Virus record (IMG/VR): IMGVR_UViG_3300047462_000262
Span: 1-28,705 of that record
Length of the DNA: 28,705 nucleotides
Source of the DNA: a virus
Reading direction: 5' to 3' (one strand)
Of this stretch, positions 1-28,705 are shown piece after piece. The notes below the pieces were generated by a model. The model was not told where the DNA came from. It searched no databases and worked only from the letters and a program-made list of their open reading frames with translations. A program made the translations under genes and the position numbers. How positions within the stretch are numbered: position 1 is the stretch's first letter; each line of letters opens with the position of its first letter.

Positions 1-354
1 AACGTTCCTGCAAAGATTAAGAATGCGTTGAAGGAAGAGGCAAATAAGGCTCGTAAGCTTGCTGAAACATTCGCAATGCGTAAGGATTGGGATTCAAAGA
101 ACTTCCACGAAACGCTTGCAAATGCAATGGATACACTAAATGGCTTCCTCGATAAAGGAACGATTTATGGTATTAAAGAAGCACAAGTGTTTATGACAAG
201 TTTAATGAGCCCATTTACAAACAAGATTCCACCAGAAGTAATTAAGTTTGTAGCATCCGGCGGTTCGCTACGCTCATTAAGAAGCTATATGAATGATGTT
301 AAGGCACCACACACTGGTACAGTGTTTCAACAAGACAGCAACGGAGTAAAGTAA
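1..354 (+). CDS. Unknown phage protein, 3' end only
   Basis: The reading frame is open from base 1, so the gene starts upstream and only about 117 C-terminal residues are visible. The segment is mostly charged and helical (KNALKEEANKARKLAETF) and shows no domain I recognise. The stop TAA overlaps the next start (TAATG), so translation is probably coupled to the following gene. An internal TTG at 28 could be proposed as a start, but there is no ribosome-binding site before it and the frame continues upstream. Function unknown. Confidence 0.75.
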   Translation, partial: NVPAKIKNALKEEANKARKLAETFAMRKDWDSKNFHETLANAMDTLNGFLDKGTIYGIKEAQVFMTSLMSPFTNKIPPEVIKFVASGGSLRSLRSYMNDVKAPHTGTVFQQDSNGVK

Positions 355-608
355 TGTCGTACGAATTAACGAAAAAGAGATTTTATGAAGCAGCAGGTAT
401 TGAGGTTGAACTCTGTGAAGATGGAGAATGGAGACCAAAAAAGGGGTTCTTGCTTGATAAGCCTGTAAAGCGTAAAACAAAGAAATCATCTACTCTAAAG
501 AGCCTTGACAGAAAATCAAAGAAAAATTCATTGAGGGAATTCTTTGACGTTGCTGGTGTTTCAGATGAATCATTAGCGCAAAAGTTAATTGAAAATGAAG
601 GCAACTAA
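354..608 (+). CDS. Unknown small basic protein (84 aa)
   Basis: Starts at an ATG overlapping the previous stop (TAATG). The middle is very lysine/arginine-rich (KPVKRKTKKSS, then DRKSKKNSL), with an acidic C-terminus. The basic tract suggests nucleic-acid contact or a packaged virion protein, but no family is recognised. It sits in a run of short same-strand genes whose other members carry a shared N-terminal peptide; this one (MSYELTKKRFYEAAGIE) has only a partial match. Confidence 0.7.
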   Translation: MSYELTKKRFYEAAGIEVELCEDGEWRPKKGFLLDKPVKRKTKKSSTLKSLDRKSKKNSLREFFDVAGVSDESLAQKLIENEGN

Positions 609-610
609 CG

Positions 611-811
611 ATGAAAGTCTCGGAGCTATTTGAGAAGTCATTGATTGCTCCAAGCAGTTTCGATAAGACTGGCAGTCCTATGAAGTTGCCAAATCAATAT
701 AAAAATGTCGACTATGGTAAGGCAACAAAGGCAAGACCAATGACGATAACAGTAAGAAGTTCAGGCAAAGGTCATCAAGTTTACGGTCGTCGGACAATAA
801 TGTCAAAGTGA
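611..811 (+). CDS. Small basic protein with MKVSELF N-terminal tag (66 aa)
   Basis: Begins MKVSELFEKSL after an AAGG ribosome-binding site, then becomes basic and polar (KATKARPMTITVRSSGKGHQ). The N-terminus matches the M-K-hydrophobic-x-E-L-F pattern of several unrelated proteins in this window and resembles T4 capsid-targeting peptides. No enzyme motif. Ends TGA, 7 nt before the next gene. A packaged virion protein is an inference. Confidence 0.7.
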   Translation: MKVSELFEKSLIAPSSFDKTGSPMKLPNQYKNVDYGKATKARPMTITVRSSGKGHQVYGRRTIMSK

Positions 812-818
812 GGTAGTT

Positions 819-1139
819 GTGGATAAAAAGTTAACGTTTCTAGAATTTCTTCAACTTTCCGAAGCAGAGCTAAAGGCTATGGCTCCAGCAAATGTTGCTG
901 TTCGCAACAAACCAAACTTAATTGACAAGAGCAAGCCTCTTGATCCAGATTCATATGAGTATCGTCAACGTTGGAGAGGCAAGCCAAAGACAAAGGCTGG
1001 TCGTGAAGCACATGAAGTTGCTTATGATGTTAAGAAGAATCATGAGAAGCTTGCAAAGAGAAAAGAAACTTCGTCTGACTTTAAACCATTGAAGGGATAT
1101 CTTTCACCACGTCCACCTCGTGAAGGCAACCGCAACTGA
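819..1139 (+). CDS. Small basic late protein with capsid-targeting-like N-terminus (106 aa)
   Basis: Start GTG at 819, chosen because GAGG lies 6 nt upstream and no ATG is suitably placed. The N-terminus MDKKLTFLEFLQLSEAE is an amphipathic helix ending in LSE|A, which fits the (L/I)xE|A/G/S cleavage rule of T4-type prohead protease. The rest is basic (YRQRWRGKPKTKAGREAHE, then KKNHEKLAKRK), as expected of a T4-style internal head protein. That role is inferred; no homologue is recognised. Confidence 0.7.
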   Translation: MDKKLTFLEFLQLSEAELKAMAPANVAVRNKPNLIDKSKPLDPDSYEYRQRWRGKPKTKAGREAHEVAYDVKKNHEKLAKRKETSSDFKPLKGYLSPRPPREGNRN

Positions 1140-1148
1140 GGTTAGCAA

Positions 1149-1538
1149 ATGAAAGTAGTTGAAATTCTTAAAGAGGCTAAGCAACCTGCTAAGAAAACGA
1201 AGAAGATTCCAAAGCCAAAGCCTCGTCCCAAAAAGAATCTCTGGTTCCAAGATAAAAATCATTGGCATAATGATTTGACATTCGTTCATGGTCATGGCAA
1301 TCTTCAAATTCACCATCCAGCTGATGAAGAGGATGAAGAGTCTCGCGATTACTATGCAACTGGTCCAGATGGAAAAATAACGTGGGGTGTGTGGAGAGGA
1401 AAGCAGAAGCGTGGAATCACATTCTACCAACCAAGACATATTGCTTATGTTAAACATCCAAGAGTTAAGCTAAAACAATTGGATACAAGTGGGGCAGACA
1501 CAAATAATATAACTTCCCCACCAGTAATTCGCCCCTAA
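1149..1538 (+). CDS. Unknown protein with MKVVEILKEA N-terminal tag (129 aa)
   Basis: ATG preceded by GAGG. The N-terminus MKVVEILKEAK contains LKE|A, a possible prohead-protease site at residue 9, followed by a lysine/proline-rich linker (AKKTKKIPKPKPRPKK). The remainder (residues 33-129) has conserved-looking W, H and G residues (WFQDKNHWHNDLTFVHGHG; KITWGVWRGKQKRG) and could be one small folded domain. Family not recognised. Last gene before the leader and tRNA array. Confidence 0.7.
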   Translation: MKVVEILKEAKQPAKKTKKIPKPKPRPKKNLWFQDKNHWHNDLTFVHGHGNLQIHHPADEEDEESRDYYATGPDGKITWGVWRGKQKRGITFYQPRHIAYVKHPRVKLKQLDTSGADTNNITSPPVIRP

Positions 1539-1572
1539 AATTGCAGAAAGAATAAGGGAGTTTAACTTTCCG

Positions 1573-1601
1573 TTGACTTACCATATATACAATAGTAGAG
1601 T
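1573..1601 (+). promoter_or_regulatory. Sigma70-type promoter before the tRNA array
   Basis: TTGACT (1573-1578), a 17-bp spacer, then TAGAGT (1596-1601). The -35 matches 5/6 and the -10 4/6. Transcription would start near 1608 and run through the leader ORF and hairpins into the tRNA genes. Confidence 0.45.
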
Positions 1602-1686
1602 GCACTCCAAGTGAGACGTTTTACGACTCATGAATGGGACGCAAAGCGACCCAAGAGTAATTAACTGAAGGACAGGAAGAACGCAA

Positions 1687-1830
1687 ATGTTTACAAGACT
1701 ATCACAACATCAATCATGGCAAATATCGCAGCGACTCGCTGGCGGTCATGGGATGTCTTTGTGTGGTTTTAGCCGTTCAGAACGCCCTGATTATAGAAAT
1801 GGTCTTTCGTTTGAAGGAGTCAAAATTTAA
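1687..1830 (+). CDS. Putative leader peptide ORF (47 aa)
   Basis: ATG with AGGA about 9 nt upstream; begins MFTRLSQHQSWQ and ends at TAA 1828-1830. It resembles no known protein and contains most amino acids. Its last codons (1801-1830) form the 5' half of a 13-bp stem that competes with a terminator downstream. This position suggests a translated attenuation leader rather than a functional protein. It could also be a chance ORF. Confidence 0.35.
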   Translation: MFTRLSQHQSWQISQRLAGGHGMSLCGFSRSERPDYRNGLSFEGVKI

Positions 1831-1866
1831 GACTCCACTCTAAAAAGAGAATCCAAACGAAAGACC
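1801..1866 (+). promoter_or_regulatory. Candidate antiterminator hairpin
   Basis: GGTCTTTCGTTTG (1801-1813) pairs perfectly over 13 bp with CAAACGAAAGACC (1854-1866). Inside lie GGAGTC/GACTCC (1816-1821/1831-1836) and CTC/GAG. The 3' arm is the same sequence that supplies the 5' arm of the terminator at 1860-1892, so the two folds exclude each other. Confidence 0.55.
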
Positions 1867-1892
1867 GAATCGAAAGAAACGGTCTTTTTTAT
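1860..1892 (+). terminator. Intrinsic terminator upstream of the tRNA array
   Basis: AAAGACCG (1860-1867) pairs with CGGTCTTT (1880-1887) across a 12-nt loop, followed by a T-run ending TTATT. Placed before, not after, the tRNA genes, which suggests attenuation rather than simple termination. Confidence 0.6.
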
Positions 1893-1895
1893 TGC

Positions 1896-2170
1896 TTGAA
1901 TGTTTTTGATGAATACGGGTTGAGTTTAGATCGCATGACCAATAGGTCCCGACTATCCCCAACGGAACTAACTGTGCGAGGTAGCAATCCACAGTTCCCA
2001 CCACGCAGATAAGCCAACATCGTTGGACCTGCTGAAAGAAATGAGGAAGTACGCGTCTTTGTTGTAGTGATGTCGATGCGTATTACGATGCCTCTGCTAC
2101 AAAAATAAGTCGATCGGAACTCCCCGTTCGTAAAGTATAGGGAGTAAGTTTTTGAAGAGTGTTTATTTGT
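1896..2170 (+). other. 275-nt non-coding stretch with small hairpins
   Basis: No credible ORF on either strand; reverse-strand frames here are shadows of tRNA T-loops. It contains GACC/GGTC (1938-1947), a longer ACTGTG/CACAGT pairing, CCAAC/GTTGG with a 3-nt loop, and CTCCC/GGGAG near 2120-2144. It could be the leader of the tRNA transcript or an unrecognised RNA. I see no tRNA in it. Confidence 0.3.
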
Positions 2171-2247
2171 GAGGTCGTTGACAAGCGGCCTAAGTCCTGA
2201 CTCTGTGAAAGTCATATTCGTGGGTTCGAATCCCACCGATCTCCCCA
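2171..2247 (+). tRNA. tRNA-His (GUG)
   Basis: Acceptor GAGGTCG/CGATCTC, anticodon arm TGACT-CTGTGAA-AGTCA, T-arm GTGGG-TTCGAAT-CCCAC, C73 and encoded CCA. C73 fits bacterial tRNA-His, but the base before G1 is T, so the expected G-1 is not encoded. Confidence 0.9.
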
Positions 2248-2267
2248 AAAAGCATTCAAAGTATTAT

Positions 2268-2342
2268 GGCTCTATAGTGAAATGGATATCACGCAACTTT
2301 GCGAAGGTTGAAGTCCAGGTTCAATTCCTGGTTGGGCCACCA
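2268..2342 (+). tRNA. tRNA-Arg (GCG)
   Basis: Anticodon arm CAACT-TTGCGAA-GGTTG; T-arm CCAGG-TTCAATT-CCTGG; A73; encoded CCA. The acceptor has one U-U mismatch. GCG is unusual because bacteria normally read CGU/CGC with an inosine-modified ACG tRNA. Confidence 0.85.
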
Positions 2343-2361
2343 GTGGTAAGGTTTACGTCGC

Positions 2362-2400
2362 GGACCGTCGAAGACGTAGCACCGTAGTGTCAAGCGGTCC
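2362..2400 (+). other. Closed hairpin spacer before tRNA 2410
   Basis: GGACCG (2362-2367) pairs with CGGTCC (2395-2400), ending 9 nt before the next tRNA. A second pairing, TACGTC upstream with GACGTA inside the loop, would form an H-type pseudoknot with it. One of several such spacers in the window. Confidence 0.35.
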
Positions 2401-2409
2401 AGATTTTAT

Positions 2410-2487
2410 GCCTTCGTATCCCAACTGGCAGAGGAGCTTGTCTTAGAAACAAGTTATGTAGGAGTTCGAATCTCCTGGAAGGTACCA
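2410..2487 (+). tRNA. tRNA with UAG anticodon, short variable loop (Leu-type anticodon)
   Basis: Anticodon arm CTTGT-CTTAGAA-ACAAG, T-arm AGGAG-TTCGAAT-CTCCT, A73, encoded CCA. UAG reads CUA (Leu), but the variable region is only about 6 nt, whereas bacterial tRNA-Leu has a long arm. A canonical tRNA-Leu(UAG) exists at 18884, so this one may carry another amino acid. The first pair is G1-U72; pair 7-66 is a G-G mismatch. Confidence 0.75.
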
Positions 2488-2575
2488 TATGCTACGGGAA
2501 CTCAAATAGCATTAAAAAGAGTTCCTCCTGTGAAAGTCAGGCGAGCGGGATCTACGATACGGCCCAGTGAATTAT

Positions 2576-2651
2576 GTCCTTGTAGTCCAATGGATGGGCG
2601 CCGCGCTTCGAACGCGGAATAATGTAGGTTCGATTCCTATCAAGGATACCA
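2576..2651 (+). tRNA. tRNA-Arg (UCG)
   Basis: 76 nt: acceptor GTCCTTG/CAAGGAT (G1-U72), D-stem GTCC/GGGC, anticodon arm CCGCG-CTTCGAA-CGCGG, T-arm GTAGG-TTCGATT-CCTAT, A73, encoded CCA. Reads CGA/CGG. Confidence 0.9.
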
Positions 2652-2706
2652 TCTTACAGTGCCGGGCAAGCTTTCCATCCAGGAAAGAAGTTGTGGTGCT
2701 TGCGGG

Positions 2707-2757
2707 GCTAGCGCGCCGCTTCCAACATCAAAAACAATAGGTGGTAATTGAGCTAGC
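2707..2757 (+). other. Closed hairpin spacer before tRNA-Phe
   Basis: GCTAGC (2707-2712) pairs with GCTAGC (2752-2757), ending 9 nt before tRNA-Phe. Just upstream lie nested GCAAGC/GCTTGC and CTTTCC/GGAAAG stems. TTGAGCTAG also recurs as a direct repeat entering the tRNA D-arm. Confidence 0.3.
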
Positions 2758-2766
2758 ATAATTTAT

Positions 2767-2845
2767 GGGACTTGAGCTAGTGTGGTCATTTCAGCACACG
2801 CCTGAAGAGCGTGATAACTCGGTTCGATTCCGGGAGGTCCCACCA
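2767..2845 (+). tRNA. tRNA-Phe (GAA)
   Basis: Acceptor GGGACTT/AGGTCCC, anticodon arm CACGC-CTGAAGA-GCGTG, T-arm CTCGG-TTCGATT-CCGGG, A73, encoded CCA. The D-loop is rather long. Confidence 0.9.
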
Positions 2846-2970
2846 CATCGATCGTACATAGAGGGGTTTGCAGTATCCTCTATGACACGTACTTAAACTG
2901 CTCTCTGAGGTCAAAAGAGAAAATAAGTCTCATCTGCGGGTGAGCGGGAGTAGACCGAAGCGTAAGAGTA
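2846..2970 (+). other. Structured spacer
   Basis: Contains an 8-bp hairpin CATAGAGG/CCTCTATG inside GTAC/GTAC, then CTCAT/GTGAG within GTCT/AGAC. No ORF and no tRNA seen. Confidence 0.25.
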
Positions 2971-3041
2971 AAGTCATTGGTGTAGTGGAAGCACACCGGG
3001 CCATTAGCCTGGAAGCGTTGGTTCGAACCCGACATGACGAA
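2971..3041 (+). tRNA. Atypical or decayed tRNA-like sequence
   Basis: T-arm GTTGG-TTCGAAC-CCGAC and D-arm GTG/CAC are clear, but only five acceptor pairs form (GTCAT/ATGAC) and no CCA is encoded. The anticodon stem CCGGG/CCTGG closes CCATTAG, which lacks U33; read conventionally the anticodon is AUU (Asn). The stem can extend to six pairs with a 5-nt loop. Probably a degenerate tRNA. Confidence 0.45.
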
Positions 3042-3083
3042 TGGGATCTCTACCGTGAATCAAAAAGCCCATACAAATTCTAA

Positions 3084-3162
3084 GGGGAGGTACGCCAGTT
3101 GGTAGAGCGGCTAGGTATTAAAAGCTTAGTGGTCGGTGGTTCGAACCCATCCTTCCCCACCA
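3084..3162 (+). tRNA. tRNA with Lys-like body and expanded 9-nt anticodon loop
   Basis: Acceptor GGGGAGG/CTTCCCC, T-arm GGTGG-TTCGAAC-CCATC, A73, encoded CCA. D-arm and variable region (GTTGGTAGAGC, GGTC) resemble bacterial tRNA-Lys. The best anticodon stem, CTAGG/CTTAG, closes a 9-nt loop TATTAAAAG, so the anticodon is ambiguous (UUA by 5' counting, UAA by the U33 rule). Confidence 0.6.
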
Positions 3163-3167
3163 AATAT

Positions 3168-3242
3168 GTAGCTGTCTTCTAACGGCAGGAAACTTCGTTC
3201 TCAGCGAAGATAATGTGGGTTCAATTCCCATCAGCTACGCCA
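3168..3242 (+). tRNA. tRNA-Glu (CUC)
   Basis: Perfect acceptor GTAGCTG/CAGCTAC, anticodon arm CTTCG-TTCTCAG-CGAAG, T-arm GTGGG-TTCAATT-CCCAT, G73, encoded CCA. Only 5 nt after the preceding tRNA. Confidence 0.9.
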
Positions 3243-3248
3243 CTTTGC

Positions 3249-3256
3249 TATAAATA
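3249..3256 (+). promoter_or_regulatory. T4-type late promoter TATAAATA
   Basis: Exact match to the T4 late consensus, 26 nt before the ATG at 3283 with a GGAG site between, which is the classical arrangement. Confidence 0.7.
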
Positions 3257-3282
3257 GTCTCACCATACATTTGGAGACTATT

Positions 3283-3654
3283 ATGACCCTCTTAAGCGAA
3301 TTGTTTCAGATTAATGAAGCTACACAACCAGTTGATCCAACTCTTGCTATTGAAGAACAGCTTGAGATTCTCGAATCTCGCATGGCAGCAGCAAAAAGAG
3401 GTCTTGGGTTTGCTAACAAGTTAAAAAATCCAGCTCAAAAGAAAAAGCATATGGCACTTGTTCTTAGCAACTTGAATAAGATTCGTGGTAATCTTACTCG
3501 TGTAATTAATCAGATGGCACAGTTTGATAATGCTGAACGTGATCACGAAGCAAGTATGGAAGGTCCAGGAATGGAGTTTGACCACAATAGTCGTGAACCA
3601 ACAGCTGGTCGTGCAGCAGCTCGTAAAGAAGGTGATGCCGCAGGTTGGATGTAA
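3283..3654 (+). CDS. Unknown late protein with capsid-targeting-like N-terminus (123 aa)
   Basis: ATG 3283 is preferred to an in-frame TTG at 3271 because GGAG sits 6 nt upstream of it. The N-terminus MTLLSELFQINEA resembles T4 Alt-type capsid-targeting peptides and contains INE|A, a T4-protease-like site at residue 12. The body is helical with a basic stretch (MAAAKRGLGFANKLKNPAQKKKHM), and the C-terminus ends GRAAARKEGDAAGWM. Driven by an exact late box and closed by a strong terminator, so probably monocistronic. Internal head protein is an inference. Confidence 0.75.
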   Translation: MTLLSELFQINEATQPVDPTLAIEEQLEILESRMAAAKRGLGFANKLKNPAQKKKHMALVLSNLNKIRGNLTRVINQMAQFDNAERDHEASMEGPGMEFDHNSREPTAGRAAARKEGDAAGWM

Positions 3655-3677
3655 TTTAACAATGTAAATTTTTACTA

Positions 3678-3708
3678 GAAAAGCCTCTTTATGAGGCTTT
3701 TCCTTTTT
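3678..3708 (+). terminator. Rho-independent terminator
   Basis: A 10-bp perfect stem GAAAAGCCTC/GAGGCTTTTC with a 5-nt loop, followed by CTTTTTAA. Ends the transcript of the gene at 3283; the methylase start lies 12 nt beyond. Confidence 0.85.
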
Positions 3709-3720
3709 AAGGATACCCAT

Positions 3721-4314
3721 ATGTCAAGTCAAGAGATCGTAGCGAACACATTAGCTACATATTGGAATGTAAAGGACCAGTATAAGGAGAAGACTCTTGA
3801 TCAATTGCGAGAGGTATGCGATAATGATTCGTTGCCATTTGCAGTTTGTGCGATCAATATAACAGGTGATTTGAACCTTGGAATCATGATGAGAACAGCA
3901 TCGCTTCTAGGAGCTGAGCGTTTTATCATTTATGGCAAGCACACATATGATCGTCGTTCAACTGTTGGTGCACATAATTACATTGATATTGTTAAGGCTG
4001 GAAGTATTGATCGTGGTGGTTCATTGGATATTAACTACGATGAGTTCTTTCCAATTATGAATAGCTTTGGTTATCAACCAGTTTTCCTTGAAACAGGTGG
4101 ACAACCATTAGAGAATTTTGATCCAAAGTATAGCATTGGTAAGTACAAGAAGCCTTGCCTAGTATTTGGAAACGAAGGGATTGGCATTGAGCCATCACTT
4201 ATGGTAGATCAAGTTGTGGTTAGCATTCACCAAAGAGGTGTGCTAAGAAGTTTTAACGTATGTGCAGCTGCAGCAATTGCAATTGAACATACATCAAGGT
4301 ATTTTAGAGAATAA
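3721..4314 (+). CDS. SpoU/TrmH-family RNA 2'-O-methyltransferase
   Basis: Transfers methyl from S-adenosylmethionine to a ribose 2'-OH of tRNA or rRNA. The three SPOUT motifs are visible: N52-L-G-I-M-M-R58, LVFGNEGIGIE (147-157) and LRSFNVCAAAAIAIEH (175-190) with the conserved S177 and N179. At 197 aa it is the bare catalytic domain with a short N-terminal extension. ATG 3721 was chosen for AAGGAT upstream; an ATG at 3691 lies inside the terminator. The stop ends one base before tRNA-Glu, so a phage-tRNA substrate is plausible but not shown. Confidence 0.85.
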   Translation: MSSQEIVANTLATYWNVKDQYKEKTLDQLREVCDNDSLPFAVCAINITGDLNLGIMMRTASLLGAERFIIYGKHTYDRRSTVGAHNYIDIVKAGSIDRGGSLDINYDEFFPIMNSFGYQPVFLETGGQPLENFDPKYSIGKYKKPCLVFGNEGIGIEPSLMVDQVVVSIHQRGVLRSFNVCAAAAIAIEHTSRYFRE

Positions 4315-4315
4315 T

Positions 4316-4392
4316 GTCTGTGTCGTCTAAAGGCTCAGGACTCCTGCCTTTCAAGTAGGATAATGTGGGTTCGACTCCCATCGCAGACGCCA
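4316..4392 (+). tRNA. tRNA-Glu (UUC)
   Basis: Acceptor GTCTGTG/CGCAGAC, anticodon arm CCTGC-CTTTCAA-GTAGG, T-arm GTGGG-TTCGACT-CCCAT, G73, encoded CCA. Begins one base after the methylase stop codon. Confidence 0.92.
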
Positions 4393-4395
4393 AGT

Positions 4396-4518
4396 TAATA
4401 CCAGCAAGCATACGATGCTGTCTCAACTTAATAGTTGTAGAAAGAGAGTATGTAGGACATTTTACCGAAAGTAAAATTAATTTGGGCTAGCCAAGCACGG
4501 TCCTGTAAACTTGTATTA
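4396..4518 (+). ncRNA. Candidate structured RNA between tRNA-Glu and tRNA-Asp
   Basis: Closing stem TAATAC/GTATTA (4396-4401/4513-4518) encloses CAGCA/TGCTG (4402-4406/4416-4420), CAACT/AGTTG (4424-4428/4433-4437), and GGAC/GTCC (4455-4458/4500-4503), which in turn encloses TTTTAC/GTAAAA (4460-4465/4471-4476) and GGCTAGCC. It ends 9 nt before tRNA-Asp. It may be a processing element or a separate RNA; function unknown. Confidence 0.4.
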
Positions 4519-4527
4519 TTGAATTAT

Positions 4528-4604
4528 GGAGCGTTCGCATAGTGGCCTATTGCACTCCCCTGTCACGGGAGACTTCAGGGGTTCGAATCCCCTACGTTCC
4601 GCCA
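4528..4604 (+). tRNA. tRNA-Asp (GUC)
   Basis: Acceptor GGAGCGT/ACGTTCC, anticodon arm CTCCC-CTGTCAC-GGGAG, T-arm AGGGG-TTCGAAT-CCCCT, G73, encoded CCA. Confidence 0.93.
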
Positions 4605-4622
4605 TATTTGTAAAGGAAAGTA

Positions 4623-4907
4623 ATGCCAATTACACAAAGTCATATAGACTATTTGTTAACAACAATTGACAACGATATGGATAAGGAAATATCCATGTGT
4701 GGTCCAATTTTTCGTCAATCACGAGAGCAGTTTGCTCTAGGAATATTGACTGAAAATGAAGTACGAGAAGGTTTAGGATACTTAGTGAAACTTGTTCTTC
4801 CAAGAACGACAGCTAAATTCCATGCCGAAAAATTATTCAATGCAGCGATCGATTACATTATCGATCCAACCAAAGTATTAAATGCAGAGGTTGGTAGTGT
4901 TCAATAG
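4623..4907 (+). CDS. Unknown small protein (94 aa)
   Basis: ATG with AAGGAAAG upstream. Begins MPITQSHIDYLLTTIDND; mostly helical and acidic, no recognised motif. It ends in UAG, a rare stop here, with an in-frame UAA five codons on, so readthrough would add only four residues. Confidence 0.65.
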   Translation: MPITQSHIDYLLTTIDNDMDKEISMCGPIFRQSREQFALGILTENEVREGLGYLVKLVLPRTTAKFHAEKLFNAAIDYIIDPTKVLNAEVGSVQ

Positions 4908-4963
4908 AAAAGAATACAATAAGCGGCTGCGTGGGTAGAAAAAGTTTTTAAAAACTAATATAT

Positions 4964-5038
4964 GCAGGTAGAGTGTGTTTGGTTACACGACTGGCTTCCA
5001 CCCAGTAATACGGAGTTCGATTCTCCGTATCTGCTCCA
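4964..5038 (+). tRNA. tRNA-Gly (UCC)
   Basis: Acceptor GCAGGTA/TATCTGC, D-stem GTGT/ACAC, anticodon arm ACTGG-CTTCCAC-CCAGT, T-arm CGGAG-TTCGATT-CTCCG, U73, encoded CCA. Confidence 0.93.
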
Positions 5039-5111
5039 ATCACTAGTGAGTTGCAAACAAGGAATGGCGATGTCTGACTCTGCAGAGAAGGACAAAAGCT
5101 GAACTTGTTGA

Positions 5112-5181
5112 AGTTGTATAGTATAGTGGAAACACGTCTCCTTTTTCGGAGAAGACCTGGGTTCGAATCCCAGTGCAATGG
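5112..5181 (+). tRNA. Atypical tRNA, Lys (UUU)-like anticodon, 6-nt loop
   Basis: T-arm CTGGG-TTCGAAT-CCCAG is perfect. The acceptor gives six pairs (GTTGTA/TGCAAT, two G-U) with a mismatched first position and no encoded CCA. The anticodon stem TCTCC/GGAGA closes a 6-nt loop TTTTTC, reading UUU (Lys) with one base missing 3' of the anticodon. Degenerate tRNA, or one with an altered anticodon loop. Confidence 0.5.
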
Positions 5182-5198
5182 GCAACTTTAAGTTTTAT

Positions 5199-5274
5199 CA
5201 GAGTAAGCGCCATATGGGAGGCGACTCGGCCTGGAACCGAGAATACCGTGCAGGTTCGAATCCTGCTACTCTGA
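5199..5274 (+). tRNA. tRNA-Pro (UGG), with C33
   Basis: Perfect acceptor CAGAGTA/TACTCTG (C1-G72 as usual for tRNA-Pro), D-stem CGCC/GGCG, anticodon arm CTCGG-CCTGGAA-CCGAG, T-arm GCAGG-TTCGAAT-CCTGC, A73. Position 33 is C instead of the near-universal U, and CCA is not encoded. Confidence 0.8.
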
Positions 5275-5299
5275 CATGGGGACCTTGTCGAAGGTCCGT

Positions 5300-5307
5300 A
5301 ATAAATA
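5300..5307 (+). promoter_or_regulatory. Late-type box AATAAATA abutting a start codon
   Basis: 7/8 match to TATAAATA, 4 nt before the GIY-YIG start. A T4-like start site about 6 nt after the box would fall on the start codon, implying a leaderless mRNA. A GGACCTT/AAGGTCC hairpin (5280-5297) lies just upstream. Confidence 0.5.
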
Positions 5308-5311
5308 GAGG

Positions 5312-5971
5312 ATGCATTACATTCTCTATAAGATTACAAATAATGTAAATGGTAAGTCCTACATAGGAACTCATAAAACCACAAACATTAACGACGGGTA
5401 TTTTGGATCAGGCAAGCTGTTGAAGCGTGCTATTCTAAAATATGGCATCGATAAGTTCTCGAAAGAGATTCTTCAAATGTTCCAGAATGAAGAAGAGATG
5501 TTTAAAGCAGAAGCTGAAACTGTAAACGAAGATTTTGTTAAACGCGAAGACACATACAATCTTATTGTTGGTGGTCAAGGTGGATTTAGTTATATAAATG
5601 CCAACGGGCTAGCTGTTCAACATATCACTAAAACCAACGCAAAGCGTCTCAGCAAAAAGGCTAACAAGGCAAGATCGTTAAAGCTGCAAACAGATTCACA
5701 GTTTCGTAAGCAAGTTCAAAAAACATCACGAAAGATTATGCTTCAGCGAATAGCTCAAAATGGACCTTCGTTTTTAGGCAAGCAGCATAGTGCCGCTACC
5801 AAACGAAAAATGAGTAGGGCTAAGAAAGGTAAGACCATCGGCGATAAAAACTCACAGTACGGAACAATGTGGATTACCAATGGTACCAACAACAAAAAGA
5901 TTTTAAAGAATGAATCTATTCCATCAGGATGGAATAGGGGTCGAATAATGGGCATATGCGTGAGTGGTTGA
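5312..5971 (+). CDS. GIY-YIG homing endonuclease (Seg-like)
   Basis: Cuts DNA at a specific site to promote its own spread. Residues 1-90 form the GIY-YIG domain (YILYKITNNVNGKSYIGTHK with downstream catalytic R and E candidates). Residues about 150-205 carry a NUMOD3-like DNA-binding repeat (FLGKQHSAATKRKMS, then GKTIGDKNSQYGTMWITNG). Intron-free, like T4 Seg enzymes. Paralogous along its length to the gene at 9627. The last residues (IMGICVSG) are read from the following tRNA-Tyr, and the stop lies in that tRNA's D-loop, suggesting insertion or deletion removed its own stop. Confidence 0.88.
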   Translation: MHYILYKITNNVNGKSYIGTHKTTNINDGYFGSGKLLKRAILKYGIDKFSKEILQMFQNEEEMFKAEAETVNEDFVKREDTYNLIVGGQGGFSYINANGLAVQHITKTNAKRLSKKANKARSLKLQTDSQFRKQVQKTSRKIMLQRIAQNGPSFLGKQHSAATKRKMSRAKKGKTIGDKNSQYGTMWITNGTNNKKILKNESIPSGWNRGRIMGICVSG

Positions 5972-6035
5972 AACGACGAAGCTGTAACCTTCGTGCTTAA
6001 TAGCCGCGGTGGTTCAAATCCATCTACATCCACCA
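5950..6035 (+). tRNA. tRNA-Tyr (GUA), first copy, imperfect acceptor
   Basis: Anticodon arm CGAAG-CTGTAAC-CTTCG, long variable arm (14 nt), T-arm GGTGG-TTCAAAT-CCATC, A73, encoded CCA. The acceptor GGGCATA/TACATCC has two adjacent C-A mismatches. Its 5' part overlaps the 3' end of the GIY-YIG gene. Possibly non-functional, since an intact copy follows. Confidence 0.75.
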
Positions 6036-6040
6036 GCTTT

Positions 6041-6126
6041 GGGTCTCTATACCGTTATGGACACGGAGCGCACTGTAAATGCGTTGCCTTATGGCTGGGT
6101 AGGTTCGATTCCTACGTGACCCACCA
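6041..6126 (+). tRNA. tRNA-Tyr (GUA), second copy
   Basis: Acceptor GGGTCTC/GTGACCC (one U-U mismatch), anticodon arm GCGCA-CTGTAAA-TGCGT, variable arm with GCC/GGC stem, T-arm GTAGG-TTCGATT-CCTAC, A73, encoded CCA. Five nt after the first copy. Confidence 0.88.
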
Positions 6127-6228
6127 GTTTGTTGATTTGTTGTTAATTTTCCTGTATGTTTCTGCAGTCATTAACCACTATTGGTGTAATAATGTTTACA
6201 ACTCACTTGGGAATAATTAAGGCTATAG

Positions 6229-6312
6229 ACTGAAAGTGGAAGCACTGATAGTGGTGGCGAATCAGGCGGAGGAGATAGTGGTGGAGGCGATAGCGGTGGT
6301 AGTTCAGACTAA
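6229..6312 (+). pseudogene. Gly/Ser/Asp-rich C-terminal gene fragment
   Basis: A frame without a start codon, bounded upstream by TAG, encodes TESGSTDSGGESGGGDSG and on to a TAA at 6310. Glycine-serine-aspartate tails like this occur at the ends of phage structural proteins. It looks like the stranded 3' end of a deleted gene in the tRNA region. Chance is possible, but the biased composition argues against it. Confidence 0.4.
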
Positions 6313-6324
6313 ATAAAAGAATAT

Positions 6325-6400
6325 TGACCTGTAGTTTAATTGGCAGAACACGAAGCTTTGAACTTCGGCAATGTACGTTCGAGTCGTACCGGGTCAGCCA
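6325..6400 (+). tRNA. tRNA-Gln (UUG)
   Basis: Acceptor TGACCTG/CGGGTCA (U1-A72), D-stem GTT/AAC, anticodon arm CGAAG-CTTTGAA-CTTCG, T-arm GTACG-TTCGAGT-CGTAC, G73, encoded CCA. U1-A72 with G73 is the bacterial tRNA-Gln identity pattern. Confidence 0.93.
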
Positions 6401-6407
6401 AATTTTT

Positions 6408-6459
6408 AATTCAATAGCCCCACACCAGGCAATTAGAGCCAAAATGTCGTTATTGAATT
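6408..6459 (+). ncRNA. Closed hairpin spacer before tRNA-Gly(GCC)
   Basis: AATTCAATA (6408-6416) pairs perfectly over 9 bp with TATTGAATT (6451-6459), enclosing GGC/GCC. The stem ends 8 nt before tRNA-Gly. Same architecture as the other inter-tRNA spacers. Confidence 0.4.
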
Positions 6460-6467
6460 TTGTATAT

Positions 6468-6545
6468 GCGGATGTGGTATAGAGGTTGTGCCCTACATTG
6501 CCAATGTAGAGATCAAGGTGGGTTCGAGTCCCATCATCCGCTCCA
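6468..6545 (+). tRNA. tRNA-Gly (GCC)
   Basis: Perfect acceptor GCGGATG/CATCCGC, anticodon arm CTACA-TTGCCAA-TGTAG, T-arm GTGGG-TTCGAGT-CCCAT, U73, encoded CCA. Confidence 0.92.
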
Positions 6546-6548
6546 ATT

Positions 6549-6633
6549 TTGTTCAATAGGCTTATATCCAGAGCCAGGGGAGTCTACGGACGTCGAACCG
6601 AATGTGTGAAGGATAGGATCTTCACTTGAACAA
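6549..6633 (+). ncRNA. Candidate cloverleaf-like RNA between tRNA genes
   Basis: An 8-bp closing stem TTGTTCAA/TTGAACAA (6549-6556/6626-6633) encloses three hairpins: GGCT/AGCC (6559-6562/6572-6575), CGG/CCG (6587-6589/6598-6600) and GTGAAG/CTTCAC (6606-6611/6620-6625), the last stacking directly on the closing stem. It has no T-loop or CCA, so it is not a tRNA. It ends 10 nt before the next tRNA. Function unknown. Confidence 0.45.
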
Positions 6634-6643
6634 TGTTTATTAT

Positions 6644-6738
6644 GCCCCACAGCTCTGATGAGCGGCGAGCCCTTATAAAGCTCGGAGATTGGTCGGACTG
6701 GCTGAAACGGGAAGGTTTAAATCCTTCGTGGGGTACCA
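6644..6738 (+). tRNA. Atypical tRNA with long variable region and odd anticodon loop
   Basis: Acceptor GCCCCAC/GTGGGGT (G1-U72), A73, encoded CCA, T-arm GAAGG-TTTAAAT-CCTTC. The best anticodon stem CGAGC/GCTCG closes a 9-nt loop CCTTATAAA. A 7-nt loop CTTATAA with anticodon UAU (Ile) is possible if a C-A mismatch closes it; counting from the 5' side gives UUA. Identity uncertain. Confidence 0.55.
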
Positions 6739-6754
6739 TAATTGAATTTTATAT

Positions 6755-6830
6755 GTCCTCGTGGTATAATGGAAGTGCCCTGAGTTTCTACCTCAGTGTG
6801 ATGTAGGTTCGAGTCCTATCGAGGATACCA
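6755..6830 (+). tRNA. tRNA-Arg (UCU)
   Basis: Acceptor GTCCTCG/CGAGGAT (G1-U72), anticodon arm CTGAG-TTTCTAC-CTCAG, T-arm GTAGG-TTCGAGT-CCTAT, A73, encoded CCA. Reads AGA/AGG. Very similar in both ends to tRNA-Arg(UCG) at 2576. Confidence 0.92.
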
Positions 6831-6846
6831 AAATTTAGGAGACCAA

Positions 6847-7266
6847 GTGAAAGTAAAAATTGGCAACTATCCAAAGAAGACTGGCGATCGCAAGGTAAAA
6901 GTTGAGATTAGCAGCCACGATTTGTATAACCTGGATACAACACTTGCATTGGTTATTGCACCAGCGCTTAAAATGTTCAAACAACATAAAGGCGGTATTC
7001 CTGGTCAATTTATTACTAACCGGTATTACGAATTAAGCAACAAGTCAAAATTGACTAGTGCTGAAAAGAGGCAACTTGCCAAAGAAGAAAAACTTTCCGA
7101 GAAAAATTACAATGACGTTCTCGATAGTATGATTTGGTCATTTGAGCAACTTGCAGCAGAAAATGATATGATTACTGGTACAGAAGAAGAACGTAAAGCA
7201 CACGACGAACGAATCCAACTTGGTTTGGATAATTTTGCGAAGCATTATTCGACGTTGTGGAATTAA
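6847..7266 (+). CDS. Unknown phage protein (139 aa)
   Basis: GTG start chosen because AGGAG lies 5 nt upstream and the N-terminus MKVKIGNYPKKTGDRKVKVE is coherent. The protein is mixed alpha/beta by eye, with a charged middle (SAEKRQLAKEEKLSEKNYND) and an amphipathic C-terminus. No catalytic motif. Lies between tRNA-Arg(UCU) and tRNA-Ser(UGA), probably co-transcribed. Confidence 0.7.
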   Translation: MKVKIGNYPKKTGDRKVKVEISSHDLYNLDTTLALVIAPALKMFKQHKGGIPGQFITNRYYELSNKSKLTSAEKRQLAKEEKLSEKNYNDVLDSMIWSFEQLAAENDMITGTEEERKAHDERIQLGLDNFAKHYSTLWN

Positions 7267-7283
7267 GGTCAATCATATATAAT
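7255..7283 (+). promoter_or_regulatory. Possible sigma70 promoter before tRNA-Ser
   Basis: TTGTGG (7255-7260), 17-bp spacer, TATAAT (7278-7283). The -10 is perfect and the -35 weak. Transcription would start about at the tRNA-Ser 5' end. Confidence 0.35.
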
Positions 7284-7291
7284 GTATTAAT

Positions 7292-7379
7292 GGAGACGTG
7301 GCAGAGTGGTCTATTGCGCTGAGCTTGAACCTCAGTAAATGTAAAAGTTTCGTGGGTTCGAATCCTACCGTCTCCGCCA
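7292..7379 (+). tRNA. tRNA-Ser (UGA)
   Basis: Perfect acceptor GGAGACG/CGTCTCC, anticodon arm CTGAG-CTTGAAC-CTCAG, long variable arm, T-arm GTGGG-TTCGAAT-CCTAC, G73, encoded CCA. Confidence 0.93.
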
Positions 7380-7391
7380 TATTAAGTGTTG

Positions 7392-7580
7392 TTATTTTAG
7401 TTTATCTAAAATACCTTCTCTCATTCGTTGGATAAACGTGTCGCTTGGTGTTCCTTCAACAACAAGGATACTTGCCGTATCGTCAATAGGTACGACTTTA
7501 GACTCCACAGGAGTAAGGATTGGTTCTTTCTCTTTAGAGAACCTTCTATCTTGATAAGCAAACCAGTCATTTACTGACAT
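7392..7580 (-). CDS. Unknown small protein (62 aa)
   Basis: Minus-strand ORF with AAAGG before its ATG. Begins MSVNDWFAYQDRRFSKEKE and has a hydrophobic strand near the middle (ASILVVEGTPSD). No family recognised. It is divergent from the gene at 7641, with about 60 nt between the starts. Confidence 0.55.
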   Translation of the reverse strand: MSVNDWFAYQDRRFSKEKEPILTPVESKVVPIDDTASILVVEGTPSDTFIQRMREGILDKLK

Positions 7581-7640
7581 CGTAATTACCTTTGGTTGTT
7601 GCGACGTAGAATAGATTACAACTGAACAAAGGGAAAAACA

Positions 7641-7832
7641 ATGAAGAGATCCGTAAACCTTGAAGGACTTGGATTGGAATTGGTTTTATCAAAAGCGACA
7701 GCCGTTAAGACAGATAAGAATATGATCCACTTGGATCAACTACCAGATGGTACGTGGCGTTTGATTTACAATGCCAATATGATTCCTGATTTTTCTAAAC
7801 TTACTGCTCTGACGATGGTACGAGAGGATTAA
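7641..7832 (+). CDS. Unknown small protein (63 aa)
   Basis: ATG preceded by AAGGGAAA. Begins MKRSVNLEGLGLELVLSKA, followed by a probable beta-rich segment with GTWRLIYNANMIPDF. No motif recognised. A 43-codon minus-strand frame with no ATG overlaps its 3' end and continues toward 7930; it has no ribosome-binding site and was not called. Confidence 0.6.
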   Translation: MKRSVNLEGLGLELVLSKATAVKTDKNMIHLDQLPDGTWRLIYNANMIPDFSKLTALTMVRED

Positions 7833-7966
7833 CTTCCTTCATCATTTCTTCGTAGTCTTTTTCACTACCAATAATAAACTTTTTATCTTCGTGAGTAAGC
7901 TCTACGTGATCGTAGACAATGGTAGTATTTAGAGGTTGGATCCAATTTAATTTTTACGGAGATCCA

Positions 7967-8035
7967 ATGTGGATGATCGGGAGAAGTATGCTAAGTAAAT
8001 TGGCACGTAAATACCTCACTAAGTACAACCCTTAG
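7967..8035 (+). CDS. Small peptide (22 aa), possible
   Basis: ATG with ACGGAG upstream, encoding MWMIGRSMLSKLARKYLTKY and ending in UAG. Short, amphipathic and basic. Lies just upstream of the membrane protein at 8050, so it may be its upstream coupled ORF. Confidence 0.35.
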   Translation: MWMIGRSMLSKLARKYLTKYNP

Positions 8036-8049
8036 TTTAGGAGGTTAAC

Positions 8050-8226
8050 ATGGATCTAATTAGCTTATTGATTCTTCTTATTGTAGTTGGTGCTATTCTT
8101 TATATTGCAAGCATTCTTCCAATTGATGCTACAATTAAGAAGATTATTCAAATTGTTGCTATTGTTGGTGTTTCAATCTATTTGATTCGAAGCTTCTTAC
8201 CAGCATTACTTGGACATCATTTCTAA
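8050..8226 (+). CDS. Small membrane protein (58 aa), Thivi_2564-like
   Basis: Strong TAGGAGG site before the ATG. Two hydrophobic helices: residues 1-24 (MDLISLLILLIVVGAILYIA) and 31-52 (IIQIVAIVGVSIYLIRSF) around a short IDATIKK loop. The layout resembles the small Thivi_2564-type membrane proteins found in proteobacteria and phages, from memory only. Inner-membrane role unknown; holin-like activity is possible but unsupported. Confidence 0.75.
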   Translation: MDLISLLILLIVVGAILYIASILPIDATIKKIIQIVAIVGVSIYLIRSFLPALLGHHF

Positions 8227-8402
8227 GCATTGAATAAGAGACATCCGTGTATGAAACGGCACTGGGGTGGAGGCTAAGCTTCAGTGAGCAACAGACGTAG
8301 GAGAGGGTTAGCGCGTTATCCTACTATTGGGCAATGAGCCCTGGTTGCTAAGATGGTGCAAGGGCTTCGAAATCCCCAATCCTTCTCTCTTTAGAATTTT
8401 AG
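8227..8402 (+). other. Structured non-coding spacer
   Basis: No ORF. CACTG/CAGTG, GTAGGA/TCCTAC (around a GGTTA/TTATCC core) and ATTGGG/CCCAAT enclosing GAGCCCT/AGGGCTT follow one another, all flanked by AAGAGA and TCTCTT. The TTCGAAAT near 8370 resembles a T-loop, but no tRNA folds around it. Confidence 0.35.
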
Positions 8403-8431
8403 TTGACAACCTTATAGATGTTGTCGATACT
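8403..8431 (+). promoter_or_regulatory. Sigma70-type promoter for tRNA-Leu/yqeY
   Basis: TTGACA (8403-8408), 17-bp spacer, GATACT (8426-8431). The -35 is perfect and the -10 4/6. A start near 8438 is just before tRNA-Leu. Confidence 0.5.
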
Positions 8432-8440
8432 TAATACATT

Positions 8441-8524
8441 GCCCAAGTGGCGGAACGGTATACGCATACGATTGAGGTTCGTATGCCGAAAGGCTTGAGA
8501 GTTCGAATCTCTCCTTGGGCACCA
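8441..8524 (+). tRNA. tRNA-Leu (GAG)
   Basis: Perfect acceptor GCCCAAG/CTTGGGC, anticodon arm TACGA-TTGAGGT-TCGTA, long variable arm, T-arm GAGAG-TTCGAAT-CTCTC, A73, encoded CCA. Confidence 0.92.
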
Positions 8525-8541
8525 TTTTATAAGGAATAGAT

Positions 8542-9018
8542 ATGACAATGATTGCAGCGATTAAGCAACTATCTCTTCAAGCTCGTAAGGAGCGAACCGC
8601 AAAGAAGGCAGCTCTCTATTCAACATTGCTTGGCGAAGCACAAATGGTCGGTAAGAACAATGGCAATCGAGAAAGTACGGACGGAGAAGTCATCGCGGTC
8701 ATTAAGAAGATGGTCGCAAACACAAAAGAAATGTTGGATCTTGTTGCTAATGCACAAGTTATGCAACTGGATGAACAGACACGTATCAAAATCGATGATA
8801 CAGCAAATGAACTTGAATGGCTTACTGCATTGCTACCAACACAGATCACTGGTGAAACGCTTGCACTTGCGATTGACGCTCTTATTACTCAAAATGGTTT
8901 CACATCTATCAAGGATATGGGAAAGTTGATGAAGGTAATTAAGGAAACTTATGATGGTCAGTACGATGGTACTGAAGCAAGTAAGATTGTTAAGGAAAAG
9001 TTAAGTGTCGCTCGTTAG
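8542..9018 (+). CDS. yqeY: GatB/YqeY-domain protein
   Basis: Resembles YqeY, the stand-alone tail domain of the GatB amidotransferase subunit, thought to bind tRNA. Typical features are the helical N-terminus with RKERTAKKAALYSTLLGEAQ, the central DEQTRIKIDDTANELEWLTALLPTQI and the C-terminal GFTSIKDMGKLMKVIKE. Length 158 aa matches the family (about 150). ATG 8542 has AAGGA upstream. Directly after tRNA-Leu, which suits a tRNA-linked role. Ends in UAG, overlapping the next gene's start. Confidence 0.85.
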   Translation: MTMIAAIKQLSLQARKERTAKKAALYSTLLGEAQMVGKNNGNRESTDGEVIAVIKKMVANTKEMLDLVANAQVMQLDEQTRIKIDDTANELEWLTALLPTQITGETLALAIDALITQNGFTSIKDMGKLMKVIKETYDGQYDGTEASKIVKEKLSVAR

Positions 9019-9289
9019 TATCATTAAGGCATCAAGTGAACGTGTAGATGTAATTGAGAACATGCCGCGACCAAGTGGCGCGCGTCTTGATTACTATATG
9101 CGTACACCGTATTCAATTTTAGCATCAGCTACGTCTGAACTTGGGGAACTTGCAGAAGAAGTGCAAATTCACCAGAATCATTCGTACAAAAAACCAGGAG
9201 ATGATGGAATAGTAGGCGAAGCAATTGATACAATCTGCTGCCTACTTGATTTAATACATAAGGTTAACCCTTACATAACTGAAGATTAG
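9005..9289 (+). CDS. MazG-like nucleotide pyrophosphohydrolase, interrupted by in-frame UAG
   Basis: MazG-like all-alpha NTP pyrophosphatases hydrolyse (d)NTPs or alarmones. The metal-binding ELGELAEEVQ (about residues 45-54) and EAIDTIC (about 74-80) motifs are visible. GTG start overlapping yqeY, with AAGGAAA upstream. After ITED a UAG (9287-9289) is followed in the same frame by RATIAERKCDKWASLVAK, which looks like the family's final helix, before a second UAG at 9359. Readthrough, a nonsense mutation or natural truncation are all possible; the catalytic residues precede the UAG. Confidence 0.7.
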   Translation: MSLVSIIKASSERVDVIENMPRPSGARLDYYMRTPYSILASATSELGELAEEVQIHQNHSYKKPGDDGIVGEAIDTICCLLDLIHKVNPYITED

Positions 9290-9412
9290 CGTGCTACAAT
9301 TGCAGAACGCAAATGTGATAAATGGGCAAGTTTGGTTGCAAAGGGACGAGGACTATGGTAGGAAGCCCTGCAGGCAGTCTGGAGTCATGACCTAGATACC
9401 CTACCACCAAAT

Positions 9413-9512
9413 TTGTGCGACGCCGATAGCAGGCGGGTAAGGCAGCTATGTGAAATCTTACCACTTGAGAGTATACTTTTAGGGGCCCCTCACTGTATAA
9501 TCGATCGCACAA
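9413..9512 (+). ncRNA. Candidate structured RNA before tRNA-Cys
   Basis: Closing stem TTGTGCGA/TCGCACAA (9413-9420/9505-9512) encloses CGCC/GGCG (9421-9424/9432-9435) and GGTAAG/CTTACC (9436-9441/9457-9462), contiguous with it, plus TATAC/GTATA around the palindrome AGGGGCCCCT (9481-9490). It ends 11 nt before tRNA-Cys. No protein frame or tRNA signature. Confidence 0.45.
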
Positions 9513-9523
9513 TGTTTTAATAT

Positions 9524-9598
9524 GCACTGATGGCGGAGTGGTCTAACGCCGACGCCTGCAAAGCGTTTGTTTCGGGGGTTCGAATCCCTCTCAGTGCT
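9524..9598 (+). tRNA. tRNA-Cys (GCA)
   Basis: Perfect acceptor GCACTGA/TCAGTGC, anticodon arm GACGC-CTGCAAA-GCGTT, T-arm GGGGG-TTCGAAT-CCCTC, U73 (the Cys identity base). CCA is not encoded. Confidence 0.9.
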
Positions 9599-9614
9599 CA
9601 CAAAGTAGACTATC

Positions 9615-9622
9615 CATAAATA
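9615..9622 (+). promoter_or_regulatory. Late-type box CATAAATA abutting a start codon
   Basis: 7/8 match, 4 nt (GAGG) before the second GIY-YIG start. The 13 bases TAAATAGAGGATG match those at the first GIY-YIG gene. Confidence 0.5.
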
Positions 9623-9626
9623 GAGG

Positions 9627-10262
9627 ATGCATTATTACCTCTATCAAATCACAAACAATGCGAATGGAAAAATCTACGTTGGAGTTCATAAAACCACAGA
9701 TATAAACGATGGTTATATGGGCTCTGGAAAAGTTATTCGGTATGCTATTGCAAAGCATGGGATCGAAAACTTTACAAAAGACATATTGGAGTTCTTTGAA
9801 AATGCTGAACTTATGTATGCAAGAGAGAAAGAGGTTGTTACGGACGAGTTTTTACTAAGAGAAGATACTTATAACCTTCGTAGAGGTGGAACAGGTGGGT
9901 TTGACTACATAAGAAAAAGTCCACAATATAAAGAGTGGGTAAGTCGAGGTGGTCACGCCAATAGAGATACACGAACCCCAAAAAGAACGAGAGCACTAAA
10001 ACTTCAAGCTAAGAGAAATCAAGCACTTATTCAAAATAAAATAAAAGAAAATGGTGGTATTTGGTGGGAACCAGCTCGAAGTTTTTTAGGAAAAAGACAT
10101 ACAATTGCAACTAAAGAACTCATGAGTAACGTAAAACGAGGCACCAACACCGGTAAAGCAAATTCACAATACGGCACTATGTGGATTACAAATGGTGTTC
10201 ATAATCAAAAGATCAAAGCAGACTCAACTATACCAACTGGTTGGTATAAAGCAAGAAAGTGA
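9627..10262 (+). CDS. GIY-YIG homing endonuclease, second copy
   Basis: Paralogue of the gene at 5312: YLYQITNNANGKIYVGVHKT at the N-terminus, REDTYNLRRGGTGGF near residue 80, and a C-terminal NUMOD3-like FLGKRHTIATKELMS with NSQYGTMWITNG. 211 aa. It follows tRNA-Cys, as the first copy follows tRNA-Pro, so both probably home into tRNA spacers. Its TGA overlaps the GTG of the next gene. Confidence 0.88.
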   Translation: MHYYLYQITNNANGKIYVGVHKTTDINDGYMGSGKVIRYAIAKHGIENFTKDILEFFENAELMYAREKEVVTDEFLLREDTYNLRRGGTGGFDYIRKSPQYKEWVSRGGHANRDTRTPKRTRALKLQAKRNQALIQNKIKENGGIWWEPARSFLGKRHTIATKELMSNVKRGTNTGKANSQYGTMWITNGVHNQKIKADSTIPTGWYKARK

Positions 10263-10735
10263 AACTACACGAAATCGTAAGTAATCGACAAATTGTTGTC
10301 GTATGTGGAAACATATCTTCCGGTAAAGGAACTTACGTAAAAAGTAAGTATCCTGATTACCAGCAAATTACTGTATCTGATATTGTAAAGAAACTTACAG
10401 GAATGCAGAATCGAAGTGAGATTACAAAGACAAAAAATCTCGATATTCAAATTATCGAAGAGTTGATTAAAGAGATTAGCAAATACAATCGTGTTGTTGT
10501 TGAAGGTATCCGACAGCCAAGTATTTTGCATAAATTGGAACTACACTTTGGTGATCAGATTAAAGATGTTATTTGGTTAGATGTTCCTGAAGAGAAGCGC
10601 AGAGAGTACTTCACTAAACGTGGAGCTTCAAAGGACGATATGAGTTTTGATAAAGCAAGTGCTGCTGATCGTAATCTTGGAATCGATGATCTCGAACAAT
10701 ACATTCGTGATAAGCATAGAGTAGAGAAGTTATAA
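10259..10735 (+). CDS. P-loop nucleoside/nucleotide kinase-like protein
   Basis: Walker A GNISSGKGT follows beta-strand QIVVVC (about residues 10-24). A second strand VVVEGIRQPS and a DVIWLDVPEEKRREYF segment resemble the Walker B and lid regions of NMP or dephospho-CoA kinases. The substrate cannot be told. GTG start (GTGA overlap). The N-terminus MKLHEIVSN carries the shared tag. Length 158 aa, shorter than most NMP kinases. Confidence 0.7.
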   Translation: MKLHEIVSNRQIVVVCGNISSGKGTYVKSKYPDYQQITVSDIVKKLTGMQNRSEITKTKNLDIQIIEELIKEISKYNRVVVEGIRQPSILHKLELHFGDQIKDVIWLDVPEEKRREYFTKRGASKDDMSFDKASAADRNLGIDDLEQYIRDKHRVEKL

Positions 10736-11101
10736 CTACTCAAAATCGCTCATAAGTTTTCCACTCTTATCTCGCTTTGCAATAGTTGGTCTTTGTTTAA
10801 TCTCCATTGCAAGTGGATCAAACGTTTGAGCTTGCGGATGTGGAAGCTTAAGACCAAGCAATTGAGCTTGGATTCCTAAAAAGTTTGCTTGATCGAGGAT
10901 GTTGCCATTTGGGTAGCGTTCAAAATACCAACGAATAGCTTCCGCTGCAGAGTTAAAACCGCATTTAATATGGTATGAATATTGCTGTAGGTGTCCACCT
11001 TTGCAATATGCACACTGAAATTTTCCAAACGATGCAGGATCAGGTGAAACATATCCAATGTTTACCAGGTCCATTCCGTTGACGAACATGAGTGTATGCA
11101 T
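10736..11101 (-). CDS. Unknown protein with CxxC...C cluster (121 aa)
   Basis: Minus strand. FQCAYCKGGHLQQYSYHIKCGF (about residues 28-49) could bind zinc with two CxxC cysteines, histidines and a third cysteine. The second half is helical, ending KRDKSGKLMSDFE before UAG, with UAA two codons on. The ATG at 11101 lies 6 nt after a minus-strand TCTAAATA box and lacks a ribosome-binding site, so a leaderless message is possible; ATG 11089 is an alternative start. Confidence 0.65.
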   Translation of the reverse strand: MHTLMFVNGMDLVNIGYVSPDPASFGKFQCAYCKGGHLQQYSYHIKCGFNSAAEAIRWYFERYPNGNILDQANFLGIQAQLLGLKLPHPQAQTFDPLAMEIKQRPTIAKRDKSGKLMSDFE

Positions 11102-11107
11102 ATATAA

Positions 11108-11115
11108 TATTTAGA
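11108..11115 (-). promoter_or_regulatory. Late-type box TCTAAATA (minus strand)
   Basis: 7/8 match to TATAAATA on the minus strand, ending 6 nt before the ATG at 11101. Confidence 0.4.
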
Positions 11116-11127
11116 ATGAATTTTTAT

Positions 11128-11201
11128 GGGTTGTAAGTGTTACGGTAGCACAGAAGTCTCCAAAACTTTTAGCGGGGGTCCGACTCCCTCACAACCTGCC
11201 A
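11128..11201 (+). tRNA. tRNA-Trp (CCA), with U11-A24
   Basis: Acceptor GGGTTGT/ACAACCT (G1-U72), D-arm GTGT-TACGGTA-GCAC, anticodon arm GAAGT-CTCCAAA-ACTTT, T-arm GGGGG-TCCGACT-CCCTC, G73, encoded CCA. Counting the D-stem, position 24 is A pairing U11. In E. coli tRNA-Trp the change G24A (Hirsh suppressor) allows reading of UGA. This matters because the release-factor gene at 21885 has UGA at a Trp position. Confidence 0.88.
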
Positions 11202-11271
11202 GTTTAAAAATATAAAGATTTGGGTGGATACAACCCCAAATTTGTAGAACAAGAATTTAACAAGTTTATTG

Positions 11272-11346
11272 CGTGGTTTGGTGAACTGGCTATCACGTGA
11301 CTCTCATAAAGTCAAGTAGACGGATCGTAACCGTCATCCACGACCA
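11272..11346 (+). tRNA. tRNA-Met (CAU), elongator-type, or tRNA-Ile2
   Basis: Acceptor CGTGGTT/ATCCACG, D-stem GTGA/TCAC, anticodon arm TGACT-CTCATAA-AGTCA, A73, encoded CCA. C1-G72 and the lack of GGG/CCC in the anticodon stem argue against initiator. The T-loop ATCGTAA departs from TTCRANT. A lysidine-modified Ile2 identity cannot be excluded. Confidence 0.8.
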
Positions 11347-11350
11347 TTTT

Positions 11351-11378
11351 TTGACATTCGTTAAAAGTAGTGTATAAT
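11351..11378 (+). promoter_or_regulatory. Consensus sigma70 promoter
   Basis: TTGACA (11351-11356), 16-bp spacer, TATAAT (11373-11378): both hexamers perfect. It overlaps the tail of tRNA-Met and drives the HD gene at 11402, so probably an early, host-polymerase promoter. Confidence 0.85.
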
Positions 11379-11401
11379 ACCTCCAAACCCTGGAGGAACA
11401 A

Positions 11402-12022
11402 ATGATTACACTTCAAGAAATGTCCATGCTCTCTGTTTTATATACTCAACCACACCGTACGTATCACAACATTAATCACATTAATGAGTGCTTGGTTGAG
11501 TTGGAGAACTTCCACTCTGTGGAGTTTACATATGCAGACCGACGAATCGTTGAAAGAGCAATTTGGTATCACGATGCTGTGTACAATCCATACTCCAAGA
11601 ACAACGAAGCAAATAGTGCATTGCTCCTCCAAAAGGGCTACTGGGCAGAGCATGAAGAAGTACACGATGCAATTATTGCAACATCAAGGCATATGATTAC
11701 ACAAGTTGGTAAGGATAAAAATGGTCATCAAGGACCACTTCCTCTTACAACTCAAGTAATGCTTGACATTGACCTTGTTGGCTTTGGAAAAAGCACACCA
11801 GAGTGTTTAGCGAATGGTGAGAACGTTCGCAAAGAGTATTACAAGACAAATGACTATGATTTTTATACTGGTCGTTTGAAGTTTCTTCGTGAGATTATGA
11901 AGCGTGAAAGTTTGTATTACACAGACTACTTCAAAGAGAAGTATCACGAACAATCGCAAAAGAACCTTAAACTCGAAGAAGAGATTGCTCTCGACTATAT
12001 CGATCAGCAGTCTGGAATGTAA
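11402..12022 (+). CDS. HD-domain metal-dependent phosphohydrolase
   Basis: HD superfamily: the metal ligands are visible as YHNINHI (residues 21-27), WYHDAVY (about 57-63, the H-D pair), an ATSRH histidine near 97 and the distal aspartate in MLDIDLVGFG. 206 aa, single domain, no fused synthetase. Substrate unknown (nucleotide, alarmone or cyclic nucleotide). TGGAGG precedes the ATG and the consensus promoter lies just upstream, pointing to early expression. Confidence 0.85.
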   Translation: MITLQEMSMLSVLYTQPHRTYHNINHINECLVELENFHSVEFTYADRRIVERAIWYHDAVYNPYSKNNEANSALLLQKGYWAEHEEVHDAIIATSRHMITQVGKDKNGHQGPLPLTTQVMLDIDLVGFGKSTPECLANGENVRKEYYKTNDYDFYTGRLKFLREIMKRESLYYTDYFKEKYHEQSQKNLKLEEEIALDYIDQQSGM

Positions 12023-12127
12023 ATGAAACGAATAGTGTTTTGGTTAGTATTCGTTATCGTAATACCATTTGTTTGGCTTATGGATAAATTGAATATATCA
12101 AACGAATCGTGCGACGATAAAGACTAA
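12023..12127 (+). CDS. Small single-pass membrane peptide (34 aa)
   Basis: Starts immediately after the HD gene stop (TAAATG). MKRIVFWLVFVIVIPFVWLM is one hydrophobic helix with a positive N-terminus, followed by an acidic tail with one cysteine. Translationally coupled; role unknown. Confidence 0.6.
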   Translation: MKRIVFWLVFVIVIPFVWLMDKLNISNESCDDKD

Positions 12128-12137
12128 ATAGAATTAT

Positions 12138-12227
12138 GGAAGATTGGCAGAGAGGCCGATTGCACTTGTTTGCTAAACAAGAGACCCTTAACTGGGTCCA
12201 CAGGTTCGAATCCTGTATCTTCCGCCA
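12138..12227 (+). tRNA. tRNA-Ser (GCU)
   Basis: Perfect acceptor GGAAGAT/ATCTTCC, anticodon arm CTTGT-TTGCTAA-ACAAG, long variable arm, T-arm ACAGG-TTCGAAT-CCTGT, G73, encoded CCA. Confidence 0.93.
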
Positions 12228-12242
12228 CATTAAGGAGGGCTT

Positions 12243-12419
12243 ATGATTGAATACGATACCGTAATAAGCCCCTGCATTTCAATTTGTAAGCTTGACAAAC
12301 ACAACGTATGTAAGGGATGCTTCCGTACTGTTGAAGAAATTCGTTCCTGGTACACTCTCGACAATGATGGCAAAAGACAAATTGTTGAAAACGTTAAACA
12401 GCGTAAGGCAAACAAATGA
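12243..12419 (+). CDS. DUF1289-family protein (58 aa)
   Basis: Matches the DUF1289 pattern: SPCISICKLDKHNVCKGCFR then TVEEIRSWYTL. Four cysteines (CxxxC...CxxC) suggest metal or Fe-S binding. The family is common in proteobacteria, often as short stand-alone proteins of unknown role. AAGGAGG site upstream. The ATGA overlap couples it to the next gene. Confidence 0.85.
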   Translation: MIEYDTVISPCISICKLDKHNVCKGCFRTVEEIRSWYTLDNDGKRQIVENVKQRKANK

Positions 12420-12562
12420 CCAGAAGCATTCAAAAGCGACAAAAAAGGATACGAAAGAAGCCATTTAATCAATGGCACGAGGGTTCACCAAAGTATTGGC
12501 CTCGATGGTTGCGCGATAAAGAGAAACATAAGGCAGATAGACATGATGTACTTACCACTTGA
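12416..12562 (+). CDS. Small basic tryptophan-rich protein (48 aa)
   Basis: ATGA overlap with DUF1289. The N-terminus is strongly basic (MTRSIQKRQKRIRKKPFNQW), followed by a WPRWLRDKEKHK segment. It overlaps the start of the PTH2 gene by 20 nt. Possibly nucleic-acid binding; no family recognised. Confidence 0.5.
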   Translation: MTRSIQKRQKRIRKKPFNQWHEGSPKYWPRWLRDKEKHKADRHDVLTT

Positions 12563-13124
12563 ACACGTCCTTGAACTTACAGATATTGAAGAGTTAACTG
12601 ATCAGATTCGTCAACGTCGCAAACTTATCAACGATATGGTAGGTTCTCTTTATCCAAGTATCGTTGCTGATGAGATTACAAAGATCGATCAGCACATATA
12701 CAAACTTCGTCAAGGTGAACCAAAGCAAGTTATTGTAATGCGCAAGGATCTAAACATGCGCAAAGGTAAGATGGTCGCTCAAGGTGCACATGCATCGCTT
12801 GGTGTTATTTTACATATGATGAATACCGAAGAACACAAAATGTTCGATGGCTATACTCCAATGACAAGATACACATTGGATGCTGTTGGATCTGTTCGTG
12901 ATTGGTTAACTGGTAAATTTACCAAAATTTGTGTTGGTGTTGATAGTGAAGCAGAACTGCTTGCTGTTTATGAAAAGGCACAAGAATATGGGATCCCATC
13001 AGTACTGATTACTGATTCAGGACTAACAGAATTTGCAGGCAAGCCTACGAATACGTGTTGTGGTATTGGACCTTGGAGCAGGTCAAGTATTGATGAAATT
13101 ACAGGACATTTAAAACTATTATGA
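12543..13124 (+). CDS. Peptidyl-tRNA hydrolase, Pth2 type
   Basis: Pth2 releases peptides from peptidyl-tRNA after abortive translation and is the archaeal/eukaryotic type, unrelated to bacterial Pth. Residues about 60-193 are a full Pth2 domain: KQVIVMRKDLNMRKGKMVAQ, then GAHASLG, VLITDSGLTEFAGKPTNTC and CGIGP. The first 60 residues are a helical extension. ATG 12543 (or 12546) has AAGG upstream. Fits the region's tRNA and termination genes. Confidence 0.9.
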   Translation: MMYLPLEHVLELTDIEELTDQIRQRRKLINDMVGSLYPSIVADEITKIDQHIYKLRQGEPKQVIVMRKDLNMRKGKMVAQGAHASLGVILHMMNTEEHKMFDGYTPMTRYTLDAVGSVRDWLTGKFTKICVGVDSEAELLAVYEKAQEYGIPSVLITDSGLTEFAGKPTNTCCGIGPWSRSSIDEITGHLKLL

Positions 13125-13162
13125 AATTCTTTCAAGAGGGATAAGAACTTCAAGGGGTGGTA

Positions 13163-13417
13163 ATGCAGACATTTAAAGAGATTTCGTATACAAAGCATGA
13201 ACTTGACACGGTTCAGTGTGATCGTTGCAAAAAAGTTTATGGCGACATTATGGAGATTCAAGAATTCCTTTTGTATGCAAACAATGCAGGATATGGATCA
13301 ATCATGGGAGATGGTAATCGTCTTCGTGCAGATATTTGCCAGCATTGTGTAAAAGAACTTCTTGGACCATTTATTCGTGTTGAAGGGAACTACATTTCAG
13401 GTGGAGAATTGTTTTGA
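13163..13417 (+). CDS. Zinc-ribbon-like unknown protein (84 aa)
   Basis: Two CxxC pairs, VQCDRCKKVYG and ADICQHCVKELLG, about 50 residues apart, would form one zinc site. ATG 13163 is preferred over an in-frame GTG at 13157 because AAGGGG needs spacing. It abuts the dNMP kinase (TTTTGA overlap). Common type of small phage zinc protein, not assigned. Confidence 0.7.
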   Translation: MQTFKEISYTKHELDTVQCDRCKKVYGDIMEIQEFLLYANNAGYGSIMGDGNRLRADICQHCVKELLGPFIRVEGNYISGGELF

Positions 13418-13992
13418 TTACACCAATGTTAATTGGGCTTCATGGTAAGGCACGATCTGGAAAGGATACGGTTGCAGCTCATTTAATTAAGAAACACAAT
13501 TTATTTCGTTATGGACCATCTGTTCCTGTAAAAGATATAACTGCTGCAATGTTTAATTTTCCTCGTTGGTACCTTGACGATGATAAGATGAAAGAAGAGA
13601 TAGATCCATTCTGGCATATTACGTATCGCCAGATGGCACAGAAAGTTGGAAAGGAATGTTCTCGTGATATTTTTGGTGAAGATTTTTGGATGCGACACGT
13701 AGAGAAGAAATTTGAAGAAGTTAAAGAGACGTGTGGTATCATTACACAAACAAATATTCTTCCAGAAGGAATGATTTTAGCCGATATTCGTTATCCAAAT
13801 GAAGCAGAGTGGGTACGTGCTCGTGGTGGAATAGTATTGTTTATTGTTCGAGATAATGCACCAACAATTAGTGGATTTGCTAACCACGAGGGTGAAAAAG
13901 GATTATCGGTAGACTTAGCGGATGCAGTTATATATAATAACGGAACTATTGAAGAGTTGTATCAACAAGTTGATAGAATTTTAGCGTATTAA
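13414..13992 (+). CDS. Deoxynucleoside monophosphate kinase (T4 gp1-like)
   Basis: Phosphorylates dNMPs for phage DNA synthesis. P-loop GLHGKARSGKDT (residues 8-19) with the K-R-S-G-K-D-T core typical of T4 gp1; GMILADIRYPNEAEWVRARG and the C-terminal DAVIYNNGTIEELYQQVDRI also match that family. 192 aa. TTG start at 13414 overlaps the previous stop and has GGAGAA upstream; ATG 13426 lacks a site. TAA ends at the base before a tRNA. Confidence 0.85.
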   Translation: MITPMLIGLHGKARSGKDTVAAHLIKKHNLFRYGPSVPVKDITAAMFNFPRWYLDDDKMKEEIDPFWHITYRQMAQKVGKECSRDIFGEDFWMRHVEKKFEEVKETCGIITQTNILPEGMILADIRYPNEAEWVRARGGIVLFIVRDNAPTISGFANHEGEKGLSVDLADAVIYNNGTIEELYQQVDRILAY

Positions 13993-14066
13993 GCAGAGTT
14001 GGCATATTGGTTGTGTTTCAGCCTTCCAATCTGACTAAAGGAGTTCGATTCTCCTACTCTGCTCCA
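13993..14066 (+). tRNA. tRNA-Gly (UCC)-like, second copy
   Basis: Perfect acceptor GCAGAGT/ACTCTGC, T-arm AGGAG-TTCGATT-CTCCT, U73, encoded CCA. Anticodon stem TCAGC/TCTGA has a C-U mismatch at 31-39, around loop CTTCCAA (UCC). The D-stem is weak. Begins directly after the dNMP kinase stop. Confidence 0.75.
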
Positions 14067-14080
14067 AACATCCAGGATAG

Positions 14081-14181
14081 ACTGGTCAGATGGTTATATC
14101 TGAAGCGTAAGATTAGCTCCCGCAAATAACCTGCCTTGTCCATAAGAAGTGGGAAATGGACCAGCTCATTATAAAATGAGC
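14081..14181 (+). other. Structured spacer before tRNA-Leu(CAA)
   Basis: CTGGTC near 14081 pairs with GACCAG (14159-14164), enclosing CAGAT/ATCTG. It is followed by GCTCAT/ATGAGC (14164-14169/14176-14181), which ends 8 nt before the tRNA. Confidence 0.35.
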
Positions 14182-14189
14182 ACGATTAT

Positions 14190-14274
14190 GTCCTTGTGGC
14201 GGAATTGGCAGTCGCGCTAGGTTCAAACCCTAGTACCGTAAGGTGTGCAGGTTCGACTCCTGTCAGGGACACCA
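14190..14274 (+). tRNA. tRNA-Leu (CAA)
   Basis: Acceptor GTCCTTG/CAGGGAC, anticodon arm CTAGG-TTCAAAC-CCTAG, long variable arm, T-arm GCAGG-TTCGACT-CCTGT, A73, encoded CCA. Confidence 0.92.
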
Positions 14275-14295
14275 GATTAGAAAAAGGAAAAAAGT

Positions 14296-14607
14296 ATGAT
14301 AAATGCAACAGACGAATCATTCGAACAAGAGTTGGTCAGCGACATTCCAGTCATTGTAGATTTTTGGGCAGAGTGGTGCGGACCTTGCAAATCACTTGCT
14401 CCTATCTTCGAACAACTCTCTACAGAGAATGAAGGGAAGATGAAGTTTGTAAAAGTAGATACAGATACAACAACGTTAGCTGCAAAGTATAACATTCGTG
14501 GTATTCCAACGATTTTGATTTTTAAATATGGTCAGGTTGTACAAACAATTGTTGGAGCGCAAACAAAAAGTCGTTTGCAGCTTGCAGTTGATGCAGCATT
14601 GGCATGA
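14296..14607 (+). CDS. Thioredoxin
   Basis: Small dithiol oxidoreductase; 103 aa, a full thioredoxin fold. Active site WAEWCGPCK (WCGPC at residues 27-31), cis-proline segment RGIPTILIF and a C-terminal helix [12 protein letters not shown]. Phage thioredoxins can donate electrons to ribonucleotide reductase or act as polymerase partners; the role here is unknown. Ends with an ATGA overlap onto the repeat-disrupted gene. Confidence 0.95.
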
Positions 14608-14824
14608 GTAAAGTAATTACAATTTGGGAAGTTGACGATGATGATGTTTGGGAGTATAATCACTATAGTGATGGATATGATAAGGAACAATTAGTTCCAA
14701 TTAGTTCCAATTAGTTCCAATTGGTACACCACAACAGACCAAGTCTTGGGCAAGACAAAAGTGGAGAAAGTTTGAAGGCATCCTTGAGAACGGGGAAGTC
14801 AAGCATAAAGTTTATTGCAAATAA
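14604..14824 (+). pseudogene. Small gene frameshifted by a 10-bp tandem repeat (contingency-like locus)
   Basis: ATG (ATGA overlap with thioredoxin) begins [20 protein letters not shown]. At 14691-14720 the 10-mer TTAGTTCCAA occurs three times, shifting the frame to a UAG at 14712. Removing two copies (20 nt) restores a continuous 66-aa protein that continues GTPQQTKSWARQKWRKFEGI to TAA 14822-14824; 221-20=201 nt is a multiple of three. Four copies would also be in frame. Function unknown. Confidence 0.75.
14691..14720 (+). repeat. Three exact tandem copies of TTAGTTCCAA
   Basis: Perfect 10-bp units at 14691, 14701 and 14711. They disrupt the reading frame of the gene at 14604. Confidence 0.97.
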
Positions 14825-14862
14825 TATACCCTAAAAATATTGATAACTATCTCGTTGGGCGT

Positions 14863-14870
14863 CATAAATA
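14863..14870 (+). promoter_or_regulatory. Late-type box CATAAATA
   Basis: 7/8 match, followed after 8 nt by GGAGG and the HNH start at 14888; conventional spacing. Confidence 0.5.
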
Positions 14871-14887
14871 CTCAAAAGGAGGAATTT

Positions 14888-15370
14888 ATGAGAAGAGGTA
14901 GTTTTAGAGTAGATTGGCACAATGAAATTATGATTAGAGAATTAGTAGCTAAATCAAATTCTCAAAGTCAGGTGTTAAGATCCCTTGGATTAACACCTGC
15001 ATCTAATGCGGTAACATTAAGGAAATATGTTAAATTGTATGATATTGACATATCACACTTCGATCCTTTGTTGAATCGACCACAAACTAAAAATGGGGCA
15101 ACAAAAGAATCTTTAACAGAAATTCTTGTAGAAAATTCTAACCGTGTTGATAGATATGGATTAAAGAAACGATTAGTAAATGAAGGAATTTTAAAATACA
15201 AATGTAATAAATGTGGGAATGATGGAACATGGCAAGGAGAAAAATTGAGCCTCCAACTTGAACATAAAAACGGAAAACGAAACGATAACAGAAAAGAAAA
15301 TTTATGTTTTTTATGTCCAAATTGTCATTCTCAAACATCAACATTTGCAGGACGAAACAAGAACGTATAA
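14888..15370 (+). CDS. HNH homing endonuclease
   Basis: 160 aa. Residues 10-60 look like a helix-turn-helix segment (VLRSLGLTPASNAVTLRKYV). The C-terminal zinc-stabilised HNH domain has CNKCG (106-110), LQLEHKNGKRNDNRKENL (123-140) with the catalytic H and N, and CPNCHSQT (143-150). Similar in layout to the gene at 18398. GGAGG precedes ATG 14888. Free-standing, probably mobile. Confidence 0.88.
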   Translation: MRRGSFRVDWHNEIMIRELVAKSNSQSQVLRSLGLTPASNAVTLRKYVKLYDIDISHFDPLLNRPQTKNGATKESLTEILVENSNRVDRYGLKKRLVNEGILKYKCNKCGNDGTWQGEKLSLQLEHKNGKRNDNRKENLCFLCPNCHSQTSTFAGRNKNV

Positions 15371-15452
15371 TTTTATTGCGGGGTAGTGTACAGTGCACAA
15401 AAGCCTCATAAGCTTTTAGACCGTGAGCATTTCCGGCGACCGCTACCAAATT

Positions 15453-15507
15453 TTGTGGTGATCGTGTGCGATCTTAAATGTGAGAATGGCGCATCCTCCA
15501 ACCACAA
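15453..15507 (+). ncRNA. Closed hairpin spacer before tRNA-Gln(CUG)
   Basis: TTGTGGT/ACCACAA (15453-15459/15501-15507) encloses a contiguous GATCG-tgtg-CGATC hairpin (15460-15473) and a weak GAG/CTC. It ends 9 nt before the tRNA. AAAAGC/GCTTTT lies upstream. Confidence 0.4.
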
Positions 15508-15516
15508 TTGTTTTAT

Positions 15517-15591
15517 TCTCCTGTAGTTTAACCGGAAAAACGCGACGCTCTGAACGTTGAGTTGTTGGTTCGAAGCCGACTGGGAGATCCA
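15517..15591 (+). tRNA. tRNA-Gln (CUG)
   Basis: Acceptor TCTCCTG/TGGGAGA (U1-A72), D-stem GTTT/AAAC, anticodon arm CGACG-CTCTGAA-CGTTG, T-arm GTTGG-TTCGAAG-CCGAC, encoded CCA. The discriminator is U73 rather than the usual G73. Confidence 0.85.
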
Positions 15592-15632
15592 ATTTTGACC
15601 CTTTTATTTCTCTTGTGTTGGTTTATAATCAG

Positions 15633-15640
15633 TATAAATA
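15633..15640 (+). promoter_or_regulatory. T4-type late promoter TATAAATA
   Basis: Exact consensus, about 77 nt before the VWA gene, giving it a real 5' leader. Confidence 0.65.
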
Positions 15641-15716
15641 GTCTTGCAGTCGTCTTTACGATCTGCAAACTAGAACTGAAATTTAACTTTAGACAAACAC
15701 AGAAGGGAACTAAATC

Positions 15717-16892
15717 ATGACAACTAAAACATCTCCAGCTAGAGATAGCAAAGGTCGATACGTTAAGAAAACGACAACAATTACAACTACCACAACAACG
15801 ACTACAACTACCACCGCTCCTGCAGTACTCAAAAACTACATCGGTATCAGTAGAGATCACTCTGCATCAATGGGCTCAATCGCTCGCCCAGCAGCACGAG
15901 ACTACAACGCCAACATTCAGGCAATCAAAACCAACTCCGAAAATCTAAAACAAGACACAATCGTATCTGTCGTCAAGTGCGGATCATATGGTGCTGGTGG
16001 TCGATATGGTAATAATCCATACACCCACAATGGTGTTGTTCGCGAAATCGTAAATTCATCGATCAGCAAATTGCAACCTCTTAATGAGAGCGATTACGAT
16101 ACAAGCTATGGTTCAACACCATTGTTTGATTCAGTTGGTGATTTGATTACACAATTTGAAACTGCACCAGATGCAAACGATCCAAACGTTTCATTCTTGG
16201 TAATGGCAATTACAGATGGTGGTGAAAATTCATCACGAGTTTGGAATGCATCAAGGATTGCACAGAAGATTCAGCAACTAACAGCAACTGATCGTTGGTC
16301 ATTTGTTTTCCGTGTACCTCGTGGATATTCACGTGAACTTACACGACTTGGTATTCCAGCAGGAAATATTCTTGAGTGGGATCAGACAGAGCGTGGTGTT
16401 GAAGTTGCAACTCGTGCAACTGAACAAGCATTCACAGAGTACTACTCACAGCGTTCACGTGGTTTGACTTCCACAAAGGGATTCTACACAACTGACTTGA
16501 GTGGCGTAAAGGCTGCAACTGTTAAGGCAAGGTTGGTTGATATCTCCGGTGAAGTTAAGTTCTTCGATGTTTCATCTACTGATCAGATTAAGCCATTCGT
16601 TGAACGCAATACTGGAAAGTCTTACGTTGCAGGAACTGCATTTTATCAGTTGATGAAGAAAGAGAGTGAAGTACAAGACTATAAGCAGATTGCTCTTCGT
16701 GAGAAGAAGTCTGGTAAAGTCTACTCTGGTGTCGAGGCTCGTAATTTGTTGGGATTGCCACACAATGGCACCGTTCAACTTACACCAGGGAACCACGGTA
16801 TGTACGATATTTTTATCGAAAGTACTTCCGTCAATCGTAAATTGATTCCAGGAACGCAAGTCCTTTACTGGGCAGGTGCAAAGGGAGTCTAA
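15717..16892 (+). CDS. VWA-domain protein with N-terminal poly-threonine tract
   Basis: 391 aa. Residues 18-33 are almost all threonine. A von Willebrand A domain follows, with the MIDAS motif DHSAS (47-51), a downstream GSTPLFDSVGDLI with the MIDAS threonine and AITDGGENSS with the aspartate. The C-terminal third (about 300-391) resembles no domain I know. No signal peptide. VWA proteins with an intact MIDAS bind protein partners through Mg2+, sometimes beside AAA ATPases, none of which is seen here. Preceded by an exact late box and ended by a terminator. Confidence 0.82.
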   Translation: MTTKTSPARDSKGRYVKKTTTITTTTTTTTTTTAPAVLKNYIGISRDHSASMGSIARPAARDYNANIQAIKTNSENLKQDTIVSVVKCGSYGAGGRYGNNPYTHNGVVREIVNSSISKLQPLNESDYDTSYGSTPLFDSVGDLITQFETAPDANDPNVSFLVMAITDGGENSSRVWNASRIAQKIQQLTATDRWSFVFRVPRGYSRELTRLGIPAGNILEWDQTERGVEVATRATEQAFTEYYSQRSRGLTSTKGFYTTDLSGVKAATVKARLVDISGEVKFFDVSSTDQIKPFVERNTGKSYVAGTAFYQLMKKESEVQDYKQIALREKKSGKVYSGVEARNLLGLPHNGTVQLTPGNHGMYDIFIESTSVNRKLIPGTQVLYWAGAKGV

Positions 16893-16920
16893 CGTCTGGG
16901 ACTGAAATATGTCCGTTTAG

Positions 16921-16951
16921 AGAAGCCCCAGAAATGGGGCTTCTTCGTTTT
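16921..16951 (+). terminator. Rho-independent terminator after the VWA gene
   Basis: GAAGCCCC/GGGGCTTC (16922-16929/16936-16943) with a 6-nt loop, followed by TTCGTTTT. Confidence 0.85.
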
Positions 16952-16960
16952 AGGATTCAT

Positions 16961-17380
16961 ATGCCAATAAGTCAGCGAAATGATCGACAAGTTAATCTGT
17001 TGTACAGATGGGAAAGTTGGAACGGTTGGGATAAGAACACAATCGGATTTAACAAAGCAAAGTCTGTAATTATTTCTGCTTGCAGAGCATACAAAGTTAA
17101 ACTTCCTGAAATAAAAATACACAATACTCGTCTACTTCCATGGTCGTGTCCTGAAAACAACCTGATTAGCATGCAACGTGGAAAATATTTGAATATTCCT
17201 GTTTGTCTCCACGAAGCTTCTCATCACATTGTTTACAACCTCTACGGTGCAAGACCGCAAGATCACGGTCCAACATTCCTTGGAATTTACCTGGATCTAC
17301 TGAATAGGAACGGATTTCCAAGGTACAGAAGTGCAAAAGAGTATGGTTTACGTTGGAAGCGTTTGGACACGAATAAATAA
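16961..17380 (+). CDS. SprT-like HExxH metalloprotease
   Basis: 139 aa. HEASHHIV (HExxH at residues 84-88) with a third candidate zinc ligand H102 in DHGPTFLGIYLDLL, and a CRAYKVKLPEIKI strand ahead, as in SprT-like proteases. The fold is the short catalytic core only. ATG 16961 has TAGGA upstream; an upstream in-frame ATG at 16934 lies in the terminator. The 3' end overlaps an AATAAATA box for the next gene. Confidence 0.75.
   Translation: MPISQRNDRQVNLLYRWESWNGWDKNTIGFNKAKSVIISACRAYKVKLPEIKIHNTRLLPWSCPENNLISMQRGKYLNIPVCLHEASHHIVYNLYGARPQDHGPTFLGIYLDLLNRNGFPRYRSAKEYGLRWKRLDTNK
17372..17379 (+). promoter_or_regulatory. Late-type box AATAAATA abutting a start codon
   Basis: 7/8 match, embedded in the end of the metalloprotease gene and 4 nt before the nucleotidyltransferase ATG. 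Confidence 0.5.
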
Positions 17381-17383
17381 CGG

Positions 17384-18088
17384 ATGAAGTTATACGAGCT
17401 TACCTTCCAATATCACGACAAACTTAACCCTAAAATTTGGGATGGCGACAAGCTACGTCCTGAAGTTCGCAAGAAGATGCTTACTATTGCTGAACACTTC
17501 TTTAAGTCATTGAAGGTACCAAACCTAAAAGTAGAGGATTGTGTATTCACAGGCAGCTGTGCAAACTATAACTACACTCCATATTCCGACCTTGACATTC
17601 ACTTGCTTATCGATACAAAGAAAGCTGCTGTTGAATGCAAAGAGTTTAAGATGGAACTCTTTGATGCAAAGAAGGATCTTTGGAAATCAAAGTACGAAGA
17701 TGTAGAGATTTGTGGCTATCCAGTTGAAGTTTATGTTCAAGACATTAATGAGAAGTTTCCAGTTGCACAAGGTGTGTATTCACTACGCAACGATAAATGG
17801 TTAGACAAACCAGAACACAAGAAGCCAGAGATCGACAAGAAAGAAGTCAAGGCAACAACAAAGGACTTTGAAAAAGAGATTAACGCTGTTGTTAGCGGTG
17901 ATCAAGGACACGATAAGGCAAAGAAGATTAAGGATGAACTTAAGACGACTCGCGAGAAAGGTCTACATAGTGATGGTGAGTTCTCTGATGAGAACATTGC
18001 GTTCAAGGAACTACGCAACAAAGGCATCATAGGTAAGTTAATGAACTATATAAAAGACAAAGACGTTGAAAAAATGTCATTAAAGTGA
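17384..18088 (+). CDS. Pol-beta-fold nucleotidyltransferase with N-terminal tag
   Basis: 234 aa. The nucleotidyltransferase signature is FTGSCANYNYTPYSDLDIHL (about 55-74): GS at 57-58 and the metal-binding D69 and D71; PVEVYVQD (113-120) could supply the third acidic residue. The C-terminal third is lysine-rich and helical. The N-terminus MKLYELTFQYHDKLN carries the shared tag. It could modify a protein, an RNA or a small molecule; not a typical CCA enzyme. The TGA overlaps the next GTG. Confidence 0.75.
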   Translation: MKLYELTFQYHDKLNPKIWDGDKLRPEVRKKMLTIAEHFFKSLKVPNLKVEDCVFTGSCANYNYTPYSDLDIHLLIDTKKAAVECKEFKMELFDAKKDLWKSKYEDVEICGYPVEVYVQDINEKFPVAQGVYSLRNDKWLDKPEHKKPEIDKKEVKATTKDFEKEINAVVSGDQGHDKAKKIKDELKTTREKGLHSDGEFSDENIAFKELRNKGIIGKLMNYIKDKDVEKMSLK

Positions 18089-18312
18089 ATTTAACAGACA
18101 TTACAGATCATGGTGATTCACCAATGATTACAATACCTGGCCTTGGCCAAATGACATTAGCGCAAGCAAAGCGTGGCGTTCAATCTATAATTGAAGATAT
18201 GGCCGCTGATATAAAGTATAATCATTGGAAAGAACTTAAATATAGGCTTGACCATGGCATCTTACAGGTGTATATTAACGCAATTGCAGAAGCACAAAGT
18301 AAACAACATTAA
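18085..18312 (+). CDS. Unknown small protein (75 aa) coupled to the nucleotidyltransferase
   Basis: GTG start in a GTGA overlap. Begins MNLTDITDHGDSPMITIPGL, then a helical segment (AQAKRGVQSIIEDMAADI). It could be a partner or regulator of the nucleotidyltransferase, by position only. The following 85 nt hold an 11-codon ORF (18321) ending in UAG and the next late box. Confidence 0.65.
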   Translation: MNLTDITDHGDSPMITIPGLGQMTLAQAKRGVQSIIEDMAADIKYNHWKELKYRLDHGILQVYINAIAEAQSKQH

Positions 18313-18370
18313 GGACTTACAATGTTTGCAAGAATGATTGATTTTTATTGTCGTTAGAAAGGGTAGACTC

Positions 18371-18378
18371 TATAAATA
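18371..18378 (+). promoter_or_regulatory. T4-type late promoter TATAAATA
   Basis: Exact consensus, 19 nt before the second HNH gene, with GGAG between. Confidence 0.65.
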
Positions 18379-18397
18379 GATAAAATGGAGTCTACCA

Positions 18398-18877
18398 ATG
18401 AAAAGAAAAGCAACAAACGAAGAAATAATTAATGCAGCGCACACTAGTGCTTCAATGTATGAAGCAGCTAGAAAAGTTGGATTAAACCCAACTTCTTTTA
18501 TTATTAGAGCAAAGAAACTTGGGGTATATAATCCTAATCCTAACCCTAACCCTAAAGGTAAAACTCAAATAAGTAAAGCTCGACAAAAATATTTTAACGA
18601 AACAATAACACCTCTTGATGATATCTTACAAGGGATGTATCCTAACTATAAAGGGCTTTATCTTAAACATAGACTTTACGAAGCTAAGCTGAAAAAAGAA
18701 AAATGTGAAGAGTGTGGACAAAAGAATAGTTGGAATGGAAAACCTTTAACCTTAGAGCTTGAACATGTAAACGGTAACAAAAAGGATCATAGACTTAATA
18801 ATTTAAGGATTTTGTGTTTACATTGTCATTCGCAAACTCCTACGTTTCGAAGACGAAAATCTTCTTTGTGTAAATAA
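18398..18877 (+). CDS. HNH homing endonuclease, second copy
   Basis: 159 aa. N-terminal helix-turn-helix-like segment (SMYEAARKVGLNPTSFIIRA), then an NPNPNPNP linker encoded by CCTAAC-type hexamer repeats (about 18535-18555). The C-terminal HNH has CEECGQK, LELEHVNGNKKDHRLNNL and CLHCHSQT. It sits directly before tRNA-Leu(UAG), as other homing genes here sit beside tRNAs. Confidence 0.88.
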   Translation: MKRKATNEEIINAAHTSASMYEAARKVGLNPTSFIIRAKKLGVYNPNPNPNPKGKTQISKARQKYFNETITPLDDILQGMYPNYKGLYLKHRLYEAKLKKEKCEECGQKNSWNGKPLTLELEHVNGNKKDHRLNNLRILCLHCHSQTPTFRRRKSSLCK

Positions 18878-18883
18878 TGTATT

Positions 18884-18970
18884 GCCCAGGTGGCGAAATA
18901 GGTAGACGCGCGAGATTTAGAATCTCGTTCCTTAATCGGAGTGCAGGTTCGATTCCTGTCTTGGGCACCA
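18884..18970 (+). tRNA. tRNA-Leu (UAG)
   Basis: Acceptor GCCCAGG/CTTGGGC, anticodon arm CGAGA-TTTAGAA-TCTCG, long variable arm, T-arm GCAGG-TTCGATT-CCTGT, A73, encoded CCA. Canonical leucine tRNA, unlike the short one at 2410. Confidence 0.93.
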
Positions 18971-18973
18971 ATT

Positions 18974-19882
18974 TTAGACTACTGGATCCGTAAAGACCAA
19001 CTGTGGTGCAAATGGACCACGTCGAACCATAATGTTTCCACCATGAATATCAGGTCCTCTAGGATCATTATCTCCTTTGCGAGATTTTTTGATAAATCCT
19101 CGCAATACAATCAAAGCCCTCTTTAGTTCTGGATCTTTAATGTTTGTAGCTGGTCCCTTATCGCCTGGAGCAGGTCTATATGGTACTTCCATTGCAGTTC
19201 TAATAGCATCAAAAAACGCATCTTCTACAACGCTTTTAAATTTACGTGAATATTCTTCTTCGCCCTTTTGTCCAAAAAGGACCTTTTGTTTTTGTATCTT
19301 TAATCTTTCATGTTCATCACGACTACGTTTCCCTGCACCAATTTTATCACGAACCTTGTTTTCATCACGAAGGTTTTTTCTTTTTTGGTTGTATGAACTT
19401 AGCAATGCTTGGAAATTTGAAAATAGCTTATTGCCCATTTCCATCATTTCTTCTACTGACAAATCTGAAAATCGATGCAAACGTTCCATTTCAACTTTAT
19501 AAGTGTATGGTTCTTGATAACGTTGGTTAGGATCTGGTGGAGATTTAAATACTTCTACATCATACACTCTTGGAAAATACCTATTGTCGGATCCCTCCTT
19601 GTGAGAAGCCAACATTTTCATGTATTGGTAGTATCCATCTCGGCCAAGATTACTTGCTGGTCTTACAACTTTATTCGCCGTTCCTGGTTCTTCTTTTGTT
19701 GAATATGCAGTTCCAAATAAACCCGATCCAAGACGTTCAATACCATTTTCTTCGTCTGATTGCGTTTCAGCACCATATCGGTCATCTTGACCACGATTCA
19801 ACCGATCAAAATTATCTCTAGCAGATACTTCTGTATCTTTTGGCTCAAGCTTCTGTGGTGTTAATAGTTCAAATACTTTCAT
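18974..19882 (-). CDS. Protein-kinase-like protein with N-terminal tag (302 aa)
   Basis: Kinase-like fold: glycine-rich loop LGSGLFGTAYS (51-61), candidate lysine in NKVVRP (about 71), catalytic-loop-like DIHGGNIMVRR (D278, N283) and TDPVV with D299 in the DFG-aspartate position. The D-x-H-x-x-N form recalls APH/RIO-type kinases more than HRD kinases. The protein ends straight after the D, so no activation segment or C-lobe remains. Tag MKVFELLTP at the N-terminus. Start at 19882 has AAGGAT upstream. Paralogue of the next gene; the two form a minus-strand pair. Target unknown. Confidence 0.7.
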   Translation of the reverse strand: MKVFELLTPQKLEPKDTEVSARDNFDRLNRGQDDRYGAETQSDEENGIERLGSGLFGTAYSTKEEPGTANKVVRPASNLGRDGYYQYMKMLASHKEGSDNRYFPRVYDVEVFKSPPDPNQRYQEPYTYKVEMERLHRFSDLSVEEMMEMGNKLFSNFQALLSSYNQKRKNLRDENKVRDKIGAGKRSRDEHERLKIQKQKVLFGQKGEEEYSRKFKSVVEDAFFDAIRTAMEVPYRPAPGDKGPATNIKDPELKRALIVLRGFIKKSRKGDNDPRGPDIHGGNIMVRRGPFAPQLVFTDPVV

Positions 19883-19883
19883 A

Positions 19884-20657
19884 TTAATCCTTCCATTTTG
19901 GTGATGCGCCGCCACCTGAAATTGGATCTGTAATTACAACCTGTACGCCATAAGGTCCGCGACGAATCATTAAGTTGGCATGATGTAGATCCGCTGAAAA
20001 ATCAGGATTTGATTTTAGAATTTTCTGTAAAAACATCATTGCCTGTACCAACTTTGGATTCTTAATTGTTGTTATTGGTCTTGTTGACATTAATATCTCG
20101 TTAAAACAATCTGCAAAGGCAACCAATGCCACTATTTTTTGAGTTCGTTCTCTTGACTGTTCTTCTTCTGGATCACCAGTTGGTTTTGATCCTTTGATTC
20201 CAAGTTTTTTCTTCTGACCCCTAATTTCTGAATCAAACTCTGTAAAGAGATCTCTTCCGATTGTCATAATCTCATCTGTTCTTAAACTTGAAAGTGGGCG
20301 CAACTTTTCCATGTTAACATTATATGTGTACTTACCACTAGCATCTCTAAATGTATCTAATTTAAATACTTTTGGAAAGAATGGATTGTTTGCAATACGA
20401 TCATTCTGCGAAAGCATATGTAAAAATTCATAGTACGGGTCGTCTGCAAGATATTTAATTTCACTTGATTTAGCTATCTTATCGACAGCGCCTGGATCTT
20501 TTTGAGCAGCATATACATCAGCATATGCTCCACCACCAATACGTTGACGTGATTGGTCAGTCCAACCAAGTTCTCGCTGTTTGGATGCGATATTTTGCTT
20601 ATCCAATTGCTTATACTTCAGTTGGTCAGGTGTTAGAAAAAGTTCAAGTAATTTCAT
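19884..20657 (-). CDS. Protein-kinase-like protein with N-terminal tag, paralogue (257 aa)
   Basis: Same layout as its neighbour: tag MKLLELFLTPD, glycine-rich loop RIGGGAYADVY (about 40-49), lysine in VDKIAK, the segment FFPKVFKLDTF, and ADLHHANLMIRR (D223, N228) then ITDPIS (D244). A short tail follows. All nucleotide- and metal-binding positions seem kept, so activity is possible. ATG 20657 has no ribosome-binding site and lies 5 nt after a minus-strand AATAAATA box. The downstream paralogue begins right after its stop. Confidence 0.7.
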   Translation of the reverse strand: MKLLELFLTPDQLKYKQLDKQNIASKQRELGWTDQSRQRIGGGAYADVYAAQKDPGAVDKIAKSSEIKYLADDPYYEFLHMLSQNDRIANNPFFPKVFKLDTFRDASGKYTYNVNMEKLRPLSSLRTDEIMTIGRDLFTEFDSEIRGQKKKLGIKGSKPTGDPEEEQSRERTQKIVALVAFADCFNEILMSTRPITTIKNPKLVQAMMFLQKILKSNPDFSADLHHANLMIRRGPYGVQVVITDPISGGGASPKWKD

Positions 20658-20662
20658 AATGT

Positions 20663-20670
20663 TATTTATT
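20663..20670 (-). promoter_or_regulatory. Late-type box AATAAATA (minus strand)
   Basis: 7/8 match ending 5 nt before the ATG at 20657, so a T4-like start site would be exactly the A of ATG. Confidence 0.5.
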
Positions 20671-20671
20671 C

Positions 20672-20687
20672 GGGTAAAATTTTACCC
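20672..20687. promoter_or_regulatory. Perfect 16-bp palindrome, possible operator
   Basis: GGGTAAAATTTTACCC lies between divergent late boxes for the kinase pair (minus) and the Hsp20 unit (plus). No loop, so a DNA site is more likely than a hairpin. Confidence 0.4.
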
Positions 20688-20724
20688 TGAAATTTTGACC
20701 GTTGATTTTCTGTTTTTGATCGTT

Positions 20725-20732
20725 TATAAATA
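20725..20732 (+). promoter_or_regulatory. T4-type late promoter TATAAATA
   Basis: Exact consensus on the + strand, upstream of the Hsp20 leader. Confidence 0.55.
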
Positions 20733-20756
20733 TCGGTGCAATAGAAATATTGCTGG

Positions 20757-20820
20757 TGGAGCATCAGACCGGATTAAACCCCGGTCGGTCCTTTACCATA
20801 AATAGAGATGCAATGCTCCA
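20757..20820. repeat. Inverted repeat flanking a late box
   Basis: TGGAGCAT (20757-20764) and ATGCTCCA (20813-20820), with GACCGG/CCGGTC between them. Confidence 0.6.
20797..20804 (+). promoter_or_regulatory. Late-type box CATAAATA
   Basis: 7/8 match, 3 nt before the small leader ORF at 20808. Confidence 0.45.
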
Positions 20821-20894
20821 TTGGAGGTTGCAAAGTGAAAAGGATGCTCGTAAGAGGTCCACAACATTATATCGCTATGGAGGATATTTTATGA
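20808..20894 (+). CDS. Small upstream ORF (28 aa) coupled to Hsp20
   Basis: ATG 3 nt after a late box; MQCSIGGCKVKRMLVRGPQH and on to a TGA that overlaps the Hsp20 ATG (ATGA). Perhaps a leader that delivers ribosomes to Hsp20. No known family. Confidence 0.4.
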   Translation: MQCSIGGCKVKRMLVRGPQHYIAMEDIL

Positions 20895-21361
20895 ATGACT
20901 TAAATCGTCTTTTTGATGCCCTATGGGCAACCACTATTGGCTTTGATCCTGTTTTTACACGAGCAAGCCAACTAACGCCAAGTTTTCCTCACTACAATAT
21001 CTTCAAGGAAGATGACGACCACTACAATGTCGATCTCGCCCTTGCAGGATATGGTCCTGATGATGTAGATATTACTTGGCTTCCAGGTAGTTTAACTATC
21101 TCTTCAGCTTCGAAGAAAGAAGCAAAGGATGAAAGACAAGTTTATCGAGGTATTGCAAAACGTGATTTCCGTTTCACACTTCCACTTGCGCAGCATGTAG
21201 AAGTTGGTGCAACAGACTTCACAAATGGAATGCTTCGTGTACAACTTGTTCGCAACATTCCAGAGGCTGCAAAACCTCGTAAGATTGCAATCGGCTACAG
21301 AAATGAAAGTCTGTTGACTGATCAATCAAATGTTGTATCCTTACAACAGAAGCAAGCGTAA
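20891..21361 (+). CDS. Small heat-shock protein, Hsp20/alpha-crystallin family
   Basis: ATP-independent holdase. 156 aa: N-terminal MNDLNRLFDALWATTIGFDP as in IbpA-type proteins, then an alpha-crystallin domain (about 40-140) with NVDLALAGYGPDDVDI, VYRGIAKRDFRFTLPLA and the closing NGMLRVQLVR. The C-terminus has KPRKIAIG near the usual I-x-I anchor. ATG 20891 has GGAGGA upstream. Phage Hsp20 genes are known in T4-like phages, possibly aiding capsid assembly. Confidence 0.93.
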   Translation: MNDLNRLFDALWATTIGFDPVFTRASQLTPSFPHYNIFKEDDDHYNVDLALAGYGPDDVDITWLPGSLTISSASKKEAKDERQVYRGIAKRDFRFTLPLAQHVEVGATDFTNGMLRVQLVRNIPEAAKPRKIAIGYRNESLLTDQSNVVSLQQKQA

Positions 21362-21395
21362 GCAAAGACACCAGTCGAGCTATCGCAGGGTAATA

Positions 21396-21417
21396 GGGAG
21401 CGTCTTCGGACGCTCCC
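21396..21417 (+). terminator. Very stable C(UUCG)G hairpin
   Basis: GGGAGCGTC-TTCG-GACGCTCCC: nine pairs with a UUCG tetraloop. The tail is not T-rich, so it may be a processing or stability element instead. Confidence 0.55.
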
Positions 21418-21437
21418 TCCTTGAGGAAGTTCGAGAC

Positions 21438-21566
21438 ATGCCGGGAGTTCATAGGAGACGAAAGTCGTACTACGAGATACCAAAAGGCGGCATGCAACAC
21501 AAACAGACCGCAGGCAAGCTCAAGTCAAGTAGGTCGGGTAGTGGCAGTAGAGGAATGATAGCATAG
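21438..21566 (+). CDS. Small basic protein (42 aa)
   Basis: ATG with GAGGA upstream. MPGVHRRRKSYYEIPKGGMQ, then a Lys/Ser/Arg/Gly-rich tail; ends in UAG. Possibly a packaged or nucleic-acid-binding peptide; unassigned. Confidence 0.45.
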   Translation: MPGVHRRRKSYYEIPKGGMQHKQTAGKLKSSRSGSGSRGMIA

Positions 21567-21597
21567 AACAGAATCTCGGCTATTGACTGTTGTCTTT

Positions 21598-21605
21598 TCT
21601 AAATA
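21598..21605 (+). promoter_or_regulatory. Late-type box TCTAAATA abutting a start codon
   Basis: 7/8 match, 4 nt before the ATG at 21610. Confidence 0.45.
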
Positions 21606-21609
21606 GAGA

Positions 21610-21780
21610 ATGAAATTACATGAAATTGCGGACAAGGTAGCAACACCTTATGAAAAGGTGCAAGGTGGAGAACATCCAAAAGCTGTTCGTAAGGCTGGTA
21701 AGAAGCTCATGCGAAAGTTGAAGAAGAAAAAGAAGCTTCCGATGTTTTTAAGGAAGCAAGCAGAGTCGATAGAAGTTTAA
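21610..21780 (+). CDS. Small basic protein with MKLHEI tag (56 aa)
   Basis: MKLHEIADKVATPYEKVQGG, then a basic run (KAGKKLMRKLKKKKKLP). The N-terminus nearly repeats that of the P-loop kinase at 10259 (MKLHEIVSN). No ribosome-binding site; a late box abuts the start. Tag plus basic body fits a DNA-associated virion protein, as inference. Ends 3 nt before tRNA-Leu. Confidence 0.6.
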   Translation: MKLHEIADKVATPYEKVQGGEHPKAVRKAGKKLMRKLKKKKKLPMFLRKQAESIEV

Positions 21781-21783
21781 TAT

Positions 21784-21868
21784 GCCTGTGTGGTGGAACC
21801 GGAATACACTCGTGCCTTAAGAGCACGCGCCGAAAGGATTGCGAGTTCGAATCTCGCCACAGGTACCA
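21784..21868 (+). tRNA. tRNA-Leu (UAA)
   Basis: Acceptor GCCTGTG/CACAGGT (G1-U72), anticodon arm CGTGC-CTTAAGA-GCACG, long variable arm, T-arm GCGAG-TTCGAAT-CTCGC, A73, encoded CCA. Confidence 0.93.
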
Positions 21869-21884
21869 ATTTAAGGAGATCACA

Positions 21885-22583
21885 ATGAAGAAAGTAATTG
21901 AAATACGAGCTGCTGAAGGCGGCGATGATTCAAAGCTATTCGTTGGCGACCTCGCAAATGCGTACATTAAGTTAGCCAGCAAATTTGGCTGAAAGTGTAT
22001 CGTTAGCGACAGGAAGCCATCCGATAAAGGCTTCCACCTCATCGTCCTAACGGTTGAAGGAAACAATCTACAACAACTTAACCAAGAAGCTGGTGGACAT
22101 AGAATCCAACGTGTTAGTCCAACTGAACGTCATGGACGTGTTCACACAAGCACTGCTACGGTTGCTGTAATTGATCCTAATCAGAAAACTGACGATATCT
22201 ACCTAAAGAGAAGTGAAAGTGATTTCACAATCGAATGGTATTCAGGGTCAGGAAGTGGTGGTCAACATCGCAACAAACATATGAATAGTTGCAGATTAAC
22301 ACACATTCCAACAGGATTGGTAAGGACAGCGCAGACCCGTAATAGACAATCATCTTATAGGGATGCAATGTTATCCTTGACGCATGAACTTGATAAATTG
22401 TATAGTACGAATCGCAGGATGGTATTTGACACTATACGGAAAGACCAAATGGGATCAGGAATGAGAGGGGATAAGATCAGAACTTATCGCTTCCAAGATG
22501 ATCGTGTTGAAGATCACCAAACAAATAAGAGAGCACAAATAAAGAAAGTTCTCTCAGGAAATTTTGACTTACTGTGGAACTAA
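21885..22583 (+). CDS. Peptide chain release factor (domains 2-4) with in-frame UGA at codon 36
   Basis: Class-I release factor: EIRAAEGGDDSKLFVGDL opens domain 2, GGHRIQRVSPTERHGRVHTS (70-89) holds the codon-reading tripeptide, GSGSGGQHRNK (121-131) the catalytic GGQ, and MGSGMRGDKIRTYRFQDDRV the domain 3/2 return seen in RF1. Domain 1 is absent, since the protein starts at the EIRA motif; AAGGAG precedes the ATG. Codon 36 (21990-21992) is UGA in KFG-UGA-KCIVS, where RF1 proteins have Trp. The tripeptide SPT lies between RF1 PxT and RF2 SPF, so its stop-codon preference is uncertain. Confidence 0.85.
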
Positions 22584-22584
22584 T

Positions 22585-23052
22585 ATGGATAAGAAAAACA
22601 TTAAATGTTTGCAACTAGACCATCCAAATCAAAACGGAAGGATCTATCCAAGAGCTGTTATTGAAAAAGCTCTTCAAGATTACATGCCTACGATTCACAG
22701 TCTTGCATCATATGGTTGTTTTGTATCAGACATTGGTGGAAGCATGCAAATTCCTCTTGATAAAATTACACACGTTGTTGTTGATGGAAGAATTGTTGGT
22801 GATTATCTTGAATGTGATATTCAAATACTATCAACTTCATATGGAGCAGTTCTTAGTGCTATCATAGATGATCCATCAGTACAATTTGGTCCTCGTGGGT
22901 TTGGTATTGTTGATATTAAAACAGGACTAGTAAGCAACTATACATTTCACTCAATTAATGTCTTTATGGAATCACCTGCCGATAGAGCAAAGCAGCAGAG
23001 GCAATCTGCTAACTATGCATACCAACGTGCAATGGGGATCATTAAGAAGTGA
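22585..23052 (+). CDS. Prohead-protease-fold (gp21/S80-like) protein, probably inactive
   Basis: 155 aa. NQNGRIYPRAVIEKALQDYM (about 14-33), LDKITHVVVDGRIVGDYLECDIQIL and VQFGPRGFGIV follow the order of T4 gp21-like S80 proteases (NRNGRIYP..., ...SSRG...). The usual His (GELGHP) is replaced by CFVSDIGGS and the serine of SSRG by FGPRG, so catalysis is unlikely. ATG 22585 follows the release-factor stop; TTG 22564 is an alternative start. GTGA overlap with the next gene. Confidence 0.65.
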   Translation: MDKKNIKCLQLDHPNQNGRIYPRAVIEKALQDYMPTIHSLASYGCFVSDIGGSMQIPLDKITHVVVDGRIVGDYLECDIQILSTSYGAVLSAIIDDPSVQFGPRGFGIVDIKTGLVSNYTFHSINVFMESPADRAKQQRQSANYAYQRAMGIIKK

Positions 23053-23267
23053 AGAATCGATCTCAAACACGAACGAGAATTTGGACACATAGGGAGTTTG
23101 GTCCAATGTTTAAGTGGGCATTTAAACATGCAGGATCAACTGGAGGTGCATCAGGTAATCACTATACTCCTTCTCGTTATTATTCGATGCCAAAGAACAA
23201 ATATAAGAATGGCTTGAGGCAAATACGTGGCAACCCAGTATTTGCATACCAAAGGAGACAAAAATGA
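23049..23267 (+). CDS. Unknown small basic protein (72 aa)
   Basis: GTG start (GTGA overlap). Rich in R, K and aromatics (TRTRIWTHREFGPMFKWAFK; YYSMPKNKYKNGLRQIRG). No motif recognised. ATGA overlap with the next gene. Confidence 0.6.
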   Translation: MKNRSQTRTRIWTHREFGPMFKWAFKHAGSTGGASGNHYTPSRYYSMPKNKYKNGLRQIRGNPVFAYQRRQK

Positions 23268-23560
23268 AAGTTAAAGATAAGAAAATTTTAGTTAACATGG
23301 CAAAGTGCAGAAAGTGTGAAGAGATTATTGTCTCTACCCATCGACATGATTTTCGCTACTGCAAATGTGGTGCGATATCAGTAGATGGTGGTACTGCTTA
23401 CTTGAAGCGTTCGTTTACTAATTTCAGCGACATCATTGAGATGTCGGAACATGAAGAATATGAGCGTGAAGAATTTGACTGGGAAACTAAACGTCGTGAA
23501 CAAGATATGGATCTTAAAATCCATTTAATAAAAACAGCAAGAGAATCGGGGAGTATGTGA
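23264..23560 (+). CDS. Zinc-binding small phage protein (98 aa, DUF7695-like)
   Basis: MAKCRKCEEIIVSTHRHDFRYCKC then GAISVDGGTAYLKR: four cysteines and two histidines in a compact ribbon, a pattern I recall as recurrent in tailed phages (CxxC...SxHRHDF..C.CG...DGG). Acidic, charged C-terminal half. Function unknown. Confidence 0.75.
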   Translation: MKVKDKKILVNMAKCRKCEEIIVSTHRHDFRYCKCGAISVDGGTAYLKRSFTNFSDIIEMSEHEEYEREEFDWETKRREQDMDLKIHLIKTARESGSM

Positions 23561-23745
23561 TGTGCGCAGTTAGTGCTATTTCAGATTACGGACAAGGTGT
23601 TGTGTTTACGCAAGACTCGTTTGCAGAGTTTAAGAAGCTAATGGAAGCTGCAAAAATATTCGATGAGAAAACAAATCAACCAGACTGCGAGGATCCAGAG
23701 AAGCAAAAATGGATTGAAGTAGTTGAGAGGCAAGTTAAGGAATGA
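23560..23745 (+). CDS. Unknown conserved phage protein (61 aa)
   Basis: ATG 23560 overlaps the previous TGA and has GGGGAG upstream. MCAVSAISDYG at the N-terminus and FDEKTNQPDCEDPEKQKW near the C-terminus look like a family I have seen as hypothetical proteins in large phages. No known function. Confidence 0.65.
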   Translation: MCAVSAISDYGQGVVFTQDSFAEFKKLMEAAKIFDEKTNQPDCEDPEKQKWIEVVERQVKE

Positions 23746-23749
23746 TCCC

Positions 23750-23974
23750 ATGCCCAAAGAATACACATATACCAACACAAAGAGTGGAAAAGTTATCTTT
23801 CGCTCTACAGAACCTAACTATGTTTCGAAAGAAGATGTAGATCAAAAGGTACTGAAAGAGACAGGACAAGATCCACGACTTACTAAACATATCATAGATT
23901 GCACGATTCGTGTTGTAGGTGAAATACTACCTCAACCTGGTAAAGGGCGATTCGACCGCAACAAGAGGATGTAA
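23750..23974 (+). CDS. Unknown small protein (74 aa)
   Basis: ATG 23750 chosen for AAGGA upstream. MPKEYTYTNTKSGKVIFRST suggests a beta-hairpin start; basic C-terminus (KGRFDRNKRM). TAAATG junction with the next gene. Confidence 0.65.
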   Translation: MPKEYTYTNTKSGKVIFRSTEPNYVSKEDVDQKVLKETGQDPRLTKHIIDCTIRVVGEILPQPGKGRFDRNKRM

Positions 23975-24784
23975 ATGCTAACCAAACAAAACGTTGCTGA
24001 AAACGTGTGGGTAATCTATAGCGATACGCAAGAAGAAATTGGTAGGGCATTTATTCGATTCCAAGAGTTTTATGAAAATAAAGACTTGAAAGGAACGAAG
24101 GATATTACGATTCGCCAAATTGAAGATTGGTGGGCAAGGGAAGCAAAGAATTTAGAAACTCCAGAACCATATTATACGTTTTGGGCTGGTTTCAATCTTC
24201 CTGGTCATGTTATTCTTGCCTTACTATCTACTTCAGAATTTCGTTCCGGATTCTCTTTGTGGAGATTTATTGCTTCACCAAAAGACTATCCTCGTTGGCA
24301 TCCCGAAGAAGACAGATTTCTTGATCTTCTACAGGACCTTACTGTCCATCAGATTCTTACTGGATATTTTATTGGTGTTTCAAAAGACTCAACAGAAGTA
24401 TTCGATCACGAACTCTCTCATGCACTATTTGCAACAAATAGTTTTTACAAATCGGAACAGGTGTATAACTTGAGTCGACTTCCAAAGGACGTATACGAAT
24501 CATTTCGACTTGAATTGTTATCGAATGGTTATCATCGTGATGTTATTCACGATGAAATGCAAGCATATTTTTCTACGTATACCAACGATCTTCCTGAAGA
24601 GTACAAACAACATATAGGACCCTTTATTAAAACGTTTAAAAAGTTCACAGAACCACAATTGGTTGAAGAAGAACTGATAAGAGAGTATACTGGTCCGATA
24701 TATTATGAACCATGCGTATTTCGCGATTGTAAGTGTGAAGAGTACAGACCAGCAATATGGAGAGAAGATAATGGCAACATTTGA
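23975..24784 (+). CDS. Putative HExxH zinc metallopeptidase-like protein
   Basis: 269 aa. DHELSHALFATN holds an HExxH motif (HELSH, residues 145-149), and the downstream DEMQAYF (193-199) may give a third ligand E, as in gluzincins. Upstream W- and F-rich segments (YYTFWAGFNLPGHVILALL). The family is not recognised. C-terminal CVFRDCKCEEY adds three cysteines. Substrate unknown. Overlaps the RNA ligase start by 14 nt. Confidence 0.55.
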   Translation: MLTKQNVAENVWVIYSDTQEEIGRAFIRFQEFYENKDLKGTKDITIRQIEDWWAREAKNLETPEPYYTFWAGFNLPGHVILALLSTSEFRSGFSLWRFIASPKDYPRWHPEEDRFLDLLQDLTVHQILTGYFIGVSKDSTEVFDHELSHALFATNSFYKSEQVYNLSRLPKDVYESFRLELLSNGYHRDVIHDEMQAYFSTYTNDLPEEYKQHIGPFIKTFKKFTEPQLVEEELIREYTGPIYYEPCVFRDCKCEEYRPAIWREDNGNI

Positions 24785-25886
24785 AGCAAAAGTTTACAAA
24801 CTAAAGATCGAACCACATCCCAACGCAGACAAGCTCGAGCTTGCAGCCGTTGGGGACTATCGTGCGGTCGTAGGAAAAGGATTATACAAGACAGGCGACT
24901 TAGGTGTCTATGTTCAAGAAGGTTCGCTTGTACCAAAGTGGCTATGCGAGAAGTATGACTGGAAGCTTGCTGGTCCAGATGCAAACCGTGTTAAGGCAAT
25001 TAAGCTTCGAGGAATCCTTTCTCAAGGTATTGTTGTCCCTTTGACATCTCCAATAGGTGGTTATGGTTATTCGCTCCTTGCTCGTAAGGAAGGCGACGAA
25101 GCTATCCTTTGTAAGGAAGGTGATGATGTAGCAGAACAGCTTGGTATTGTAAAGTATGAACCACCTATCCCTGTGCATATGGCAGGTGAAGTGTTTAATG
25201 CTCATGGATATACTTTGAACTACGATATTGAGAACATTAAGAAGTATCCTGATATCCTTCAAGAAGGTGAAGAAGTTGTCATGACTGAGAAGTTGCATGG
25301 CACATGGACCTGCCTTGGATGGCATCCAGTTCCTGGATATGTTATTACATCAAAGGGTTTGAGTGGTCAAGGACTTGCGTTTAAACTTAATGAGGCAAAC
25401 AAAGATAATCTCTACCTTCGTTCTCTTGCAAGTACAGCATCCGACGATGGAGAGGATATTATCGATCGCTACTTTGGAGACTCTAATGCAAGAACAGATG
25501 GATTCTATATTCTTGGTGAAACATTCGGTAAGGGTGTTCAGGACTTGCACTACGGTACAACAAAGCCAGAGTTTCGAGTCTTTGACATCTACATTGGAGA
25601 ACCAGGACAAGGTCGCTATTTGAACTTCGACGAACTGCACGATATGTGCAAAGAGTTGAATGTTAATATGGTTCCAGTTCTTTATCGTGGACCTTTTAGC
25701 AAAGAGAAGCTAAATGAGATGACAAACGGAAAGGAAACACTATCAGGTAAGGAAGCTAACATTCGTGAAGGTATCGTTGTTAAGCCAGTAGTTGAACGTC
25801 GTCATCCTGATATTGGACGTGTTCAATTGAAGAGTGTTTCTGAAGCGTATTTGTTGAGAAAGGGTGATGTCTCGGAATTAACATAA
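24771..25886 (+). CDS. ATP-dependent RNA ligase, DRB0094/Rnl5-like
   Basis: Seals RNA nicks through a lysyl-AMP intermediate. 371 aa. The N-terminal OB-like domain (about 1-130) has PHPNADKLELAAVGDY and LRGILSQGIVVPL, as in DraRnl-type ligases. The nucleotidyltransferase core has motif I TEKLHGT (K174), motif III LGETFG (248-253), motif IV REGIVVKP (332-339) and motif V QLKSVS (352-357). ATG 24771 has GGAGAGA upstream. Tied to tRNA repair only by analogy with phage ligases. Confidence 0.88.
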   Translation: MATFEAKVYKLKIEPHPNADKLELAAVGDYRAVVGKGLYKTGDLGVYVQEGSLVPKWLCEKYDWKLAGPDANRVKAIKLRGILSQGIVVPLTSPIGGYGYSLLARKEGDEAILCKEGDDVAEQLGIVKYEPPIPVHMAGEVFNAHGYTLNYDIENIKKYPDILQEGEEVVMTEKLHGTWTCLGWHPVPGYVITSKGLSGQGLAFKLNEANKDNLYLRSLASTASDDGEDIIDRYFGDSNARTDGFYILGETFGKGVQDLHYGTTKPEFRVFDIYIGEPGQGRYLNFDELHDMCKELNVNMVPVLYRGPFSKEKLNEMTNGKETLSGKEANIREGIVVKPVVERRHPDIGRVQLKSVSEAYLLRKGDVSELT

Positions 25887-26005
25887 TGGGATATTATCAT
25901 CACTGTGGATTTACCCCACTTTGGGCAGCTTTTGCAGCTACTATATTAATTGTAGGTGTAATAGGCTATGCAGCTTATGATATTTGGAAACACACAAGGA
26001 ATTAA
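25886..26005 (+). CDS. Small single-pass membrane protein (39 aa)
   Basis: TAATG overlap with the ligase. MGYYHHCGFTPLWAAFAATI then LIVGVIGYAAYDIW: one transmembrane helix (about 11-32) with a basic C-terminus. Role unknown. Confidence 0.6.
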   Translation: MGYYHHCGFTPLWAAFAATILIVGVIGYAAYDIWKHTRN

Positions 26006-26006
26006 C

Positions 26007-26282
26007 ATGAGTGAATTTACGGAACGACACGAAAAGCTATGCGAACTGGAACAACTCGTTGCAGAATTTTTTCGACTTGTTGATAAAATTGAAGAGAGTG
26101 ACGGTGGAAGATTTTTCCGTCCCAATCAGCTTGTAATTAATTCTTGTCGTGCAATGGATGGAAATCGCTTAGGTCAGATCATTCCTCGTATCAAAGAGAT
26201 CGTTGGTGCTCCACCTGCTACATCTGACGAAGAATTAGAGAAACTTAATACTCCTAACGATGAAAATGAAACAAAAATATAA
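26007..26282 (+). CDS. Unknown small helical protein (91 aa)
   Basis: ATG 26007 with AAGGA upstream. MSEFTERHEKLCELEQLVAE is an amphipathic helix; RPNQLVINSCRAMDGNRLGQ in the middle and an acidic C-terminus. Overlaps the phosphoesterase start by 23 nt. Unassigned. Confidence 0.65.
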   Translation: MSEFTERHEKLCELEQLVAEFFRLVDKIEESDGGRFFRPNQLVINSCRAMDGNRLGQIIPRIKEIVGAPPATSDEELEKLNTPNDENETKI

Positions 26283-27063
26283 ATCTGTATTCATTTCTGA
26301 TATCCATTTAGGAACACGAGGATGCAAAGCTGAATATCTTGATAATTTTTTAAGTTCTGTTGAATGTGACAATCTATTTTTGGTTGGAGATATCTTAGAT
26401 TTTTGGGCAATGTCAAGAGGAGCAACATATTTTCCTCAATCTCATGTTGATATTATTCGTCGATTCCTAAATAAGGCGCGGAAAGGAACACAAGTTAAAT
26501 ACGTGATAGGAAATCACGACGAAATGTTTCGAAAATATTTAGATTTTTTAGTAGGTAGCGACTTAGGCAATATTAAAATTGGCGATGAGTTTGTACACAT
26601 AACTGCTGATGGTAGAAAACTTTGGATTACACATGGAGATTTGTACGACGGAGTTGTCCGTCTTCATAAATGGATATCGCACCTTGGTGATATAGGATAC
26701 ACCTTGTTAATCTCATTGAATGGATACTTCAATAAGGTTCGCAAGTTCTTTAAAAGACCTTATTGGTCTTTATCTGCGTTTGTTAAACACAAGGTGAAAC
26801 GTGCGGTCGAGTTTATAAACTCGTTCGAAGATGCTGTTGCAAAGCAGTGCAAAAAGATGGGATACGATGGAGTAGTCTGTGGACATATTCATCACGCAGA
26901 GATAAAGGACATCGATGGAATCACGTACTACAATGATGGCGACTGGGTGGAGAGCTGCACAGCTCTCGTTGAGCATTTTGATGGGCGAATGGAAATCATT
27001 ACGTGGCATGAGGTAGGACATGAAGATCCTAATCATAACCGACGCATGGTATCCACAAATTAA
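26260..27063 (+). CDS. Calcineurin-like metallophosphoesterase (LpxH-like)
   Basis: All dimetal motifs present: SDIHLG (13-18), GDILDF (43-48), GNHDEM (84-89), THGDLYDG (124-131) and GHIHHAE (208-214). 267 aa. Sequence style matches bacterial UDP-2,3-diacylglucosamine pyrophosphatase-like proteins, though the real substrate is unknown. Start 26260 or 26266. It overlaps the glycosyltransferase by 44 nt, a pairing I recall from bacterial envelope loci. Confidence 0.85.
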   Translation: MKMKQKYKSVFISDIHLGTRGCKAEYLDNFLSSVECDNLFLVGDILDFWAMSRGATYFPQSHVDIIRRFLNKARKGTQVKYVIGNHDEMFRKYLDFLVGSDLGNIKIGDEFVHITADGRKLWITHGDLYDGVVRLHKWISHLGDIGYTLLISLNGYFNKVRKFFKRPYWSLSAFVKHKVKRAVEFINSFEDAVAKQCKKMGYDGVVCGHIHHAEIKDIDGITYYNDGDWVESCTALVEHFDGRMEIITWHEVGHEDPNHNRRMVSTN

Positions 27064-28039
27064 TGGTGTTGTTAAGACTCTCTCCGAAGTAGGTAAGGTC
27101 CTTTGCAATCAAGGACATCAAGTAGATTTTATTACTCCAAACGAATTTAAAACATTTCCCTGCCCATCGTATCCTGAAATAAGACTTTCGTGGAATACTT
27201 GGAAGTTAGGGGGTCTTATTCGTAAACTTGATCCTGATGCAATCCACATTGCAACTCCAGAAGCACCACTTGGAATAGCAGCACGCTGTTATTGTATATG
27301 GCATAAAATTCCTTACACATCTTCGTATCATACAAAAATTCCTGAATACATTCACATGCGTTATCCTTTTATTCCTGAAGGTCTTATCTATAGGTTTATG
27401 CGTTGGGCTCATAAGGATAGTAAGGCTGTTCTTGCTACAACTCCCACAATGCTTCGAGAGATGAAAGAACATAAGTTCAAGCCACGATTGGTTGTTTGGA
27501 ATCGAGGTGTTGATTACTCTACGTTTAAATACAATGAAAATATTTCAGTCGATTACAAGAAGACATTGGTTTATGTTGGACGAGTATCTATCGAAAAGAA
27601 CATTGAAGCGTTTTTAAAGCTAAAAATTCCAAACACTCGCCAACTTGTAATTGGCGATGGTCCTGCAATGAAAGAGGTAAAGGAAAAATATCCAAAGGCT
27701 ATCTACGTTGGATATAAGAATGCTCAAGAGATTGCACACTTGGTTGGTAAATCATCTGTGTTTGTCTTTCCATCTAAAACAGATACATTTGGGATTGTTA
27801 TGATTGAAGCAGCCGCATGTGGAACACCAATTGCAGCCTTTCCAGTAACAGGTCCAATTGATTTTGTTAAAGAAGGTGTAAATGGTGCTCTAAGTGAAAA
27901 TTTACAAGAGGCAATAGAAAAAGCTCTCAAGGTTTCCCGTGAGAGCTGTTATCTTTATACTAAAGCCAATTATTCTTGGGAGAAGTGTGCTAAGATATTT
28001 TATGATACCTTGGCACCAATTCACAAAAATTTAGACTGA
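27020..28039 (+). CDS. GT4-family glycosyltransferase
   Basis: 339 aa, GT-B fold. MKILIITDAWYPQINGVVKT is the classic N-terminus of MgtA/SQD2-like hexosyl- and mannosyltransferases on lipid acceptors. Central LVYVGRVSIEKNIEAFLKL and C-terminal SKTDTFGIVMIEAAACGTP with the E-x7-E-like nucleotide-sugar site; PVTGPIDFV follows, as in that subfamily. Probably acts on inner-leaflet lipids. Strongly coupled to the phosphoesterase. Confidence 0.88.
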   Translation: MKILIITDAWYPQINGVVKTLSEVGKVLCNQGHQVDFITPNEFKTFPCPSYPEIRLSWNTWKLGGLIRKLDPDAIHIATPEAPLGIAARCYCIWHKIPYTSSYHTKIPEYIHMRYPFIPEGLIYRFMRWAHKDSKAVLATTPTMLREMKEHKFKPRLVVWNRGVDYSTFKYNENISVDYKKTLVYVGRVSIEKNIEAFLKLKIPNTRQLVIGDGPAMKEVKEKYPKAIYVGYKNAQEIAHLVGKSSVFVFPSKTDTFGIVMIEAAACGTPIAAFPVTGPIDFVKEGVNGALSENLQEAIEKALKVSRESCYLYTKANYSWEKCAKIFYDTLAPIHKNLD

Positions 28040-28225
28040 CTTTGTAACATCCTTTGCAACGTCTGTTGCTACGGTTGTTTCAACAGTTGCGGCTGCTGCC
28101 TTTGCATCTGCTTCTACACCAGCAACTACTGCTGTGCCTGTTACTGCCTTACCTGACTTCCATAGCTTGTATGCAACTACTGCTGCTACAACTACGACTG
28201 CTGTTACGATTAATGATACTAACAT
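28031..28225 (-). CDS. Small alanine/valine-rich membrane-anchored protein (64 aa)
   Basis: Minus strand, GGAGATC before ATG 28225. MLVSLIVTAVVVVAAVVAYK is one membrane helix; the rest is Ala/Val/Lys-rich amphipathic (AGVEADAKAAAATVE). Its 3' end overlaps the glycosyltransferase 3' end by 9 nt (convergent). Unknown role. Confidence 0.7.
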   Translation of the reverse strand: MLVSLIVTAVVVVAAVVAYKLWKSGKAVTGTAVVAGVEADAKAAAATVETTVATDVAKDVTKSV

Positions 28226-28347
28226 AATGATCTCCTTTGTGCAAAATTACGCAGAAGTATTTATGTTGACTTTGTATACCAATTCTCGTAGTGTTTACAT
28301 CTCTCATTACTGTGATTTTATACCCAAACCAAAAAGAGGTTGATTAA

Positions 28348-28611
28348 ATGCCTGGAGTTCAATTAAAGCACCCAAATGAATCATTTGAGTCGCTAATGCG
28401 TCGTTTTAAGAAGTCTGTTGAAAAGTCTGACATCTTGAAGATTCTTCGTGAGTATGAAGCTTATGAAAAGCCAAGTGAACGAAACAAGCGATTGAAGGCT
28501 GCTGCTGTTAAGCGTTGGAAGCGTCGTGAATATGAACTTTCTTTGCCAGAGCACAAGCGTGCTGAGTTGGCAGAAAAGGAAGCTGCTGAACGTAAAGGTG
28601 GACGTCGCTAA
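28348..28611 (+). CDS. rpsU: Ribosomal protein bS21
   Basis: 87 aa. MPGVQLKHPNESFESLMRRF, KKSVEKSDILKILREYEAYE and KPSERNKRLKAAAVKRWKRR match bS21 in order and length, with an extra basic C-terminal tail. bS21 sits near the anti-Shine-Dalgarno of 16S rRNA; phage-encoded copies are known in large phages and are proposed to bias ribosomes toward phage mRNA. AAAAAGAGG lies upstream of the ATG. Confidence 0.9.
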   Translation: MPGVQLKHPNESFESLMRRFKKSVEKSDILKILREYEAYEKPSERNKRLKAAAVKRWKRREYELSLPEHKRAELAEKEAAERKGGRR

Positions 28612-28617
28612 TAAATA
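28610..28617 (+). promoter_or_regulatory. Late-type box AATAAATA
   Basis: 7/8 match overlapping the bS21 stop and 5 nt before the tRNA-Ser 5' end. Confidence 0.35.
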
Positions 28618-28622
28618 GTTTC

Positions 28623-28705
28623 GGAAGTATCCCATAGAGGTCTATTGGCGCCGCTTGGAAAGCGGATGGGTAGTGAAAGCTGCCACGAGAGTTCGAATCC
28701 CTCTA
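28623..28705 (+). tRNA. tRNA-Ser (GGA), cut by the window edge
   Basis: 5' acceptor GGAAGTA, D-arm CCA/TGG, anticodon arm around TTGGAAA, long variable arm GGGTAG/CTGCC, T-loop TTCGAAT. The 3' acceptor is lost after two bases. Confidence 0.8.

Follow-up and report, generated by a model that had tools for sequence, protein, structure and literature searches.

The window, i.e., the whole 28,705-nucleotide stretch of viral DNA that was analyzed, encodes nine proteins that begin with a short peptide of the form M-K-hydrophobic-x-E-hydrophobic or a close variant. This set had been proposed in a preliminary description, and when the translated starts were checked, all nine N termini were found where they had been reported: 611 (MKVSELF), 819 (MDKKLTFLEFLQLSEA), 1149 (MKVVEILKEA), 3283 (MTLLSELFQINEA), 10259 and 21610 (both MKLHEI), 17384 (MKLYEL), and, on the minus strand, 18974-19882 (MKVFELL) and 19884-20657 (MKLLELF). 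The true start of the second gene is the GTG at 819, and the LTFLEF.. quoted previously opens at residue 5. The features are as follows (a slash marks a candidate cut site).

611..811, + strand: tagged small basic protein, MKVSELFE/K, 66 aa, pI 10.3; no family match
819..1139, + strand: basic protein with the variant tag MDKKLTFLEFLQLSE/A; GTG start
1149..1538, + strand: tagged basic protein, MKVVEILKE/A, 129 aa, pI 9.9; no match in phage records
3249-3256: exact TATAAATA, ahead of the tagged gene at 3283
3283..3654, + strand: protein with the tag MTLLSELFQINE/A, which is Alt-like; relative G011 encodes a homologue in its head cluster (96413-96691)
10259..10735, + strand: P-loop kinase-like protein, MKLHEI tag, divergent linker, P-loop domain; GTG start
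17384..18088, + strand: Pol-beta-type nucleotidyltransferase (phrog_36119), MKLYE followed by the LTFQYHD domain
18974..19882, - strand: kinase-like protein 2, MKVFELL
19884..20657, - strand: kinase-like protein 1, MKLLELF; model residues 1-23 with pLDDT under 50
21610..21780, + strand: tagged very basic protein, MKLHEI, 56 aa, pI 10.3
22585..23052, + strand: homologue of S77 prohead proteases lacking both GE-x-x-HP and SSRG

A shared N-terminal peptide beyond chance

M-K-[LVI]-x-E-[LIVF] starts seven of the 48 called window genes (one of them restarted from a GTG), and close variants are present on two further proteins (819 and 3283) beyond these seven strict cases. MK[LIVMF]xE[LIVMF] was counted on 6 of the 48 called genes, compared to 0.36 expected under column independence (Poisson P 2e-6); it occupies 6 of the 13 MK starts of the window (7 of 14 with 10259) and just 2 of 514 internal lysine contexts. 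Synonymous codons differ between the tagged genes; the shared peptide is therefore not a DNA repeat, a source that this variation rules out. The carriers had been called otherwise unrelated, which holds for most of them, but the two kinase-like proteins are paralogues of each other; the seven strict cases therefore represent six families and are not wholly independent. Although the small tagged proteins of the window are basic, basicity is no general trait of tagged proteins (median pI of 6.5 versus 6.1).

Because the motif had been defined on the window, the relatives without the window constitute the independent test. There, the strict motif was found on 21 to 23 of 980 body-unrelated families (1.65 expected), and column shuffles that keep the N-terminal composition reached this family count in 0 of 10,000 trials. 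Six controls (T4, RAS14, S-CRM01, XacN1, phiKZ, and 100 kb of CcrSwift) carried it on 2 of 253 MK starts, a count at the internal baseline; phiKZ alone had 1 of 29. Families were clustered from a first, stricter gene calling (threshold 8), with proteins under 55 aa dropped; the caller undercalls genes (432 in RAS14, compared to 561 annotated features) and misses some starts, e.g., 10259, where an internal ATG was taken. The shared peptide is thus confirmed to exceed chance, in the window and likewise in its relatives. Ordinary proteins, such as a membrane protein in L115 and a Cr30 protein that we take to be UvsY-like, probably account for some of the strict matches, and the motif was absent from the MK starts of relatives G015 (0/16), G016 (0/3), G020 (0/12), and G021 (0/11). 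A loose version was discarded as a genome-wide marker, as it does not separate genomes (T4 has 15/254).

In T4-like phages carrying the same nucleotidyltransferase (group B), the T4 internal-protein tag was found on 19 to 23 of 727 families versus 0.29 expected, and a blind residue-pair scan recovered T4's own capsid-targeting sequence. The scan was noisy outside group B: among the window relatives (group A), T3-T6 ranked first and L3-E5 fourth, and for T4 plus RAS14 no tag-like pair was found in first rank.

Candidate cut sites, tagged enzymes, and the head cluster

The tripeptide [LI]xE lies inside the tag at 10259, 17384, 19884, 21610, and 3283 and downstream of it at 611, 819, 1149, and 3283, while 18974 has none in or just after the tag (VFE only). 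Beyond the core tag, 5 of the 9 window tags lack it. As previously described, [LI]xE/A follows in three window proteins only (LSE/A, LKE/A, and INE/A), with LFE/K in one more. Fifteen of 29 strict-tagged proteins, the window included, have an [LI]xE ending at residues 7 to 14, compared to 30 of 205 other MK starts. TAAATA occurs upstream of 10 of 27 tagged genes and 158 of 1,053 other genes (stratified P 0.007), a suggestive link. TATAAATA with one mismatch was not enriched over the window (47 occurrences, 45 expected).

The enzyme types named in the preliminary description stand. Both kinase-like proteins (18974 and 19884) match PHROG 15752, the T7 gp0.7-type protein kinase, weakly and with low similarity (4.7e-9 and 5.2e-7); T7 gp0.7 is made after infection and is not known to be packaged. 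Their family conserves D-x-H-x-x-N and TDP, presumably the catalytic residues. The structural model (pLDDT 70) has kinases and APH as its best hits, at a TM of about 0.3, and the tag-bearing tail of kinase-like protein 1 is predicted to be disordered. E5 is invariant across four kinase-like proteins with 31 to 50% identity to the first. The protein at 10259 matches AAA_18 just below the cutoff. A homologue of it in L139, with 63% identity, begins ATG-MKLNEI, in agreement with the GTG restart; the pair conserves MKLxEI, whereas residues 7 to 11 differ. In one case, a P-loop homologue from a phage in which no S77 was found, the tag is missing. The nucleotidyltransferase (NTP_transf_2) has 5 to 6 residues ahead of its domain, and the tag runs directly into the conserved LTFQYHD. 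Its homologues carry either the window-type or the T4 internal-protein-type tag at the same place, and among 53 distinct homologues, 26 have [LI]xE ahead of the domain, compared to 283 of 1,947 body windows. No match was obtained for the nucleotidyltransferase in a single-sequence scan of viral contigs, for the protein at 1149 and a 443-aa G011 protein in phage records, or for the kinase-like protein in bacterial genomes.

In a 358-kb relative, genes adjoining a T4-type prohead protease start with MELLREL.., MQLLRELHAINEA, and MKIKEL.., and one of them is a homologue of window gene 3283. The head cluster of G011 carries a loose tag on 6 of 14 genes, compared to 25 of 529 elsewhere (a post hoc comparison); in 11 other genomes, the loose tag was found on 15 of 201 genes near the protease versus 70 of 2,310 (P 0.0024). 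All 6 annotated or named records that carry the nucleotidyltransferase or kinase also have an S77 protease, and the gp21-type enzyme was found in G011, G012, G015, G016, G019, G021, and RAS14. The only S77 homologue within the window (22585-23052) is degenerate: it scores only 14.1 bits against PF03420 (cutoff, 27) and 2.5e-5 against phrog_207, and alignment with six others showed GE-x-x-HP and SSRG, which we take to hold the catalytic His and Ser, to be absent. Judged by these motifs, it is presumably inactive and not the processing enzyme. A diverged protease paralogue is reported for SPN3US in a section of PMC5694885.

An Alt-like capsid-targeting tag as the probable reading

Excerpts of PMC9026906 describe the packaging and injection of Alt by T4 and the targeting role of residues 4 and 7 in the T4 internal-protein tag. 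Alt (MELITELFDE; MELITELFDG in a neighboring T4 gene) shares M-x-L-[LI]-x-E-L-F with window protein 3283 and with head genes of G011; the majority of the tags in the window are shorter by one residue (M-K-L-x-E-L). The cargo differs as well: Alt is an ADP-ribosyltransferase, while the putative cargo in the window is kinase-like, nucleotidyltransferase, and P-loop proteins. The internal-protein tag (MKTYQEFIAEA) is likewise a short N-terminal M-K peptide on otherwise unrelated proteins, has the [LI]xE/A seen at 819, 1149, and 3283, and occurs on homologues of the window nucleotidyltransferase. However, window tags often lack a cut site, and the register of the internal proteins, with an aromatic residue at 4, hydrophobic residues at 7 and 8, and E10, was found at 0 starts in the window and group A families. 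In phiKZ and SPN3US, the parts of PMC5694885 on processing describe an S77-type protease that cuts after E and removes N-terminal regions of packaged proteins; the propeptides given there are mostly long (about 80 to 127 residues), in contrast to the short window tags. The proposed capsid targeting is partly supported: the head-cluster enrichment, the S77 proteases of relatives, the internal-protein-type tags on nucleotidyltransferase homologues, and the likeness to Alt are on its side; the departure from the internal-protein register and the degenerate state of the only S77 homologue in the window count against it.

Could the peptide instead dock the tagged enzymes onto a different phage or host protein, e.g., the sliding clamp or RNA polymerase, and so gather them inside the infected cell rather than in the head? 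Sliding-clamp partners use short L-x-L-F-like peptides, and the peptide is short, N-terminal, hydrophobic, and acidic; many tags lack a cut site, and in G011 the tag is also found on enzymes distant from the head genes. We nevertheless consider docking unlikely, given the enrichment next to the prohead protease, the [LI]xE excess directly after the tag, and the nucleotidyltransferase family having the tag where the T4-type tag sits. Somewhat less likely still is a former head-targeting tag that is now a relic kept by fold or descent, with carriers such as the nucleotidyltransferase and the P-loop protein being ordinary cytoplasmic enzymes. The merging of the nucleotidyltransferase tag into LTFQYHD and the five tags without a downstream site would fit a relic; the invariant E5, the retention of MKLxEI next to a divergent linker, and the disordered kinase tail argue against it.

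Protein starts often have lysine as the second residue and hydrophobic residues, and the strict motif was drawn from the window itself, which favors chance or ordinary amphipathic phage N termini. This explanation was rejected by the column-shuffle, internal-lysine, and control-genome tests, and the varying codons also speak against it; we regard it as highly improbable.

We therefore favor, as the probable explanation, a capsid-targeting tag that resembles the one of Alt, is specific to this clade, and in some cases comes with an [LI]xE processing site; its cargo would be packaged, cut, and injected. M-K-[LV]-x-E-[LI]-[LF] would be the version of the T4-type capsid-targeting sequence used by this large-phage group, nearer to the Alt start (MELITELF) than to that of the internal proteins. 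Binding of the tag to the prohead core would enclose the tagged protein during head assembly, and an S77 (gp21-type) protease might then cleave behind [LI]-x-E. The cut would fall within the tag itself (L3-x-E5; in 3283, L4-S-E6) or a short way downstream at LSE/A, LKE/A, INE/A, or LFE/K; where no good site is present, a tag may target and yet stay uncut. The putative cargo comprises the two kinase-like proteins, the nucleotidyltransferase, the P-loop kinase-like enzyme, and the small basic proteins, which would enter together with the DNA and act on the host at an early stage. We infer packaging, cutting, and host action from the genes, and injection is extrapolated from T4. This kind of tag is known already; the consensus and the cargo set appear to be new.

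A broader proposal, for which we see the case as evenly balanced, is that an N-terminal zip code in clade dialects (MKSFLQYLxEA, MELLRELxxINEA, and MKLxELL) loads swappable injected enzymes in T4-superfamily phages, with kinase-like, nucleotidyltransferase, ADP-ribosyltransferase-like, NUDIX, methyltransferase, and peptidase domains. If so, the proteins injected in the first minute could be predicted from sequence alone. The tag reading, if right, would allow sequence to tell which of the many uncharacterized proteins of large T4-like phages travel inside the head and are first to reach the host, and would point to injected kinase-like and nucleotidyltransferase effectors beyond Alt. The packaging of various proteins by T4-like phages through a CTS, raised as a possibility in a passage of PMC9026906, would become directly testable, and phage heads could be loaded with proteins by means of new addressing peptides.

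A shared N-terminal motif in the window and its relatives

Nine similar N-termini on otherwise unrelated proteins had been listed in the preliminary description, and all nine are present in the window. A strict form of the motif, MK[LIVMF]xE[LIVMF], opens 6 of the 48 genes called, and the GTG start of gene 10259 adds a seventh. It occupies 6 of 13 MK starts compared to 2 of 514 internal lysine contexts, and the window copies use differing synonymous codons. The proteins discussed here are as follows:

3283: protein with an Alt-like tag
10259: P-loop kinase-like protein
17384: nucleotidyltransferase
18974 and 19884, minus strand: kinase-like proteins
22585-23052: homologue of the T4 gp21-type prohead protease family (S77)

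The window, a 28,705-base IMG/VR virus record, also carries 29 tRNA genes (2171-21868) with small genes in between, along with two GIY-YIG-like and two HNH-like genes, as read from the sequence.

Relatives were gathered via a 391-aa protein (15717-16892). This VWA-like protein, so called from its sequence, belongs to the uncharacterized family phrog_26613 and is a good clade marker, found at 27 IMG/VR loci. The strict motif opened 2 of 5 MK starts in the nearest relative (G001), 10/115 in a 358-kb relative (G011), 4/33 in G012, 2/24 in G024, 1/17 in G025 and 3/12 in G019, where two of the three are paralogues. It was absent from the MK starts of G015 (0/16), G016 (0/3), G020 (0/12) and G021 (0/11). 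Pooled T4, RAS14, S-CRM01, XacN1, phiKZ and CcrSwift (100 kb) gave 2/253, Cr30, another T4-like phage, 2/32, and contig G003 0/28. To remove homology, proteins were clustered on residue 23 onward and one per family was counted. With the window left out, 21 to 23 of 980 families carried the motif compared to 1.65 expected, a number reached in 0 of 10,000 column shuffles; T4 and RAS14 gave 0/530 families. The N-terminus is commoner than chance, in the window as well as among its relatives taken together. Some matches are probably not tags, since the motif also occurs on a Cr30 protein that we take to be UvsY-like and on a membrane protein of locus L115. A real N-terminal tag is common to the window phage and part of its relatives.

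Proposed relation to the T4 capsid-targeting sequence

According to PMC9026906, T4 internal proteins carry core-binding N-terminal propeptides of 10 to 19 residues, and gp21 cleaves after L/I-x-E. For IPIII, a stretch of 10 N-terminal residues is enough; targeting depends on residues 4 and 7, and processing on 8 and 10. Asp at position 10 stops processing and leaves targeting intact. T4 Alt begins with MELITELFDE and a neighbouring gene with MELITELFDG. The proposed likeness to T4 held in part: protein 3283 (MTLLSELF) matches the Alt spacing and MKLLELF is one residue shorter, but the window tags do not follow the internal-protein register, and 5 of 9 lack [LI]xE beyond the core.

The T4 tag itself was recovered from T4-like phages carrying the window-type nucleotidyltransferase (727 families). 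A residue-pair scan given no motif ranked F4-E10 (31 observed, 8.5 expected), S3-F4 (20, 4.7) and F4-L8 (29, 8.6) highest, which together spell MK[ST]FxQFLxE. Starts of this internal-protein type occurred in 19 to 23 families compared to 0.29 expected, with seven on contig G003 alone. When five of these seven were scanned against Pfam, one matched ART-PolyVal weakly, under the cut-off, another was a VanY protein and a third a methyltransferase, and two had no match. Cr30 has a weakly PARP-like protein starting MKTFKQFFNES. Among four tagged G011 proteins scanned, one was a NUDIX protein and three had no Pfam match.

The window nucleotidyltransferase (phrog_36119; best structural matches Pol-beta-like, at low TM) starts with MKLYELTFQYH. 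Among 80 homologues examined out of 577 IMG/VR stretches, N-termini included MKTFGQFITESSDLTL, MKSFRNILREAVELTL and MKNFHRYIDEAIALTL, and also MKITDLSESASYH and MRLQELAQVAPYH; many were untagged, with short MLPAANK or MENL starts. Four homologues lacked the anchor and were dropped, and the other 76 comprised 53 distinct sequences. [LI]xE lay within 18 residues upstream in 26 of these 53 compared to 283 of 1947 body windows, although a few matches may precede the true start, as the residues were drawn from the open frame. Judged from these N-termini, the family bridges the two tag dialects. At seven loci (L009, L010, L011, L013, L018, L065 and L068), the T4-type tag sits within a longer reading frame, 5′ of the nucleotidyltransferase domain and preceded by a repeated KxxVxDSxGKKxLGTHxSKxxAxxQLxAI segment, as if cleavage there would free the enzyme from another domain.

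Head genes and the prohead protease

Peptidase S77 was found in 6/6, 8/11, 6/13 and 2/7 records of the four sets examined, many of which are fragments. Near the G011 protease (105054), genes start with MELLRELHSLIEG, MLIKELTAIIEE, MQLLRELHAINEAK, MLLNEIKK, MKIKELVEK and MELLQELLVING; gene order and N-termini suggest capsid and scaffold identities. Gene 96413 of G011 is homologous to window protein 3283 (35% over 77 aa). A relaxed form of the tag opens 6 of 14 genes of this head cluster compared to 25 of 529 elsewhere, an excess noticed before being tested. Near the protease of 11 other genomes the enrichment is weaker but holds, both for the relaxed tag (15/201 compared to 70/2310 elsewhere; P 0.0024) and for [LI]xE|[AGS] (23/201 compared to 129/2310; P 0.0017). 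The window S77 homologue lacks both active-site motifs, so that, if the model is right, the active enzyme must be encoded elsewhere in the genome. A degenerate second copy is retained in the window and in G011 (115044-115415), which also has an intact-looking one. For SPN3US, PMC5694885 reports a diverged protease paralogue.

The late-promoter-like sequence TAAATA lies upstream of 10 of 27 tagged genes, compared to 158 of the 1053 without a tag (P 0.007, stratified), a difference that is no more than suggestive. The T4 late promoter consensus is TATAAATA.

Tagged proteins as candidate cargo

Protein 10259 and its L139 homologue are 63% identical and have MKLxEI in common, and residues 7 to 11 all differ. 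The sole homologue in phage records, from Chryseobacterium phage MA9V-3, begins right at the P-loop domain (MKVKIIIGEICSGK) with no tag (n=1); a search of this phage for S77 gave no match. Four kinase-like proteins all keep E5, and the next position at which they all agree is K16. A kinase-like model (mean pLDDT 70; residues 1 to 23 below 50) matched protein kinases and APH best in Foldseek; with a TM of about 0.3, the predicted kinase fold is tentative.

Locus L125 (11875-15970) has four tag-like genes of unequal length within 4 kb (MRLAELCLLREA, MKLREVLGE, MKLLELHQE and MKVRQLLEI), an arrangement that looks like a cargo island. L139 (5961-6203) encodes an 80-aa basic tagged protein of two near-identical halves, each opening with a tag-like MDLExMKKDVDPKEMRKRVIKAGGNPFG stretch.

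The literature searched, with subscription journals mostly outside it, included PMC3012670, PMC9026906, PMC5694885 and PMC7824862 and held no description of the MKLxEL form, or of nucleotidyltransferases or kinases bearing a capsid-targeting tag, which does not establish that either is new. Capsid-targeting sequences as a means for T4-like phages to package various proteins have already been suggested (PMC9026906). The shared tag is probably the T4 capsid-targeting sequence in an Alt-like dialect. By analogy with T4, the kinase-like proteins, the nucleotidyltransferase and the P-loop protein would be packaged and injected, which is a testable prediction.

Follow-up and report, generated by a model that had tools for sequence, protein, structure and literature searches.

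The reason that phages carry tRNA arrays has long been in question. The main ideas are codon compensation and escape from tRNA-cutting defenses (PMC10264068). Phage tRNAs are reported to rescue infection when defenses destroy tRNA-Tyr or tRNA-Lys, and the strength of their expression matters (PMC11555353). The locus described here raises the question of how transcription of such an array could be tied to the state of the tRNA pool. The reading that we consider best, and likely, is that a roll-call leader detects a shortage of tRNA and, through attenuation controlled by ribosomes, governs transcription of the phage tRNA array. The anatomy of this leader, its conservation, its open frame, its amino-acid content and its folding energetics are shown below. 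We infer that the leader is translated, that transcription terminates at 1890, that a stalled ribosome is the signal and that the phage benefits against tRNA-cutting defenses; there are no RNA, ribosome or expression data.

The window, which is the whole stretch of DNA that was analyzed, is the 28,705-base IMG/VR virus record IMGVR_UViG_3300047462_000262. Its genes are similar to those of Caulobacter phage Cr30 and of T4-like phages. The VWA-like protein has 53.5% identity to its Cr30 counterpart, and an RNA ligase and homing endonucleases are also encoded. ARAGORN finds 29 tRNA genes, with ORFs in between, that extend on the + strand from 2171, where the first tRNA begins, to 21868. Judged from sequence alone, this array, or at least its first block, is likely to be under the control of the leader that precedes it. 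A second intrinsic terminator (3679-3701, + strand), without a competing arm, lies after the first eight tRNAs. No sigma-70-like promoter site was found on the + strand from 1717 to 3797, so none lies between the leader terminator and the first tRNA. The gene at 17384-18088 has distant relatives in INPHARED and none in viral_contigs (IMG/VR), where the upstream ORF (1149-1538), the 47-aa leader ORF and the exact arms of the window also have no relatives. Two tRNA genes (2971-3041 and 5112-5181) are odd, an Asn tRNA with anticodon ATT and C33 and a Lys-like tRNA with a 6-nt anticodon loop, and no encoded CCA end was drawn for either. A weak tRNA match (23.8 bits) at 28623-28705 is truncated by the end of the record. 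An 18-nt repeat (unit CAATTAGTTC) is present at 14688-14725 in three overlapping copies with 10 nt spacing. Two neighboring minus-strand ORFs (18974-20657) belong to the same PHROG (T7-like protein kinase/host-transcription inhibitor) and are possibly one split gene.

The leader ORF extends over 47 codons from the ATG at 1687 to a TAA ending at 1830 on the + strand. By its sequence, AGGAAG (1674-1679, + strand), 7 nt before the ATG, is a possible ribosome-binding site. The final codons of the ORF form arm A (GGTCTTTCGTTTG, 1801-1813, + strand), the 5' arm of the putative antiterminator. Arm B (CAAACGAAAGACC, 1854-1866, + strand) is common to the antiterminator and the terminator, and arm C (CGGTCTTT, 1880-1887, + strand) is the 3' arm of the terminator. 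The end of the ORF falls between arms A and B, which pair perfectly over 13 bp, or over 14 bp with an outer pair (1800-1813:1854-1867, one G:U). Nested within A:B are an inner hairpin (GGAGTC/GACTCC, 1816-1836, + strand), with the stop TAA (1828-1830) in its loop, and a second small hairpin (CTCT/AGAG, 1838-1849, + strand). The intrinsic terminator is composed of GAAAGACCG, 12 nt, CGGTCTTTT and a U-run (1859-1890, + strand). It has a 9-bp stem (1859-1867:1880-1888) and a U-run of six (1885-1890), and it overlaps arm B. A:B is the sole perfect 13-bp inverted repeat with a spacer of at most 100 in all 28,705 bases, while 30 dinucleotide shuffles of the window contain a mean of 0.1. The original prediction had described arms A, B and C with both pairings, which held exactly, and a 47-codon ORF with a ribosome-binding site, of which the ORF is confirmed and the site is only possible.

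Relatives of this leader were sought by alignment of the neighboring VWA-like protein, and the leader itself was not used as a query. The alignment yielded 22 loci, 12 of them with seven or more tRNAs. The window, the 22 loci and Cr30 were scanned for terminators with a competing upstream arm. The scan found 25 terminators, 11 of which had such an arm. Eight of these 11 precede tRNA arrays (the window, L008, L009, L011, L012, L017, L018 and L024), and the arms of the other three are just 8-9 bp. The leader of L019 has an interrupted U-run and was therefore included after visual inspection. A pattern search built from the arms of four leaders returned 14 pieces, including ten new contigs, every one with a leader ORF; the leader of L033 was completed from L072. 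The total is 18 distinct leaders, that of the window and those of 17 further IMG/VR contigs. L018, whose leader and tRNA order equal those of L017, and the duplicates L026, L030, L036, L037 and L039-L041 were dropped from the counts. Ten of the 18 leaders came from a pattern that requires their arms, and the leaders form approximately seven families, so the counts are not independent. In genome_contigs, the same DNA pattern gave 18 hits, none before a tRNA array and one before a single tRNA-Arg.

A nineteenth, GC-rich leader is encoded by Virus Rctr197k (GenBank KX853510) and was found solely by reading upstream of the annotated array. Its ORF is at L080:6772-6930, its terminator at 6954-6990, arm A at 6917-6927 and arm B at 6959-6969, with one mismatch, and arm A is nearer to the stop codon than in the other 18 leaders. 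In folding, A:B has a probability of 1.0 before arm C exists, and the terminator also reaches 1.0 once a ribosome occupies the stop codon. Above noise, this leader matches itself alone, and searches of INPHARED returned nothing for those of L009, L017 and L034.

Not every array has such a leader. The arrays of L002, L005 and L010, with 26-31 tRNAs, have a TTGACA/TATATA promoter directly before the first tRNA and no leader. Relatives that keep the tRNAs and lose the pairing or the ORF had been named in advance as a refutation, and this is partly met by these three loci. In the 400 nt before the first tRNA of L005 and L010 there are two successive TTGACA promoters, an alternative design without a leader. 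RHph_I1_18 (5 tRNAs) and the S-CRM01 piece (2 tRNAs) also have no leader, and the XacN1, RHEph12, Phabba and BUCT-ZZ01 pieces have no annotated tRNA. The start of the L016 array is not visible. L031 has no tRNA in the 91 kb of its record, and its leader lies ~270 nt from the end of the examined piece.

In all 18 leaders, arm A starts 28-35 nt before the end of the ORF, arm B starts 14-27 nt after it, and the A:B pairing of 8-17 bp overlaps a U-tailed terminator. Shuffled leader regions reproduced this geometry 0 of 720 times. There are four unrelated types of arm sequence (the window, L012, L017/L019 and the TTCCTT type), and pairing is retained in each. MAFFT over all 18 leaders misaligns the arms between families, and therefore pairs were counted only in a 14-leader group of one type. 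Covariation of the three arms had been proposed as a check, and in this group the terminator covaries: it is 98.2% paired and has six double-change cells, a result that 0 of 500 shuffles reached. A:B is nearly invariant in the group and thus carries no covariation information; across the four types, its sequences differ and its pairing is kept. The inner hairpin close to the stop codon is also found in relatives, with weak covariation (25 of 500 shuffles). The arms, the shared geometry and the covariation of the terminator are what a mutually exclusive antiterminator and intrinsic terminator should display.

The leader RNA of the window (1608-1895) folds with a z of -3.9, and 0 of 200 shuffles folded equally well. 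In the free window RNA, folding gives A:B a probability of 0.997 and the terminator 0.0005. The ribosome was modeled as a masked stretch of 32 nt, and the order of folding was approximated by truncation of the RNA, without a kinetic simulation. With the P-site anywhere in 1786-1825, the terminator becomes dominant (0.72-0.99), and with a stall upstream of 1786, A:B stays intact. Across all 18 leaders, A:B reaches 0.93-1.00 before arm C exists. A ribosome at the stop codon brings the terminator above 0.5 in 16 of the 18, and in the remaining two this occurs one codon earlier. Selection of the structure by the position of the ribosome is predicted by this model, in silico only. Without a ribosome, the equilibrium is A:B in the window, the terminator in L012, L017 and L019, and mixed in the others. 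Because the equilibrium of these three leaders favors the terminator, unlike that of the window, the default of the untranslated RNA may differ. The original prediction had proposed a circuit in which a stalled or absent ribosome leaves A:B in place and the tRNAs are transcribed, and in which a finished ORF leads to the terminator. Folding of the window RNA supports this circuit, and the proposed check of folding the 1600-1900 region agrees with it.

Frame 0, the equivalent of the leader ORF, is uninterrupted in all 18 leaders, frame 1 in 2 and frame 2 in none, and the stop codon is TAA in every leader. The peptide sequence is not conserved, with pairwise identities of 31-85% among 12 related leaders. 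No purifying selection on the peptide was detected in the TTCCTT group, where differences at the three codon positions are 0.32/0.31/0.37 (a weak codon-position signal) and codon differences are 1621 nonsynonymous versus 354 synonymous. The claim of translation therefore rests on the open frame and on its content. ARAGORN also reports tRNAs with anticodon CTA (labeled Pyl), possible amber suppressors, at L012:14859, L017:9829 and 14586, L014:17600 and 18000, L004:9612 and L019:9846. A TAA stop in all 18 leaders would be consistent with recoding of TAG in some of these phages.

All 20 amino acids occur in 14 of 18 leaders, where 0.45 would be expected from a background of 254 proteins of these phages. 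With Rctr197k included, the count is 15 of 19, against a background of 1-4%, and other short ORFs in these pieces contain all twenty in 20 of 523 cases. The all-twenty idea was derived from the window, and the remaining leaders are therefore its test. A stall can act only if it occurs upstream of arm A, and for this reason the part before arm A was also counted alone. There, all twenty are already present in 13 of 19 leaders (0.13 expected), and L009 reaches them within 36 codons. The window leader has 17 amino acids before arm A and all 20 over its whole length. Among the 12 related leaders, 12 of 12 are complete, versus a mean of 4.9 and a maximum of 10 in 5000 column shuffles, so losses at one site are compensated at another. 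The Shannon entropy of the composition is not unusual in most leaders. The conserved trait of these leaders is the set of amino acids, not the peptide sequence.

The content of some leaders also follows that of the array. In the anticodon tests, Pyl(CTA) tRNAs and tRNAs lacking a clear three-base anticodon were excluded. The window leader samples 23 of the 24 distinct anticodons of its array (22 by strict wobble), while windows of its own genes sample a mean of 17 and 0 of 3984 match the leader. Without the doubtful Asn(ATT) and Met(CAT), 21 of 22 anticodons are sampled, which again 0 of 3984 gene windows reach. When 14 leaders were compared with the genes of their phages, excess sampling was significant in the window and L017, modest in some others and not significant in most. 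Residues without an array tRNA are scarce before arm A in the window (3 of 36, P 0.0007), L012 (4 of 33; 0 of 837 as low), L017 (0 of 34; 0 of 1307 as low) and L019 (2 of 34, P 0.013). This avoidance of array-absent amino acids was not seen in 7 of the 11 phages tested, whose leaders carry all twenty. For L008, L011, L012, L029, L034 and L038, the contig or piece ends before the array does, and tRNAs counted as absent may be elsewhere. Matching each of 11 leaders against each of 11 arrays favors the leader's own array (permutation P 0.0016), with the caveat that L017 and L019 are related; for five divergent leaders, the true match ranks 2 of 120. Control codons are thus matched to the product of the operon for the window, L012, L017 and L019, and the remaining leaders have the complete set of 20 amino acids in place of such a match. 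We infer that there are likely two leader styles, one matched to the array, as in the window, and one with the full amino-acid alphabet. The original prediction of a sensor of tRNA shortage is supported at the level of inference, and codon content is evidence that it had not seen.

The proposed mechanism would work as follows. RNA polymerase makes the leader, and a ribosome would translate the ORF behind it. If all codons are read promptly, the ribosome would have arrived within the final ~14 codons, or at the stop, when arms B and C emerge. Its position over arm A would allow B:C pairing, and transcription would stop at ~1890. A missing charged tRNA, whether through host tRNA cleavage, starvation or codon mismatch, would cause a stall in codons 1-33. 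The stalled ribosome would leave arm A free, A:B would form first, no terminator would form, and the tRNA genes would be transcribed. The roll call would consist of codons for nearly every array tRNA, or for all 20 amino acids in many relatives, and shortage of any single tRNA would switch on the whole array.

Three other explanations were weighed. The leader could be a general sensor of translation rate through coupling, which responds whenever ribosomes slow down or are absent (shut-off, antibiotics or starvation). Its varied codons would then merely average the pace of the ribosome, and individual tRNAs would not be the signal. In its favor, the default of the window without a ribosome is read-through in folding, and the leader does not track array content in 7 of 11 phages. 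Such a sensor does not need all 20 amino acids to be kept by compensation (12 of 12 versus a mean of 4.9), nor all twenty to be complete before arm A (13 of 19), nor the avoidance of array-absent amino acids seen in four phages, and we consider it unlikely.

The remaining two explanations appear very unlikely. The ORF could be a gene for a small functional protein with its own terminator, with an independent promoter for the array and A:B as an incidental 3'-end structure. The ORF, terminator and array would then be separate elements, and the arrays of L002, L005 and L010 do possess their own promoters. Yet the A/B/C geometry is kept (18 of 18 leaders, 0 of 720 shuffles) while the peptide is not conserved, and there is no sigma-70-like + strand promoter from the window terminator to the first tRNA. 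Alternatively, the leader could be controlled by a ligand or a protein, as in a riboswitch or with an antiterminator protein, and the ORF would be accidental. That the leader RNA is structured fits this view. Against it, only tRNA matches reach the Rfam gathering score, with none inside the leader at E<=5, and all 18 leaders have an open frame that ends at a near-fixed position relative to arm A.

Attenuation by a roll-call leader, the preferred reading, has known counterparts. The trp, his, thr and ilv leaders of enterobacteria are examples of ribosome-mediated attenuation of amino-acid operons. Alike are the short leader ORF, for which translation is inferred in the phage case, the arms that form an antiterminator or a terminator, and the decision by ribosome position, which folding predicts for the phage leaders. 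The enterobacterial leaders contain control codons of one to three kinds, arranged in runs, and target biosynthesis genes. In the phage leaders, the codons cover the entire array or every one of the 20 amino acids and form no run, and the putative target is viral tRNA genes. Unlike in these attenuators, arm A has no upstream pairing partner in the fold of the window, and therefore the untranslated RNA would read through and not terminate. In erm/tylosin-type leaders, a stall lets transcription pass the terminator, and unstalled translation favors termination. These drug-inducible attenuators (PMC6851288) resemble the mechanism proposed for the phage leader in that a stall leads to read-through, but they respond to a ribosome that a drug has bound at a single site and not to a set of tRNAs. 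The T-box riboswitch senses the state of tRNA and controls a terminator by binding tRNA directly, without translation. Sensing of tRNA and control of a terminator would be shared with the phage leader; direct binding would not, and no Rfam T-box match was found for the antiterminator or specifier domain in the window leader at the gathering score or at E<=5. Work on phage tRNAs as counter-defense (PMC11555353, PMC10264068) shares the proposed purpose of replacing tRNAs destroyed by host defenses, with the difference that a strong phage tRNA promoter is reported in PMC11555353. We infer that the leader likely works as classical attenuators do, and that the new elements are a phage tRNA array as the target and a whole-alphabet leader.

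A bolder reading, to which we lean only slightly as a whole, is that a class of phage roll-call leaders exists, with ~50 codons covering every amino acid or those that the array supplies, upstream of an attenuator. In the same reading, these leaders are sensors of the complete tRNA pool that evolved to detect host tRNA-cutting immunity. A leader that reports tRNA loss would supply tRNAs on demand, and the link to counter-defense is an inference. If true, the array would be deployed when tRNAs are lost and not supplied constantly, which can be tested with a reporter. The leader would also be an attenuator attuned to every amino acid, and a simple device to report depletion of any tRNA. In the open-access literature searched (subscription journals were mostly outside the search), no attenuation of phage tRNA arrays and no whole-alphabet leader was described. 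Term searches found no attenuation, leader or promoter in PMC10264068, and no attenuation or leader in two phage-tRNA papers.

The start of leader transcription is the weakest part of the original prediction, which had placed a promoter before the ORF. The candidate, TTGACT-17-TAGAGT (1573-1601, + strand), is weak, with 9 of 12 consensus matches. Positions 1-6000 contain 16 such sites, versus 11.4 +/- 3.7 in shuffles, which is not clearly more, and the candidate is no better than expected by chance. Among the leaders, 13 of 19 have a promoter with at least 10 of 12 matches within 260 nt upstream, versus 212 of 1900 shuffles, and the best in the window has only 9. Twelve TTCCTT-type leaders (L008, L024, L025, L027-L029, L031, L032, L034, L035, L038 and L072) have a GATAAATA-type motif 59-67 nt before the ATG, which we take to resemble a T4 late promoter. 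In most TTCCTT-type leaders, sigma-70-like promoters lie further upstream of this motif, and early and late control are possible.

Follow-up and report, generated by a model that had tools for sequence, protein, structure and literature searches.

The classic example of a protein that uses a stop codon to gauge its own activity is RF2, whose gene prfB is controlled by programmed +1 frameshifting. To our knowledge, such stop-codon self-control has been thought to be confined to RF2. Among the 8,164 genomes in which Prince, Lin and Feaga identified the prfB motif, not one had TAG in it, and they saw no programmed control of prfA (PMC12421855). Recoded phages carry RF1 or RF2 (PMC10746230; PMC13037316). 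In the open-licence literature, we found no account of a phage release factor gene with an internal stop.

The sequence analysed here, which we refer to as the window, covers positions 1 to 28,705 of the viral record IMGVR_UViG_3300047462_000262. It carries an RF1-like release factor (RF) gene interrupted by one UGA codon, and we consider it very likely that this gene is stop-gated, with a programmed UGA stop that is opened by readthrough. As in prfB, a premature stop lies early in a release factor gene and full-length synthesis needs failed termination, and sister phage genes even have an SD-like element and a CTT-stop slip site. Unlike prfB, the window clade would use in-frame readthrough with no change of frame, the protein is phage-encoded, RF1-like and without domain 1, and UAG gates occur besides UGA. 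Like code-switching phages, the phages with gated genes are large, rich in tRNA genes and equipped with a class I release factor of their own, but their genomes use the standard code and only the RF gene is interrupted by a stop. The novelty lies in prfB logic applied to another factor in other carriers and, for the window clade, through another recoding device.

An RF1-like gene with UGA at a tryptophan position

The locus and the tRNA genes considered with it comprise the following features:

11128..11201, + strand: tRNA-Trp(CCA) with U11-A24 (D stem GTGT...GCAC), a candidate UGA reader
21784..21868, + strand: tRNA-Leu(TAA), 3' end 16 bases 5' of the RF start codon, given as context only
21873..21878, + strand: ribosome-binding site AAGGAG, 6 bases 5' of the ATG (from sequence)
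21885..22583, + strand: RF1-like release factor gene without domain 1, 232 codons with UGA-36 read through (from profile, structure and alignment)
21885..21989, + strand: 35-codon leader, the predicted product of termination at the gate (from translation)
21990..21992, + strand: gate stop UGA, codon 36, at a conserved RF1 Trp; the next base is A (a weak context, not U)
22116..22124, + strand: codon-recognition tripeptide SPT, Ser78-Pro79-Thr80 (PPT in most relatives)
22257..22265, + strand: GGQ peptidyl-hydrolysis motif, Gly125-Gly126-Gln127 (from sequence)

The translation of 21885-22583 (MKK...KFG*KCIVS...LLWN*, with asterisks for stops) has exactly one internal stop, a TGA, and confirms the first-pass annotation in reading an intact RF frame on both sides of codon 36. 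The 35-codon leader holds neither the codon-recognition tripeptide nor the GGQ motif, both of which lie 3' of the gate. The same annotation had placed the UGA at an RF1 tryptophan, and alignment with solved RF1 structures agrees: in RF1 of Thermotoga maritima (1rq0/2fvo) and Streptococcus mutans (1zbt), the residue opposite the UGA is the Trp of a conserved Gly-Trp.

Residues 4-230 of the window factor match positions 115-342 of the prfA profile TIGR00019 (E=2.7e-58), and the matches to prfB (TIGR00020, E=7.4e-37) and PrfH (2e-12) are weaker. The factor lacks N-terminal domain 1 and scores 197.6 bits, below the prfA equivalog cut-off of 423.25 bits; against TIGR03072 (PrfH) it scores 47.1 bits, below the cut-off of 166.65 bits. 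An AlphaFold2 model (pLDDT 89) was searched using Foldseek, and its best matches were RF1 structures, headed by ribosome-bound Thermus thermophilus RF1 (TM 0.88). Sequence, the fold of domains 2-4 and the GGQ motif at residues 125-127 thus all place the factor with RF1, although its SPT tripeptide departs from the strict PxT form. The RF1 residues Gln185, Arg186, Thr190, His197 and Thr198 are all kept (IQRVSPTERHGRVHTS). Compared with cellular RF1 (prfA), domains 2-4, the codon-contact residues and GGQ are held in common, but the window factor starts at about RF1 residue 110, its gene has a stop gate and the family's tripeptide is PPT or SPT. PrfH is likewise a release factor without domain 1; unlike PrfH, the window factor is a far better match to RF1 and retains GG and the RF1-like motif. 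Among the relatives described below, L011 is missing the tripeptide loop residues altogether (HRVQRT----SNGRIHSS), and L186 combines an SPT tripeptide with a CTT-TAG gate.

Early stops among phage-type release factor genes

We searched viral contigs twice. The first search used an alignment with its search patterns placed 5' of the gate, around EGG, and gave 80 loci, and the second used a query lying wholly 3' of the gate and gave 66. Together with huge-phage records and bacterial contigs, these searches yielded 126 distinct sequences (non-identical over the core). Two are ordinary cellular RF1/RF2 with no gate, which leaves 124 phage-type RFs, the majority of viral-contig origin. At <80% identity, the 98 loci of the first set formed 51 groups (36 in-frame, 10 frameshift and 5 with no gate, including the two cellular controls). 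At the DNA level no close relatives of the window were found in phages, and an exact degenerate pattern around the UGA site matched 10 stretches with no RF by tblastn.

An early premature stop that precedes both the codon-recognition motif and GGQ is present in 119 of the 124 phage-type RFs, and in 65 of the 66 loci retrieved with the downstream-only query. The stop is in frame in 76 genes (59 with one TGA, 14 with two TGA, two with TGA plus TAG and one with TAG). It belongs to a +1-frame gate in 43 others (30 TGA, 12 TAG and one TAA), all 43 of which have CTT as the codon before the stop, and most of which have GGAGG or a similar SD-like element close 5' of it. The window gene, being in frame on both sides of its stop, has no such prfB-type +1 site. 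At one gate site, 'SI*LTG', UGA and UAG swap (L110, L116-118), so it is the stop and not the residue (Trp) that is conserved there. Five genes have no gate inside the conserved part, and four of these (L167, L188, L189 and L271) have no gate at all, which means that the gate is not indispensable.

The fifth, L009 (LR756511.1, 2902-3000), has an RF frame without a start codon and an ATG upstream at 2902. Starting from this ATG, a ribosome would have to shift +1 twice in succession, at CTT-TAA-C and at CTT-TGA-C, to enter the RF frame, which makes a double frameshift gate possible. In L285, L290, L291, L292 and L300 a CTT-TAG +1 site stands at the later of the gate positions, which in sister genes is taken by an in-frame UGA; this suggests that readthrough and frameshift devices have been exchanged at one site. 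The same UGA-gated RF also occurs in a cultured bacterium, Rhodovibrio sodomensis DSM 9895 (L194, 5980-6705). A tRNA gene with the ochre anticodon TTA (L192, 12253-12328) lies about 6 kb from a frameshift-gated RF in Novimethylophilus kurashikiensis, and a phage contig carries a predicted tmRNA gene (tag AANADSYELVA) near its RF (L126, 1524-1957).

The clade that includes the window comprises 62 sequences in 22 groups at <80% identity and is monophyletic (support 99/97). The gate column is TGA in all 62 and TGG in none, even though TGG is one transition away. Apart from the gate columns, Trp is encoded 206 times by TGG and never by TGA in RF genes from the first set. Median omega is 0.13 after the UGA and 0.09 before it (281 and 251 pairs, respectively), and no further stops occur downstream of the gate UGA in this clade.

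The codon preceding the UGA is always GGY in the window clade, and the following base is never U. In bacteria, a U at position +4 makes termination stronger (PMC5289835). Among representatives at <80% identity it was found at 0 of 44 in-frame gate sites, against 29% of TGA stops of flanking genes, a comparison whose naive p of 2.7e-7 is overstated because the sites are phylogenetically non-independent. Synonymous differences in the nine codons after the UGA were 0.28 of expectation among 35 core members of the clade, and none of 20,000 permutations was as low. This dip points to a putative cis-acting nucleotide signal. The window is a diverged member of the clade and the conserved post-UGA sequence of the core is absent from it. 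A search of the core clade for RNA structure after the UGA gave one 4-bp stem with no covariation, and a stimulatory RNA hairpin is weakly supported.

A second synonymous dip lies further along the RF genes of L121-L184, at about codons +121 to +138 after the UGA. There, 30 of the 35 core representatives have a consensus-like sigma-70 promoter (TTGAC, 17-19 bases, TATAAT) inside the RF coding sequence, to which we attribute the dip in preference to long-range pairing. This internal promoter may drive the downstream tRNA genes.

Proposed operation of the gate and candidate factors that close it

Translation would initiate at 21885 and, after 35 codons, the ribosome would reach the UGA in a leaky context. 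The usual outcome would be termination with release of the short leader. A fraction of ribosomes would decode the UGA, most likely by tRNA-Trp, and go on to finish a 232-residue RF1-like factor with the ancestral RF1 tryptophan restored. Tryptophan is probably the residue inserted at UGA-36, since the position is that of the ancestral RF1 Trp. The level of full-length protein would be set by UGA termination against near-cognate decoding, rising when termination is weak and falling when it is strong. As the full protein would arise only through failed early termination, its amount would track how poorly the stop is terminated. The homeostatic logic would be that of prfB, achieved by readthrough in the window clade and, convergently, by +1 frameshifting at CTT-stop sites among sister clades. 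We infer the readthrough event, the inserted Trp and the feedback. The intact frame, the standard code, the position of the UGA at the RF1 Trp and its conservation together support the first-pass proposal that RF synthesis depends on UGA readthrough in the manner of the prfB frameshift. The analogy is the stronger because sister genes have, at almost the same position, +1 sites of the prfB CTT-stop type.

The terminator that competes at the gate could be only host RF2, or the phage factor as well, and this distinction separates two versions of the gate explanation that share its probability about evenly. One version, with somewhat less than an even chance of being correct, is direct autoregulation, in which the phage factor itself recognises UGA (UAG in relatives) and so lowers its own synthesis as RF2 does. 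Most gates are UGA, but UAG is used in 12 of the 43 frameshift-type genes and in three in-frame genes, and an RF that reads all three stops would make the gate codons interchangeable. There is one RF-domain gene per phage genome. In addition, the SPT tripeptide of the window is RF2-like in its first residue, Ser, and RF1-like in its third, Thr, a hybrid of PxT and SPF. Under the rule reportedly set out in 2000 by Ito, Uno and Nakamura, whose paper PMC1586002 cites, Ser in the first position with Thr in the third would allow A or G at both positions, and the window tripeptide could, judging from these residues, widen stop recognition. Against this, 119 of the 124 relatives have the RF1-type PPT, and the window keeps RF1 contact residues, among which mutation of Gln185, Arg186, Thr190 or Thr198 impairs binding by RF1 (PMC3974865). 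The conservation of these contacts predicts UAA/UAG specificity, and the affinity of RF1 for UGA is 650-fold lower than for UAA (PMC3974865). Were the phage factor RF1-specific, it would not terminate at its own UGA and direct autoregulation would fail.

The other version, also plausible without being favoured, is that the factor reads UAA and UAG only and that the gate reports host RF2 activity, more phage RF being made when RF2 is short or diverted. It agrees with the conserved RF1 determinants and with the predominance of UGA at the gates of RF1-like factors, whereas genes for cellular RF1 lack a gate of this kind (PMC12421855). It leaves the UAG gates unexplained, however, as an RF1-like factor would read UAG itself.

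A broader reading, which we offer tentatively, is that large phages carry distinct RFs without domain 1 that read UGA, UAG and UAA, are regulated by exchangeable stop-codon gates, and would sense and top up the overall capacity for termination in the infected cell. The exchangeable set would consist of in-frame UGA or UAG readthrough and of single and possibly double +1 frameshifts.

If the gate explanation is correct, a second, phage-borne RF family follows the same logic as prfB with independent hardware, with near-universal premature stops that are UAG as well as UGA and with two kinds of recoding device at almost the same position in its genes. It would open to testing the termination needs of phages, single factors that read all three stops and evolution between recoding devices. 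Gene finders split or shorten gated RF genes, and phage release factors have probably been miscounted.

Genetic code, tRNA-Trp and remaining alternatives

A further alternative is that UGA is reassigned in these phages (code 4 or late-gene recoding) and that the RF merely follows the phage code. This has a precedent, in that some code-4 phages encode RF1 with a suppressor tRNA-Trp (PMC10746230). In the window, however, UGA serves as a normal stop: TGA terminates many + strand ORFs, Trp is encoded by TGG, and TGA overlaps with starts at several junctions (among them 10259/10262, 18085/18088 and 23264/23267). Four relatives of 635-735 kb, for each of which 380-400 kb was sampled, end 9-17% of their genes with TGA; TGG exceeds TGA about 8-12-fold even in ORFs drawn through TGA, and in the longest such ORFs TGA is found mainly at the ends. 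On contigs G001 and G002, which bear window-clade genes, and G006, which bears a deep-branch gene, TGA ends 16-32% of genes of at least 150 aa, and no internal TGA was found in 64 large ORFs of G006. No tRNA with a UCA anticodon was found in the window or in the sampled DNA of relatives. Counts of code-4 ORFs with internal TGA in the flanks were excluded as a null as they include spurious frames, and contig G004, with many spurious open frames, was left out of the code analysis. These genomes use the standard code, as the first-pass annotation had stated for the window. With TGA stops, no dense in-frame TGA, TGG at every other Trp codon of the RF genes and no UCA suppressor tRNA, genome-wide recoding of UGA to Trp is contradicted, and reassignment of any kind is very improbable. 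ARAGORN called a tRNA with a CTA anticodon (as Pyl) on the contig of L147 (G001), where few genes end in TAG.

The UGA had also been linked to a Hirsh-type tRNA-Trp. The U11-A24 pair is indeed present in the window tRNA-Trp, and also in L121, but its role as the key to the gate is not supported, since genomes with the same kind of gate have C11-G24 (L134, W05 and one of two tRNA-Trp genes in L172). We therefore rejected the Hirsh-type tRNA as the shared cause of the gate. The phage tRNA-Trp may help readthrough, but is not a common determinant. A24/C9 variants are common in bacterial tRNA-Trp, occurring in 2,414 of 3,438 surveyed genes with a 4-bp stem (PMC13092985).

Insertion of selenocysteine or another special residue at the UGA is very improbable. 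A hairpin can form from the UGA in some core sequences (L121 and L123), but it shows no covariation and is absent from the window, the position is Trp in cellular RF1, and UAG substitutes at a related gate. A SECIS search gave no Rfam match and no covariation, Rfam cover of bacterial SECIS being limited. A pseudogene or sequencing error, which a lone nonsense codon on a metagenomic contig might otherwise suggest, is ruled out by the same UGA in 62 sequences, the strong purifying selection downstream and the lack of other lesions.

Two tRNA calls elsewhere in the window are odd (5112-5181 and 2971-3041), one having a two-base anticodon and one being a tRNA-Asn with an ATT anticodon. At 18974-20657 (- strand), two ORFs each match a separate part of a T7-type protein kinase PHROG (15752).
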